NCBI GenBank assembly: GCA_025060505.1
Contig: JANXBU010000003.1
Coordinates: forward strand, 1 to 47,123
Direction: 5' to 3'
Length of the DNA: 47,123 nt
Source: Candidatus Calescibacterium sp.
GTDB lineage: Bacteria; Calescibacteriota; Calescibacteriia; Calescibacteriales; Calescibacteriaceae
Shown here piece by piece: positions 1 through 47,123 of this stretch (the first letter of the stretch is position 1; the number at the start of each line of letters is the position of its first letter). A program made the translations under genes and the position numbers. The notes below the pieces were generated by a model. That model saw only the letters and a list, made by a program, of their open reading frames with translations, was not told the origin of the DNA and did not search any database.

Positions 1-321
1 AGAGAAGATTTAAGGAAGGAGGTAGAAAAATCAGTGATAGATATAGATATAACTAAAACGTGGCTATATCAGGAGGGAATGCAAGAAGGGATACAAAAAG
101 GTAGAAGGGAAGGGATAAGAGAGGGTGTAAAGAAAGGCCTGAAGGAAGCATTGGTATCTGTTATACAGGTCAAGTTTGGCAAGATTTCCAAATCAATTAA
201 GAAAGAGATAATGGAAATTGATGATGTAGATAAACTTAGATTTCTGAAAAGAGAGATAATGAAGGCAAAGACTCTGAAAGAATTTGAGAAAAAACTCAGA
301 ACAATCAAACATAGTAGGTAG
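1..321 (+). CDS. Rpn-family recombination-promoting nuclease/putative transposase, C-terminal part (5' end outside window)
   Basis: The frame is open from the first base and ends at TAG 319-321, giving 106 residues. What remains is the C-terminal tail typical of Rpn/PD-(D/E)XK transposase-like proteins: a run of short charged repeats (EGMQEGIQKGRREG, EGVKKG) followed by a helical segment around VKFGKIS and a Lys/Glu-rich end. The catalytic N-terminal domain would lie upstream of the window. A second, longer member of the family at 30539-31456 has the same tail architecture with clearly different residues, so the two are not recent copies. The GTG at 34 is an internal codon, not a start. The family assignment rests on tail organisation and on resemblance to the complete copy. 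Confidence 0.6.
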   Translation, partial: REDLRKEVEKSVIDIDITKTWLYQEGMQEGIQKGRREGIREGVKKGLKEALVSVIQVKFGKISKSIKKEIMEIDDVDKLRFLKREIMKAKTLKEFEKKLRTIKHSR

Positions 322-473
322 GGGTGTTTAGATCTCGGTAATTTAGGGTTCGTAATGGAATTGGTGGTTTGATAGAGATTTTCGCATAAGCTGGCAAGTT
401 CTATTGATCTCAATTTGTTTTTTTCGGAAGCAATCTATGTTTCTCGATCTGTGGAATCTGCTATGTTATAAAT

Positions 474-1559
474 TTATGTTACGAAATCGTTTTCCAGCTT
501 TTTCTTTATATCTTCTATTTTACTTAAATCAGAAGCAAAATATATTTTTCTTATAGGCCAAGATATTTCTATTTTTTCTAAATCAAATCTTTTTTTCAGA
601 GATTTTATAAACTGATGAACTACGGGAAAAATATAGCTCCGTTCTTCTACGCTAAGTACTACAATGAAATTTATATTTGAATCTCCAAAGTTTTGATATC
701 TTATAAACGGTTCGAAGTTCTTTACAGCTCCCGGAGCACTTTGCTGAATCTCCTTTGCGACATCAATAGTAACTCTCTCAACTTTCTCAAGATCAGATTC
801 ATAAGATACACCAACCTGAACTGGTACCAGAACTTCTCTGTTAGGAAGATAATAATTTACGACTACACTCTCGGAAAACTTTGAGTTAGGTATGATTACT
901 ATCTGGTTGAAGGGGGTTCTGATTCTTATAGATCTCCATCCTATATCTTCAACATATCCGGATATGTTCATTGCAGGTATTTCTATAAAATCTCCTATTC
1001 TTACGGACCTTTCTGCCATTGTATGTAGTCCGGATATAAGATTTGCCAGTGTTGGTTGCAGAGCAAGTCCCATAGCAAGTCCGCCGATTCCAAGTGTTGC
1101 TATAAGCGGTGTGATTTTAACTCCGAGATGGTCAAGCAATATAAGTCCGGCTACAAGATAAATCATTATGTTTACTACTTTTGAGATTATATCTGGAGTT
1201 TTCTCAAAACCAGCTTGAAATTTCAGCCATGCTTTTATTAGTATTGATGTAATTTTGGCTGAATAAATGGTGAATGTGAGAACAAGGAGGACAAAGAAAA
1301 TTTTTTTGACAACAGCTTTCTCGGTTAGGTTCAGATTGTTCAAAGATATGTAAGTTCCGCCAAGAATTATCAGGAATATCAAAGGTTTTTTCGATACTCT
1401 CAAAATCTTGTCATCTATTTGTGTTTCGGTTTTTGAGGCGATTTTTGATACAAAACGTTCCAGAATGAAAGCTGTAAGATAAGATAGAATCAGTGAAACG
1501 AGAAATATCAGAGAAGAAAATAAGTATTTATTCGTTGCAAATTTCTCAAATATTTCCAT
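474..1559 (-). CDS. mscS: Small-conductance mechanosensitive channel, MscS family
   Basis: This 361-residue protein is a predicted inner-membrane channel that releases solutes on hypo-osmotic shock. Hydrophobic helices lie at about residues 13-33, 55-75, 85-105 and 128-150. They are followed by the glycine/alanine-rich pore helix (IATLGIGGLAMGLALQPTLANL, about 153-175) that marks MscS. A beta domain (IGDFIEIP, GYVEDIGWRSIRIRT, IIPNSKF) and a mixed C-terminal domain follow, in the usual order. The gene diverges from yicC with only 25 bases between the start codons. No Shine-Dalgarno sequence precedes ATG 1559. A TATAAG hexamer lies nine bases upstream on the same strand, suggesting a near-leaderless transcript. 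Confidence 0.93.
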   Translation of the reverse strand: MEIFEKFATNKYLFSSLIFLVSLILSYLTAFILERFVSKIASKTETQIDDKILRVSKKPLIFLIILGGTYISLNNLNLTEKAVVKKIFFVLLVLTFTIYSAKITSILIKAWLKFQAGFEKTPDIISKVVNIMIYLVAGLILLDHLGVKITPLIATLGIGGLAMGLALQPTLANLISGLHTMAERSVRIGDFIEIPAMNISGYVEDIGWRSIRIRTPFNQIVIIPNSKFSESVVVNYYLPNREVLVPVQVGVSYESDLEKVERVTIDVAKEIQQSAPGAVKNFEPFIRYQNFGDSNINFIVVLSVEERSYIFPVVHQFIKSLKKRFDLEKIEISWPIRKIYFASDLSKIEDIKKKLENDFVT

Positions 1560-1568
1560 ATATCAAAA

Positions 1569-1576
1569 CTTATATT
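1569..1576. promoter_or_regulatory. Overlapping divergent -10 elements for mscS and yicC
   Basis: On the plus strand TATATT (1571-1576) lies eight bases before the yicC ATG. On the minus strand TATAAG (complement of 1569-1574) lies nine bases before the mscS ATG. The two hexamers share four bases, so polymerase could occupy only one direction at a time. Assignment is by position and sequence only, and the -35 elements are not clear. Confidence 0.45.
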
Positions 1577-1584
1577 TTATAAAA

Positions 1585-2325
1585 ATGAAAAGCATGACGG
1601 GATACGGTATTGAATACTCTTTTGTTGGAGGAAAAAAAATAAGCTGTTGGATAAAATCTGTCAACTCAAAATATCTTGAAATTTACTTTGATATACCAGC
1701 GGAACACATTGGTGTTGAGCCGGATATGAGACGCGAGATAAGGAAGAGAGTCAAAAGAGGAAAAGTGGAAGTTTTTATAAGAGAAGAAAAAACAGGTTTT
1801 CCTATATCTTTTCGAAGAGTTAAGTCAGAAGATATTCTTTCTCTGTTTCAATCTGCTTTGATCAAATTTGAGGAATCAAGAGAAGATGAAGGACAAGTTA
1901 TAGCTCAGGATCTATTGCAGAGAATAAATAAGATAAGAGAATTTATTTCAGACATAGAAAATTTACACGCAAGTTTTCCAGAAAGAATTAAAGCTATTTT
2001 GAAAGAAAGAGTTCAGCAAATTGCCGTTGAGATGGGTATGGAAAACATTCCGGAGGACGTAATAGATAAAGCTGGTGTTGTTCACATTGTAAGGAAAGCA
2101 GATATATCTGAGGAGATAACAAGAATAAAATCGCATATTGATTCCTTTGAAGATGAAGTCGAGAGAGAAGGTGATGGCAAAAAGCTTATGTTCATAGCTC
2201 AGGAGATTTTGAGAGAACTCAATACGATGGGGGCAAAATCCCTTGACATCAGAATATCTGAAAAAGTTATAGAATCAAAACTCGAAATAGAAAGAATAAG
2301 GGAACAACTTCATAATGTTGAGTGA
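1585..2325 (+). CDS. yicC: YicC-family endoribonuclease
   Basis: The protein begins MKSMTGYG, the hallmark N-terminus of YicC/YloC proteins. It ends with the conserved DUF1732 signature (MGAKSLDIRISEKVIE followed by IERIREQLHNVE). Members are endoribonucleases reported to act in small-RNA and mRNA turnover in the cytoplasm. At 246 residues it is shorter than the roughly 290 of E. coli YicC; the missing part is in the middle, and both conserved ends are present. It is preceded by a leaderless-type promoter and no ribosome binding site. Upstream neighbours in many bacteria include gmk and rpoZ, but here the downstream gene is an unknown, separated by 291 bases. Confidence 0.92.
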   Translation: MKSMTGYGIEYSFVGGKKISCWIKSVNSKYLEIYFDIPAEHIGVEPDMRREIRKRVKRGKVEVFIREEKTGFPISFRRVKSEDILSLFQSALIKFEESREDEGQVIAQDLLQRINKIREFISDIENLHASFPERIKAILKERVQQIAVEMGMENIPEDVIDKAGVVHIVRKADISEEITRIKSHIDSFEDEVEREGDGKKLMFIAQEILRELNTMGAKSLDIRISEKVIESKLEIERIREQLHNVE

Positions 2326-2616
2326 TTTTTGAAATCATGCTTCAGAGATTTTTGAATTCGGTGTTTTTGAATTTGTAGTTATCCTGCTTTGTCAGGAGGT
2401 TTATTAATCTTATCTTACTATAACGAAGCAACAGTTTTGGTATTTTTGGTGTTTCTTTTTATTGGCAAAGCAATTGAACATCTTCAAAATATGTTTCCTT
2501 TTATTTTGATGATATAGAAGAATTAACAGCCCTATTTTATTCATATCAGCATTGCGACTTTTTAAATTATTCTGAAAAAGATTTTTTCCAAATTTGTTTT
2601 AATATTTTGAAGTAGT
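2323..2616. other. 291-base gap after yicC, no gene seen
   Basis: The yicC stop codon lies in a six-base-pair hairpin (TGATTT 2323-2328, TTG loop, AAATCA 2332-2337). There is no following T-run, so it is a poor terminator candidate. The rest is AT-rich with no convincing reading frame, tRNA fold or repeat. A TAATAT hexamer at about 2600-2605 lies eleven bases before the next ATG and may be its -10 element. Confidence 0.4.
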
Positions 2617-3030
2617 ATGGAAGAGATTGCACAAATTGTAGAGGAGAGTTTGAGCAAAGGTCAAAAATACTTTGAGAGAAATGGACAGATTTTCAAAATA
2701 AGAGACTACGAGCTTACAATTATATTGAAACCAGACCTCTCAGATGCAAATGAAAAAGAGCTAATCGAGCAAATAAAGTCTCAGATAAGAAGAAACTTAG
2801 GTAAGATAAACTACGAAGAAGAGCCGAAGCTTAGACTTTTTGCCTACAATATAGGAAAATATGATAGAGGAAAGTATTATTATGTGGAATACTCAGGAAT
2901 AGCTGAGCCAGAGATAACTTTTCTGAAATTGAATCCAGGGGTTATAAGATATCTTTTAGTTTTGAAAGAACCTATTGAGACAAAAGGACATATATGGAGA
3001 AGAAAAGTCAAAGAGAGTCTGGTAAAGTGA
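2617..3030 (+). CDS. Conserved-looking hypothetical protein, 137 aa
   Basis: I do not recognise a family. The protein is soluble-looking, with no signal peptide or membrane segment. It has a helical N-terminus rich in Glu/Lys (1-20), an alternating strand/helix middle, a Tyr-rich stretch (about 85-95, YDRGKYYYVEY) and a basic C-terminus. Codon use matches the neighbours (AGA, ATA rich), and the frame is uninterrupted. It sits between yicC and the mlaE-like permease on the same strand, 52 bases upstream of the latter. Start ATG 2617 has no Shine-Dalgarno sequence, consistent with the leaderless pattern of first genes in this window. Confidence 0.7.
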   Translation: MEEIAQIVEESLSKGQKYFERNGQIFKIRDYELTIILKPDLSDANEKELIEQIKSQIRRNLGKINYEEEPKLRLFAYNIGKYDRGKYYYVEYSGIAEPEITFLKLNPGVIRYLLVLKEPIETKGHIWRRKVKESLVK

Positions 3031-3082
3031 AAAAGAACTAAACATATTATTCAGTAAACGGTAATACCTAAAATACGAAAAT

Positions 3083-3823
3083 GTGGGTATAATATCAAAC
3101 TTTTTGGGTATTATTCTGTTTTCATTGCAATCTTTTCGAGAAACTCTGAAACCTCCTTTTAGATTTTCTCTGGTTTTCAAGGAGATAGAATTTTCAGGTG
3201 TGAGATCTTTACCTATAATAGCAATAACTTCGGTTTTCTTAGGCATGGTTTTCACTCTTCATTCAATCAGGGCTTTTTCAGCAGTGGGTATGGAATCTCT
3301 TGTTGGACCTTCTGTTATGCTTTCTTTTGCTCGCGAGCTTGCGAGCGGGTTTGCAGGTCTTATAATAACCGGAAGAGTGGGAGCTGCTTACTGCTCTCAG
3401 ATAGGAACAATGAAAATAACCGAACAACTTGACGCCCTGTATATAATGGGTATCTCTCCTATACAGTATGTTGCTGTTCCGAAAATTGTGGCTCTTGCAA
3501 TAGTTATGCCGCTTATATACTTTTTCTTTATGTTCCTTGGTATGATCGGTGGTATGATCTCGGCTTCTTTCTACTCAATTGAACCTTTTTTGTTTCTGAA
3601 AGATGTTCACGGATGGGTCGAAATAGAAGATCTTGTCTTAGGGGTTGTTAAATCTTCTGCCTTTGGAATGACAATCGGATTCACTTCATGCTACTTTGGT
3701 TTCATAACTGCAGGTAGTACAGAAGCTGTTGGACAAAGAACAACAGAATCAATTGTATATTCCATGATAATAATCTTTATCGTGAATTATGTTATCTCCT
3801 CTCTGTTCTATTTGATCAAGTAA
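3083..3823 (+). CDS. mlaE: MlaE/YrbE-type ABC transporter permease (phospholipid transport)
   Basis: This 246-residue polytopic protein has the MlaE/DUF140 signature: SVFLGMVFTLH near residue 53, then GLIITGRVGAAYCSQIGTM and TEQLDALYIMGISP near 90-125. Five or so hydrophobic segments follow the amphipathic N-terminus. The family forms the inner-membrane core of Mla-type ABC systems that move phospholipids between the membranes of diderm bacteria. The ATPase (MlaF) and substrate-binding MCE protein (MlaD) usually lie beside it; neither is present here, so partners must be elsewhere. The start is GTG 3083, because the ATG at 3081 is in another frame and stops after three codons. Confidence 0.88.
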   Translation: MGIISNFLGIILFSLQSFRETLKPPFRFSLVFKEIEFSGVRSLPIIAITSVFLGMVFTLHSIRAFSAVGMESLVGPSVMLSFARELASGFAGLIITGRVGAAYCSQIGTMKITEQLDALYIMGISPIQYVAVPKIVALAIVMPLIYFFFMFLGMIGGMISASFYSIEPFLFLKDVHGWVEIEDLVLGVVKSSAFGMTIGFTSCYFGFITAGSTEAVGQRTTESIVYSMIIIFIVNYVISSLFYLIK

Positions 3824-3912
3824 AATAGAAAAATTCTTGTTTTGTTCTATGCTGAATATAGAAACCTTATAAACAAAGAAATTTGTAAAAAATTTTGTTT
3901 TTATGAACAAAT

Positions 3913-4536
3913 ATGCTTTCAAAATTAAAGAAAAAAGAAATGTATAGTAACCCATCTAAACTTTGGAAAAGATTCTTTTTCTTCTTTTTGGTTTTTTCCG
4001 GAATTTTCGGAGTAGTCGCTCTTGCTCAACAATCTTCTAATCAAAAAGTTCCACAGGTCAAAGAAAAAGAGTTTGATTTCTGGAAAGCTGTTTTCTACAA
4101 AAATCCTTTTCCGGAAAAATTACCTCAGCCTATAAAGTTTCCACACAATACGCACGTTCAAAAGCTTGGTCTGGATTGTAAGTTTTGTCACTACTATGTT
4201 GAAAAATCAAAATATGCAGGCGTTCCATCTGTTGCTGATTGTATGGGATGTCACAGATATGTATCAACTGTTATGGAGAAACCAGATATAAAGAAACTTT
4301 TTCAGTACTATGAAAAAGGGGAACCAATTCCATGGCTCAAAGTTCACAATCTCCCAGACTTCGTAAGATTTACACACAGAATGCACATTAATGCGGGAGT
4401 AGAGTGCTACGAATGTCATGGAGATGTTGCTTCTATGGATACTGCTCAAAGAGTTGCTCCGCTTTCTATGGATTGGTGCTTGAATTGCCACAGACAGAGA
4501 AATGCATCAACAGAGTGTTATACTTGCCATTACTAG
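3913..4536 (+). CDS. actA: Alternative complex III subunit ActA, pentahaem cytochrome c
   Basis: First gene of the ACIII operon. Five haem-c motifs CXXCH begin at residues 89 (CKFCH), 110 (CMGCH), 165 (CYECH), 189 (CLNCH) and 202 (CYTCH), matching the five-haem ActA subunit. A basic stretch and one hydrophobic helix (about 18-38) make an uncleaved anchor or signal, placing the haems in the periplasm. In ACIII, ActA takes electrons from the iron-sulfur subunit ActB and passes them toward ActE or a soluble cytochrome. The final haem motif lies at the extreme C-terminus. It is followed 14 bases later by actB, whose Shine-Dalgarno sequence overlaps the stop region. ATG 3940 is an alternative start. 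Confidence 0.92.
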   Translation: MLSKLKKKEMYSNPSKLWKRFFFFFLVFSGIFGVVALAQQSSNQKVPQVKEKEFDFWKAVFYKNPFPEKLPQPIKFPHNTHVQKLGLDCKFCHYYVEKSKYAGVPSVADCMGCHRYVSTVMEKPDIKKLFQYYEKGEPIPWLKVHNLPDFVRFTHRMHINAGVECYECHGDVASMDTAQRVAPLSMDWCLNCHRQRNASTECYTCHY

Positions 4537-4550
4537 GAGGTAAAAAATAA

Positions 4551-7500
4551 ATGAATGATATAAAAAATGAAATGAACAACGGAGGAAAGAAGGAAAACAT
4601 AGACATATCAAGAAGGAATTTTTTCAAGTTTTTCGGGAAAAGTTCTGTTGCAGTCGGTACAGTTGCTCTTATAGAAAGCTGTGTGAAGAAACCGGAACCG
4701 GAGAAACTTCTTCCATATTTGAATGTTCCGGAAACCATTATTCCGGGTGTTCCGTATTTTTATGCAACAACTTGTTCTGGTTGTCCTGCTTCATGTGGTA
4801 TCCTTGTGAAAACAGAAGATGCTATACCAAGAAAAGTAGAGGGAAATCCAGAACATCCATTGAGTGGAGGTAAAACTTGTGCCAGAGCTCAGGCTACTTT
4901 GCACCAACTCTATTCCCCAGATAGAATAAAAGATAATTTGATAAGAGGTAAAACAGAAACCAAAACAATTTCAACCGATGAAGTTATTCAGATTATAGCT
5001 GATAAGATTAAAGAAGCTGATCCGAAGAAAATATTTTTCATTACTGGAAACATAACAGGAAAAACTGAGAAATTTTATCTTGATTTCGCAAGCAACTTTG
5101 GCATTCCTTACGAAAACATAATAAGATGGGAAACATTCTCTTTTTCGGGAATCAGAAAAGCGTCTGAGCTTCTTTTTGGTGTACAATCTGTTCCAATTTT
5201 CAGAATAGATAAATCAGATTTTATACTTTCTCTTTCTGCTGACTTTCTTGACTCTGGTCCTTCAACTGTACTTTATACAAGATGGTTCGGTCAGTTTATA
5301 TCTGTTGATGAAAAAGCTGGAAGAAAAAATAAGTTTGTTCATGTTTCTCCAAGATTAAATCTTACTGGTCAAAATGCTCAAAAATGGATAAAAGTAAAAC
5401 CCGGTGGTGAGGTGGTTTTTGCTTCACTACTTCTAAACAAAATAATAGATGAGAAATTCTCAAACTATTCATACTTGAAGATCCAAGTTCCAGCAGGACT
5501 CCAGGAGAAATACAATATATTACAGAAGGATATTGATTTTGTGGCTAAACTTCTGATCAATTCAAGTTCTCCTTTGGTTATTCCACCTTCTTATGGAGCA
5601 GAGGATCTAACATCTTTGTGCTTGGTTAGTTTGCTTATAAACTATGTTCTTGGAAGTTATGAGAAAAACATATCTCTTGAAGGGTTCTCATACAGCAAGC
5701 TTGCAACATATTCCGAGATATCATCTTTCATACAGAAAGCTAAAAACAAGCAAGTGGATATACTCTTTGTGATGAATAATTTCGACTTAGTCTACACCAT
5801 TCCGGACTCGTTTGGGATAAAATCTGCTTTGTCGGAGATTCCGTTTGTTGTTTCATTTGCGTATCATCAGAATGAGACATCCGATTTTTCACATCTTGTT
5901 GTTGCAGACCTTCATCCATTTGAGAGATGGGGAGATTCGGAGATCGTAAATGGACTCATCAGCTTCTATCAACCTGTTATAAGACCAATGTATCAAAAGT
6001 TGCAATCTGAGGATATTTTGATTGCTGTTGCTAACAAGTTAAAAGAAGGTTCTTTCAACTATCAGAGCTTCAAAGATTATATGTTCGGTCAATACGGATT
6101 TTCCGATGAGCAGATTGTCAAGTACCTTGAGCTTGGCGGAGTCTTCAATTTTGATTTAGCTCAAAAGCCGGTTTCTCTGAAATCAGATGTTACAGAGGTA
6201 ATCGGAAAATTGAAATTCAATGAAGTTTCGGATGGATTGAACCTTATAGCATATGTTCCATATCACATTTATGATGGAAGGCTTGCAAATTCTCCTTGGA
6301 TGCAGCAGTTTTTTGATGTTTCTAACAGAGTTTCTTGGACTAACTCCGCTGAGATGAGCAAAAAAACAGCTCAGAAACTCGGTGTAAAGAACGGAGACAT
6401 AATAGAAATTGAAAAGGAAGGAAAGAAAATAGAGCTTCCGGTTGCTGTTTATTACGGAATTGTTGACGATGTTATTGCGGTTTCTGTTGGAAGAGGACAT
6501 AAAAAATACGGAAGATTTGCAAATACTGGTGCAAATGTTTTTGATTTGATCGAACCAAGGTACGATCAGCTTTCTGGGGATCTATCATTTTTTGTTCCAA
6601 ACATCTCTGTATCAAAAACAACAAAGAAGCTCAGAAGACTGCCAACAGATCAAGGTGTTCCGAGAACGCTTGGAAGAGGTGTTGCTTTCTTCACATCAGT
6701 TCAAAAGCTACCAGAACAAGACTACTATAAGAAATTCAAAGATTACGAAAAACTGCTCAAAAAGAGGTTCCCAAAAGGCGATATAGAAAAATACAACAGA
6801 GATTCAGCAAAGCCTTCTCCATACAAATGGGGACTTGTTGTTGACCTTGATAAATGTATTGGTTGTCAGGCCTGTGTGATAGCTTGTCAGGTTGAAAACA
6901 ACATACCATTTGTAGATCAGAAGGAGGTGATCTGGGGTAGAGAGATAAGTTGGGTGAGAGTTGAAAGATACTTCGTTTCTCCAGAAGAAATTGAGCATAA
7001 AGGTGAGCATCATAACGGACACAACGGAAAAGAATCAGATGAACTTTATCCAGTTTTTGTCCCAATGATGTGTCAGCAGTGTGATCATGCTCCTTGTGAA
7101 TATGTTTGTCCTGTTTATGCAACAGGGCATACATCAGATGGTTTGAATTATCAGGCTTACAACAGATGTGTTGGAACGCGTTTCTGTGCAAATAACTGTC
7201 CTTACAAAGTTAGATACTTCAACTGGCATGACTACTACAAGAATATTCCAGAACCGCTTACTATGGGTTTGAATCCAGAGGTTACAGTTAGATCGAAGGG
7301 TGTTATGGAGAAATGCACATTCTGTATTCAGCGTATAAAGTATGCTGAGCACAATGCTAAGGTAGAAAAGAGAGAAGTGAGAGATGGAGAAATTACCCCA
7401 GCATGTGCGCAGGTCTGTCCAACCGATGCTATAACCTTTGGAAACTTGAAATCAGAGAGCTCAAAAGTTTCTCAAGTGAGAAAATCAAAGAGGGCGGATT

Positions 7501-7580
7501 GGTCTTTGAAGGAGCTCGGAACAGATCCAGCTGTGACATACCTTGAAAAAGTTTTTGACTTGGAAATTTTGAAGGGGTAG
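4551..7580 (+). CDS. actB: Alternative complex III subunit ActB, molybdopterin-oxidoreductase-like / iron-sulfur fusion
   Basis: This 1009-residue protein has the ActB fusion layout. A twin-arginine-like motif (SRRNFFKF, residues 20-27) precedes a hydrophobic stretch and Cys44, a possible lipid-anchor site. Residues 60-720 resemble the large subunit of molybdopterin oxidoreductases. Residues about 760-970 form a ferredoxin domain with cysteine clusters at about 768 (CIGCQACVIAC), 841 (CQQCDHAPC), 873 (CVGTRFCANNC), 922 (CTFC) and 951 (CAQVCP), consistent with four clusters. Unusually, the N-terminal half keeps Cys75, Cys78, Cys82 and Cys110 in the spacing of a molybdopterin-enzyme [4Fe-4S] site. 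No obvious Mo ligand was seen. It relays electrons from quinol-oxidising ActC to ActA. Confidence 0.94.
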   Translation: MNDIKNEMNNGGKKENIDISRRNFFKFFGKSSVAVGTVALIESCVKKPEPEKLLPYLNVPETIIPGVPYFYATTCSGCPASCGILVKTEDAIPRKVEGNPEHPLSGGKTCARAQATLHQLYSPDRIKDNLIRGKTETKTISTDEVIQIIADKIKEADPKKIFFITGNITGKTEKFYLDFASNFGIPYENIIRWETFSFSGIRKASELLFGVQSVPIFRIDKSDFILSLSADFLDSGPSTVLYTRWFGQFISVDEKAGRKNKFVHVSPRLNLTGQNAQKWIKVKPGGEVVFASLLLNKIIDEKFSNYSYLKIQVPAGLQEKYNILQKDIDFVAKLLINSSSPLVIPPSYGAEDLTSLCLVSLLINYVLGSYEKNISLEGFSYSKLATYSEISSFIQKAKNKQVDILFVMNNFDLVYTIPDSFGIKSALSEIPFVVSFAYHQNETSDFSHLVVADLHPFERWGDSEIVNGLISFYQPVIRPMYQKLQSEDILIAVANKLKEGSFNYQSFKDYMFGQYGFSDEQIVKYLELGGVFNFDLAQKPVSLKSDVTEVIGKLKFNEVSDGLNLIAYVPYHIYDGRLANSPWMQQFFDVSNRVSWTNSAEMSKKTAQKLGVKNGDIIEIEKEGKKIELPVAVYYGIVDDVIAVSVGRGHKKYGRFANTGANVFDLIEPRYDQLSGDLSFFVPNISVSKTTKKLRRLPTDQGVPRTLGRGVAFFTSVQKLPEQDYYKKFKDYEKLLKKRFPKGDIEKYNRDSAKPSPYKWGLVVDLDKCIGCQACVIACQVENNIPFVDQKEVIWGREISWVRVERYFVSPEEIEHKGEHHNGHNGKESDELYPVFVPMMCQQCDHAPCEYVCPVYATGHTSDGLNYQAYNRCVGTRFCANNCPYKVRYFNWHDYYKNIPEPLTMGLNPEVTVRSKGVMEKCTFCIQRIKYAEHNAKVEKREVRDGEITPACAQVCPTDAITFGNLKSESSKVSQVRKSKRADWSLKELGTDPAVTYLEKVFDLEILKG

Positions 7581-7626
7581 ATTTTGAAGAGATGATAAAT
7601 ATGGAAAACCGAGGGAGGTATAGTTT

Positions 7627-9030
7627 ATGAAGGTTGATGCGTCAGGTCAGAAGGTAATATCTGTTGACATACACGAGGGGATGTCTCCAGAAGCTAGGGA
7701 GTATGGTAGGCAGTTTACATACTCTGAAATATCTGAGGAGATATGGCGTGCTTCTCAGAAGCCATCGCTTGCTTACTTTTTAGCTTTGGGATTTTGCATA
7801 GGTGGAGTTCTTCTGGGAGTTGGAACCTTTGCTTATATGGTGATAGATGGTATGGGAGTTGTTGGTTTCACTCCGCCTATATTCTGGGTGCACTTTATTG
7901 TTAATTTCGTTTTCTGGGTAGGTATTGCTCACTCTGGAACTCTGATTTCAGCTGTGCTTCATCTCTTCCGCTCAAAATGGAGAAGAGGTATTTTCAGAAT
8001 AGCAGAAGCTATGACAGTTTTTGCCGTTCTCACAGCTGGTCTCTTCCCTCTTATACACATAGGACGCCAATGGTATTTCTACTGGCTTGTTCCTTATCCA
8101 AACCGAGGAATGTGGGTAAATTTCAAATCTGCTCTCATGTGGGATTTTGTCGCTGTTTTAACATATCTTACGGTAAGTGTGATGTTCTTCTACATAGGGA
8201 TGATTCCAGATCTCGCTACATTTCGTGATAAGGCAAAAGGAATAAGGAAATTTATTTATTCGCTTCTTTCATTGGGATGGAAGGGAACAGATAAAGAGTG
8301 GAGGCACTACAACAGATCATATATGTTTTTTGCAGCTTTTGCTACCCCTCTTGTTATATCGGTCCACTCGGTGGTGTCTTTGGATTTTGCTTCTGGTGTT
8401 ATACCGGGTTGGCAGAGCACTATATTCCCACCATATTTCGTTGCAGGTGCTATATTCTCTGGAATGGCAATGGTTGTGACAATAGTGACTCCGCTGAGGA
8501 AACTTATGAAACTTGAAAAATTCATAACAGACTGGCACTATGATCATATGGGGAAGATTATTCTTGTCACAGGTCTTATAGTTACATACTCCTACGTTGT
8601 TGAATTTGTTTTAGCTTTATTTTCTGGAAATATATATGAGTATCAACAGTTTGTATACAGGGCTGTCGGACATTACAGTGGTCCGTTTTGGGGTATGGTA
8701 ATTTGTAACTGTGTTGTTCCACTTTTTATGATTTCAAAGAAAGTAAGGACAAATGTCTGGCTTATGTTTGTTCTTTCAATTTTTGTAAACATAGGTATGT
8801 GGCTTGAACGTTTCAACATAATTATGATTTCTCTATCGCATGACTTTCTACCGTATGCTTTTGATGTGTATAGAATGAAGTGGCCAGAATGGGCTATGAC
8901 TTTTGCTGCCTTCTGCTGGTTCTTCATGTGGTTCTTATTATTTGCTAAATTTTTCCCAGTCATATCTGTTGCGGAAACAAAGGAATTGGTTCCAAAACCT
9001 TTTAGAAAAGGAGGTGAGCACCATGGGTAA
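7627..9030 (+). CDS. actC: Alternative complex III subunit ActC, NrfD/PsrC-like quinol-oxidising membrane protein
   Basis: This 467-residue membrane protein of the NrfD/PsrC family has about ten transmembrane helices after a polar N-terminus of some 45 residues. Typical ActC features include the IEEIW-like segment SEEIWRASQKPS, the helix-boundary IGRQWYFYWLVPYPN and the C-terminal MWLERFNIIMISL. In ACIII this subunit carries the periplasm-side quinol site next to ActB. A strong Shine-Dalgarno sequence (GGGAGG, 7614-7619) precedes ATG 7627. The last codons overlap the start of actD by eight bases, implying translational coupling. Confidence 0.94.
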   Translation: MKVDASGQKVISVDIHEGMSPEAREYGRQFTYSEISEEIWRASQKPSLAYFLALGFCIGGVLLGVGTFAYMVIDGMGVVGFTPPIFWVHFIVNFVFWVGIAHSGTLISAVLHLFRSKWRRGIFRIAEAMTVFAVLTAGLFPLIHIGRQWYFYWLVPYPNRGMWVNFKSALMWDFVAVLTYLTVSVMFFYIGMIPDLATFRDKAKGIRKFIYSLLSLGWKGTDKEWRHYNRSYMFFAAFATPLVISVHSVVSLDFASGVIPGWQSTIFPPYFVAGAIFSGMAMVVTIVTPLRKLMKLEKFITDWHYDHMGKIILVTGLIVTYSYVVEFVLALFSGNIYEYQQFVYRAVGHYSGPFWGMVICNCVVPLFMISKKVRTNVWLMFVLSIFVNIGMWLERFNIIMISLSHDFLPYAFDVYRMKWPEWAMTFAAFCWFFMWFLLFAKFFPVISVAETKELVPKPFRKGGEHHG

Positions 9031-9538
9031 GGTAGTTTTAGGTAAGTTTACCTACGTAGATGATGTAGAAGAGGCAATAGATGAACTCCTGAAAGCAGGT
9101 TATAACAAAAAAGATATACAATTTATATCATCATTTCCAATTGAAGATATTATAGATAAACTTGGTGGAACAGATAGTCCGGTAAAATTTCCAGTTCTTG
9201 TAGGTGGTCTTACAGGTTTTTCTGCAGCCATTGCTCTTGTGCTCGTAACATCGCTTGCTTATGTTCTGCCGGTTGGTGGAAAGCCTGTTGTTGCTTGGAT
9301 ACCATATGTAATAGTTATGTTTGAGATGACAGTTCTTTTAGGATCAATTTTCAATCTGCTTGGAGTTATATTGTTGTCACGCTTACCAGATATATTTTTC
9401 TTCCTCGGTTGGAGAGCCTATCTTCCTTCCTTCTCTGATGACAAATTCGGAATAGCCGTATACACAGATAAAATAGATGAGGTGGTTTCAATTTTTAAGA
9501 AGAACAACGTAGAGGAGGTCAGGGAATATGAGGTTTAA
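9023..9538 (+). CDS. actD: Alternative complex III subunit ActD (DUF3341)
   Basis: The start is set at ATG 9023, preceded by the excellent Shine-Dalgarno sequence GGAGGTGA (9010-9017). This gives 171 residues starting MGKVVLGKFTYVDDVEEAID, the usual DUF3341 beginning. The open frame extends upstream to 8903, but that part lies inside actC and is not coding. ActD has a cytoplasmic alpha/beta domain, two transmembrane helices (about 62-84 and 98-122) with a PVGGKP loop, and a short cytoplasmic tail. It is a structural subunit of ACIII without cofactors. It overlaps actC by eight bases and actE by eleven. Confidence 0.93.
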   Translation: MGKVVLGKFTYVDDVEEAIDELLKAGYNKKDIQFISSFPIEDIIDKLGGTDSPVKFPVLVGGLTGFSAAIALVLVTSLAYVLPVGGKPVVAWIPYVIVMFEMTVLLGSIFNLLGVILLSRLPDIFFFLGWRAYLPSFSDDKFGIAVYTDKIDEVVSIFKKNNVEEVREYEV

Positions 9539-10076
9539 AATCTTTATATTTTTGTTTTTGATTGTTTTTGGCTTTGCTTATACACTATATCCATGGCCAT
9601 GGACAAGGGATATGTACTTTTCTCCTACTGTGAATCATGAGAAAAAACCCAAAGCAGATACAGAAGCAATACCCAGAGGCGGGGCGAATCCAGTCATTTT
9701 AGCCAAGAGAAAACTACAGAATCCGGTTTTGGTTAAAAACTCTTTCAACGAGTATAAAAATCCTGTTCGTCCAACAGAGGAATCAATCAAGAATGGAGAG
9801 AGATTATACAACATATACTGTATAGGTTGCCATGGAAAGCAAGGTGTAGGAGATGGTGAAGTTGCAAAGAGGATGGTTCCGCCGCAAAACCTTCAGTCTG
9901 ATTATGCTAAAAACCTTCCAGATGGTTATATTTTTGCCACTATTATAGGGGGAAGTGTTATAATGCCCGCTCAGAAAAAGGCTCTTTCTGAGAAAGAAGT
10001 TTGGGATATCGTGAACTATGTGAGAAAGTTGCAGGGATTTGATGTTATGGCAAGATGGGAACAGATGAACAAATAA
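9528..10076 (+). CDS. actE: Alternative complex III subunit ActE, monohaem cytochrome c
   Basis: A 182-residue exported cytochrome c. The N-terminal hydrophobic segment (about 3-20) is followed by the ActE-typical WPWTRDMYFSPTVN and a proline-rich stretch. The single haem motif CIGCH lies near residue 98, with a distal methionine in the SVIMPAQ segment near 145. The start overlaps the end of actD, and GGAGG (9513-9517) precedes it. In ACIII this subunit is on the periplasmic face and probably hands electrons to the terminal oxidase or a soluble carrier. The signal sequence lacks an obvious lipobox cysteine, unlike some ActE proteins. Confidence 0.93.
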   Translation: MRFKIFIFLFLIVFGFAYTLYPWPWTRDMYFSPTVNHEKKPKADTEAIPRGGANPVILAKRKLQNPVLVKNSFNEYKNPVRPTEESIKNGERLYNIYCIGCHGKQGVGDGEVAKRMVPPQNLQSDYAKNLPDGYIFATIIGGSVIMPAQKKALSEKEVWDIVNYVRKLQGFDVMARWEQMNK

Positions 10077-10104
10077 GATGAATTAATAGGGAGGGAATTA
10101 CGTT

Positions 10105-11298
10105 ATGAAGCATTTTGAGTTTACAGAAACCGAAGCTAAAAGGAATTTTTTCAGTGGAACTATAAATCCGGTAGCCTACATTGTTTTGGGTATTTCTATT
10201 GTTGTTGCTTTTCTTGGTCTGACATCTGATCCAAAGAGGTTCTGGGGTATATTCCATACGAACCTTCTCTTCTTTCTTGGTATAGCGCAGGGAAGTGCTC
10301 TTTTTTATGCTCTTGTTAAAGTTACAAAGGGGTACTGGTCTGTTCCAATTATAAGGGTTATTCCATATGGAATTTTGCTTCTACCAATTGTGACTGTGCT
10401 TTTCTTTATTGAGTGGATTTTTGGCGGAAAATATATTTTCCCTTACTTTCATCCAGAAGAAATCCATCATCACAGATTTGGTTGGCTTTCTCCATCGTTT
10501 GTCTTCACCAGAGATGCGATTATTCTTTTGATTATGAACTTTTTGAGCTTACGACTGGTTGGATATTCTCTTGCAACAGATGGACTAAAAATTCCTTTTA
10601 TACCTTCTCCAAATGTTTCGCCAGATGTTGCTATTAAGAAAATTCATTCACTTAGTAAAGCCGTTGTAGTCTTTTTCGTAGTTGGTTATACCATCTTTGG
10701 TTGGGATCAAGCCATGTATCTCGATCCGCATTGGTACAGCACTATATTTGGAGCTCGTTTCTTCATAACAATGCACCTGACATACCTTGCTACCTTTTCT
10801 TTCATAAACTCATATCTTATGACGAAACAGGAATTTGTAGAGAAGGTAGGTAAAAAATATCTCAACAACGTAGGAACTCTGATTTTTGGATTTTGTATAT
10901 TCTGGTCTTATCTGTTTTATGCGGAGCTCGTGGTTATATACATGGGAAATATACCTGAATTTACACACTGGTATGTTGATAGAATTTACTCACCATGGAG
11001 AATTACTTTCTTCCTTGAAATCTTTTTAGTTTTTGTTATTCCATTCTTAACTCTTCTTCATATTCCTATAAAGACAAACCCGAGAATACTTCCTTTCATA
11101 GCTTCGGCTGTTCTTTTGGGTCTATTTATAAGAACCTATGATGTTGCATACTTTGAGATAGTGAAATCTGAAGCTCCTCAGTTCGGATGGATTGAGCTCG
11201 GTGTTACTGCTGGTTTCGTTTCACTTACATATATTATCTCTAAATTTTATCTTCGTAAGACAAACGCTTTCCCAATATACGAAGCCGAAAATTTCTAA
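10105..11298 (+). CDS. actF: Alternative complex III subunit ActF, NrfD-like membrane protein
   Basis: This is the second NrfD-like polytopic subunit: 397 residues with about ten helices, related to ActC but shorter. Recognisable ActF features are the early GTINPVAYIVLG segment, the HEEIHHHRFGWLS-like periplasmic loop (EEIHHHRFGWLSP near 113-125) and MYLDPHWYSTIFGARFF near 207. It is proposed to contribute to proton movement in ACIII. GGGAGG (10090-10095) precedes ATG 10105. It is the last ACIII gene; no actG and no cytochrome oxidase genes follow, and the next gene has its own promoter. Confidence 0.94.
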   Translation: MKHFEFTETEAKRNFFSGTINPVAYIVLGISIVVAFLGLTSDPKRFWGIFHTNLLFFLGIAQGSALFYALVKVTKGYWSVPIIRVIPYGILLLPIVTVLFFIEWIFGGKYIFPYFHPEEIHHHRFGWLSPSFVFTRDAIILLIMNFLSLRLVGYSLATDGLKIPFIPSPNVSPDVAIKKIHSLSKAVVVFFVVGYTIFGWDQAMYLDPHWYSTIFGARFFITMHLTYLATFSFINSYLMTKQEFVEKVGKKYLNNVGTLIFGFCIFWSYLFYAELVVIYMGNIPEFTHWYVDRIYSPWRITFFLEIFLVFVIPFLTLLHIPIKTNPRILPFIASAVLLGLFIRTYDVAYFEIVKSEAPQFGWIELGVTAGFVSLTYIISKFYLRKTNAFPIYEAENF

Positions 11299-11304
11299 AA
11301 AGTT

Positions 11305-11310
11305 TATAAT
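11305..11310 (+). promoter_or_regulatory. TATAAT -10 element, leaderless-type, for the lipoprotein gene
   Basis: A perfect TATAAT lies seven bases before ATG 11318, so transcription should start at or within a base or two of the start codon. There is no Shine-Dalgarno sequence. It lies just past the actF stop at 11298, separating this gene from the ACIII operon. Confidence 0.55.
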
Positions 11311-11317
11311 TTATTTG

Positions 11318-12115
11318 ATGTCTCGTTTCTTTATTATTCTGTTTCTTTTGCTTCCACTTGCGCTTTGTGGGAAGAAAAATGAAAGGAGTGATATGAAACT
11401 TTCAAGTTCTGATATAGAAAAAATATATTTTTCTGTTACCTATTCTGCTTATCTTGTAAGTAACATTTCGTCCTTCATAATGTTGATGGCTTCAAAAACA
11501 GATGAATGTATTACTTCAGATGGAAATCAGAAGATTTTCAACTGCTCTTCTACATCTCCCGCTGTTTTTGGGTCAATCTTGGTAGATGGAATTATTTACT
11601 TTTTAAATCTCACTGTTGTATCTGATACATTACAGGGTAATCTTTCGGGAACAGCACAGGTAAGGGGAGAAGGTTTAATGTTGAGCGAAATCTCAATAAA
11701 AATAACCTCAATTTCAGATAATCCACCAAAGAATGGAGAGATAAAGATCAATAGTGTTTTATTTTCTGGGATAAAAAATGGTTTTTCAGCGTTCGCATCA
11801 AATGGTAAAGTCTCTATTTACTGGACAGATATAGTTGAAATGGAACTTAAAGATTTCAGATACTCTCAGTATACTGATCCAAACACTATCTACACAAATG
11901 TTGTTTTCTATGGTGATTTGAATTTTCCAGCGGATGAAAATCTGTGTATCAGAAATATATCAGGAAGATTTGATGTTTCATTGCTCGGAGTTGTTTCTCC
12001 CGATGGAAATATTCCGTGTCCTGTTGAGGGAAGTATAAAGTTTGGAGCATCTATAATGGATGCAAAATCCATTTCCTGTGATAGTAGATTTCGTTGCAGC
12101 ACATTTATTTTTTGA
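11318..12115 (+). CDS. Predicted lipoprotein of unknown function, 265 aa
   Basis: Starting at ATG 11318 gives a clean lipoprotein signal: MSRFFIILFLLLPLALCGKK, with lipobox LALC and Cys17 as the acylated residue. This start is also supported by the TATAAT seven bases upstream. The frame is open further upstream to 11192, but that part overlaps actF and would bury the signal. The mature part is beta-rich with many Ser/Thr/Asn, four further cysteines toward the C-terminus and a middle cysteine pair. I recognise no domain. Product position is periplasmic or outer-membrane attached. Its place after the ACIII operon may be chance, given the separate promoter. Confidence 0.78.
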   Translation: MSRFFIILFLLLPLALCGKKNERSDMKLSSSDIEKIYFSVTYSAYLVSNISSFIMLMASKTDECITSDGNQKIFNCSSTSPAVFGSILVDGIIYFLNLTVVSDTLQGNLSGTAQVRGEGLMLSEISIKITSISDNPPKNGEIKINSVLFSGIKNGFSAFASNGKVSIYWTDIVEMELKDFRYSQYTDPNTIYTNVVFYGDLNFPADENLCIRNISGRFDVSLLGVVSPDGNIPCPVEGSIKFGASIMDAKSISCDSRFRCSTFIF

Positions 12116-12214
12116 TATTAACTTTTCTCTTTTCAGCTGAAGTAAATAGTGTATCAATCACCATTGGTTTTTAGATATACACCATATAGCTGCTACAATA
12201 TTTAGTTTATTTTA

Positions 12215-13294
12215 CTATCTTTTGTATATAGGGCACTGCTTGCAGAATTGCGGTGGATTGCTTCTGAAATTTCTTATAAATTTCGCTCTATTTTGGTAGA
12301 AAGTCTTTTCATTCTCAAATATATTACCCATAATAGATTCCGTTGGAAAGAAGAACGGATACGGCATACAGCATGGATATAAAGTTCCGTTCACTCTTAT
12401 GGTTGCCATAAAATATGCTAAGTAGCAATATCCGTTTGCTCTTGTTCCTATATCTTCAAAATTGTTCAGAACAATCTCTATTTTGTTTTTGTATTTTTCT
12501 TTGAGCCCCTGAACCTTTTGACGGGATTTTTCAGATGGAACATGGAGTTCCGGAACATTGAAAAGTAATCTTTGAAACTTGATTCTATCTACGCCTATTT
12601 TGATTCCATTTTTTATTATTTCTTCTGCATCTTCTGTATTCTCCTCTGAAAGAACTGCGTTTATACTTATTATTGGTAGGTATTTTCCAGTCTTTCTCTT
12701 TGCTTCAACGAGTTTTTGGAGGTTATGCAAAACTTTTTTAAGATCACCTCCTTCTCTTATTTTTGAAAATTTCTTTTCATCAAAAGAATCAACAGATGCG
12801 TGTATCTCATATAGACCTGATTGAATAACCTGATATGGATCTGGCAAAACAGAGAAATTTGAGAATATATTTACCAATATGTTTCTTTCAGAGCTTGCAT
12901 ACTTTATCATCTTTATTGTATCCTTAGATAGAAATGGTTCCCCAGATAGGTTCATTATAGCTACAAATGCTTCTGGTATTTTTTCAAATATTTTTGAGAA
13001 ATCTTCAAACCTCATGAATTCCTTTTTGTTCTCACCAGCTCTGCACATCAGACAGTTGAAATTGCATCCACTTACGGTTTCAATCTGAAGTATGCTCGGT
13101 TTTATGTTGTTGATGATTATTCCGTATCTCCATGCAACGAAAGACAGAAGTATGTTTTTGGCTCTTCTCAAAGCTAATTTGGCATTGTTCAGCGGAAAAA
13201 TTTTGTTCGCTACGTATGATATTCTCATTATTTCTTCTTTCGTTCTTATTCTTCTTGAAATTCCAAACCTACTGAGTATAAAATCTAAAACCAT
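12215..13294 (-). CDS. Radical SAM enzyme with SPASM-like C-terminal cysteines (paralogue 1)
   Basis: This is a 359-residue radical SAM protein. The CX3CX2C cluster motif is Cys77, Cys81 and Cys84, preceded by the family-specific lead PSILQIETVSGCN. GEPFLSKD provides the SAM-contacting glycine-rich motif. The C-terminal half has further cysteines (GYCYLAYF, YPCCMPYPFF, FCKQCPIYKR) in a SPASM-like arrangement for auxiliary iron-sulfur clusters. It shares its N-terminal helix pattern (arginine pair, then 'NILLSF..WRYG') and C-terminal CxxCPIY end with three other proteins at 16684, 17802 and 18879. The substrate is unknown; SPASM proteins often modify peptides, but some act on other substrates. 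It diverges from a membrane protein gene with only 16 bases between starts. Confidence 0.85.
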   Translation of the reverse strand: MVLDFILSRFGISRRIRTKEEIMRISYVANKIFPLNNAKLALRRAKNILLSFVAWRYGIIINNIKPSILQIETVSGCNFNCLMCRAGENKKEFMRFEDFSKIFEKIPEAFVAIMNLSGEPFLSKDTIKMIKYASSERNILVNIFSNFSVLPDPYQVIQSGLYEIHASVDSFDEKKFSKIREGGDLKKVLHNLQKLVEAKRKTGKYLPIISINAVLSEENTEDAEEIIKNGIKIGVDRIKFQRLLFNVPELHVPSEKSRQKVQGLKEKYKNKIEIVLNNFEDIGTRANGYCYLAYFMATIRVNGTLYPCCMPYPFFFPTESIMGNIFENEKTFYQNRAKFIRNFRSNPPQFCKQCPIYKR

Positions 13295-13307
13295 ACAATA
13301 AAAATTA
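13294..13307. promoter_or_regulatory. Compact divergent promoter region between radical SAM 1 and GT-C-like gene 1
   Basis: The whole intergenic region is 16 bases (13295-13310). On the plus strand TACAAT (13294-13299) lies eleven bases before ATG 13311. On the minus strand TAATTT (complement of 13302-13307) lies seven bases before ATG 13294. The -35 regions would fall inside the opposite coding sequences. The elements are assigned by position only. Confidence 0.35.
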
Positions 13308-13310
13308 GAT

Positions 13311-14957
13311 ATGACGAAGAAAAATTACCGTTTGTTGATATTCTCTGCTATTTTGTTTTTTGTGGTTCTGAACAACTTTTATCTTGACCAATCTATACAT
13401 TCCGAGGGCGTTGGAATAGTTTCTGTTTGGCCGAAAATCATTTTTGGTATTGACTTTGAAAAAGGTAAATTCATATATTCCGATGAAATAGTTGTGAGTA
13501 AGGAACTTGGACCAATTAAACTGAATTTCAACTCATTTTTCCCATATCTTACGGCTGAGATTTTCGGAAAGGATTTAATGATATCTTGGGTTTTCTACTA
13601 TACACCGTTTGTTCCATACATACTTTTTTCTTTCGTAAAAGATAACCCAGCTGTGCAGAAATACATAATACTTATTCCATTCGTGCTTATATTTATCGCC
13701 TATTTTATTTCTTCTCTGAAGCTTGCAAATCTCATGTTTCAAAATTTTTTCAAAGATAAAAAATTCCCGAGCTTATTGTTCATTCTTTTTCTTATCTCTT
13801 CTCCATCTTTGTACTGTTTGTTCTATCAGCTTCATCACCTTCAGGCATCCATTTTCTTTAATCTTTTTGCCATCTCAATTATTCAGAGAAGGTATTTTTG
13901 GAGCGGTTTTTTAGGAGGACTTACTCTTTACTCTTATTCTCCATCTGTTTTCCTTGTTGTTGGTCTATATCTGACACAAATTGTCAAAAATCGTGATTTC
14001 AGAAAAACTTTATTATCAATGCTTTTTTCTTTTATGTTTTTAGTTCCATACATATTTCACTTGTATGTTGCCGAAAAGATAAATTACAAACAGATCTACG
14101 GATGTACCGATTGTATATTTTATAACGCTTATACAGAGATCTATAATTTTTTTGGTCAGAAGATCAGGACTTTTTCTCTTGATGAATTGGGTAAAAACAT
14201 ACAAAAAGATTTTTTACCATCGATTCCAAAATTATTTTCATCTTTTGTGGCAGGTTTCTTCGGAGAATTAAAAAAATCTTTCTCTATATCAGATCTATTT
14301 TTGATATATGGAATAACGTATGAACATTCTGAATTTCACAATCTTGCTAACATTTCTATTTGGGTATTTCTTATTATTTTCTTTGTTTTTGGTTTTCTCT
14401 TTTTCACCGGAACATTTGAGTTTATAGCCTTAATTGTATGTGGATTTATGTATTTTATTTTTGGATATATTTTCCCAACTGTCCCGAAAATGCTATATCT
14501 TCTTTTGCCGTTTTTTTCTATTTTGTTTGTAAAATTGTTCTTTGAACTTCAGAGGTTCGCAAAAGACATAGCTTTCATTCTCATTTTTTCTATGATTTTT
14601 CGTATGATTGATATCTACGGTATTACTGAGAAGTATAATGATTACTTCAGAACAAAAGAAGTGAAAGAAGTTGTGGAATTTGTTGTAGATAGCTCAATGA
14701 AAAATATTTATGTCTTTTCACTACCATTAGCATTTTTTTACTATAGCGAGGGAAGAATCAACCCAACTACTATAGCTATTTACAGATGGACAGAAGATCA
14801 GAAATACAAAATAGCAGAGTTTATTGCACAAAATGTGGATTCACTTGTTATACAGAAGGATTTCGAACCTATATTTCTCAAAGTTGATTCTATGCGAAAA
14901 AATTTTGAGGTGGTTTTTAAGAGCGAATCTTATTTGGTGTTCAGAAGAAAAGAATAA
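13311..14957 (+). CDS. Polytopic membrane protein, GT-C glycosyltransferase-like (1)
   Basis: This 548-residue protein has about eleven hydrophobic helices. A long first extracytoplasmic loop (about 28-85) follows helix 1, and a soluble C-terminal region starts after about residue 430. This layout resembles GT-C enzymes, which use polyprenyl-phosphate sugars on the outer face of the inner membrane. I see no decisive catalytic motif, so the enzyme class is inferred from topology and context only. A pair of cysteines (CTDC, about 264-267) lies in a periplasmic loop. It is divergent from radical SAM 1 and lies 219 bases upstream of a second protein of similar layout. Confidence 0.62.
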   Translation: MTKKNYRLLIFSAILFFVVLNNFYLDQSIHSEGVGIVSVWPKIIFGIDFEKGKFIYSDEIVVSKELGPIKLNFNSFFPYLTAEIFGKDLMISWVFYYTPFVPYILFSFVKDNPAVQKYIILIPFVLIFIAYFISSLKLANLMFQNFFKDKKFPSLLFILFLISSPSLYCLFYQLHHLQASIFFNLFAISIIQRRYFWSGFLGGLTLYSYSPSVFLVVGLYLTQIVKNRDFRKTLLSMLFSFMFLVPYIFHLYVAEKINYKQIYGCTDCIFYNAYTEIYNFFGQKIRTFSLDELGKNIQKDFLPSIPKLFSSFVAGFFGELKKSFSISDLFLIYGITYEHSEFHNLANISIWVFLIIFFVFGFLFFTGTFEFIALIVCGFMYFIFGYIFPTVPKMLYLLLPFFSILFVKLFFELQRFAKDIAFILIFSMIFRMIDIYGITEKYNDYFRTKEVKEVVEFVVDSSMKNIYVFSLPLAFFYYSEGRINPTTIAIYRWTEDQKYKIAEFIAQNVDSLVIQKDFEPIFLKVDSMRKNFEVVFKSESYLVFRRKE

Positions 14958-15176
14958 ATTATTTCTTAGTTTTATATCATAAAAATCAAAGCTTTACCAT
15001 ATTTTGATTGTTTCTGAAATCTTTCTCTTTTTGTGGTATCTTTTTAGTTACAAAGCATAGGATTGGGTATAGCTTGTGATTGAATATATTTTTGAAATAT
15101 TTTTATATGTTGTTTTTGAATTTTTCATGCTCAGGGAGCTTAGAATAAAATTTCTTGGCTTAGAAAATATTTCTAT
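14958..15176. other. 219-base gap with weak inverted repeat
   Basis: An inverted repeat, AATCAAA (14984-14990) and TTTGATT (15003-15009) with a 12-base loop, follows the first membrane-protein gene. It could be a weak terminator, though no long T-run follows. The rest is AT-rich with no gene that I can support. Confidence 0.25.
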
Positions 15177-16682
15177 ATGAATCTCCTAAGAAATTTGAAT
15201 GCAGAAAGCTTCAAGCGAAATGCAACTTTTCTATTCTTTTTGCTCTGTACTTTATGCATAATGTATCCCGAGAATATCAATGATTTGTTCTACTACGATG
15301 ATAATCCAATAAGATACATGATAGCAAAAAGCTGGGTAGAGGGCAAACTTTCGGAGCAAGAAAAAAAATTTTTTCTCGCTTATGGGTCATCAGAGATATA
15401 CATACCATTCTTCTATATAGCTAGGGTATTAAAAGTAGATTATGAGCTTGCATATAATCTTTCATCTATACTGATTTTGATTCTCAGCTTGTTATGGATT
15501 TTCTACTCTCTGCCAAAGGACTTCAAAGATATATATATTATTTTTCCTTTTTTATGTTTGTTTGCCATTGTATGTCTTACAAAAGGTTCAATGCATTGGC
15601 TTGTTGTATCATCTGTACTACTAAACATAATTTGCTCTAGGGAGGTAAAGCCAATACACTATATAGCTATGGGTATATCTTACATAATTTCTCCACCACT
15701 TGTTGTTATCTCCGGAATGCTGTTTTTGATTTTTCTGTTTCGTGGAGATAGGAAGAAAGCTTTTTTGTTTGTGATTCCATTTTTATTTTCAATACCGAAG
15801 TTCATTATTGTATCTGAAATAACTCTTGAGGAGGTAAAAAAAACTCTTAATATGGCTCACCAGATTGGTAGACAAATTGTTGGAGAAACTCATTCATTTG
15901 CACCACCAGTACCATCTGTATTTATAAGACCATTCAAAGCAGATTATTTTGAGAATCCTTTACTTCCCGGAGTTATCATATACCTTACTTTTATCAGGAG
16001 TATTTTTACAAGAGATAAATTTGCGGTATTTGTTTTTGTATCTTTCTATGTATTCATATTTGTTTCAATTCTAATTTTTGAGTTGTGGATAAAAGGTTAC
16101 AATATACCAGATATAGTTGTAAGTATGCTTTCGTTTTTTTTCACATCAAATCCTTTCAGGTTTGCTCCAATAGCATTGGCTTACCTGATAATAAATTCCG
16201 AAAATAAATCTTATGACAAGGTTTTGGGTTTGATTGTAGTCACAGCAATTGTTTTGGCATCTGTTCAATCTGTTGCAAGTAAACAAGGAGAACTACCAAG
16301 AAAGATACCGGAGGAGATAAAATCTTTTATAAGATTTTTGAATGAAATAGATCATAAAAGGATCTTGGTTGAGGGCGATGTACACTTTATAGAAAATGGA
16401 AAACTAGTTCATCCACTCTATAACTCTCATATAATATCGTATATAGTTGCTGAAGTTAATAATAAAGAATTTTACGGTGGCGTTTTCCCTTGGCAACTTT
16501 ATAAATATAACTTTTTCTTTGGTAAGTTTAATTCAAAACCTCTGCAAGAATCAGATATACTTGATTTCATAATTAAAAATAGAATAGAGGCAGTTATATG
16601 TTGGTCAGATCAATGCACAGATTTCTTCTCTAAAGACAAAATATTTCATTTTGGTAAGTTCAAATTTATAAATTTAAAGTGA
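15177..16682 (+). CDS. Polytopic membrane protein, GT-C glycosyltransferase-like (2)
   Basis: This 501-residue protein has about ten hydrophobic helices and a soluble C-terminal tail from about residue 390. An acidic loop follows helix 1 (LFYYDDNPIRYM, about 41-52), where GT-C enzymes carry a catalytic or metal-binding Asp. A polyprenyl-sugar-dependent glycosyltransferase is therefore plausible but unproven. The stop codon (TGA 16680-16682) is one base before the GTG start of the second radical SAM gene, a strong sign that the two proteins are co-translated and work in the same process. Confidence 0.65.
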   Translation: MNLLRNLNAESFKRNATFLFFLLCTLCIMYPENINDLFYYDDNPIRYMIAKSWVEGKLSEQEKKFFLAYGSSEIYIPFFYIARVLKVDYELAYNLSSILILILSLLWIFYSLPKDFKDIYIIFPFLCLFAIVCLTKGSMHWLVVSSVLLNIICSREVKPIHYIAMGISYIISPPLVVISGMLFLIFLFRGDRKKAFLFVIPFLFSIPKFIIVSEITLEEVKKTLNMAHQIGRQIVGETHSFAPPVPSVFIRPFKADYFENPLLPGVIIYLTFIRSIFTRDKFAVFVFVSFYVFIFVSILIFELWIKGYNIPDIVVSMLSFFFTSNPFRFAPIALAYLIINSENKSYDKVLGLIVVTAIVLASVQSVASKQGELPRKIPEEIKSFIRFLNEIDHKRILVEGDVHFIENGKLVHPLYNSHIISYIVAEVNNKEFYGGVFPWQLYKYNFFFGKFNSKPLQESDILDFIIKNRIEAVICWSDQCTDFFSKDKIFHFGKFKFINLK

Positions 16683-16683
16683 A

Positions 16684-17766
16684 GTGGCAAGATACATTAA
16701 TACAAGGTATAGACAATTCAGATTTCTGTTGAACAAAGCTTTTCCATCTTGGGAACCCCTTTTATCTGTAAGAAGATTCTGGAATCTTATGTTTAGCTAT
16801 TTGCAATGGAAATTTGGGATAAGTTTTTTTGCTACAAAACCAACAATGCTCACAGTTGAGGTGGTCAGAGGATGCAATATAAACTGTATTATGTGTGGAG
16901 CAGGGGAAACAAAAAAGAGCTTCCTTTCATTTGATAAATTCAAGGAATTAATTGAAAACTTTGAGGAGACAATTTTCATATTTCTGTATCTGTGGGGTGA
17001 GCCGTTCCTCTCAAAAGATATAACTAAAATAATAAGATATGCTTCTGTTCAAAAGAGCAAAATTGTTACTGTATACTCAAATTTCACAGTTCTTCCAGAT
17101 GAGGTAGAGCTTATAAATTCAGAACCTTATGAGATAACTGCTTCTATTGATACATTTGATAAGAAAAAATACGAGTTCATAAGAACTGGGGCAAAATTCG
17201 ATAAGGTTATTGAAAACCTACAAAAGCTCATCAAAACGAAACAGAAGCTAAGGAAGAATTTCCCAATCATAGGCATAAATTCAATAGTATCAGAAGAAAC
17301 CTTAGATGATTTTGAGCTGAATATAAAGATGGCGATAGAACTCGGGGTTGATAAGATAAAGTTTCAAGGATTGTTCCCATTTCCAAAAACAGGATTAAAG
17401 GATATATCAGACAGAAACAAAATAAAAAAGATAACAGAAATCAAAAAAAAATACAGTGATAGAATAAAGATAGAAATACTCCCATTTTATGGTGGTATAG
17501 GAGATGATTTTCCAAAAGGATATTGTTTTTTAGCTCATTTTTCTGGAGCCATAGATACAAATGGTTATGCCTTACCATGTTGTATGCCAAATCAGTTCTT
17601 CAACAATCTATCAGCTCTTCTACTCAGTTCATATAGAAATGATTCAATTCTAGGAAATGTTTTTGAAGATCACAAAACATACATTAGAAACAGAGTAGAT
17701 TTTCTGAGATCTTTTCGTAACTCTCGTCCTACGTTTTGTTCGAATTGTCCGCTATATTACAGATAG
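16684..17766 (+). CDS. Radical SAM enzyme with SPASM-like C-terminal cysteines (paralogue 2)
   Basis: This 360-residue paralogue has CX3CX2C at Cys64, Cys68 and Cys71 after the lead TVEVVRGCN, and LWGEPFLSKD as the glycine-rich SAM motif. C-terminal cysteines occur in GYCFLAHF, LPCCMPNQFF and TFCSNCPLYYR. It is closest in detail to paralogue 1 (both have CCMP and the AGExKK continuation after the cluster motif). The GTG start at 16684 follows the stop of the GT-C-like gene by one base and has no separate Shine-Dalgarno sequence, implying translational coupling. The substrate is unknown, and the coupling suggests a membrane-associated target. Confidence 0.86.
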   Translation: MARYINTRYRQFRFLLNKAFPSWEPLLSVRRFWNLMFSYLQWKFGISFFATKPTMLTVEVVRGCNINCIMCGAGETKKSFLSFDKFKELIENFEETIFIFLYLWGEPFLSKDITKIIRYASVQKSKIVTVYSNFTVLPDEVELINSEPYEITASIDTFDKKKYEFIRTGAKFDKVIENLQKLIKTKQKLRKNFPIIGINSIVSEETLDDFELNIKMAIELGVDKIKFQGLFPFPKTGLKDISDRNKIKKITEIKKKYSDRIKIEILPFYGGIGDDFPKGYCFLAHFSGAIDTNGYALPCCMPNQFFNNLSALLLSSYRNDSILGNVFEDHKTYIRNRVDFLRSFRNSRPTFCSNCPLYYR

Positions 17767-17801
17767 AAATTTTTTCGGTCAATCAGTTGTGAATTGATAA
17801 T

Positions 17802-18860
17802 TCAGCAGTTTCTGTAGTAAATTGGGCAGCCCTCACACCATTTCGGCGGGTTTTCTCTGAAAGTATTCAAAAATTCATTTCTCTGAAAGATTACTCCATC
17901 AGGACCGTCAGAAAAAATATTCCCAAAAACTCCTTTCTTTCTTTTCTCAGGAACAGTTCCACATATACAAGGGTATGTATTCCCATCGGTTGTTATGAAT
18001 AAAGTTGAGTAAGCGAACTGACAGAAACCAGAAAAATAATCACCCCTTTCATAATCGTAGTGCGATATGAGATAAATATCAGCTTTTCCTTTGTATTTTT
18101 TTTTCAGCGATTTTATTATTTCAATATCATTCTTATCTGGTATATCAACAGATGGGTTCAGGAACTCTGCTGTGTAGAGCGTTTGGAAGTAAAATGAATT
18201 TATACCAAGCTCAAGCCCTTTTGAAATTATATCTTCAAGATCGTTGACGTTTTCTTTCATAACAGTGCAATTTATACATATTTCTGGGAACTTGGTGCCG
18301 GTTTTTCTTTTTGCATCCTGTAATTTTTTTATGTTTTTCACAACTACATCTATGTTTCCTCCTTCTCTTATTTTTGAGAACATCTGTTTATCAAATGTAT
18401 CTATTGAGGCAAAAATTTTCCTTATACCTGTTTGAATAAGCTTTTGAGGATCTATAACGGAAAAGTTAGAGAATGGAAGAACAATGAAATTTTTTCTAAC
18501 AGCATAGCTCAACATTTCATAGATATCTCTGTGGAGGAAAGATTCTCCAACTCCGTATGGATAAAGGAATAAAGCATCATCGAATTGATCTAAAATTTTA
18601 TTGAAGATTTCAAGAGATATTTTTGATTTTTCAAAAAGTGTTCCAGCTCTACAACCAACGCAATTGAAATTACAACCATTAACTATTTCAATAAAAAGTG
18701 TCGTAGGTCTTGGAGGAAAAATAAATTTACCAGTTTTCCTACCTATGTAGTTGTTCGCGAGGTTCAAAAATCTTCTGGTGTTGAGCTTTGATACAAAATA
18801 AAGAAGGTCGCTTCTGATCAATCCACTTCTTATTTCATCAATCAGGCTCAGTAGACTCAT
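17802..18860 (-). CDS. Radical SAM enzyme with SPASM-like C-terminal cysteines (paralogue 3)
   Basis: This 352-residue paralogue has CX3CX2C at Cys63, Cys67 and Cys70 (CNFNCVGC) after TLFIEIVNG. The usual GEP of the SAM-binding motif is GES here (GVGESFLHRD). The C-terminal cysteines are in GFCQFAYS, YPCICGT and WCEGCPIYYRNC, the last adding an extra terminal Cys. It resembles paralogue 4 most closely: both have PYGVGE, SHYDYERGDYF/SHYDYEKGDFF and FAYxTxFI. The gene lies 18 bases downstream of paralogue 4 on the same strand and is probably in its operon. The convergent partner on the left is paralogue 2. Confidence 0.85.
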   Translation of the reverse strand: MSLLSLIDEIRSGLIRSDLLYFVSKLNTRRFLNLANNYIGRKTGKFIFPPRPTTLFIEIVNGCNFNCVGCRAGTLFEKSKISLEIFNKILDQFDDALFLYPYGVGESFLHRDIYEMLSYAVRKNFIVLPFSNFSVIDPQKLIQTGIRKIFASIDTFDKQMFSKIREGGNIDVVVKNIKKLQDAKRKTGTKFPEICINCTVMKENVNDLEDIISKGLELGINSFYFQTLYTAEFLNPSVDIPDKNDIEIIKSLKKKYKGKADIYLISHYDYERGDYFSGFCQFAYSTLFITTDGNTYPCICGTVPEKRKKGVFGNIFSDGPDGVIFQRNEFLNTFRENPPKWCEGCPIYYRNC

Positions 18861-18878
18861 ATACCCTTTTTTAAATTT

Positions 18879-19955
18879 TTAGAAATTTCTGCAATATACT
18901 GGACACCCTTTACAGTACTCGGGTTTAGCTTTTCTGAAGTTTTCCAGGAAAGTTTGTCTTTTTGATATGGCTCCATCTACATCAGATATGTAACCGAAGT
19001 TCTGATTTCTTTTTGAGATTGGTGCAGCGTAAACGCATGGAAAAATCTTTCCTTCAACATCTATGAATATAGTTGTGTAAGCAAATAAGCAGTAGCCAGT
19101 GAAAAAGTCCCCTTTTTCATAATCATAGTGAGAGGTCAGAAGTATTCTGGCTCTACCCTTATACTTTGATTTAAGACTTTTTACTTTCTCTATTTGTTGC
19201 TTCGTTGGTATATCTCCGGGGGTATCTAAAATGTCTACCTTAAACACAGTTTGAAAGAAAAATGTATCAACTCCGTAAGATAAACCGAGTTCAACAACAC
19301 TTTCTATATCTTCTGTATTATTGTCAAATAGTGTGATGCTGAACCCTATTTTTGGTGTATATGAGTTCAGAGTCTTCTTTCGCTCAATTATCAACTTCAA
19401 ATTCTCTATAAATTTATCTAAGTTTCCATTTTTTCTTATTTGGGAAAATTCCTGAGGATTTGTCGAGTCTATAGAAGCGAAAACATATTTAACTCCAGTT
19501 TTTATCAGCTCATCCGGGTCTATTTTTGAGAGGTTTGTAAAGGGTGTTATTTGAAATCCCTTCTGTACTGCGTACTTGAGCATCTTATATGTTTCTTTGT
19601 TCAAAAAGGGCTCTCCCACACCATAGGGAAATATAAAGGTAGCATCGTGGAATTTTTCTAAGATTTCCTTGAAGGTGTCAAATGACATAAATTGTATTTC
19701 AAATTGGCTAGCCGGACACATAACGCATGAGAAATTACATCCACGAACAACCTCTATAAACAAAGTCGCGGGTCTCAAGGGTTTGAATATATGAAAGCCA
19801 AATCTTCTTGCTATATATGAATTTACGATATTTCTGAACCTTTTTGCGTTCATACTTTTGATGAAATCAAAACCAAATCTTCTGGTGAGAAATCCTAAAT
19901 CTTCAGCGATTTTGTTTATAGGCACAGCTGATTCGGTAAATTTGTTTATGGTCAT
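18879..19955 (-). CDS. Radical SAM enzyme with SPASM-like C-terminal cysteines (paralogue 4)
   Basis: This is a 358-residue paralogue when started at ATG 19955. A TTG two codons upstream is also possible, but a TAAAAT hexamer nine bases before the ATG (complement of 19965-19970) favours the ATG. The cluster motif CNFSCVMC follows TLFIEVVRG, and the glycine-rich motif is GVGEPFLNKE. SPASM-like cysteines are in GYCLFAYT, FPCVYAAP and YCKGCPVYCRNF. The N-terminal helix 'AKRFRNIVNSYIARRFG' is shared with paralogue 3. With paralogue 3 it forms a two-gene leftward unit next to a UbiA-family gene. Confidence 0.85.
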   Translation of the reverse strand: MTINKFTESAVPINKIAEDLGFLTRRFGFDFIKSMNAKRFRNIVNSYIARRFGFHIFKPLRPATLFIEVVRGCNFSCVMCPASQFEIQFMSFDTFKEILEKFHDATFIFPYGVGEPFLNKETYKMLKYAVQKGFQITPFTNLSKIDPDELIKTGVKYVFASIDSTNPQEFSQIRKNGNLDKFIENLKLIIERKKTLNSYTPKIGFSITLFDNNTEDIESVVELGLSYGVDTFFFQTVFKVDILDTPGDIPTKQQIEKVKSLKSKYKGRARILLTSHYDYEKGDFFTGYCLFAYTTIFIDVEGKIFPCVYAAPISKRNQNFGYISDVDGAISKRQTFLENFRKAKPEYCKGCPVYCRNF

Positions 19956-20019
19956 AACCAATCTATTTTAGTGATTTCAAAGAAAATTTGTTAAATATTC
20001 TTAGGTTCTTCCTATTATT

Positions 20020-20802
20020 TTAATTCAGTATGTCGGGTAACCTTTCAAAAGCAAATATACCAATACACAGTACTGCGAAGTTAATCCTATAGAACATTCT
20101 GTACAATTGTATTGCTATTTTCTTTCTGAGCATACTTAGTATGAAGACCAGGTGTGTCAGAAAGGCTACCGGGAGTAAAAACTTCAATATATTATTACTC
20201 GTATTAATATACATAAGCAAGTAGGCTGAGAAAAATAGTGCAGATGAGATGAACATTGAGATCTTAGTTCCTAAAACAGACGATAGGTTCTTTTGTCTCA
20301 GGTCTTTATCTTCATCAATGTCTTGAACAAGGTCAACTATATAACCTCCTGTGAAAGCGAGTGAAACTCCTGATGCAAGAATAAAGGTCTGAAAAGAGAA
20401 GTTTGAATTGTCTGAGAAAATTACTCCAAAATAAAATTGTAGTATACCGCCGAAGAAATGTAGAATAAGATCAGGAAGAACCATTAGTTTTCGAGATGTG
20501 TAGTAAAAAATCCAGTTTGCAAATATCAGCAAAGGAAAAATGCCATGTATGAAGCCTTTTTGTAAGCCGATGGTGCAACTTGCAGTTAGAAGTACAACAG
20601 AGCGAATCAGATAATTCTTGGAAGAAAAAAAATCTCCTAGAGCAAAAACAGATAAAGCGCATAGAAAACTTGAAGCATAAAGTATAAGCAAATCTGAAAA
20701 AAGCAAGGTCTCGGTGAACATAAAGTATCCGAATACAGGGATACCGGAAAGAAATAGAGCTTCAAAAACTCTTAATTTTATAAAGAAACTCAGCAACACC
20801 AT
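20020..20802 (-). CDS. UbiA-family membrane protein with degenerate first Asp motif
   Basis: This 260-residue protein has about eight hydrophobic helices. The second UbiA motif is clear (DLVQDIDEDKDLRQKNL, Asp157-Asp167), where Asp residues bind Mg-diphosphate. The first motif, normally NDxxDxxxD, is reduced to GDFFSSKN around Asp57, so classical prenyl-transfer chemistry is uncertain. UbiA relatives attach prenyl or polyprenyl chains to quinone precursors, haem, glycerol phosphate or sugars. It lies upstream of radical SAM genes 4 and 3 on the same strand, with 64 bases to paralogue 4, and has its own TATTAA element six bases before the ATG. A role in making or using a lipid carrier for this cluster is inferred. 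Confidence 0.8.
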   Translation of the reverse strand: MVLLSFFIKLRVFEALFLSGIPVFGYFMFTETLLFSDLLILYASSFLCALSVFALGDFFSSKNYLIRSVVLLTASCTIGLQKGFIHGIFPLLIFANWIFYYTSRKLMVLPDLILHFFGGILQFYFGVIFSDNSNFSFQTFILASGVSLAFTGGYIVDLVQDIDEDKDLRQKNLSSVLGTKISMFISSALFFSAYLLMYINTSNNILKFLLPVAFLTHLVFILSMLRKKIAIQLYRMFYRINFAVLCIGIFAFERLPDILN

Positions 20803-20808
20803 AAAAAT

Positions 20809-20814
20809 TTAATA
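20809..20814 (-). promoter_or_regulatory. -10 element, leaderless-type, for the UbiA-family gene
   Basis: TATTAA on the minus strand lies six bases before ATG 20802, with no Shine-Dalgarno sequence. A 16-base perfect palindrome lies about 28 bases further upstream. Confidence 0.4.
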
Positions 20815-20841
20815 TCTCAAGATTGAAAATTTGAACGCTTT

Positions 20842-20857
20842 GTGAAAAATTTTTCAC
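20842..20857. promoter_or_regulatory. 16-base perfect palindrome upstream of the UbiA-family gene, possible operator
   Basis: GTGAAAAATTTTTCAC is self-complementary over all 16 bases and centred about 47 bases before the UbiA-family start. The position, just upstream of or over the -35 region, fits a dimeric regulator site. A terminator is less likely, because the nearest upstream gene on the minus strand ends well away from it and no T-run follows. Confidence 0.35.
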
Positions 20858-21063
20858 TTCATTAACTGATTTGATGATTCAGATAACGGAAACCATTGAA
20901 GATTTTTATAAGCAAACTTGCTTTGTAGCAAACGAGCAGTACTAAAAAACTCTGTGAAAATTCAAAACAGCTTCTATTATTGCAGCAACGCTTACTATAT
21001 GTTGATAGAGATAGTATAAGGTCTCTCGTAAAGTCAAAGATGAGGGATGCTGAGATTTAGAAA
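20858..21063. other. Remainder of the 261-base gap upstream of the UbiA-family gene, no gene seen
   Basis: The region between the palindrome and the Sel1-repeat gene is AT-rich. It contains no reading frame, tRNA or repeat that I can support. Confidence 0.3.
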
Positions 21064-21831
21064 TTATGGAGTGCTTTTTAGTTTTGAGCAGGCGGGAGAG
21101 TATCCGAGCTCGCAGGATATATACAAGTATTTTTTATCTCCGGTTTTCTCCCAGTTTTTCCAACATCCATAAGCATCAAAATATTCGCAGGATTTTCTGA
21201 GATATTCTTTTGGGGACTTATTATATTTTGGATCGTTTTCGTATATCTCATAGAGATAAAAGCAGGCTGTACCATTTTTCATTGAGCAGGCCCTTTCAAA
21301 CAATTCTATACCTTTGTTTTTATCTTCATTAGTGAATCTCCCGTTATAATACATAAATCCAAGTATATAACAATCATTTGGGCTTTTTTCTCCTTTGCAT
21401 TTTCTCGTTGCTATCTCGTAAGCTTTCTTGAGAGATTGTTCTGATTTATCTTTTCTCCCAGTCGACTCATATATTGCAGCTAAGTTCAGACAACCTCCGG
21501 AGAGATTGAATTCCTCGCAGGCTATCTGATATATCCTTTCGTTGTTATCTTTGAATATCATGTAGGCTCTTTTTGAGTACTCTGATCCTATCTTTAGTCT
21601 TTCTTTCATTTCAATTTTTTTTGTGGTTCCCCATAGACCTTCAATATAAATTATAGAGAGTTTGGCACATGAGTATCCATCCTCTAAAATACATCCCGCG
21701 TCATAGTATTCTATAGCTTTATTGTAATCTTTTTCTTGCTCATATTTCTTTGCATTTTTTAAGCAATCTGTGATGGAACCGCTGTAACAGTTCTGAGATA
21801 TTAGAAGTAGTGAGAATACAAATTCTATCAT
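21064..21831 (-). CDS. Exported Sel1-like repeat protein with paired cysteines (Hcp-like)
   Basis: This 255-residue protein has a short N-terminal hydrophobic signal (residues 2-13). It is followed by about five Sel1/TPR-type helical repeats with recognisable A-x-L-x-x-I-Y and G-x-x-Y cores. Nearly every repeat carries two cysteines about eight residues apart (GCILEDGYSC, ACSMKNGTAC, SCEYFDAYGC, SCELGYSPAC), as in the Helicobacter cysteine-rich proteins where they form disulfides. That supports a periplasmic or extracellular location. Such scaffolds bind proteins or peptides. It diverges from the giant cysteine-rich protein gene with 67 bases between starts; TAAAAT (complement of 21839-21844) lies seven bases before its ATG. 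Confidence 0.85.
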   Translation of the reverse strand: MIEFVFSLLLISQNCYSGSITDCLKNAKKYEQEKDYNKAIEYYDAGCILEDGYSCAKLSIIYIEGLWGTTKKIEMKERLKIGSEYSKRAYMIFKDNNERIYQIACEEFNLSGGCLNLAAIYESTGRKDKSEQSLKKAYEIATRKCKGEKSPNDCYILGFMYYNGRFTNEDKNKGIELFERACSMKNGTACFYLYEIYENDPKYNKSPKEYLRKSCEYFDAYGCWKNWEKTGDKKYLYISCELGYSPACSKLKSTP

Positions 21832-21886
21832 ATCTCAAATTTTAAATACAGTTTCAATTTTCACAATTTTCTCTGAACTTGATGAT

Positions 21887-21892
21887 TATAAT
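21887..21892 (+). promoter_or_regulatory. TATAAT -10 element, leaderless-type, for the giant protein gene
   Basis: A perfect TATAAT lies six bases before ATG 21899, with no Shine-Dalgarno sequence between. The mRNA would begin at the start codon. No good -35 hexamer is evident. Confidence 0.55.
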
Positions 21893-21898
21893 ATATCT

Positions 21899-24800
21899 AT
21901 GTCAAAAAGATTTTTTGTCTATTTTCTAATTTCATTTGCAATAATTCTAAGTATTGTTTTAGCTCTGTTAACTCTTAAACCCAAAAGTATAAGAGCAATA
22001 GGTGGAATTTCGGAGGAAGAGAGATTGTACATTACAGAATCTTTTAAAGGGCTCCAGGCAAAATTCTATGAACTTGTAAGAGCAAAAGGTGTAAAAAATA
22101 TCACAGCGCAAGACATCGTTCAGAATATGGATGAAAGAACCTTAGGGATACTGAAAAAATACTATTTTGATAATGGATGCCCCACGGGAAAAACATCTTC
22201 TTTTGAAGAGTGCGTTGAAAAAATTATAAAAGATCTAAGATTCATTTTTGAGACAATCGGGGTTTCAGATAGGCTTCTTTCACAGATAGATGAAGGCAAC
22301 AGGAATCCGGTGAGTTTTATATGTCCAATCAATATGAATATAAAGAATGAGGATGAATGCTACAGGGAAGCAGCAAAGCAGTATATGATGCTACCGATTT
22401 TGGCCTTGATGAAAGATAAGGAGTTGAAAGAGAGGAACTGGTTGTATGCACCGCGTATATTTGGCAAAGAGCTCCCATCAACTCAGAAGCTCGCTGTAGA
22501 AGGTATAGGGTGTGGACTTACAAGCGGAAACCTTATGAATGTTTCAAATTTCAATCAACACTTCATTAATGTTGCTTTTGGTAAAGGAGCTCCTTACGAC
22601 ATACAATCTTGGTTTGGTGCAGATATTGTGGATACAGGCGCTCCAGGTTGTAATCCACCAGAAAGAGATTGCGGATTTGAGCAGAATATAAACACGGCAA
22701 CGGGAGAATTTTTCGGGCTTTTTCAGTGGCTGTCAGACCAGCTTGAGGAAAACCTTGCAAGCTCAAGTCTTATTCAATTTGTTCAGGGTTTGCTTATTGG
22801 TAAGGGAACGTGTAGTTCTATGGCCGGGGTTAACATGTGTCTTGTTGTCAGAGACCATACGGGAACTGGTGGGAATCAATGTTATGAAGATGTTAATTCA
22901 AATTTCCAGAACAATGTTATAAACGATGGTTATATTATGTATTACAACAGAGCCTTTGTTGAGGTTTTTCCAGATCCAAGCGCTGGTTATTTAACAGCAA
23001 TAATAGCGCTTTGGGCTGAGGCAGATACAGCCAATATAGATCCTTGGACAAGTGGTTTTGGAACCTTTATACCGTCTCACAACACAATAGATAGCGGAAA
23101 TTCAAGACCATCTTCAGAGATTTGTTTTGAAGCGAGGTCTTGTGCAGATGGATGGACATTTGGTCACGGAGATACTCAGTTTAGAGCATATGTTGAGGGA
23201 GTTCTGATAAGGTTCAGATTACAGGTCGTAGTTCAAGGATCTTTGGTTGATGTCTGTCCATTTTCTGCGGATCTTGATATTTTGGGATCAGATGTCGATC
23301 ACCCGGTTCTAGGATGTTTGACAGACTGTGTGGGAGCAGAACCTCTTTTGGAGGGTCTCGGACCACAGCTTGAAGCTGGATTGGATGGTTTCCTTCATGG
23401 CAACTGTCCTATACCTGGGGCAGGTCCTAACATTACAGATGCGAACTTGAGTTTGTGTCCCAAGAAACCTTCTGCTATGCCCGGTTCCGGACCAGGTGGA
23501 GGAAACTGTAATGCTTTACTTCCAGCTTGCCCAGCTTTTTCTCCAGGATGGAACTGCTGCTGGAATTATACAACCGGAAGTATGGAATGCAATCTTGGAG
23601 GAGGTAGTGGAGGATGCAAACATGCTCTTCTTCCAATAGATTTGAACGAACTTCTTATAACAGGTAGGGCTTTTTCTATCTCACAATTTTGTGGGAGACC
23701 AACATCAGCTCAGGATCCGCCATCTGGACACTCTCATGAGGATCCATCAAAGTGTTATCCTGGACCAATAAATGTTGGTCTGTTAAGCTTACCAAAAAGA
23801 CCATGGTATGGGACACTTGGTTGCTTTTCTGGAGAATATGATATTGGATGTTATACATATCCACACAGAGCTTTGATAATGGGTACAGGGTGTTCTATAT
23901 CTTTTGATGCCGGAATACGACCACGAGATCTATCTAAGACCTGTTATCCTGGCTTCATAACAAGAGGTATAGCTCTAGGTACAGATACAGGTGGATTCTT
24001 CCCTCGCCCTGCATTTGGTATAGATAATTACTCACCATTCCCGTTTCCGAACAACGCTTTACTGACTTCAAGGATAAATTCATGGGTACTTTCAACCATT
24101 ACACTTGCAGGTGGGAATGTGGATAACGGATATTTTCAAACCGCTGTAGGCTTCACTTTTAATTTTTATGCGGCTGGATATTCAGACCTATGTATATCAA
24201 CGAATGGTTATATAACCATGCCTCAGACCAATACTGGAGAGTGTACGGATCCAAATCCGGATCCTATACCTTCAACAACAACGCCAGACCCGTATATAGC
24301 GCCGCTTTGGGCTGATCTTTCTGGTGATAACAATGATTTTCTGTATTATTTTGTATCTCTTCCCCCGCTTTTTGTACCGCGAACTCAGCAGGCAAGACCT
24401 CCGGGGTCCTGGGCGCCAGCTGGAAACAACTATCCGAACGTGGCAATAGGTTGGAGTGGAGAACCTAACTACTACCATCTTGCTTTTAATAATACGGAGG
24501 GTAATATATGTGCTAATGGTACGAATTTCAATGACTATGTATATGCTTATCCTTTACCCGGTGGTTTTACATTCCCATTTTATGATCAAACAGGTAACAA
24601 CTACCTGTGTATAGACTCAAACGGATGGTTGGCTCCAAGAACCGGTGGATGTGGAGGTGTTGGATCTGCTCCATCAGGAGCTGCAATACCAAACGCAGCT
24701 GCTCCAAATGGAATAATAGCTGCGCTATGGAAAGATCTTTCTCCAGCTCGTCAAGAGCTCCGTGGTGGAGGGGACTGTGATGGAAGGTGCCCAGAGTGTG

Positions 24801-27800
24801 AGGATGGTTGCCAGAATCCTTCTTGTACAACAGATGGGGGAACAATCAGCTGGTTTTGCCACTCTGAACAAAGTGTAAACTGTGGGTGGACATACTGTCC
24901 CGGAGGTTGTACAGGTTGCGGAGCTAATAGATGGTGTAGAAACTTTGATACAACAAACTCTGATATCTGCTGCGGACCATCAGGAGATTGTTCTGGAACG
25001 TGTCATCAAAATGGAACATGTTCCGGAACCTGCTACACGGTTCCAGGCTGTGTTCCTGATTCTTCTGGTAATTATGATGTAAATTGTCGTGTTGGGCCGT
25101 GCGATGGAGATGAATGTGGATGTAATCAAAGAACATCTCATTGTCACGGAACTTGTTTTTTGGGAGTTTGTACAAACTGTGATACACGTTGTCATTCAAC
25201 AGGAGGGGCAAGTGGGTGTTATTCTCAGGATTCCTGTTGCTTCTGGAGGGGTGGAGGTTGGGAATGTGCTTGCGGTTCAAATCAGAACTGCCAAGGTGGC
25301 TGTGAGGCGGATGCTAGTCTTTTCGATGAAGAGCCGCAGCAGCGTTTATTCAGAGTTCTTGGAGCTGGTTATGTTCTTATAGGCTCAATAGATAAGGATA
25401 ATAACGGTACAGCAGATGTAGTGGACTGCCCCGGAGCAGATATTGCAAACGGTCTCTTTGATGACGATAATGATGGAAACTACTACGAGGATGATGACGC
25501 TGCTGCTACAAACTGCCAGCATATAGTTGTAACTTGGTATAAGATTCCAGACCTCAACGCCATAAATGATCAGGGTTGCGGAAATAATGATAATAATGAT
25601 TGCAGCGGTACTCAGGAGGATTGTTGCTCTTCTGATCAGTGCTCCGGTGGAGCTTGCCAGACTTGTGGGCCGTGTAATTCAGATAATAGAGCTCTTTGTA
25701 GACTCAGAGCTGCCGGAATTCTGAACCCAGAACCTACATATGGTGGTTCTGGGCCATGCACAAATAAAAATACCGCACAAGTTGTCCTGTTTTCAGATGG
25801 AACAATTGATATAAACCTTGAAAACTGGACAAATACAAACATACTTATTGATACAGATGGGCCAAATGGTAATGCATGTAGTTTCTGTGGGTTGTGTATT
25901 ACAGGCTGTAACTGTGATCCAGAGACAATACCAAGACCACATTATGTTGGCATAGAGAACTACGCTGGAACACAGGGAATAGGTGTACCAAATCCAAGGC
26001 CAAACACTACATACAGATTCATAAGGGTTGGTCTGGCTTCTGCTGTTTGTGGAAATTCTGCTGTTCAAACAGGACAATTTACAAACTGTCCAGACACACT
26101 CCAACCCGGAGTTGCTCCAGATAGAACATGCAGAGTTGTAAGATGGGATAACTACCATGTCAGAGGTCAGGCAGTATGTGTTGATATGTATGTTCTTTTA
26201 TATAATGTCGGAACCGGAGTTGCTCCAACACAGAACTACGATATAGTCTTTTACATGAGAGATTTCAAATCTCCTGTTCCGGGAGTTACAGACCCGGATC
26301 AGCAGGAACAAATAGCTCGTCAGACCAATTTTGTAAGGACCGTTGGAGTGGAGAATGCACCGGGAACTTTGGGACAATATGGCTTTATTCCACCAGATGG
26401 AACAGGGGTTGTTATGAGGTATTCTCCAGCTTTCTTATACTATGTAGGTATGGGATTGTCACAAGATTTGCTTTCAGACGCTGCTCATATGATCTATTCA
26501 TCTGGGCTTCTCTGTTTAGCTGTAAACCCCGGAGGCGTTGTAACCGCTGATGCTGATAAGTTCAATGATATATCTGCGTTTTTACCGTTTAATCTATCTG
26601 AGGTTCAGAATTTAGCTTACTTTTTCAATTCTGTTCGTTATTTGTGTGATCCAGATTCTAAAGCAGAGATAAGACTTTATCCAACGGGAATTTCTCCCGC
26701 GAGCGCTAGAACTGGGACCGCTTGGCCATCTTTGCTCACACCTCCTGCTCCGGCTTCCGGAACCCCGATTCCAAATTTTCCATCTCAGTTTGCAGTTCAA
26801 ACTTTCACAGATTTCACTTTCCTACTTCCGAACTACGCAGCTGGATTTTGGTGCAGACAAAATAATCTGGGTGTTGGTAATCCAGCTCTTTTCTACAAAG
26901 ATGGTGTCCCCGGAACAACCACCGTGCAGTTGTTTGAAGGAATAGGAGATTGGTTCTTGGCAGCTGATATTGAGTATTTTGTGCAGGATCCATCAACGGG
27001 TTGGCTTTCAAATCCGCCTTCTCGTATAACTCAGGTTATAGATTTCTTTATAGATGTAAAACCTCAGATATCAAACATAACATGGAATGCGTCTGTGCCT
27101 ATGGTGGGTAGGATAGGTGGGATTTCAGATATTCTCGGAGATATTCTTTCAGGATACCTTCAAGGAATGCTAAGAACCCGCGTTTCATTCCCGCTGAACA
27201 TAACAGATGCTCTGCATCCAGTTATTAAGTACATAAGACCTGAGGGACCGGACGTTACAATAGATGAGTTTCCAAATACAACAAGCTGGCAGCTGATAGA
27301 GTCAAAATATTCCTGGGTAGTCACGATGCCCGATTATTTAGCTTTATATGTTGGATGTGTTGATTTCAACCAAAATGGAGTTGTAGATCCAATAGTTGAA
27401 TGCAGAGATTATTCAATACTTGGACCACTTGATTTGGGTCTCATTCTTGATTTGCTGGGAGGAGGATTTCTTGCACCAACATACAAAAACGGAGATGGAA
27501 CAAAACCCGAGAGCCACAATGCCCTTCCTTTATTTGAAGTCATAGTTGGTGATAAAAGATGTAAAGCTGGTCAGGAGTGCTATATAGACTATGAGGATGC
27601 AAAGAGATATTTTGGTGACGAGGTTGAAAACTATGTTCAGGTTGTGTATGGTGGTGTGCGCAAAATAACTTTCAGAAGAGGAAAAACTATATGGAAAGTT
27701 CCTATACCAATTAATTCATATTCTGGAGATATAAGAATTAACACTGGTATTTGGTTAGACGGAGAAAATGAACTTTCTTTTCTTGTGATAGATGAGAACA

Positions 27801-28384
27801 ATGTGGGTTGGGAAAATATAGTGAAAGTGAAGTTTAGGTTAGATAGACTTGAACCTTTTGTTTGGATAGCTGGTGGCAACAGTGAAGTAGATAATAAACT
27901 AAACATGAGAGTTTTCCATTCAGATAAGAATCAGGTTGTGATTTTGAAGAAGAATGATAATTTAACTGATCCAAACGATATTTTGATATCATATTCAGTT
28001 GGGTATGGGGATGTAAAGTTAGAGAGAAACGGATCTTTAGAGAGAAACGGATCTTCTGGTAGCGGTGAGTGGAGCGAGTGGCAGAAAACAGATAGAATAA
28101 ATCTATCTCTACCAAGGGGTATATACAGATTGGCCATTCGTGCCAAAGACCTTGCGGGTAACGAATCTGAGTTCAGCGAAGTCATATACGTCAAAGGTGA
28201 TGAGGTTATGGGATGCCCAATTATAGGTTCTATAACTCAGGATGATGTGAAGATAGCTTTTGGTATGCTGAACGCTTTGATACCTATTAGTATTGTGATT
28301 TTTGCTATTTACATTATGAAAGCAATGAGGAACGGATCAAATACAAAAAACGGTAGGAAAGATACGGAACACCTACAAACTTAA
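21899..28384 (+). CDS. Giant cysteine-rich extracytoplasmic protein with nidogen-like motifs and a hydrophobic segment at each end, 2161 aa
   Basis: One uninterrupted frame encodes 2161 residues. A hydrophobic segment at 6-26 acts as signal or anchor, and a second at about 2122-2141 precedes a short basic tail. Two nidogen-like modules are visible near residues 751 and 888 (GFTFNFY...CISTNGYI and GFTFPFY...CIDSNGWL, each followed by IAPLWADLS/IAALWKDLS). Residues about 957-1140 are extremely rich in cysteine and glycine with irregular CxxC, CxxxC and CC spacings. An Asp/Asn-rich stretch (1165-1200, DKDNNGTADV, FDDDNDGNYYEDDD) looks calcium-binding. A second Cys cluster lies at 1238-1264. The rest is beta-rich. 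I infer a disulfide-stabilised surface or periplasm-spanning structure; its function is unknown. An exact 18-base tandem duplication near the 3' end encodes LERNGS twice. Confidence 0.85.
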   Translation: MSKRFFVYFLISFAIILSIVLALLTLKPKSIRAIGGISEEERLYITESFKGLQAKFYELVRAKGVKNITAQDIVQNMDERTLGILKKYYFDNGCPTGKTSSFEECVEKIIKDLRFIFETIGVSDRLLSQIDEGNRNPVSFICPINMNIKNEDECYREAAKQYMMLPILALMKDKELKERNWLYAPRIFGKELPSTQKLAVEGIGCGLTSGNLMNVSNFNQHFINVAFGKGAPYDIQSWFGADIVDTGAPGCNPPERDCGFEQNINTATGEFFGLFQWLSDQLEENLASSSLIQFVQGLLIGKGTCSSMAGVNMCLVVRDHTGTGGNQCYEDVNSNFQNNVINDGYIMYYNRAFVEVFPDPSAGYLTAIIALWAEADTANIDPWTSGFGTFIPSHNTIDSGNSRPSSEICFEARSCADGWTFGHGDTQFRAYVEGVLIRFRLQVVVQGSLVDVCPFSADLDILGSDVDHPVLGCLTDCVGAEPLLEGLGPQLEAGLDGFLHGNCPIPGAGPNITDANLSLCPKKPSAMPGSGPGGGNCNALLPACPAFSPGWNCCWNYTTGSMECNLGGGSGGCKHALLPIDLNELLITGRAFSISQFCGRPTSAQDPPSGHSHEDPSKCYPGPINVGLLSLPKRPWYGTLGCFSGEYDIGCYTYPHRALIMGTGCSISFDAGIRPRDLSKTCYPGFITRGIALGTDTGGFFPRPAFGIDNYSPFPFPNNALLTSRINSWVLSTITLAGGNVDNGYFQTAVGFTFNFYAAGYSDLCISTNGYITMPQTNTGECTDPNPDPIPSTTTPDPYIAPLWADLSGDNNDFLYYFVSLPPLFVPRTQQARPPGSWAPAGNNYPNVAIGWSGEPNYYHLAFNNTEGNICANGTNFNDYVYAYPLPGGFTFPFYDQTGNNYLCIDSNGWLAPRTGGCGGVGSAPSGAAIPNAAAPNGIIAALWKDLSPARQELRGGGDCDGRCPECEDGCQNPSCTTDGGTISWFCHSEQSVNCGWTYCPGGCTGCGANRWCRNFDTTNSDICCGPSGDCSGTCHQNGTCSGTCYTVPGCVPDSSGNYDVNCRVGPCDGDECGCNQRTSHCHGTCFLGVCTNCDTRCHSTGGASGCYSQDSCCFWRGGGWECACGSNQNCQGGCEADASLFDEEPQQRLFRVLGAGYVLIGSIDKDNNGTADVVDCPGADIANGLFDDDNDGNYYEDDDAAATNCQHIVVTWYKIPDLNAINDQGCGNNDNNDCSGTQEDCCSSDQCSGGACQTCGPCNSDNRALCRLRAAGILNPEPTYGGSGPCTNKNTAQVVLFSDGTIDINLENWTNTNILIDTDGPNGNACSFCGLCITGCNCDPETIPRPHYVGIENYAGTQGIGVPNPRPNTTYRFIRVGLASAVCGNSAVQTGQFTNCPDTLQPGVAPDRTCRVVRWDNYHVRGQAVCVDMYVLLYNVGTGVAPTQNYDIVFYMRDFKSPVPGVTDPDQQEQIARQTNFVRTVGVENAPGTLGQYGFIPPDGTGVVMRYSPAFLYYVGMGLSQDLLSDAAHMIYSSGLLCLAVNPGGVVTADADKFNDISAFLPFNLSEVQNLAYFFNSVRYLCDPDSKAEIRLYPTGISPASARTGTAWPSLLTPPAPASGTPIPNFPSQFAVQTFTDFTFLLPNYAAGFWCRQNNLGVGNPALFYKDGVPGTTTVQLFEGIGDWFLAADIEYFVQDPSTGWLSNPPSRITQVIDFFIDVKPQISNITWNASVPMVGRIGGISDILGDILSGYLQGMLRTRVSFPLNITDALHPVIKYIRPEGPDVTIDEFPNTTSWQLIESKYSWVVTMPDYLALYVGCVDFNQNGVVDPIVECRDYSILGPLDLGLILDLLGGGFLAPTYKNGDGTKPESHNALPLFEVIVGDKRCKAGQECYIDYEDAKRYFGDEVENYVQVVYGGVRKITFRRGKTIWKVPIPINSYSGDIRINTGIWLDGENELSFLVIDENNVGWENIVKVKFRLDRLEPFVWIAGGNSEVDNKLNMRVFHSDKNQVVILKKNDNLTDPNDILISYSVGYGDVKLERNGSLERNGSSGSGEWSEWQKTDRINLSLPRGIYRLAIRAKDLAGNESEFSEVIYVKGDEVMGCPIIGSITQDDVKIAFGMLNALIPISIVIFAIYIMKAMRNGSNTKNGRKDTEHLQT
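28019..28054 (+). repeat. Exact 18-base tandem duplication inside the giant gene
   Basis: The unit TTAGAGAGAAACGGATCT occurs twice with no mismatch, adding six in-frame residues (LERNGS). Perfect identity suggests a recent slippage event or an expandable linker. Confidence 0.9.
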
Positions 28385-28464
28385 GGTATATTTGCAGCTT
28401 TATTTGAACTACACAGAGATTCTAAGTTGTCTGGTAACACCTTTCTGATATACAAGATAGATGT

Positions 28465-28504
28465 AATGAATTTTTAATTGTTTCAATGAATTTTTTATTG
28501 TTTC
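28465..28504. repeat. Two 20-base tandem repeats between convergent genes
   Basis: AATGAATTTTTAATTGTTTC (28465-28484) is followed directly by a copy with one change (28485-28504), then a broken third start. It sits between the giant-protein gene and the secretin gene, which converge here. It may be slippage in AT-rich DNA. Confidence 0.7.
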
Positions 28505-28516
28505 AATAAATCGTTT

Positions 28517-30433
28517 CTAATACATTCCTTCTTCTTTTTTGATTTTTATATCCTCCTGAATTTTCTGTTCCATTATTTCTTCTATTTCTCCTTTTTTCCA
28601 TATGATTTTGGGGTTTATGAAAATAAGGAGATTAGATTTTTGACTTCTTGTTTGTGAGGAGCGGAAGAGAACGCCAATTACAGGAATATCTCCAAGTATT
28701 GGAACTTTTGCTCTTGCATAAGATTTTCTGGTCCTCATCAGACCACCGATTACTGCTACCTGGTTATCATCTATAAGTATTGAAGTTGATGCGGAACGTT
28801 TGATTGTAGCTATTCCAAGTTGCTGAACTGCAAGTCCAGTTGGAGCTTCTTCTGCTACATCTGAGATCTCTATGTTTATATCCATATAAATTCTCCTCTC
28901 TCCTTCTATTACTCTTGGTGTTATCTTTAGGATTATACCTACATCTTGTCTCTGTATTGTTATTGTTGGAACTGCTGCGCCGCCTGCTCCTGCTGCTGTT
29001 ATGATTTGACCTGTTGGAAATGGTATGTTTGTAGCTACCCTTATTTCTGACTCCTTGTTGTCAAGTGTAAGGAGCTGGGGGGTTGAAAGTATATCTACTG
29101 CTGTATCTGATGCGAAAGCGTTCAGAACAGCCGCAAGAGGTGGAACTGATATTTTCTGATCTCCAAGTGTAATTTCAACTGGCGGAAGGGAGAATCCAAA
29201 AAGAAGTCCAGATATTGTTGAGATTGTTCTCGGATCTATTATAGCAAATGGTAGGGGAGCCCCAACAGATTCTCCAAATATTCCTATACCTTCTCTGCCT
29301 TGAAATTTCACTTTGGTGCCCGCAAGAAAAGATAAACCGTATTGGTTGAGTCTTGAAGTTGAAACCTCCATTATTGCCGCTGAAACAAAAACCTGTCTCC
29401 TTTCTATGTCAATCTTTGAGATGATCTCCTTTATTTTCTCAAAATCCTGTGGTGAAGCTATTATAATCAGAGAGTTTGTAGATTTATCAGCTGCGATTCT
29501 AACAGGAGCTTGAACAACCTGTGCTTGCCCCGGAGCTCTTATTCCTCCTGCTCCTACTATGTTCTGCATTACAGATGCTACTTCCTCTGCTTTCGCATAA
29601 TTCAAATATATAACATTCACTTCTCCAACTTCAGATGGAATATCTATCTCAGATATTATCTTTTTTATATACTCTATATCTTCTTTCTCAGCGGCGATAA
29701 TTATTGAGTTTGTTCTTGGGTCAGATATAACTCTGGGTTGAGCTTCGGGAGGTCTTGTTGGTTTTCTCTGAGCCTGAATTATCTGTGTGATTATACCAAC
29801 TACATCTTGTGAGTTCGAATGCCTGAGTTTCACAAGCTCAATTGTAAATGTGAAAGGAATTCTATCTAGTTCTCTGACTATCTCTTGTATTCTCTGTATA
29901 TTTACTTTTGTATCAATTATTATTATAGTGTTTGTAGGTTGATAAACCTGCAAGAAAGCATTTCTCGAAAGAAAATTTCTGATTATGGCGGAGATCTGAT
30001 CTGCGTTAGAAAATATAGGCGTAATTATTGCAGTTGCATACTCTTCAGATGGAAGCAATTTTTTTTCCTTAACAATTTCTGTTGGACTCTGTCTTACCTC
30101 AGCAGCAGGAACTATTTTTACAATCTTTCCAACCTCAACCATCGCTAAATCATTTGCATACAGTATGGAATGAAAAATTTCCAGAGCTTCTCGTATTGTA
30201 ACCTTTCTTGGTGAAATTATTGTCACTCTTCCTCTTATTCTCTGATCAAGAAGATAGTTTTTTCCAGTCCAATCAGATATTATTCTTACAAGCTCAATTA
30301 TGTCCATATCGTTGAAGTTCATAGAGACAAGTTCTTCCATTCTTCGTTGTCCATTAGCATTTATCGGTAGCAGTGCGGTTGTAATCAATATAATTCCGCC
30401 TAAATATTTCACAGATTTTAGAAGTTTCAGCAT
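28517..30433 (-). CDS. gspD: Secretin, GspD/PulD family (type II secretion outer-membrane pore)
   Basis: With ATG 30433 the protein is 638 residues with a normal signal peptide (MLKLLKSVKYLGG...LLPINANG, cleavage near 28). A longer frame starting with TTG at 30478 overlaps the promoter and would spoil this signal. The N0 domain (VSMNFNDMDIIELVRIISDWTGKNYLLD) and the repeated N1-N3 ring-building modules (TNTIIIIDT, TNSIIIAAE, TNSLIIIAS) precede the secretin beta-barrel domain (about 350-610), with the VGIILKITPRV and SRSQKSNLLIFINP-type signatures. Secretins pass folded proteins or pili across the outer membrane. No other secretion-system gene is nearby. It converges on the giant exported protein, a possible client. 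Confidence 0.92.
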   Translation of the reverse strand: MLKLLKSVKYLGGIILITTALLPINANGQRRMEELVSMNFNDMDIIELVRIISDWTGKNYLLDQRIRGRVTIISPRKVTIREALEIFHSILYANDLAMVEVGKIVKIVPAAEVRQSPTEIVKEKKLLPSEEYATAIITPIFSNADQISAIIRNFLSRNAFLQVYQPTNTIIIIDTKVNIQRIQEIVRELDRIPFTFTIELVKLRHSNSQDVVGIITQIIQAQRKPTRPPEAQPRVISDPRTNSIIIAAEKEDIEYIKKIISEIDIPSEVGEVNVIYLNYAKAEEVASVMQNIVGAGGIRAPGQAQVVQAPVRIAADKSTNSLIIIASPQDFEKIKEIISKIDIERRQVFVSAAIMEVSTSRLNQYGLSFLAGTKVKFQGREGIGIFGESVGAPLPFAIIDPRTISTISGLLFGFSLPPVEITLGDQKISVPPLAAVLNAFASDTAVDILSTPQLLTLDNKESEIRVATNIPFPTGQIITAAGAGGAAVPTITIQRQDVGIILKITPRVIEGERRIYMDINIEISDVAEEAPTGLAVQQLGIATIKRSASTSILIDDNQVAVIGGLMRTRKSYARAKVPILGDIPVIGVLFRSSQTRSQKSNLLIFINPKIIWKKGEIEEIMEQKIQEDIKIKKEEGMY

Positions 30434-30469
30434 TACATTCGTATTTATTTTCTTATTATTTTTCTTATT

Positions 30470-30475
30470 ATTATA
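30470..30475 (-). promoter_or_regulatory. TATAAT -10 element for the secretin gene
   Basis: A perfect TATAAT on the minus strand lies 36 bases before ATG 30433. It overlaps the TTG codon at 30478, which argues against that TTG as the start. The leader would be about 30 bases, purine-rich, with no GGAGG. Confidence 0.45.
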
Positions 30476-30524
30476 CAATTCGGTTTTTCAGCCGTTTTTG
30501 ATGAGATTTTATTTTCAAAAAAAT

Positions 30525-30530
30525 TAAAAT
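30525..30530 (+). promoter_or_regulatory. -10 element, leaderless-type, for the second Rpn gene
   Basis: TAAAAT lies eight bases before ATG 30539 and no Shine-Dalgarno sequence is present. Confidence 0.35.
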
Positions 30531-30538
30531 TTGATTAG

Positions 30539-31456
30539 ATGGGGAGATATGATATATCATTCAAGGAGCTGATATTGGGAGCTGAAAGAGAGCTTCTGAA
30601 AATCTTTGGAATTGATGTTTCTGATATACAGATGCTGAACGTAGAGTTTCCATCTGTAAGAGAGAAAAGAGTAGATAAGGTATATCTATGCGTTATAGGT
30701 TCAAAAAGATTTATAATTCAGATAGAGTTTCAACTTTACTATGAAAAATATTTTACAATAAGGATGTTGGGATATTGGACTGATTTAAAATTCAGTTTTC
30801 TGGAGTACCCAATAATGCAAATTGTTCTGACCTGCGGTAAAAAGATAAGAGATTCAATTGAAGAGGAAATCAGAGTGATGTCAGGAGGTAATGAGGTTTT
30901 ATTCGGATACACTAAGTTCAAGTACACATTGGTAGATTTAAGTGATATACCGTTTAAGAGATATATGGAATCAGTTAATCCGAACATAAATTCATTTGGG
31001 ATTTTGAGTAAGGATTGTGATGTGAGGGAATTGATTAACAAGATACTTGAATATGAAATTGGTAAAGAACAAACTTTATCTTTGATAACTAAGATATACA
31101 TATTAAGCAAGCTGACAGGAAGAGATAAGGAGGTAGAGAGAGTAATGGAAGAGACGCAGAAGATAGACCTGATGGAATACGATCTTTTTAGGAAGGCGAT
31201 AGAGAAAGGAATGAAGGAGGGACTGGAGAAAGGGTTACAGAAAGGATTACAGAAGGGGTTACAAAAAGGAATGGAGTTGGCAAAGGAAGGAATAGAGGCA
31301 GCTCTGAGGGCAAAGTTTGGGAGCGCGGCATATAGATTGATAAGGAAGATCAGGAAGGTAAAAGATATACGGAAAATTCAAGAGATAGCAAGAAAAATTC
31401 CAAAGGCAAAGAATACAAGTGAAATAGAAAAAATTCTTGACTCACACAATTCATAG
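30539..31456 (+). CDS. Rpn-family recombination-promoting nuclease/putative transposase
   Basis: This complete 305-residue member has the PD-(D/E)XK-type fold signature: Asp46 in KRVDKVY, then Glu63-Phe-Gln65 in IQIEFQ, followed by the family motif TIRMLGYWTDLKF and a YPIMQIVL strand. The C-terminal tail has three tandem GLQK units within a longer charged repeat, then an AKFG helix. Rpn proteins are DNA nucleases that promote RecA-independent recombination and behave like mobile genes. It sits alone between the secretin and the aspartokinase genes, and ends 57 bases from the aspartokinase stop. No terminal inverted repeats were noticed. Confidence 0.82.
   Translation: MGRYDISFKELILGAERELLKIFGIDVSDIQMLNVEFPSVREKRVDKVYLCVIGSKRFIIQIEFQLYYEKYFTIRMLGYWTDLKFSFLEYPIMQIVLTCGKKIRDSIEEEIRVMSGGNEVLFGYTKFKYTLVDLSDIPFKRYMESVNPNINSFGILSKDCDVRELINKILEYEIGKEQTLSLITKIYILSKLTGRDKEVERVMEETQKIDLMEYDLFRKAIEKGMKEGLEKGLQKGLQKGLQKGMELAKEGIEAALRAKFGSAAYRLIRKIRKVKDIRKIQEIARKIPKAKNTSEIEKILDSHNS
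31229..31264 (+). repeat. Three 12-base tandem units encoding GLQK repeats
   Basis: Three near-identical 12-base units (AAAGGGTTACAG and variants with one or two changes) encode three consecutive KGLQ steps in the Rpn C-terminal tail. Their number may vary between copies of the gene. Confidence 0.8.
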
Positions 31457-31513
31457 CTTTATCTGAATTCTTAGCCATTTGGAATTATGTGTATGTATTT
31501 GTGTTTTTCAATG

Positions 31514-32284
31514 TTAAATTGGGGTTTCAGATATTTTGTTTATATCGGATGCAACAATTGTTCCGGTTTCATCTGAGAAAGTACTTCTGACATGGATAGG
31601 TAGGTTAAATCTTGCGGCGATCTCTACGCTTCTTATTTGCAGAACCTTTGCTCCAAGTGAAGCGAGTTCTACCATCTCTTCATAAGATATGAAATTGATT
31701 TTTCTTGCGGATGAAACTAGATTGGGGTCAGTTGTGAAGACTCCCGGAACATCTGTATATATTTCGCAGACCTTAGCTTTCAGTGCCGCTGCTATTGCTA
31801 CTGCTGTTGTATCTGATCCACCTCTTCCAAGGGTTGTTATTCTCCCATCTGGGGTGACACCTTGAAAACCCGCTATTACTGGAACTATTTTCTGTTGTAT
31901 ATCTGAAAGTAGTTTTTCTGTTTCTATCTTGATTATCCTTGCGTTTGTGTAGTTGCTATCTGTGATTATTCTTATCTGGTGTCCAAGATACGATTTCGAT
32001 TTTATACCCATCTCACGCAGTATCATGGAAAATATGGCGCATGATACTTGCTCTCCTGTTGAAACAAGTACATCCATTTCATCATCATATGTGCTTTTGA
32101 CTGCGGATCTTCCAAGATTTATCAGTTTATCTGTCTCTCCTGCCATTGCCGAAACTACCACAGCAACACCGAGTCCCTTACTATAAGCTCTCTTGACATG
32201 CTCTGCGGCTCTTCTCATCCTTTCAAAGTTTGCAACAGATGTTCCTCCAAATTTCTGAACTATTATGTCATCTTTGCCCCTCAT
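31514..32284 (-). CDS. lysC: Aspartokinase, catalytic domain only (no ACT domains)
   Basis: This is the amino-acid kinase domain of aspartokinase, which phosphorylates aspartate at the start of the lysine/threonine/methionine pathway. KFGGTSV is at residues 11-17, [16 protein letters not shown] near 154 and [15 protein letters not shown] near 176. The protein ends at residue 256, right after the kinase domain. Monofunctional aspartokinases normally continue for some 150 residues with two ACT domains that mediate feedback inhibition. Only 57 bases separate its stop from the convergent Rpn gene, so no ACT part is hidden nearby. It may be a naturally unregulated form or a truncation linked to arrival of the Rpn gene. 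It starts three bases after the PqqD-like gene. Confidence 0.9.
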
Positions 32285-32287
32285 GTT

Positions 32288-32575
32288 TTATTTGTTCAAA
32301 GTAGTTATAATGCCTAATCTTGAAAGTTCTTCCAGAAACTTTTCAATGTCTTTCTGAACTTCTTCAACTTTTTGTTTTCTTATTTTTGCGATCTCTTTGC
32401 ATATTTGATGTAATGGTATCTTATCTATATATTTCCATATAGTTGCTCCCTCTTCGTTGAATTCATAGATTTTTTTGTCTTTTAGAACAATTATTTTATC
32501 TCCGAGTTTCTTCTCAAAATCAACATTTTTTTTGATCTTTGTTTTTTGCAGTTTTTTTCTTACACTTTGGCTCAT
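32288..32575 (-). CDS. PqqD-family protein (RiPP-recognition-element-like), 95 aa
   Basis: A 95-residue protein with a basic N-terminus of about 22 residues and then the PqqD fold pattern: a beta strand (IIVLKDKKIYEFN), NEEGATIWKYID (residues 40-51), and two helices ending in EFLEEL-like FLEELSRLGII. PqqD proteins are peptide chaperones that hand precursor peptides to radical SAM/SPASM enzymes, although stand-alone members of unknown role are common. Its immediate neighbours (nuoA upstream, aspartokinase three bases downstream) give no peptide context. Four radical SAM/SPASM-type genes are 12-20 kb away in this window. No precursor peptide was recognised. Confidence 0.75.
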   Translation of the reverse strand: MSQSVRKKLQKTKIKKNVDFEKKLGDKIIVLKDKKIYEFNEEGATIWKYIDKIPLHQICKEIAKIRKQKVEEVQKDIEKFLEELSRLGIITTLNK

Positions 32576-32602
32576 TTGTTAATCTTTACCTTTTTGTTTC
32601 GC

Positions 32603-32962
32603 CTATATTTTCTGTTTCAGTGCAACTTCTCTTATATAAAGATAACCGAAGAAAAGAACGAGTAAAAAGAACAAAACTTCTGCAATTCCTACGATCCCAA
32701 GCTCTTTTACAATAGGTATATAAGGAATAAGTAGGGCGACTTCTATGTCAAATATAAGGAAAGCGAGTGCAAACACATAGAATTTTACAGGCAGTCTTCC
32801 GCGGGCATCATGAAAAGGTATCATTCCGCTTTCAAAAGGTAGAAACTTTTGTGGGGGGCTTTCTTTCGGCTTTTCAGACAAAATAAGATGTATAAGGATG
32901 ATTCCAAGACCTATGACTGATGCTAGTACAAAGTAAATAGCTACATAAAATACCTTTTCCAT
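32603..32962 (-). CDS. nuoA: NADH-quinone oxidoreductase subunit A
   Basis: This 119-residue subunit has three transmembrane helices (about 5-27, 62-82, 88-110). The conserved loop LPFESGMIPFHDARGRLPVKFY and FDIEVALL are diagnostic for NuoA/ND3 of complex I. It takes part in the quinone/proton-coupling junction of the membrane arm. In most genomes nuoA is followed by nuoB; here it is followed by a PqqD-like gene, so the rest of complex I must lie elsewhere. The start lies 160 bases from the divergent cheA gene. Confidence 0.92.
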   Translation of the reverse strand: MEKVFYVAIYFVLASVIGLGIILIHLILSEKPKESPPQKFLPFESGMIPFHDARGRLPVKFYVFALAFLIFDIEVALLIPYIPIVKELGIVGIAEVLFFLLVLFFGYLYIREVALKQKI

Positions 32963-33122
32963 AGCATTTGTAATAAATATTGAAAAAAGTCTTTTGAAAT
33001 TTTCAAGAAGACAGAAAACTCTGTACTTATTGATTTAAACTGATTATATGATTAAAATAAATAGTAAAATCTTACATTTAAGTTACCTTACTTGTTAGAG
33101 ATAAAATTGTTAGATGTAAAAT

Positions 33123-35018
33123 ATGGCAGATGACAAAAATGAGATTGAAGGCTGGGACGAGACTTTAAAAGAGTACATATCTCAGTACATAGCAGAGGCT
33201 AGAGATATAATCCAGAAGATAGAGGAAACGCTATTTGCAATAGAAAAAAAAGAGGGTTCCCAAGAAGAACTTGTAAATTCACTCTTCAGAAGCTGGCACA
33301 CAATCAAAGGTGCTGCCGGGTTTTTAGGACTTGAAAAAACTGTTGAACTCTCTCACAAAACGGAATCTCTTATGGCAAAAATAAGAGATGAAAAAATCTC
33401 GTTTACCGAAGATATCATAAATACTGTTTTTGATTCGCTTGAAAAACTCAAAACTCTTACAGAAAATATATATCTTTCCGGTGCAGAAGGAGATATAGAT
33501 ATATCTCCGGAAATATCGAAAATAGACAAAATAATGAGAAGTATTTCTGGAATAGATCAAACGAGGGAAGTAGAAAATTTAGAAAAGAAAAAAATAGAAA
33601 AAACTGAAGAAGAGAAAGCAGAAAAAGAATGGGTCATTGAAAAGGAGGAGGGAGTTCCAAAGATAGAAGAAAAATTAGATCTGCGTGAAGGTGTGTCTTT
33701 TTATGAAAAACAGAAAACCCCCGAAATCAGATCTGAAAAATTTGAAAAGAAAACAGAAGAAGAAGCAGAAGAAAGGAAAGAAGAAAAAGAGGAGAAAAAG
33801 ACTACACCGGAGGAAGATAAGAAAAAAAAGAAATTTGCCTATGAAACAATAAGGGTTGCTACTCAGAAAATAGACGAGGTTTTGGCTCTTTCTGAGGAGC
33901 TTATTCTTGAAAGGAACTTTGTACTAAATGTTCTGCCGAAGGTTGAGGAAAAATATCCAAGAGATGCAGATGTATCGAGACTTTCCGAAATAGTCGCTAA
34001 TATGGATAAGATAATCTCCATGCTTCGTTTCTCTGTGATGAAGATGCGTATGATACCTCTGAAGACCCTTTTCTCAAAATTCCCCGGAACAGTTAGAAAC
34101 CTTGCAAGACACTTCGGCAAAAAAGTTGAACTTGTTATACAGGGAGAGGATACAGAGCTTGATAGATCTATTGTAGATGAGCTTGAAGAACCACTAATTC
34201 ATCTTATAAGAAATTCAATAGATCACGGAATAGAAAGAACAGAAGAAAGAATAGCTTTTGGAAAATCACCTGAAGGTAAGATATATCTACGTGCGTACTA
34301 TGAAGGTGACAATGTTGTGATAGAAGTTGAGGACGATGGTAGAGGTATAGATATAGAGAAGATAAGAAAAAAAGCTCTTCAAAAAGGTATAATAACTCCG
34401 GAGCAGCTTGAGTCTATGGGCGAGAAAGACATAATAAATCTTATTTTTATCCCCGGTTTCTCTTCAAAGGATGAAGCTACTGAACTATCTGGAAGAGGAG
34501 TCGGGATGGATGTTGTGAAGGGTAAAATAGTGGAGCTCAAGGGAACCCTTGATGTTCAAACCGCTCTCGGTGAAGGAACGAAAATAACAATGAAGCTTCC
34601 TCTTACCGTTGGTATTATGAACACACTCAAGGTTGCCTGCAACAGCTCTCAATTCTTTATACCTCTTTCATCTGTTGTGGAGATAACAAGGATTTCAAGA
34701 TCAGAACTCAAGTACGCGAGCGGTCAGGCCGTTATAAATTGGAGAAACAATCTCCTACCAGTTGTTTATCTTGGTAGAATTTTTGGTATACCTGAAAATG
34801 GAAGTTCAGATATGTATCATTTGGTTGTAACAGGAGTTGCAGAAAAGAGAATCGGTATTCTTGTTGATTCTGTTGTTTCATCTGAGGAGATCGCTGTAAA
34901 AACAGTAAGTGGAGTGAAAGCTGTTGGTATTGCTGGTGCAACTATTTCTGCTGAAGGAGAGCCTGTTCTCGTTATAGATATATTCTCTATATCAAAATAT
35001 CTTGAAGAAAGAATGTAA
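33123..35018 (+). CDS. cheA: Chemotaxis histidine kinase CheA
   Basis: This 631-residue CheA has an Hpt domain (about 12-115) with phospho-accepting His59 in SWHTIKGAAGFLG. A Lys/Glu-rich linker (about 145-238) occupies the place of the usual CheY/CheB-binding P2 domain. The dimerisation helices follow (about 240-300), then the ATPase domain with LIHLIRNSIDHGIE (N box), DDGRGID and GRGVGMDVV, and the CheW-like P5 domain (about 490-628). It would phosphorylate response regulators in response to receptor arrays. No cheW, cheY, receptor or flagellar gene is in the window. The very high charge of the linker suggests a flexible or coiled region. Confidence 0.94.
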   Translation: MADDKNEIEGWDETLKEYISQYIAEARDIIQKIEETLFAIEKKEGSQEELVNSLFRSWHTIKGAAGFLGLEKTVELSHKTESLMAKIRDEKISFTEDIINTVFDSLEKLKTLTENIYLSGAEGDIDISPEISKIDKIMRSISGIDQTREVENLEKKKIEKTEEEKAEKEWVIEKEEGVPKIEEKLDLREGVSFYEKQKTPEIRSEKFEKKTEEEAEERKEEKEEKKTTPEEDKKKKKFAYETIRVATQKIDEVLALSEELILERNFVLNVLPKVEEKYPRDADVSRLSEIVANMDKIISMLRFSVMKMRMIPLKTLFSKFPGTVRNLARHFGKKVELVIQGEDTELDRSIVDELEEPLIHLIRNSIDHGIERTEERIAFGKSPEGKIYLRAYYEGDNVVIEVEDDGRGIDIEKIRKKALQKGIITPEQLESMGEKDIINLIFIPGFSSKDEATELSGRGVGMDVVKGKIVELKGTLDVQTALGEGTKITMKLPLTVGIMNTLKVACNSSQFFIPLSSVVEITRISRSELKYASGQAVINWRNNLLPVVYLGRIFGIPENGSSDMYHLVVTGVAEKRIGILVDSVVSSEEIAVKTVSGVKAVGIAGATISAEGEPVLVIDIFSISKYLEERM

Positions 35019-35021
35019 TCT

Positions 35022-35046
35022 CGTATAGTTTTAATACTCCTATACG
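35022..35046. other. Inverted repeat just after cheA
   Basis: CGTATAG (35022-35028) and CTATACG (35040-35046) are perfect complements separated by 11 bases, four bases after the cheA stop. It could be a factor-assisted terminator (no T-run follows) or a protein-binding site. The 11-base separation equals that of the operator-like repeat 230 bases downstream. Confidence 0.35.
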
Positions 35047-35246
35047 GTGTTGTTTTGGCTTCAGGGTGAATCTTTGTAAAGGAAATTTCATATCTACAAC
35101 AGAGTAAATCCAATGTTAATTTTTTAGGTCATTTTTATGTTTCCTAGGATGTCCAAGTTCCGATAAATCTTGTTTTATTATACTTGTTTTATTCTATTAT
35201 ATAATCGATCACAAAAAGATTCAATAGATTTTTGATTATTAATTTT

Positions 35247-35275
35247 TTGTAAAAAGTGTAAATTGAAACTATACA
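35247..35275 (+). promoter_or_regulatory. Sigma-70-type promoter for the LLM oxidoreductase cluster
   Basis: TTGTAA (35247-35252) and TATACA (35270-35275) are separated by exactly 17 bases. The expected start near 35282 leaves a short leader with GGGAGG (35290-35295) before ATG 35302. It is the clearest two-hexamer promoter in the window, and one of few first genes with a Shine-Dalgarno sequence. Confidence 0.65.
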
Positions 35276-35279
35276 CTTT
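35253..35279. promoter_or_regulatory. Perfect 8-base inverted repeat over the promoter, probable operator
   Basis: AAAGTGTA (35253-35260) and TACACTTT (35272-35279) are exact complements with an 11-base spacer. The repeat fills the promoter spacer and covers the -10 element. This is where a dimeric repressor would bind, implying regulated expression of the downstream three-gene cluster. No regulator gene is adjacent. Confidence 0.6.
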
Positions 35280-35301
35280 ACTTTTTATTGGGAGGAAGAA
35301 A

Positions 35302-36363
35302 ATGAAAGTTGGTCTATTTTATCTTTTTGAGACACTCGGTGTAAAGACACCAGGGCAGGCATATAGGGAGGCGGTCGAAGAGGCTGTATATGGAGAAGAA
35401 TTAGGTTTTGAAGCTGTGTGTCCAGCTGAGCATCATTTTTCTGCTCACTACGGAATAATGCCGGATGTACTTGACTTTTTATCTTGGGTTTCTGCCAGAA
35501 CAAAAAAAATAAGACTTTGGCCTATGGTTGTAGTCTCACCTCTGAATGAAACCATAAGACTTGCTGAACGGGTTGCGATGCTTGATCAGTTCTCGGAGGG
35601 TAGAGTTGTTTTCTCAGTTGGCTCCGGATATAGATCATACGAATTTGAACCATTTGGTCTCAGTATAAAAGATAACTGGAAAATAATGAGAGAACAAATA
35701 GAGTTTTGTGTAAAATGCTGGACCGATGGCAAGGTTGACTATGAAGGTCAGTTTGTTAAAATAAAGGGTGTTGAAATTCAGCCAAAACCTCTTCAGAAAC
35801 CCCATCCACCAGTATTCATAACAACTGCAAGAGATGACCAGATAATTTGGGCGGCCGAGCACAATTTCTGTGTAATCCCAGCAGCTGGATTTTCTCCGTA
35901 TGAACTTTCTCATGTGTTTGAACTATATGACAAAGTTGCACAGGAAAACGGCTTTGAAAAAGCAAAATACAGAATATTTTTCAAGTGGATATATGTCGAT
36001 AAGTCTGATAAAAGAGCCAGAGAACTTGCAGAAAATTTCTTTATGAAAACAGTTATGGCTTTTTTCTACGGTGGAGAGCATCTTTACAAACATCTTGCAA
36101 AAAAGATTATGGAAACTTGGCCAGAGGACAGAAGGCATGAGATAAAAGAGAATGAACCCATAACATTTGAAACTCTGTGCGGAAACCCAAATTATACTCC
36201 ACTTGCGTGGGGTGATCCAAAAAGAGTTATAGATACACTTTCTGTGTGTAAGGAGACCGGAGCTAATTTCTTTATTGGTGGTTTCAACATGGGAGCTATG
36301 GATACCGCAGAGGTTAAAAACTCAATGAAACTCTTTATGGAAAAAGTTATACCTTATCTTTAA
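35302..36363 (+). CDS. LLM-class (bacterial luciferase-like) flavin-dependent oxidoreductase
   Basis: Starting at ATG 35302, chosen because GGGAGG lies seven bases upstream, gives 353 residues beginning MKVGLFYLFETLG. Luciferase-like monooxygenase features are EAVCPAEHHFS near 43, LWPMVVVSPLNETIRLAERVAMLDQFSEGRVVFSVGSGYR (about 72-110) and the EFCVKCWTDGKVDYEG segment near 142. Members use F420H2 or reduced FMN on diverse substrates; which applies here cannot be told from sequence. It is first in a likely operon, 13 bases before the dehydrogenase gene. An upstream in-frame extension to 35263 overlaps the promoter and is unlikely to be translated. Confidence 0.9.
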   Translation: MKVGLFYLFETLGVKTPGQAYREAVEEAVYGEELGFEAVCPAEHHFSAHYGIMPDVLDFLSWVSARTKKIRLWPMVVVSPLNETIRLAERVAMLDQFSEGRVVFSVGSGYRSYEFEPFGLSIKDNWKIMREQIEFCVKCWTDGKVDYEGQFVKIKGVEIQPKPLQKPHPPVFITTARDDQIIWAAEHNFCVIPAAGFSPYELSHVFELYDKVAQENGFEKAKYRIFFKWIYVDKSDKRARELAENFFMKTVMAFFYGGEHLYKHLAKKIMETWPEDRRHEIKENEPITFETLCGNPNYTPLAWGDPKRVIDTLSVCKETGANFFIGGFNMGAMDTAEVKNSMKLFMEKVIPYL

Positions 36364-36376
36364 TGGGAGGATATAT

Positions 36377-37480
36377 ATGAAAAAAGGAAGAGTTGCAGTA
36401 CTTTATGAAGTAGGTAAACCACTTGAATTCAGGGAGTATCAGGTTCCAGATCCTCAGGACGGAGAAGTTGTAATTGAGTGCCTGAGAACAAATATATGCG
36501 GTTCAGACATACACATGTTCAAAGGAGAAGCCTTTTCAGCTTTTGGAGGACTATTTTATCCGATCGTTCTTGGACATGAATTTGTTGGCAGAGTTTTTAA
36601 AATAGGAAAAGGAGTAAAAACAGATAGTCTAGGCAATCCTATATCCGAGGGCACGATTGTTTCTCCCGTATATTATAAAGGTTGTGGATCTTGTCACCTA
36701 TGTTCTGATGGGAGAGAATATGCTTGTTTTAGATCTCTTCTTTCCGTTCTGCGAGAAGCCGAAAAACCTCCCTATTTTGTCGGTGCTTTTTCTGAGTTTT
36801 ATGTTATAAGAGCTGGACAGAAGTTCTATGCTGTTCCTTCAGATATCCCTGTTAAATATGCATCTGCTGTGAATTGCGCTCTTTCACAGGTGATCTTCGG
36901 ACTCAATCAGATAGGTTTAAGATATGGTGAAAGTGTTGTCATACAGGGCGCAGGAGGGCTTGGACTTCTTGCTACAGCTGTTGCAAAAGATATGGGAGCT
37001 TCAAAAGTTGTTGTTGTTGACTCTGTTGAAAATAGACTGGGGCTCGCAAGAGATTTCGGAGCAGACTATACTGTAAATCTTAACGGAGATTTTAGGGAGA
37101 GAGTATCAAAAATAAAAGAGGTAACCGGAGGGGGAGCAGATGTTGTTGTAGAGCTTGCTGGAACGCCGATAGCTATAAAAGAAGGAATGAAGTACATAAA
37201 AAGAGGTGGAAGATACTTAGTTATGGGAGCCGTGAATCCAAAGCAAAAATTTGATGCAGATCCTTCTGTTTGGATTGGTGAGAACATAACTATAAAAGGT
37301 GTTTCTCTGTATAGTTCTCACAGTATTGTTATGGCATACAACTTTATCCAAAGAAACAAAGACAAATTTCCTTTTGACAAAATATTTGCTGTGTTTGAAT
37401 TTGAGAAAGTAAATGAAGCTATAAGTTCGGCTGTTGAAAAAAAATATCCAAGAGTTCAGATATTGATTAATGATACATGA
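36377..37480 (+). CDS. Zinc-dependent alcohol dehydrogenase-family protein
   Basis: This 367-residue medium-chain dehydrogenase has catalytic-zinc ligands in ICGSDIHMF and LGHEFVG. Four structural-zinc cysteines are in GCGSCHLCSDGREYAC, and the nucleotide-binding GAGGLGLLATAVAKDMG precedes VVVVD, whose Asp favours NAD(H). The family oxidises alcohols or polyols and includes sorbitol- and threonine-dehydrogenase relatives; the substrate is unknown. GGGAGG (36364-36369) gives strong translation. It lies between the LLM enzyme and an acyl-CoA-dehydrogenase-like protein, suggesting a small oxidative pathway. Confidence 0.9.
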   Translation: MKKGRVAVLYEVGKPLEFREYQVPDPQDGEVVIECLRTNICGSDIHMFKGEAFSAFGGLFYPIVLGHEFVGRVFKIGKGVKTDSLGNPISEGTIVSPVYYKGCGSCHLCSDGREYACFRSLLSVLREAEKPPYFVGAFSEFYVIRAGQKFYAVPSDIPVKYASAVNCALSQVIFGLNQIGLRYGESVVIQGAGGLGLLATAVAKDMGASKVVVVDSVENRLGLARDFGADYTVNLNGDFRERVSKIKEVTGGGADVVVELAGTPIAIKEGMKYIKRGGRYLVMGAVNPKQKFDADPSVWIGENITIKGVSLYSSHSIVMAYNFIQRNKDKFPFDKIFAVFEFEKVNEAISSAVEKKYPRVQILINDT

Positions 37481-37571
37481 TTACGAAAATTGATAAATTG
37501 TATGATTGAGTCTATGTGTAATCTCACAAATATAGAATTAATTTCGAAAAAATATATGGAGGTTTCGTATT

Positions 37572-38627
37572 ATGATAAGTTTTGAGTTATCTGAAGAGGA
37601 AAAGATCATAAAGAAAACAGCGGAGGATTTTGGAAAGATTCTAAGAGAGCAAAGTAGGAAAGCAGAGAAGGAAGGAGTCAGTGATCAGATAAAGAGAAAA
37701 TATAGCGAACTTGGTTTTGGATTAATGGATATATCAGAGGAACTCGGTGGCTTTGGATATGGATTATTCAGAAAAGTTTTGGCCTTGCAGTGTATGAGCT
37801 GGGGTTGTGCGGCAACAACCCTTTCTCTTGAACTAAGTCCCGTAAATCTTCATCTCATCCAATCAATTGATGCAGATAAAGATACAAAAACGAAATTCAA
37901 AGAAGAAGTTATGCATAATCCATGGGGAATATATATAGATTTTGATGGAAATTTTTCTATAAGGAATCAGAAATTCTCAGGCAAAGCGTGGGCTGTTTTA
38001 GGCAAGAATATAAGTAAGTTCGCTCTCATCAAAGGAGATGAATTTTTTATTTTTGACGAATTTGACATTGTATCAAAAAAGCCACTCGCTTTAGATGCCG
38101 TTGGGTTGAATGAAGTAAATCTTGAAAATTCGTCTCCTCTTTATTCTTCTCGTATAAACTATAAGAGATTTGTAAGCGTTATCAGGGTTTATCTTACCGC
38201 AATTCTTTCTGGTATTCTGAGAGCTTCTTTTGACTATGCATCCCAGTATGCTGTTGAACGGGAAGCTTTTGGAAAGAAAATAGCTCATCATCAAGGTTTG
38301 GCTTTTGCTCTTTCTGATTTTTCCATTTCAGTTTCAATAGCAGATCTGTGTGCTTGGAGATCTGCTTGGTCCTTAGATTCTGGCCAAGAAAATTTTGAGC
38401 AGATATGTGCTGATTCATTTTCTTATACCGCTGAGCTTGCTGAGAAATTTACCGTCTGGGGGGTGCAAATTTTGGGAGGACATGGTTTTGTTAAAGATCA
38501 TATGGTTGAAAAATGGATGCGAGAAGCTAAAGCTATTTCTCTTCTTTTTGGTGGGAAATATTACGCTGATCTTGATTCCTTCGGATTAAACCAAGGAAAT
38601 TTATTAGACCAACAACAGAAAGTATAG
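37572..38627 (+). CDS. Acyl-CoA dehydrogenase-family protein lacking the usual catalytic glutamates
   Basis: The 351-residue protein has the N-terminal helical domain (ELSEEEKIIKKTAEDFGK), GLMDISEELGGFGYG, and the C-terminal FAD-binding helices with YAVEREAFGKKIAHHQ and LGGHGFVKDHMVEKWMREAK. The catalytic base of MCAD-type enzymes, in 'YEGT', is replaced by LFGG (residues 325-328). The alternative Glu position used by isovaleryl-CoA-type enzymes appears to be Lys198. It may therefore catalyse another reaction or serve as a non-catalytic partner. GGAGG (37559-37563) precedes the ATG. The last 95 bases overlap the convergent glycosyltransferase gene. Confidence 0.87.
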   Translation: MISFELSEEEKIIKKTAEDFGKILREQSRKAEKEGVSDQIKRKYSELGFGLMDISEELGGFGYGLFRKVLALQCMSWGCAATTLSLELSPVNLHLIQSIDADKDTKTKFKEEVMHNPWGIYIDFDGNFSIRNQKFSGKAWAVLGKNISKFALIKGDEFFIFDEFDIVSKKPLALDAVGLNEVNLENSSPLYSSRINYKRFVSVIRVYLTAILSGILRASFDYASQYAVEREAFGKKIAHHQGLAFALSDFSISVSIADLCAWRSAWSLDSGQENFEQICADSFSYTAELAEKFTVWGVQILGGHGFVKDHMVEKWMREAKAISLLFGGKYYADLDSFGLNQGNLLDQQQKV

Positions 38628-40065
38628 ATAAAATCGGCTCAACTGTATAAAATCTTCTTGGCTGAGCTGACTCAAAGGTTGTCACAATAAAAGTTCCATA
38701 AATGAATATAAAAAGCAAAATTACTGGCTTCATTTTCGGTCTTATGATTGAAAGAAAAGATAGAATCAGTGTTGATATTCTTATGAGCCAACCAAGGGTG
38801 TAAAATATCCAAAGTTTTAATGGAAGGAGCTTTAATCTCTTTTCTCGTATTTCTTCTAATGTTTCTTTTATTTTACCTTCAAGTATGTTTGGTATTATAT
38901 ATCTTGTCATTTCTTGTGAGGATGGTTTTATGTTCCCTGTAGTCATGTAATAAAGTTGAGCTATACCGAAGGGTGGAAGTAATCTTATAAATCCTGCGAT
39001 ATGTATTTCAATTGGGTATTTCCAGAATTTTTTAACAATCTCTTCTCTACATATGTTTGCTATTTGAGTTTGTTTTGTGAGATCAAAGTTATAATTTTGT
39101 ACTTGCTCATCGTTTTCAAATTTAGTGTTCCATCCAAATCTTTCGGAAGCTTTGTTTAGGATTTCAAGATCAAATTGTTGTCTCTCAAGTTTTATCCATT
39201 TTCCTTTATACATTTTATCTCTTATTTCACAGAAGAAAACATGCGCTCCGGGGCGAAAGATCGGAATTTTCCATATCATATAGTTCCTGATTATCCAAGG
39301 TGAGATTACCAGAAAAGCTGCAATCCCACAAAATATAAAGTTTTTGATTTTTCTGGAGAGGATTAAGGTTAAAAAGGGTAGTGCGATAGAAAAGAAAAAC
39401 CAAAGAGGGTGGAGTAGAGATAAAATACCAGATAAAAATCCTGCAAGCGAAGACTTTTTTACTGAAATATTTCCGGATACTAAAATAAGCACGATCATCA
39501 ATAAGAGGAATCCTTGAAGTGTTTCTGTCATAAATGTCTGAGTGAAAACTGTCGCTGAAGGTGAAACGGCGTATATTATAGACGGAACAAATGAGTATAT
39601 TCCTACCAGGCCCAAATTCTTTGAGATCAGGTATATAACAGGTATTTTCAGAGAATCTACAATGTTTTGAGAAAAGATAACGATTTCTCTTCTTTCTCCA
39701 AATAATATGTAGTGTATAGCTATAAACAGTGGATATATGGGTGGTCTGTATATTTCTGGTTCATTTGATGGAACACATTTTTCGGGGAAGTCCTCTGGAA
39801 TTTCTCTTGGACAGTCATTTATATATTTTTTCTTCTCTATAAGATTTATAGCTGGAAACTCATATGTGTAAGAATCTATTGTGTAAAACGCTCTTTTAGG
39901 ATCTTCCGATATATAGGAGAAAAAGAAAATAATTCTTATCAGAAATCCGAGACCTGTAATTATTAGTATATTTTTCACCTTTCTCGCTAGGTACCTAATT
40001 ACTGTATAGTTATAGAATCCTTTGAATTTGTTTTGGTTGGAATATTTCAGATGACATATTTTCAT
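38533..40065 (-). CDS. GT39/ArnT-like membrane glycosyltransferase
   Basis: The 510-residue protein has about ten hydrophobic helices. A long first periplasmic loop contains IDSYTYEFPAINLIEKKKY and PEIYRPPIYPLFIAIHY, which match the Asp-bearing and R-P-P-x-Y-P-L-F motifs of PMT/ArnT-type GT-C enzymes. These use polyprenyl-phosphate sugars to modify proteins or lipids outside the inner membrane. TATAGT (complement of 40072-40077) lies six bases before ATG 40065, again leaderless-like. The 3' end overlaps the acyl-CoA-dehydrogenase-like gene by 95 bases tail to tail. Both frames look real, the enzyme's conserved motifs being well outside the overlap. Confidence 0.85.
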   Translation of the reverse strand: MKICHLKYSNQNKFKGFYNYTVIRYLARKVKNILIITGLGFLIRIIFFFSYISEDPKRAFYTIDSYTYEFPAINLIEKKKYINDCPREIPEDFPEKCVPSNEPEIYRPPIYPLFIAIHYILFGERREIVIFSQNIVDSLKIPVIYLISKNLGLVGIYSFVPSIIYAVSPSATVFTQTFMTETLQGFLLLMIVLILVSGNISVKKSSLAGFLSGILSLLHPLWFFFSIALPFLTLILSRKIKNFIFCGIAAFLVISPWIIRNYMIWKIPIFRPGAHVFFCEIRDKMYKGKWIKLERQQFDLEILNKASERFGWNTKFENDEQVQNYNFDLTKQTQIANICREEIVKKFWKYPIEIHIAGFIRLLPPFGIAQLYYMTTGNIKPSSQEMTRYIIPNILEGKIKETLEEIREKRLKLLPLKLWIFYTLGWLIRISTLILSFLSIIRPKMKPVILLFIFIYGTFIVTTFESAQPRRFYTVEPILSILSVVGLINFLGLIRRNQDQRNISHQKEEK

Positions 40066-40126
40066 TGTCGCACTATAAAAAATCAGAAATTCGCTTGCCT
40101 GTTATCAGAGGAGATAAGAAATACTT

Positions 40127-40411
40127 ATGGAGTTTGAGGAAATTTTGGAGCTTTGTGCTCTTGATATTCCTTTAGATAAAAAAGAAGATTTCAAAAGGCA
40201 GGTGGAGAAAATTATTCAGTTTTACAATACTTTGTCTGAGCTTGATCTTGGGGATATAAAACCTACAACGTGGAGATTTGAAAGCAAACAGGAGTTCAGA
40301 GACGATATACCTGAGAGGTTTGAAGATGCAGATATGATAGTCAAGGGGTTTCCAAGAGAGGTTCAAGGATTCTGTTTCATACCACAAGTTCTTGAGTACA
40401 GAAAGAAGTAG
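40127..40411 (+). CDS. gatC: Asp/Glu-tRNA amidotransferase subunit C
   Basis: This 94-residue protein follows the GatC pattern: ELCALDIPLDKKEDFKRQVEKIIQFYNTLSELDLGDIKPTT, then FRDDIPE, and the typical end GFCFIPQVLEYRK. GatC holds together the GatCAB amidotransferase that converts mischarged Glu-tRNA(Gln) or Asp-tRNA(Asn). gatA and gatB are not in the window. TAAGAA lies six bases before ATG 40127, the usual leaderless layout here, and the gene is divergent from the glycosyltransferase. Confidence 0.87.
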   Translation: MEFEEILELCALDIPLDKKEDFKRQVEKIIQFYNTLSELDLGDIKPTTWRFESKQEFRDDIPERFEDADMIVKGFPREVQGFCFIPQVLEYRKK

Positions 40412-40499
40412 AATCTGCTTTGATCTTTATTTTGTTTCAGAAATTTCAAGATTTTCATTCTTGTTTTTCTGTAACCGTGATTTTTTATGTATTACTAAT

Positions 40500-40531
40500 T
40501 TGATATTTTATTATTATCAATTTGATTTTTT
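40500..40531 (+). terminator. Weak hairpin with T-rich tail after gatC
   Basis: TTGATA (40500-40505) and TATCAA (40515-40520) form a six-pair stem with a nine-base loop, followed by TTTGATTTTTT. The stem is AT-rich, so stability at high temperature would be low. It lies between convergent gatC and the O-antigen-ligase-like gene. Confidence 0.28.
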
Positions 40532-42980
40532 ACTTACTTTCTTCCGTTAAATATTTTTTCAGATTTATGTCTTGGAATGCTTTGTTAATTATCTCTGGTC
40601 TAACAGATGAAGCTGCGGTGAGAAATTCTATTGCTCTTTCTTTTTCTCCTTTTGCGGCGTATAGGGAAGCTAAATTGAAGAGTTTAGCTGCTTTTTCGTT
40701 ATCATCTCTTGGCTCAAAAGAGTTCAGAATTTTTTCTGCTTCATCAAATTTTCCTTCGTTTATATAAAGTGTTGCGAGATTTATTATCACTCTCGGATTA
40801 TCTGGTTTTATTGAAAGAGATAATTTTAGATACTCCTCTGCTTTATCATAGTTCTTCTTTGCTGTATAAGCTGTTCCAAGAACAAAGTATGATAAAAATC
40901 TTACTTCTGCTTCATTGAAAACAATTTCGGGTACAGATAAACCATATCTTTTCTTAGATGGAGAATTATCTATTTCATAAATTGCTCTCTGTGCATATTC
41001 AATTGCTTTATCATAGTCTCCTTTCATTATATATGCGTTTGCTACGGTGGAGTATGCTTCGGGAATATTTGCTGGATTCGAATCAGTTGATCTCAGAGTA
41101 TATTCTATACCTTTATCTATCTGCCCTATCTGTATATACATTTTTCCGAGTTCTCTTCTTCCTTTACCGAAATATGGCACAAGTTTCAAAGTTCCTTCAA
41201 GAAGATCAAGTACTTTCTGATCTATAACTCCTCCATTCATAGCGAGGTACAGATAAGCCATATCATAGTATGTTCTTTCGGCTGGGTTTTCATAATTCAG
41301 AGAAGCGATATAAAATCGCTCAGATACAGCAAAGTTTCTCATTCTTTTGTAGAATTGACCGTATCTATAATAAACCTCCGCAAGTGTGAAGTTTCTTGCA
41401 GTGAAGAATCCAGGAGATATTCTGCAGATTTTTCTCCACAAGCATACTCCGGACTGGCATCCAGGTATTCCATCTTTGCACGGAGCTCCCAGAGAAGCTA
41501 CTATAAAAAACAAACCAGGGATCAAGTATATTATTTTGTTTCTTGGAGATAATTCTATCTTCTGCTCATTTTTTACATCAGACCGTATCACTTCAAGAAA
41601 GCCAATAAAGAGCCAAAAGTGTGTAACAGAACCAGGCCACTGTAAGGAAAAATTGAACGAAGCTCCCGCTAATGTAGAAACTATTCCAAGTATTATGCCA
41701 GTTGCTACAAAGAAAGGATATTGTTTATTTTTTTCTCCTCCGTCTCTAAAAATATCTAAGTACAATGAAAAAACTATGAAGATTATTCCGAGAAATATTG
41801 AGAATCCAACTATTCCCAAATCCGCCATTATTTGAACATATTCGTTGTGAGCTTTGTCCACTCTTGTATTTGTGAACATTGTAGCTTCATCAAGCAATCG
41901 TGGAGCGTATTTCCATGAAAGAATTTCGTAGTTCCCTGCTCCAACACCAAAGATCGGACTATCTTTCATCATCTCGTATGAAGCGTTCCACGCCATCAAC
42001 CTCGTTGTAACAGAAGACCCAGGACCAACCTGAACGAATGACTTTAATCTTCCAGATATCTGCTTACCATAATCTGTGAAATTCAAGAATGCAGCAAAAA
42101 GTAAAGCTAAAATTACCAGAGTGGCTCCGGTATATCTTAGAACCTTTCTTACATCGGTTCCATATCTTATTTTCTGTAAAGTGTATATTAGAGAAAAACC
42201 TGCCAGAATAGTTGCCATACCAACCCATCCAGCTCTGTTCTTTGCCCCAAATATATAGATGAAGTTTATTAAACTTGAAGTTATAAATAGATACTTCATC
42301 GGACCTCTTTCGGCAAAGGAAAAACCAATGACTAGTGAAAATGCCAAAAGAAGATACTCAACAGCAAAGTTGGAAAGCCCAAATGTAGTTATAGGATTCG
42401 GGTTTCCATACTGATCTGGTGGCATCGGGTAAACACCGATTAGTTGAAGTATTCCGTATCCAGAAACTATAGCAGATGTTATTGCTATAAAGATTGATAT
42501 GATCCTTATTTCTTTTGAGTTCAGAGTTTGGGAAGCAAGATATGCTAGAATTCCGGGACCTATCATAACTGCAAGGTTCTGTGTTTTGTAAGGATTTGTT
42601 GCCCAAAGGGCACTTAGAACTCCATATATAAGAAAAGCAAAGACTAATAAAAATGTTCTTGGAAAATTGAAAAATATATTTTTGTTCTTCCAGTAAATGT
42701 ATGTTATAACTGCTCCAAAAAGCGCCATAGAAACATAACCCCAAGCGATCTTTGACCAAACATATTCTATCTGGTATTTGTAAAGGGGGATCATTACGAC
42801 ATAAAGTATGAATGGAATTATCTTTAATACTGAATCAATGTTTAAACCATCTGATTTATCATCTGCCATTTCGACTCTCCTGATTTTCTCATCTGATCTC
42901 TCTTCTCGCCTTCTTTGTTCTCTTCTGATTTCCTTTATTCTTCTTTTATCTCTTATATCTGTTTTCCTCTGTTCTTTCAT
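40530..42980 (-). CDS. O-antigen ligase/O-oligosaccharyltransferase-like membrane protein fused to TPR repeats
   Basis: This 816-residue protein begins with an unusually charged Arg/Lys/Glu-rich stretch (about 1-45), followed by about twelve hydrophobic helices. The Wzy_C/O-antigen-ligase signature HNEYVQIMADLGIVGFSIFLG (starting near residue 374) places it with WaaL, Wzy and PglL-type enzymes, which transfer glycans from a lipid carrier to lipid A or protein. After the last helix a long soluble region (about 550-810) contains five or more TPR units (YDKAEEYLKLSLSIKPDNP, FDEAEKIL and similar). The TPR tail suggests protein targets or partners. TATAAT (complement of 42995-43000) lies 14 bases before ATG 42980. 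ATG 42869 is an alternative start that omits the charged leader. Confidence 0.87.
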   Translation of the reverse strand: MKEQRKTDIRDKRRIKEIRREQRRREERSDEKIRRVEMADDKSDGLNIDSVLKIIPFILYVVMIPLYKYQIEYVWSKIAWGYVSMALFGAVITYIYWKNKNIFFNFPRTFLLVFAFLIYGVLSALWATNPYKTQNLAVMIGPGILAYLASQTLNSKEIRIISIFIAITSAIVSGYGILQLIGVYPMPPDQYGNPNPITTFGLSNFAVEYLLLAFSLVIGFSFAERGPMKYLFITSSLINFIYIFGAKNRAGWVGMATILAGFSLIYTLQKIRYGTDVRKVLRYTGATLVILALLFAAFLNFTDYGKQISGRLKSFVQVGPGSSVTTRLMAWNASYEMMKDSPIFGVGAGNYEILSWKYAPRLLDEATMFTNTRVDKAHNEYVQIMADLGIVGFSIFLGIIFIVFSLYLDIFRDGGEKNKQYPFFVATGIILGIVSTLAGASFNFSLQWPGSVTHFWLFIGFLEVIRSDVKNEQKIELSPRNKIIYLIPGLFFIVASLGAPCKDGIPGCQSGVCLWRKICRISPGFFTARNFTLAEVYYRYGQFYKRMRNFAVSERFYIASLNYENPAERTYYDMAYLYLAMNGGVIDQKVLDLLEGTLKLVPYFGKGRRELGKMYIQIGQIDKGIEYTLRSTDSNPANIPEAYSTVANAYIMKGDYDKAIEYAQRAIYEIDNSPSKKRYGLSVPEIVFNEAEVRFLSYFVLGTAYTAKKNYDKAEEYLKLSLSIKPDNPRVIINLATLYINEGKFDEAEKILNSFEPRDDNEKAAKLFNLASLYAAKGEKERAIEFLTAASSVRPEIINKAFQDINLKKYLTEESK

Positions 42981-42994
42981 ATCGTTTTTTAAAC

Positions 42995-43000
42995 ATTATA
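42995..43000 (-). promoter_or_regulatory. TATAAT -10 element for the O-antigen-ligase-like gene
   Basis: A perfect TATAAT on the minus strand lies 14 bases before ATG 42980, predicting a leader of about seven bases with no room for a Shine-Dalgarno sequence. It supports the longer start. Confidence 0.45.
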
Positions 43001-43102
43001 CAGCAAAATGTCTTGATACAGATTTTTCAAAATGTAACTATATATGAAATATTTTCCCCAGTTTGATTGATTTTAAATTTGAAGATTTCTTGTTTCAGTT
43101 GA

Positions 43103-44293
43103 TTAGGTTAGCTGTTTATAGTATTCTATAAGAACCTGTGATATATCAGAGCGCATAAATTCTTCGGATGGAATTTTTCCTTCTGAAAACATTTGTCTTG
43201 CTTGAGTTCCAGATATACTTACTCTCTGAGATTCGTCGTGAGGGCAAACTTTTTCTGATGTCATACTTCCGCAAGATCTGCACCAGAAAGAATTCTCAAA
43301 AAATAAGATTTCTATTCCCAAATCTAAATTCTCAAATATCTTGTGTGCATCGTAGGGGCCGTAGAAATTCTTGTATCCAGCGTGATCTCTTCCTATTATA
43401 AAGTGGGTGCATCCGTAGTTTTTTCTCATTATAGCGTGATGAACTGCTTCCCTTGGACCACCATATCTCATAGCTGAAAGCAGAACTCCAAGGAAAACTC
43501 TATCTGGTCTGTAGTATTTCGAAACAAGTATCTTATATGATTTTATTATCACATCAGCTGGAACGTCATCTTTTTTAGTTTCTCCAACCAGAGGATTTAG
43601 AAAAAGACCGTCGCATATTTCTAAGGCGCACTTCTGAATATACTCGTGTCCTCTGTGCGGAGCATTTCTTGTCTGGAATCCAACGACTTTTCTCCATCCT
43701 CTTTTTACAAATTCGGTGCGTGTTTGCTCAGGTGTGAAGAAGAGATCCGGAAAACCGAGATCATCTAATTCAAAAAGCTTTACTTTTCCACCAATATATC
43801 TATCTCCGATTGACTTCAAATATGCAACAGATGGATGCTCTTCCGACTGTGTTCTATATACAAGCAGAGATTCTTTTTCCTTATCTGCCTTGTAGATTTC
43901 CTCTACTTCAACAGAACCATAAACTTTTCCATTGTAATAAAGATAGATTTCGTCTGATTTTTTTATTCTCTGATAATCTTCATCTTTCACAGAAAGTGTT
44001 ATGGGAATACTCCAGATTATTCCATTGTGTAATCTCATATTTTTTATGCACTCAAAGTAATCTTTTTTGTTCATAAATCCTTCAAGTGGACTCAGAACCC
44101 CGATTCCCATCATCTGTAAATCACACCACTCCCGGCGAGTTATCTGAATTTGGGCGATGTTTTCTTTTAGCTTGTACTCAGGAAAATATCTCGATTTGAG
44201 CTTGCCGCCATGAACAACCGATGGAAGCTTGTTTATATATGATTTTTTATCTTCAACTCTTTTCTTTTCTTTTCTTTTGTTGTTCTCTTTCAT
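43103..44293 (-). CDS. sat: Sulfate adenylyltransferase (ATP sulfurylase), zinc-motif type
   Basis: This 396-residue ATP sulfurylase makes APS and pyrophosphate from sulfate and ATP, or runs in reverse. GFQTRNAPHRGHEY holds the nucleotide-binding QTRN and HxGH motifs; LLSAMRYGGPREAVHHAIMRKNYG and FIIGRDHAG are also diagnostic. The C-terminal WCRSCGSM...CPHDESQ supplies the Cys3-His zinc site seen in some thermophile and dissimilatory enzymes. No APS reductase, APS kinase or sulfite reductase gene is in the window, so its direction is undetermined. A six-pair inverted repeat (44304-44309 with 44316-44321) lies just upstream of the start. Confidence 0.94.
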   Translation of the reverse strand: MKENNKRKEKKRVEDKKSYINKLPSVVHGGKLKSRYFPEYKLKENIAQIQITRREWCDLQMMGIGVLSPLEGFMNKKDYFECIKNMRLHNGIIWSIPITLSVKDEDYQRIKKSDEIYLYYNGKVYGSVEVEEIYKADKEKESLLVYRTQSEEHPSVAYLKSIGDRYIGGKVKLFELDDLGFPDLFFTPEQTRTEFVKRGWRKVVGFQTRNAPHRGHEYIQKCALEICDGLFLNPLVGETKKDDVPADVIIKSYKILVSKYYRPDRVFLGVLLSAMRYGGPREAVHHAIMRKNYGCTHFIIGRDHAGYKNFYGPYDAHKIFENLDLGIEILFFENSFWCRSCGSMTSEKVCPHDESQRVSISGTQARQMFSEGKIPSEEFMRSDISQVLIEYYKQLT

Positions 44294-44303
44294 AATCCTT
44301 TAT

Positions 44304-44321
44304 ATGTAGGAAAATCTACAT
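44304..44321. promoter_or_regulatory. Small inverted repeat upstream of sat, possible regulatory site
   Basis: ATGTAG (44304-44309) and CTACAT (44316-44321) are complementary around GAAAAT, 11-28 bases upstream of the sat start codon. A TACATA/TATAAA -10-like string overlaps it. The site is short, so chance is possible. Confidence 0.25.
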
Positions 44322-44463
44322 CATCGTAATGAACTGCAAGATTTTATATCTTTCTTTTTCCCTTTTATTCTTGTTTTTTTAATTTTTGGTGAAGCAAGTA
44401 GAAAATTAGAATTCATTTTTATCTTCCAATTAATATAGATTGGTATGAACGAGGAGGGTAAAT

Positions 44464-47123
44464 ATGTTTGGTTTCAAAGAAAAATCTGCTTGTGGGGTTG
44501 GATTCGTAGCTGACTTATCTACAAAAGCATCCAGAAAAATCTTAGATATAGGTATAGAATCTGTAAAAAATCTGGTTCACAGAGGAGCTGTTTCTGCTGA
44601 CGGAAAAACTGGAGACGGTGCGGGGATACTTACAGAGATACCAAAAAAAATCATCAAAAAAGAAGTTAAGAAATATAACTTGGATGAAAACAAAATTGCT
44701 GTCGGAGTCTTTTTCTTCTTCGGAGGTTCCGAAAAATTTCTTAAACCAAGCATAGAAGATTTTGCAAGAAAAATCGGATTAAATCCAGTTTGTTGGAGAG
44801 ATGTTCCAGTAGATGATTCTGCTCTCGGAGAAATTGCTCTTTCTTCAAAACCGAATATAAAACATCTTTTGCTCTCTTACTCTGAGCAGAACTTAAAGGA
44901 AGTTGAGAGAAAACTTTTCATTCTCAGAAAGTACGCTGAAAAGATAGCGAGAGAAAATAGGCTTAAAGTTTATGTGCCATCAATATCCGCCAAGAAGATA
45001 GTGTACAAAGGACTTTTTATTTCAACCCAGATAGATAAATTCTACCTTGATCTCCAAGATCCAGACTATGAAACAAGTTTTTGTCTTTTCCATCAAAGAT
45101 ACAGTACGAACACCCATCCAAGATGGGATATAGCTCAGCCTTTCAGGTATATTGCTCATAACGGAGAAATAAATACTCTTTTGGGTAACATCAAATGGAT
45201 GGAATCAAGAGAGAAAGCTTTGAAAGAATCAAAATTCTGGAGCAAAGAAGAAATAGAACTTCTAAAACCAATCATATGGAGTGAAGGAAGCGACTCATCT
45301 ATGCTTGACAACGCAGTTGAGATAATCTACCTTTCCGGAGCTGATATTGTTTCTACAATGTCTATGCTTGTTCCAGAACCTTATGAAGTAGTTCATGATA
45401 TGAGTGATGATGTTAGGGCTTTTTTTGAATATCACGACTATTTTCTTGAACCTTGGGATGGTCCAGCCGCTCTTGTATTTTGTGATTATACAGGAGTTGG
45501 TGCTTGCCTTGATAGAAATGGTCTGAGACCAGCAAGATATGGTATAACTGATTCTGGTATTCTCATATTTGCCTCTGAGCTTGGAGTCTCTGAAATTCCT
45601 TATAAAAATTTTGATGAAATCGGAGGACTCGGACCCGGAGAAATGCTCTTTTTCGATTTCAGTGACAAAAAAATATACCGGAATAAAGAGATAAAAAAGA
45701 AAATTGCTGGTGCAAGAAAATACGTTGATTTCACCAAAGACGTAAAGAAGATAAAAACAGATGTCGAGGTAGATTCATTTCCTTACTTGCTGACAGATGA
45801 GAAAGAACTTCTGAGAAAGCAAAAAGCTTTTGGATACACAGAGGAGGACATAGAAAGATTCGTGAAAGATATGGCTTTCAAGTCACAAGAATCAGTTTAC
45901 TCTATGGGAGATGATACCCCGTTTGCATTCATGTCGAAGGTTCCGAGAAATATATACTCTTATTTCAAGCAGAGATTTGCTCAGGTTACAAATCCACCAA
46001 TAGATGCATATAGAGAATCCATAGTCATGTCTCTCACAACAACTATTGGTGAAAAATTGAATCCTATTGAAACTGATCAATTTGATACAAGAAATTTAGT
46101 CAGGTTAGATAGTCCAATAATAACTGAAAAGAATCTTGAGGAACTCAAGCAGATCTTTTCGTACAGAGTTTTTGAGATGACCTACGATGCTTACGATAGG
46201 AATTCTCTTGAGGTGAATCTAATGAATCTTGTTTCAGATGTTGTGAAAGCTGTAAGAGACGATGGAGTAAAGCTCGTTATACTTTCAGATAGAGCTGCTG
46301 GTGATAGAGGAAAAGCTCTTATCTCTCCTTTGCTTTGTGTTGGGGCTGTTCATTCAACTCTCATAAAGGAAGGCTTGAGGCTCAAATGTTCAATAATTCT
46401 TGATACCGGAGAACCAAGGGAGGAACACCACTTTGCCTGCTTGCTCGGATACGGTGCCGATGCTATACTTCCTTATCTTGCTTTCTACACCGCTTATAAC
46501 CTCAAAGAAGAACACATTGGGAAATCCGTTCAGGTAGATGATAAAATGAAGCTTATAAAAAACTACAAATCAGCTGTTGAGAAAGGTATAAAGAAAATAA
46601 TGAGCAAGATTGGAATCTCTGTTCTCTCAAGCTACCGAGGAGGAAAGATTTTTGAGATAATAGGTCTCTCACACAAAGTAGTTCATACCTGTTTTGATGG
46701 AACCCCAGCTTGGTTTACTCACGATGGTCTTGACTTTGAACACATAGCGAGGGACTACTCTGAGTTCTATAACTGGAGCAAGGATACAAGTCCAAGACTT
46801 GTTAATCTTGGTTTCTTCAAGTTCATAAGAGACAAAGAATATCATATGAAAAATCCTTATGTTTTCAGACCTCTTCACAAGTTTACAGAAACGGGCGATT
46901 ACAACTACTACAAAGAATTCACTGAGCAAGTCTCATCGCGAGAGCCATCGAAAGTCAGGGACTTTTTTGATGTTTTGCCTGTTGGTGATCCAATTCCGCT
47001 GGATGAAGTTGAGCCAGTTGAAAGTATTCTGAAAAGATTCTATGTTTCATCAATGTCATTCGGAGCTCTTTCACCAGAAGCTCATGAGACGCTTGCAATA
47101 GGAGTAAACAGAATAGGTGCTAA
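44464..47123 (+). CDS. gltB: Glutamate synthase large (alpha) subunit, N-terminal 886 residues (3' end outside window)
   Basis: A long frame begins at ATG 44464, preceded by GAGGAGGG (44450-44457), and stays open to the last base. The first residues MFGFKEKSACGVGFVAD show a nine-residue propeptide before Cys10, the expected N-terminal nucleophile of the glutamine amidotransferase domain. HRGAVSADGKTGDGAG, HQRYSTNTHP and LDRNGLRPARY are typical of that class II domain. The central domain (from about 420) and the start of the FMN-binding domain (FYVSSMSFGALSPEAHETLAIG, the last residues) follow. The enzyme makes two glutamates from glutamine and 2-oxoglutarate. About 600 residues, including the iron-sulfur cysteines, lie beyond the window. 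Confidence 0.95.
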   Translation, partial: MFGFKEKSACGVGFVADLSTKASRKILDIGIESVKNLVHRGAVSADGKTGDGAGILTEIPKKIIKKEVKKYNLDENKIAVGVFFFFGGSEKFLKPSIEDFARKIGLNPVCWRDVPVDDSALGEIALSSKPNIKHLLLSYSEQNLKEVERKLFILRKYAEKIARENRLKVYVPSISAKKIVYKGLFISTQIDKFYLDLQDPDYETSFCLFHQRYSTNTHPRWDIAQPFRYIAHNGEINTLLGNIKWMESREKALKESKFWSKEEIELLKPIIWSEGSDSSMLDNAVEIIYLSGADIVSTMSMLVPEPYEVVHDMSDDVRAFFEYHDYFLEPWDGPAALVFCDYTGVGACLDRNGLRPARYGITDSGILIFASELGVSEIPYKNFDEIGGLGPGEMLFFDFSDKKIYRNKEIKKKIAGARKYVDFTKDVKKIKTDVEVDSFPYLLTDEKELLRKQKAFGYTEEDIERFVKDMAFKSQESVYSMGDDTPFAFMSKVPRNIYSYFKQRFAQVTNPPIDAYRESIVMSLTTTIGEKLNPIETDQFDTRNLVRLDSPIITEKNLEELKQIFSYRVFEMTYDAYDRNSLEVNLMNLVSDVVKAVRDDGVKLVILSDRAAGDRGKALISPLLCVGAVHSTLIKEGLRLKCSIILDTGEPREEHHFACLLGYGADAILPYLAFYTAYNLKEEHIGKSVQVDDKMKLIKNYKSAVEKGIKKIMSKIGISVLSSYRGGKIFEIIGLSHKVVHTCFDGTPAWFTHDGLDFEHIARDYSEFYNWSKDTSPRLVNLGFFKFIRDKEYHMKNPYVFRPLHKFTETGDYNYYKEFTEQVSSREPSKVRDFFDVLPVGDPIPLDEVEPVESILKRFYVSSMSFGALSPEAHETLAIGVNRIGA

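Follow-up and report, generated by a model that had tools for sequence, protein, structure and literature searches.

Leaderless initiation is best known in the high-G+C Actinobacteria, in Deinococcota and in archaea, and leaderless mRNAs are known to be initiated directly by the 70S ribosome at a 5'-terminal AUG. Genes led by a TA-like signal made up about 40% in Deinococcus-Thermus and up to 46% in Deinococcus (PMC3160421), and leaderless transcription was predicted in 21.6% of the bacterial species surveyed (PMC9581028). In Campylobacter, a periodic A/T signal was found in place of the -35 box (PMC3656092, PMC3847290). Here we describe a Candidatus Calescibacterium genome and its relatives, where a TATAAT-like hexamer very probably serves as the -10 element that gives rise to leaderless mRNAs at about half of the transcription-unit heads of the family. 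This arrangement was already known, but it was new for this barely studied lineage and was unusually common in it. Like the TA-led genes of Deinococcus-Thermus and Actinobacteria (Zheng et al. 2011, PMC3160421), the genes described here had a TA-like -10 element about 10 bp before the start, made up a large share of all genes and stood alongside Shine-Dalgarno (SD)-led genes. Unlike those groups, this uncultured lineage lay outside them, had a G+C content of 35.5% and showed no -35 box at the normal spacing. A second likeness was to the sigma70 promoters of Campylobacter and Helicobacter (PMC3847290, PMC3656092), which have a TAnaAT box 5-9 nt before the ATG of their leaderless genes, lack a -35 box and carry an upstream periodic A/T signal, and whose leaderless status is poorly conserved among orthologs. 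However, the leaderless genes of Campylobacter are a small minority with an extended (TGx) -10 box, whereas here about half of the heads were concerned and there was no TG extension.

The window, that is, the whole stretch of DNA analysed, was contig 49 (positions 1-47123) of a 2.28-Mb genome in 115 contigs that was 86% complete. The sample from this genome (G000) covered 1.14 Mb, about half of it, with 936 called genes, 86.5% coding sequence and 35.5% G+C. The sister sample of 0.77 Mb came from two different genera (G002 and G003, 0.37-0.40 Mb each). The comparison set comprised four genomes of the same family, and the remaining genomes were related at the domain level only. A gene counted as a head if its neighbour was divergent or if at least 100 nt separated it from a same-strand neighbour, and as internal if the gap was at most 30 nt. 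Genes were called with a home-made, simple hexamer-based caller.

The original prediction had listed ten heads in the window with a TATAAT-like hexamer directly before the start codon, and all ten hexamers were found at the distances given. Seven of them had the form TAnnnT at a spacer of 6-9 bases. The yicC gene (ATG at 1585, plus strand) was preceded by TATATT at 1571-1576 (spacer 8, posterior 0.92), the open reading frame (ORF) at 11318 by TATAAT at 11305-11310 (plus strand, spacer 7, posterior 0.96) and the 2161-aa ORF with its ATG at 21899 by TATAAT at 21887-21892 (plus strand, spacer 6, posterior 0.97). The hexamer was TAAAAT at the Sel1-repeat gene 21064-21831 (Pfam Sel1; 21839-21844, minus strand, spacer 7, posterior 0.85) and at ORF 30539, earlier called Rpn (30525-30530, plus strand, spacer 8, posterior 0.90). 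The same hexamer was read from the sequence at 19965-19970 on the minus strand, at spacer 9 from the ATG at 19955 of the radical SAM gene 18879-19955 (Pfam Radical_SAM); this gene also had an in-frame TTG 6 nt upstream of its ATG. The seventh case was ORF 38533-40065, with TATAGT at 40072-40077 (minus strand, spacer 6), which had the TAnnnT form and yet received a posterior of only 0.36. The other three did not hold as -10 boxes. TATAAG of mscS (1569-1574, minus strand, spacer 9, ATG at 1559) was not TAnnnT and was doubtful, the model favouring TAAAAT at spacer 14. TATTAA of the UbiA-like gene 20020-20802 (20809-20814, minus strand, spacer 6) was weak and not TAnnnT, and the model's best choice was another hexamer at spacer 3. 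Finally, TAAGAA of gatC (Pfam GatC; 40115-40120, plus strand, spacer 6, ATG at 40127) was not -10-like (posterior 0.32). This gene had been listed as lacking an SD sequence, but an SD-like GAGGAG at 40108-40113 preceded its ATG by 13 nt.

Four further heads had been missing from the earlier list. Namely, they were ORF 2617 with TATTTT at 2603-2608 (plus strand, spacer 8, posterior 0.64), ORF 3083 with a GTG start and TAAAAT at 3069-3074 (plus strand, spacer 8, posterior 0.87), the radical SAM gene 12215-13294 (Pfam Radical_SAM) with TAATTT at 13302-13307 (minus strand, spacer 7, posterior 0.91) and ORF 16684 with a GTG start and TAAATT at 16669-16674 (plus strand, spacer 9, posterior 0.96). 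As a contrast class, the GGAGG-type sites noted earlier for internal operon genes were present on the plus strand before genes 4551 (AGGAGGT, 4535-4541), 7627 (GGAGGT, 7614-7619), 9528 (GGAGGT, 9514-9519), 36377 (GGAGG, 36366-36370) and 37572 (GGAGGT, 37558-37563). The ten window examples alone proved little because in such AT-rich DNA roughly every second control window contains a comparable hexamer: under a loose criterion (at least 4 of 6 matches to TATAAT at spacer 6-11), 69% of heads and 54% of control windows were positive.

The alignment of upstream regions over half of the genome and the two sister genera revealed a sharp positional peak that was confined to heads and was accompanied by loss of the SD sequence at those starts, as the original prediction had anticipated. 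Among 562 non-SD heads of the three genera, TAnnnT occurred 251 times at spacer 6-9 before ATG or GTG, against 74.2 expected from neighbouring windows (p~1e-57), a strict peak about 3.4-fold above these windows. In the same heads it ranked first of the 64 XYnnnZ patterns at this spacer, the second pattern reaching p~1e-8. The effective spacer was therefore 6-9 by the genome-wide test, narrower than the 6-11 bases proposed earlier. In heads without TAnnnT the one-base variants AAnnnT and TAnnnA were each enriched 1.6-fold, as expected of degenerate -10 boxes. The signal was carried by ATG and GTG heads, and no peak was found at TTG starts, in SD-bearing heads or in genes close behind another gene. 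In shuffle tests, heads reached z values of 5.5-10 and internal genes 0.1-0.3, and this was stable across head and start definitions. Three of four unrelated genomes had no peak in the same pipeline, one of them with the same G+C content and 79% SD heads, so the peak went beyond what AT content would give; the fourth (G040) had a moderate peak. In small 50-kb control samples, E. coli showed no peak (6% against 8% in the control) and Thermus pTT27 gave 14% against 2%.

The share of such starts was estimated with a position-weight EM model that had an order-2 background and was started from TATAAT; with a single-base background, EM drifted to generic A/T motifs, and that background was replaced. 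The motif obtained was T(68%) A(91%) A A A/T T(82%), similar to TAAAAT or TATAAT, and 72% of its sites lay at spacer 6-9. Of five random starts, three returned to this motif, in shifted frames but at the same position, and the other two converged on TAATTTTAAAAT, a different A/T-rich motif that lay mainly at spacer 3 and had a slightly higher likelihood. With the model trained partly on the very genome whose fractions it estimates, and with fractions that depend on the gene caller, 62% of heads in this genome were predicted to be leaderless and 15% were SD heads. Over all ATG/GTG genes the leaderless estimate was 44% (38-49%) against an SD share of 20%, and in the sister genera it was 36% (30-42%) against 25%. 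Thus, the earlier suggestion that leaderless initiation is a main mode in this lineage was upheld at the level of sequence for first genes, and less strongly over all genes. When the G000-trained model was applied to G002 and G003, 45% and 41% of ATG heads were called leaderless, or 58% and 67% of the non-SD ATG heads. Its fraction in SD heads was 0.001-0.012 across the three genera. This exclusion was partly mechanical since both signals use the same place. In the sister genera, TTG heads gave 7-9% and internal ATG genes 3-7%, and the controls from G000 gave 3-13% for shifted windows and 0.7% for random sequence.

The leaderless fraction in G000 also followed the upstream gap, with 63% at divergent genes, 54-68% on the same strand at 100 nt or more, 40% at 60-99 nt, 27% at 30-59 nt, 13% at 0-29 nt and 0% at overlapping genes. 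In the sister genera the distance trend was less regular, and only 10-19% of genes with a same-strand gap of at least 100 nt were predicted to be leaderless (n=64, wide intervals), which counted against the proposal. The weak and non-significant sharing of the leaderless class between orthologs (odds ratio 2.2, p=0.23, 92 pairs) counted against it as well. Divergent start-to-start distances were no different from those in other genomes, and a comparison of downstream codons and folding gave no notable differences. A scan of viral contigs with YicC found nothing. A T at position -1 was considered as an initiator mark and rejected as not diagnostic, since it was also frequent in SD heads (48-59%).

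In the mechanism that we propose, the hexamer would act as the -10 box of promoters of the housekeeping (RpoD) type. Transcription, which by default starts 6-9 bases past the last base of the hexamer, would then begin at the A or G of the ATG or GTG itself, or no more than 3 bases from it, which would leave no room for an SD leader. Such transcripts would be decoded from their 5'-terminal AUG or GUG without anti-SD pairing, and we infer that the ribosome, presumably as the 70S particle, starts there. Operon-internal genes would more often rely on ordinary SD pairing. The ribosome itself appeared ordinary because the 3' end of the 16S rRNA carried the canonical anti-SD and about 30% of close-packed genes had SD sites.

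A different reading would place the promoters farther upstream and take the hexamer as a non-canonical, AT-rich ribosome-binding or enhancer element within a leader, either a Bacteroidetes-type site or an S1 site. The AT-richness of the genome itself, the T at -1 shared by SD and non-SD heads and the existence of non-SD AT-rich ribosome-binding sites in the FCB group (PMC9581028) all spoke in its favour. However, sites of the FCB type would be independent of operon position, whereas the signal here was missing from genes that closely follow another gene and are translated by the same ribosomes. Since it was present at ATG and GTG starts but not at TTG starts, and not inside operons, it behaved as a promoter signal rather than a leader element. 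Moreover, the enrichment concerned TAnnnT and the variants one base away from it rather than A/T in general, the spacing fitted the distance from a -10 box to a start site, and a phased, promoter-like signal lay upstream. Namely, A-tracts (near -38, -28 and -19, counted from the hexamer) alternated with T-tracts (near -32 and -14), with a best period of 9.5-10 bp. This amplitude was reached by none of 1000 random shifts and was weak at TAnnnT elsewhere in the same regions; the relation of A/T phase to spacer fitted anchoring on the hexamer and on the ATG alike. On the other hand, TTGACA matches at 16-18 bp were no better than at neighbouring spacings, and this lack of a -35 box counted against the proposed reading. 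TTGACA-like matches rose slightly at a spacing of 25. An extended -10 (TGn) was not seen either, with G at the TG position at the background level of 0.13-0.14. On balance, we consider a leader element improbable.

It was somewhat less probable still that the promoters are real but initiate transcription a few bases past the ATG, so that a later in-frame start is used or the 5'-most ATG was mis-called. Such errors were conceivable, as start codons were mostly set as the 5'-most candidate, and the homology-supported start agreed with this candidate in only 45% of heads. However, the peak survived with starts fixed by homology, at the exact distance for a +1 at the ATG, in 36% of non-SD heads against 12% in the control and in none of 36 SD heads. 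In addition, the yicC starts aligned in five genomes, where the sequence M.SMTGYG was kept. Chance or composition, by which AT-rich intergenic DNA yields TATAAT-like hexamers anywhere, was hardly credible: it fitted the loose matches in control windows and might still explain the hexamers at mscS, UbiA, gatC and 40065, but for the genome-wide pattern it was refuted by the strict peak, which was missing in the unrelated genome of the same G+C.

By region 2 matches this genome encoded three sigma factors, a FliA-like, an RpoH-like and a single RpoD-like protein, and its family relatives had two or three matches each. In all five family genomes the RpoD-like protein read YAVPW.xQ.I(I/M) where E. 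coli RpoD has YATWWIRQAIT, that is, with W433 replaced by P and T440 by I or M (E. coli numbering), and it retained the -35-reading helix T(R/K)ERVRQ. The P-W motif was found in 5 of 5 family genomes and 2 of 285 others, and the W-W motif in 0 of 5 and 32 of 36, respectively. According to reviews, the opened -10 box is stabilised by W433/W434 acting as a wedge, and T440I relaxes the choice at -12. If T440I had the same effect here as in E. coli, C would be preferred at -12, but C was not enriched and the commonest departure at this position was A, so that a causal tie from the sigma change to the leaderless architecture is no more than possible. It is a tentative and rather doubtful proposal that this deeply branching family rebuilt its housekeeping transcription start, with its only RpoD-like sigma factor lacking W433 and the -12 contact T440, a -35 box dropped for phased A/T tracts and about half of the transcription units leaderless, and that these three traits evolved together.

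As in Mycobacterium and Deinococcus deserti, where initiation at 5'-terminal AUG or GUG is known from mapped transcripts at a large share of transcription units, leaderless initiation is predicted here, from sequence, to predominate among first genes. This AT-rich, uncultured lineage would thus provide an independent data point on the age of leaderless initiation. In genomes of this kind, a -10/leaderless model should replace an SD model for predicting where genes start, and the altered sigma factor may offer a way to test whether -10 recognition and leaderless architecture are linked.

The sole RpoD-like sigma factor carried a proline in place of W433 together with an isoleucine or methionine in place of T440 (E. 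coli numbering) in all five genomes of the family, and these positions serve to open and read the -10 box. Its gene was located on contig 29 (19047-19787; L216/L219) in the genome from which the window came, and further family loci were L218, L220, L221 and L223. The W-W motif was present in 32 of 36 genomes from outside the family.

Upstream of the -10 box, at about 241 first genes of transcription units from this genome (G000) and two sister genera (G002 and G003), alternating A-tracts and T-tracts recurred with a 9.5-10 bp period, and these phased tracts took the place of a -35 box. Among the predicted leaderless genes, TTG showed a slightly raised, isolated peak (8% vs ~2.5%) at a 25 bp spacing from the -10 box, 31 bp upstream of the hexamer start, in G000 and G002; this rise at 25 bp was not seen in the leaderless set of G003.

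T was strongly favoured directly before the start codon (48-61%) in first genes with and without a Shine-Dalgarno site alike, perhaps a translation-side preference. In an unrelated genome (G040:C1:100001-300000), the moderate leaderless-like peak among 30 first genes lacking such a site (37% vs 8%) suggested that leaderless genes occurred there as well.

Within the window, the start codons of the divergent mscS and yicC genes (474-2325) were only 25 bp apart, and 16 bp separated the radical SAM gene at 12215-13294(-) from the gene at 13311(+). Since these gaps were so short, the promoters of both pairs would overlap mutually or with the adjoining coding sequence.

Follow-up and report, generated by a model that had tools for sequence, protein, structure and literature searches.

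A gene block of the Calescibacterium lineage linking predicted Twitch radical SAM enzymes, large membrane proteins and a UbiA-fold protein

What might be made by a block of seven genes in which four radical SAM enzymes lie beside two large membrane proteins and a divergent UbiA-fold protein? The question arises from a stretch of 47,123 nucleotides (hereafter the window; contig JANXBU010000003.1 of assembly GCA_025060505.1), for which it had been predicted from the letters alone that the block builds or modifies a prenyl-linked glycan or a membrane lipid. The genome is a member of the Candidatus Calescibacterium (Calescamantes) family, its nearest named relatives being Candidatus Calescibacterium nevadense, HRbin19 and two MAGs. 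Candidatus Calescibacterium is a hot-spring, thermophilic and deep-branching bacterial lineage.

The gene block and its radical SAM enzymes

All seven open reading frames of the original prediction were found, each at its predicted position, between 12215 and 20802 (Table 1). The radical SAM gene A1 is divergent from GT-C1, with a gap of 16 bp. The stop codon of GT-C2 is separated from the start of A2 by one base, and the gap described in the original prediction is real. On the minus strand UbiA, B2 and B1 follow each other with gaps of 58 bp (UbiA/B2) and 18 bp (B2/B1), and this is an apparent operon with UbiA as its first gene. There is no flippase gene in the region 11.2-21.8 kb, and no gene for a phosphatase, a nucleotide-sugar enzyme, a protease or a transporter within the block. 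An orthologue of the neighboring Sel1/TPR protein lies within the corresponding block of one related genome (G004), and is unlinked in the other three.

Table 1. Genes of the block and the adjoining Sel1/TPR gene, in window positions.
Feature	Length (aa)	Positions	Strand	Basis
Predicted Twitch radical SAM enzyme A1	359	12215..13294	-	Pfam, motifs, alignment
Polytopic large membrane protein GT-C1 (putative GT-C)	548	13311..14957	+	Orthologues in 5/5 family genomes
Predicted GT-C glycosyltransferase GT-C2	501	15177..16682	+	Predicted fold, YxDDNPIR motif
Predicted Twitch radical SAM enzyme A2	360	16684..17766	+	Pfam, motifs, alignment
Predicted Twitch radical SAM enzyme B1	352	17802..18860	-	Pfam, motifs, tree
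Predicted Twitch radical SAM enzyme B2	360	18879..19961	-	Pfam, motifs, tree
UbiA-fold protein	260	20020..20802	-	Asp motif 2 intact, motif 1 eroded
Sel1/TPR protein (possible accessory)	255	21064..21831	-	Orthologue inside G004 block

The four paralogous radical SAM enzymes are present and intact, and all of them pass the Pfam cut-offs for both Radical_SAM and SPASM. The motifs by which they had been recognized are confirmed, i.e. the SAM-cluster motif CX3CX2C in all four, GEPFL or GESFL, the terminal CxxCP(I/L/V)Y, and the sequences that mark one pair (CCMP and AGExKK) and the other (GVGE and SHYDYE). The paralogues are 35-44% identical to the copy that begins at 16684, and A1 shares ~50% identity with the A copies from three related genomes (G001, G002 and G003). 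In the tree an A clade is supported at 97/96 and B1 pairs with B2 at 94/94, but B is not resolved as a clade, nor are the remaining branches.

SPASM domains with two auxiliary clusters have the seven-cysteine motif CX9-15GX4C-CX2CX5CX3C-C. This is absent from the window enzymes, although they pass the Pfam SPASM profile (PF13186). Beyond the core all four have the spacing CX12GX4C and CX2C, and the only post-core cysteines that are invariant among 16 aligned members are C281, C299, C352 and C355. Because only these four are conserved, with Twitch spacing, we assign the C-terminal domain from its sequence to the Twitch class, with one predicted auxiliary cluster, and not to full SPASM, which corrects the earlier label SPASM-type. 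Among solved structures SkfB is the best match of the family profile; in BtrN the profile matches the Twitch region, and in viperin, BlsE and the tetraether synthase 7tol the core.

The N-terminal segment of these enzymes is basic, with 9-13 K/R against 1-4 D/E in 52-66 residues. An arginine-rich helix had been proposed here; the basic character stands, but the hydrophobic moment is not clearly above that of shuffled sequences (shuffle fraction 0.06-0.11), and we rejected the segment as a proven amphipathic anchor.

The membrane proteins and the UbiA-fold protein

GT-C enzymes usually place their catalytic acid after the first transmembrane helix, in the first exoplasmic loop. In GT-C2 the sequence YxDDNPIR, containing D41 and D42, follows that helix and is invariant in all five orthologues. 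A sequence search of the PDB with GT-C2 gave nothing meaningful, and a sub-threshold match to GT87 is found in two of the five orthologues. The protein was modeled with a pLDDT of 75 and a pTM of 0.77, and a fold search with the model returned AftA at the top (Z 15.1, with an rmsd of 5.9 over 426 residues), on a par with oligosaccharyltransferases, which score Z ~14. OST, PMT, ArnT, AftD, ALG12 and Emb all exceed Z 8. The top 35 rows are all GT-C enzymes, at Z 7.9-15.1, and 34 chains reach at least 8; the best-scoring unrelated structure is at 4.4. Foldseek alone placed OST, AftD, PglB and ArnT first, with weak E-values. A GT-C fold is thus supported for GT-C2 by its predicted structure.

The window had been described as having two GT-C-like proteins, and this holds for GT-C2 by its predicted fold, but is unproven for GT-C1. 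The latter has no Pfam match, to a glycosyltransferase or otherwise, its model from a five-sequence alignment has a pLDDT of 49, and a sequence search of the PDB gave nothing meaningful. Its profile resembles those of membrane proteins that lie near a more distant radical SAM paralogue elsewhere in these genomes. Kinship with GT-C2 was also considered, but comparison of the two profiles gave a probability of 0.5%, and relatedness is unsupported.

The UbiA protein had been called degenerate, and so it is. The window copy scores 25.9 bits against PF01040, below the cut-off of 34.2, while three orthologues lie above it (34.8-38.5 bits). The match spans profile positions ~65-244; it begins at 65-76, past the first Asp motif. 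The second Asp motif, DLxxDxxED, is invariant among the orthologues. By contrast the first, NDxxDxxxD, reads GDFFSSKN in the window copy, although NxxxE is retained in four orthologues. Each family genome has in addition three ordinary UbiA copies that are distinct from this type. A sequence search of the PDB with the window copy gave nothing meaningful. In the polyprenyl-phosphoribose synthases, binding of Mg-PRPP or activity depends on Asn73 and Asp77 of Rv3806c (PMC10994848) and on N247, D248, D251 and D255 of ORF15 (PMC11127046). Alignment to the ordinary UbiA copies indicates that ligands of the Asn73/Asp77 type are mostly replaced in the window protein. Since most of these first-motif Asn and Asp ligands are gone, it should not be called a polyprenyl-phosphoribose synthase; its sequence does not resemble that of known PRPP-using UbiA enzymes, and with most of motif 1 lost it may therefore be non-catalytic.

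Linkage of the genes across the family

The family sample comprises five genomes (G000 to G004), three of them in one genus. All four gene types, i.e. radical SAM, GT-C1, GT-C2 and the window-type UbiA, are found in all five. GT-C2 and this UbiA were found in none of 331 other bacterial genomes by profile searches, and neither they nor GT-C1 in any of the 55 other genomes of a first set, to which, by single-sequence search, the absence of GT-C1 refers.

The gene order varies. In G001 and G003 it is rSAM-A, rSAM-B, a 391-aa protein, GT-C2 and GT-C1, with UbiA unlinked. G004 has two radical SAM genes, GT-C2 and GT-C1 on one contig (36), and on another (35) UbiA divergent with a radical SAM gene, followed by the Sel1 protein and two further radical SAM genes. 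In G002 the GT-C2 and UbiA genes overlap by ATGA and are followed by GT-C1, and the radical SAM genes are the exception, being unlinked from GT-C and UbiA. Under random placement four markers within five adjacent genes have p ~1.4e-8 and three markers in three genes p ~1.9e-6, where G001 and G003, being closely related, do not count as independent. The genes of the block are linked, kept together across the family and re-clustered in differing orders; homologues scattered singly in unrelated contexts with no tendency to co-occur, which would have spoken against the original prediction, are not the pattern seen.

The number of radical SAM copies is not constant. The window has four, as predicted, but the five genomes have 4, 2, 2, 2 and at least 8, so that a four-copy system is not a fixed feature. 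Scored against its own profile the family clade reaches 422-513 bits, and the best outsider 190. Relatives at E 1e-30 or better are found in 59 of 336 genomes, five of which are the lineage itself. Outside it they often adjoin genes for GT2, GT4, Wzx-like, RmlD, nucleotidyltransferase or LPG_synthase_TM proteins; several do not. Within the family, G000, G002 and G003 each have a large membrane protein adjacent or close to a more distant radical SAM paralogue, which in G000 also adjoins a GT2 confirmed by Pfam.

Possible functions and relation to known systems

Because the genes co-occur and re-cluster, and because radical SAM relatives outside the lineage often lie in polysaccharide loci, a pathway for a prenyl-linked glycan or lipid is the best reading of the block, and to this extent the original prediction is partly supported. 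We see about an even chance that the block is an envelope module of the Calescibacterium lineage that builds or decorates a prenyl-linked surface glycan, in which Twitch radical SAM enzymes change a sugar and a GT-C enzyme transfers it. This reading starts from the observed gene content, intact motifs and linkage and from the modeled fold of GT-C2, and from it we infer a prenyl-linked substrate, a sugar chemistry, an attachment to the membrane and an order of steps. The UbiA-fold protein would make or handle a prenyl-linked intermediate at the cytoplasmic face of the membrane, to which the Twitch enzymes could be recruited by their basic N-terminal segment. There they might abstract hydrogen from the sugar while the electron passes through the four-cysteine auxiliary cluster, and generate an oxidised, epimerised or deoxygenated product. 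Transfer of the lipid-linked sugar by the GT-C enzyme or enzymes would follow at the outer face, and the duplicated radical SAM copies could serve several sugar modifications or positions.

There are precedents for parts of such a scheme. In BtrN, which oxidises an aminocyclitol, the auxiliary cluster has four cysteines and probably accepts an electron (PMC9012708); NeoN and HygY are described as Twitch radical SAM sugar epimerases (PMC10991966 and work cited there). Three-component pentofuranose systems combine a UbiA prenyl-phospho-sugar synthase, an auxiliary epimerase and a GT-C enzyme, and theirs is the closest published logic to that of the block (PMC11127046), a parallel that the original prediction did not draw; but the residues that define this synthase are lacking in the window UbiA.

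How do other readings compare? It is unlikely that the radical SAM enzymes modify a membrane lipid, acting on a prenyl chain or core lipid through hydrogen chemistry or cross-linking, while UbiA would supply an ether or prenyl lipid to which GT-C attaches sugars as head groups. The linkage to UbiA, the thermophily of the lineage and the weak match to the archaeal tetraether synthase 7tol would fit this, but that match is confined to the core region common to most radical SAM enzymes and is outscored by SkfB, viperin and BlsE, and elsewhere the relatives are often housed in polysaccharide loci. Quite unlikely in our view is true membership of the three-component pentofuranose pathway, with a UbiA polyprenyl-phosphoribose synthase, a flippase, a GT-C enzyme and radical SAM enzymes replacing DprE1/E2 or an SDR epimerase. 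The gene logic is alike and the fold of GT-C2 is nearest to AftA, if tied with the oligosaccharyltransferases; against it are the mostly replaced Mg-PRPP residues of the window UbiA and the missing phosphatase and flippase.

Many radical SAM/SPASM proteins are RiPP maturases. A peptide-modifying system with several maturases would agree with the sactisynthase SkfB as top solved-structure match, but is improbable here, since the two longest gaps of the block contain only short, random-looking ORFs and none that resembles a precursor, there is neither protease nor transporter, and UbiA and GT-C are recurring partners. We give least credence, and very little, to maturases of a tungsten-cofactor oxidoreductase, or similar cofactor enzymes, that are chance neighbors of unrelated membrane genes. 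TIGR04317, the radical SAM maturase of that class, is indeed the top NCBIfam match for all four window enzymes, but at 92.7-107.7 bits against a curated cut-off of 380 the identity was rejected on score. In the set of proteins that was scanned no such oxidoreductase neighbors the block, and adjacency to GT-C and UbiA recurs across genomes.

Returning to the glycan module, a bolder version, to which we give no great weight, is that the Twitch enzymes act directly on a membrane prenyl-linked sugar, substituting for DprE1/E2 or SDR epimerases, that GT-C receives the radical-made sugars, and that the radical SAM copy number (2 to at least 8) sets the diversity of the glycan. If true, this would be a new route by which lipid-linked glycan donors are diversified in a deep-branching lineage. 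In the open-access literature we found no paper on Calescibacterium and radical SAM together, and none that combined radical SAM, epimerase, polysaccharide and polyprenyl. Radical SAM relatives are common, often in glycan loci, and in the same literature no tested case connected with the assembly of polyprenyl-linked glycans was found. The compact, lineage-restricted module offers a small set of proteins in which a possible radical modification of lipid-linked sugars could be studied.

The components may be compared with known systems. GT-C2 appears to share with the GT-C glycosyltransferases (AftA, ArnT, STT3/PglB, PMT and GT87) the fold and an acidic motif after TM1, but it belongs to no Pfam or NCBIfam family and was found only in this lineage among the 336 genomes searched. 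The window UbiA shares with the UbiA prenyltransferases (PF01040) a profile match and an intact second Asp motif, and differs in its eroded first motif. TIGR04317 is the best NCBIfam profile for the radical SAM enzymes, yet they reach only about a quarter of its curated cut-off. With the pentofuranose systems and the mycobacterial DPA pathway (Rv3806c as UbiA, DprE1/E2, and Emb/Aft as GT-C) the block has in common a UbiA fold, a candidate sugar-modifying enzyme and a GT-C enzyme; it differs in the loss of most of UbiA motif 1, in having radical SAM enzymes instead of an FAD or SDR epimerase, and in the lack of a phosphatase or flippase. The Twitch sugar enzymes, i.e. the dehydrogenase BtrN and the epimerases HygY and NeoN, share with the window enzymes the core and CX9-15GX4C...CX2C; overall similarity is weak, and HygY and NeoN are likened by their published description. 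BtrN, HygY and NeoN are enzymes of antibiotic pathways, and the window enzymes differ from them in having an extra basic N-terminal segment, in being present as multiple copies and in having GT-C and UbiA genes as linked partners.

Genes flanking the block

The block of four radical SAM genes, two genes for membrane proteins (one of the GT-C fold, the other only a candidate for it) and a UbiA-fold gene follows a putative respiratory gene run; judged by sequence, its products include a cytochrome c and membrane proteins of NrfD-like type. The Sel1/TPR protein beside UbiA has a single orthologue in G004, one of the five genomes of the family, and this also lies within the radical SAM/UbiA block; in G001, G002 and G003 the orthologues are unlinked to the block. 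The 2161-aa protein is probably secreted, and has a weak relative on a G004 contig that bears radical SAM genes. The more distant Wzy_C-TPR fusion may be a sign of a surface glycan in this organism.

Features around the block and at compared loci
Feature	Location	Strand	Remarks
Run resembling alternative complex III cluster	window 3083-11298		immediately before block
Sel1/TPR protein	window 21064-21831	-	adjoins UbiA
2161-aa cysteine-rich protein	window 21899-28384		hydrophobic stretch at C-terminus
Its weak relative	L028:11414-14044		G004
Fusion of O-antigen ligase (Wzy_C) with TPR repeats	window 40530-42980		~20 kb from block
Radical SAM relative + LPG_synthase_TM (PF03706)	L104:5668-7637; L135:3159-5187; L133:4167-6283		unrelated genomes
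Second radical SAM paralogue + large membrane protein	L031:6576-10134; L032:7359-11639; L033:4835-9838		G000, G002, G003
391-399 aa protein	L023:11499-12698; L025:11451-12626		between radical SAM and GT-C genes

Radical SAM relatives beside membrane-protein genes

A distant radical SAM relative followed directly by an LPG_synthase_TM protein is a recurrent pair in unrelated genomes. In three family genomes a second, more distant paralogue has a large membrane protein as its neighbour or close by, and in G000 a GT2 comes after this paralogue.

An additional protein in G001 and G003

The 391-399 aa protein is confined to these two close relatives among the five family genomes, no homologue being found in the other three. 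Searches of Pfam and NCBIfam gave no match to it. It contains the sequences DMDD and QxxDGSF, which bring to mind either class II terpene cyclases or proteins with an alpha/alpha toroid.
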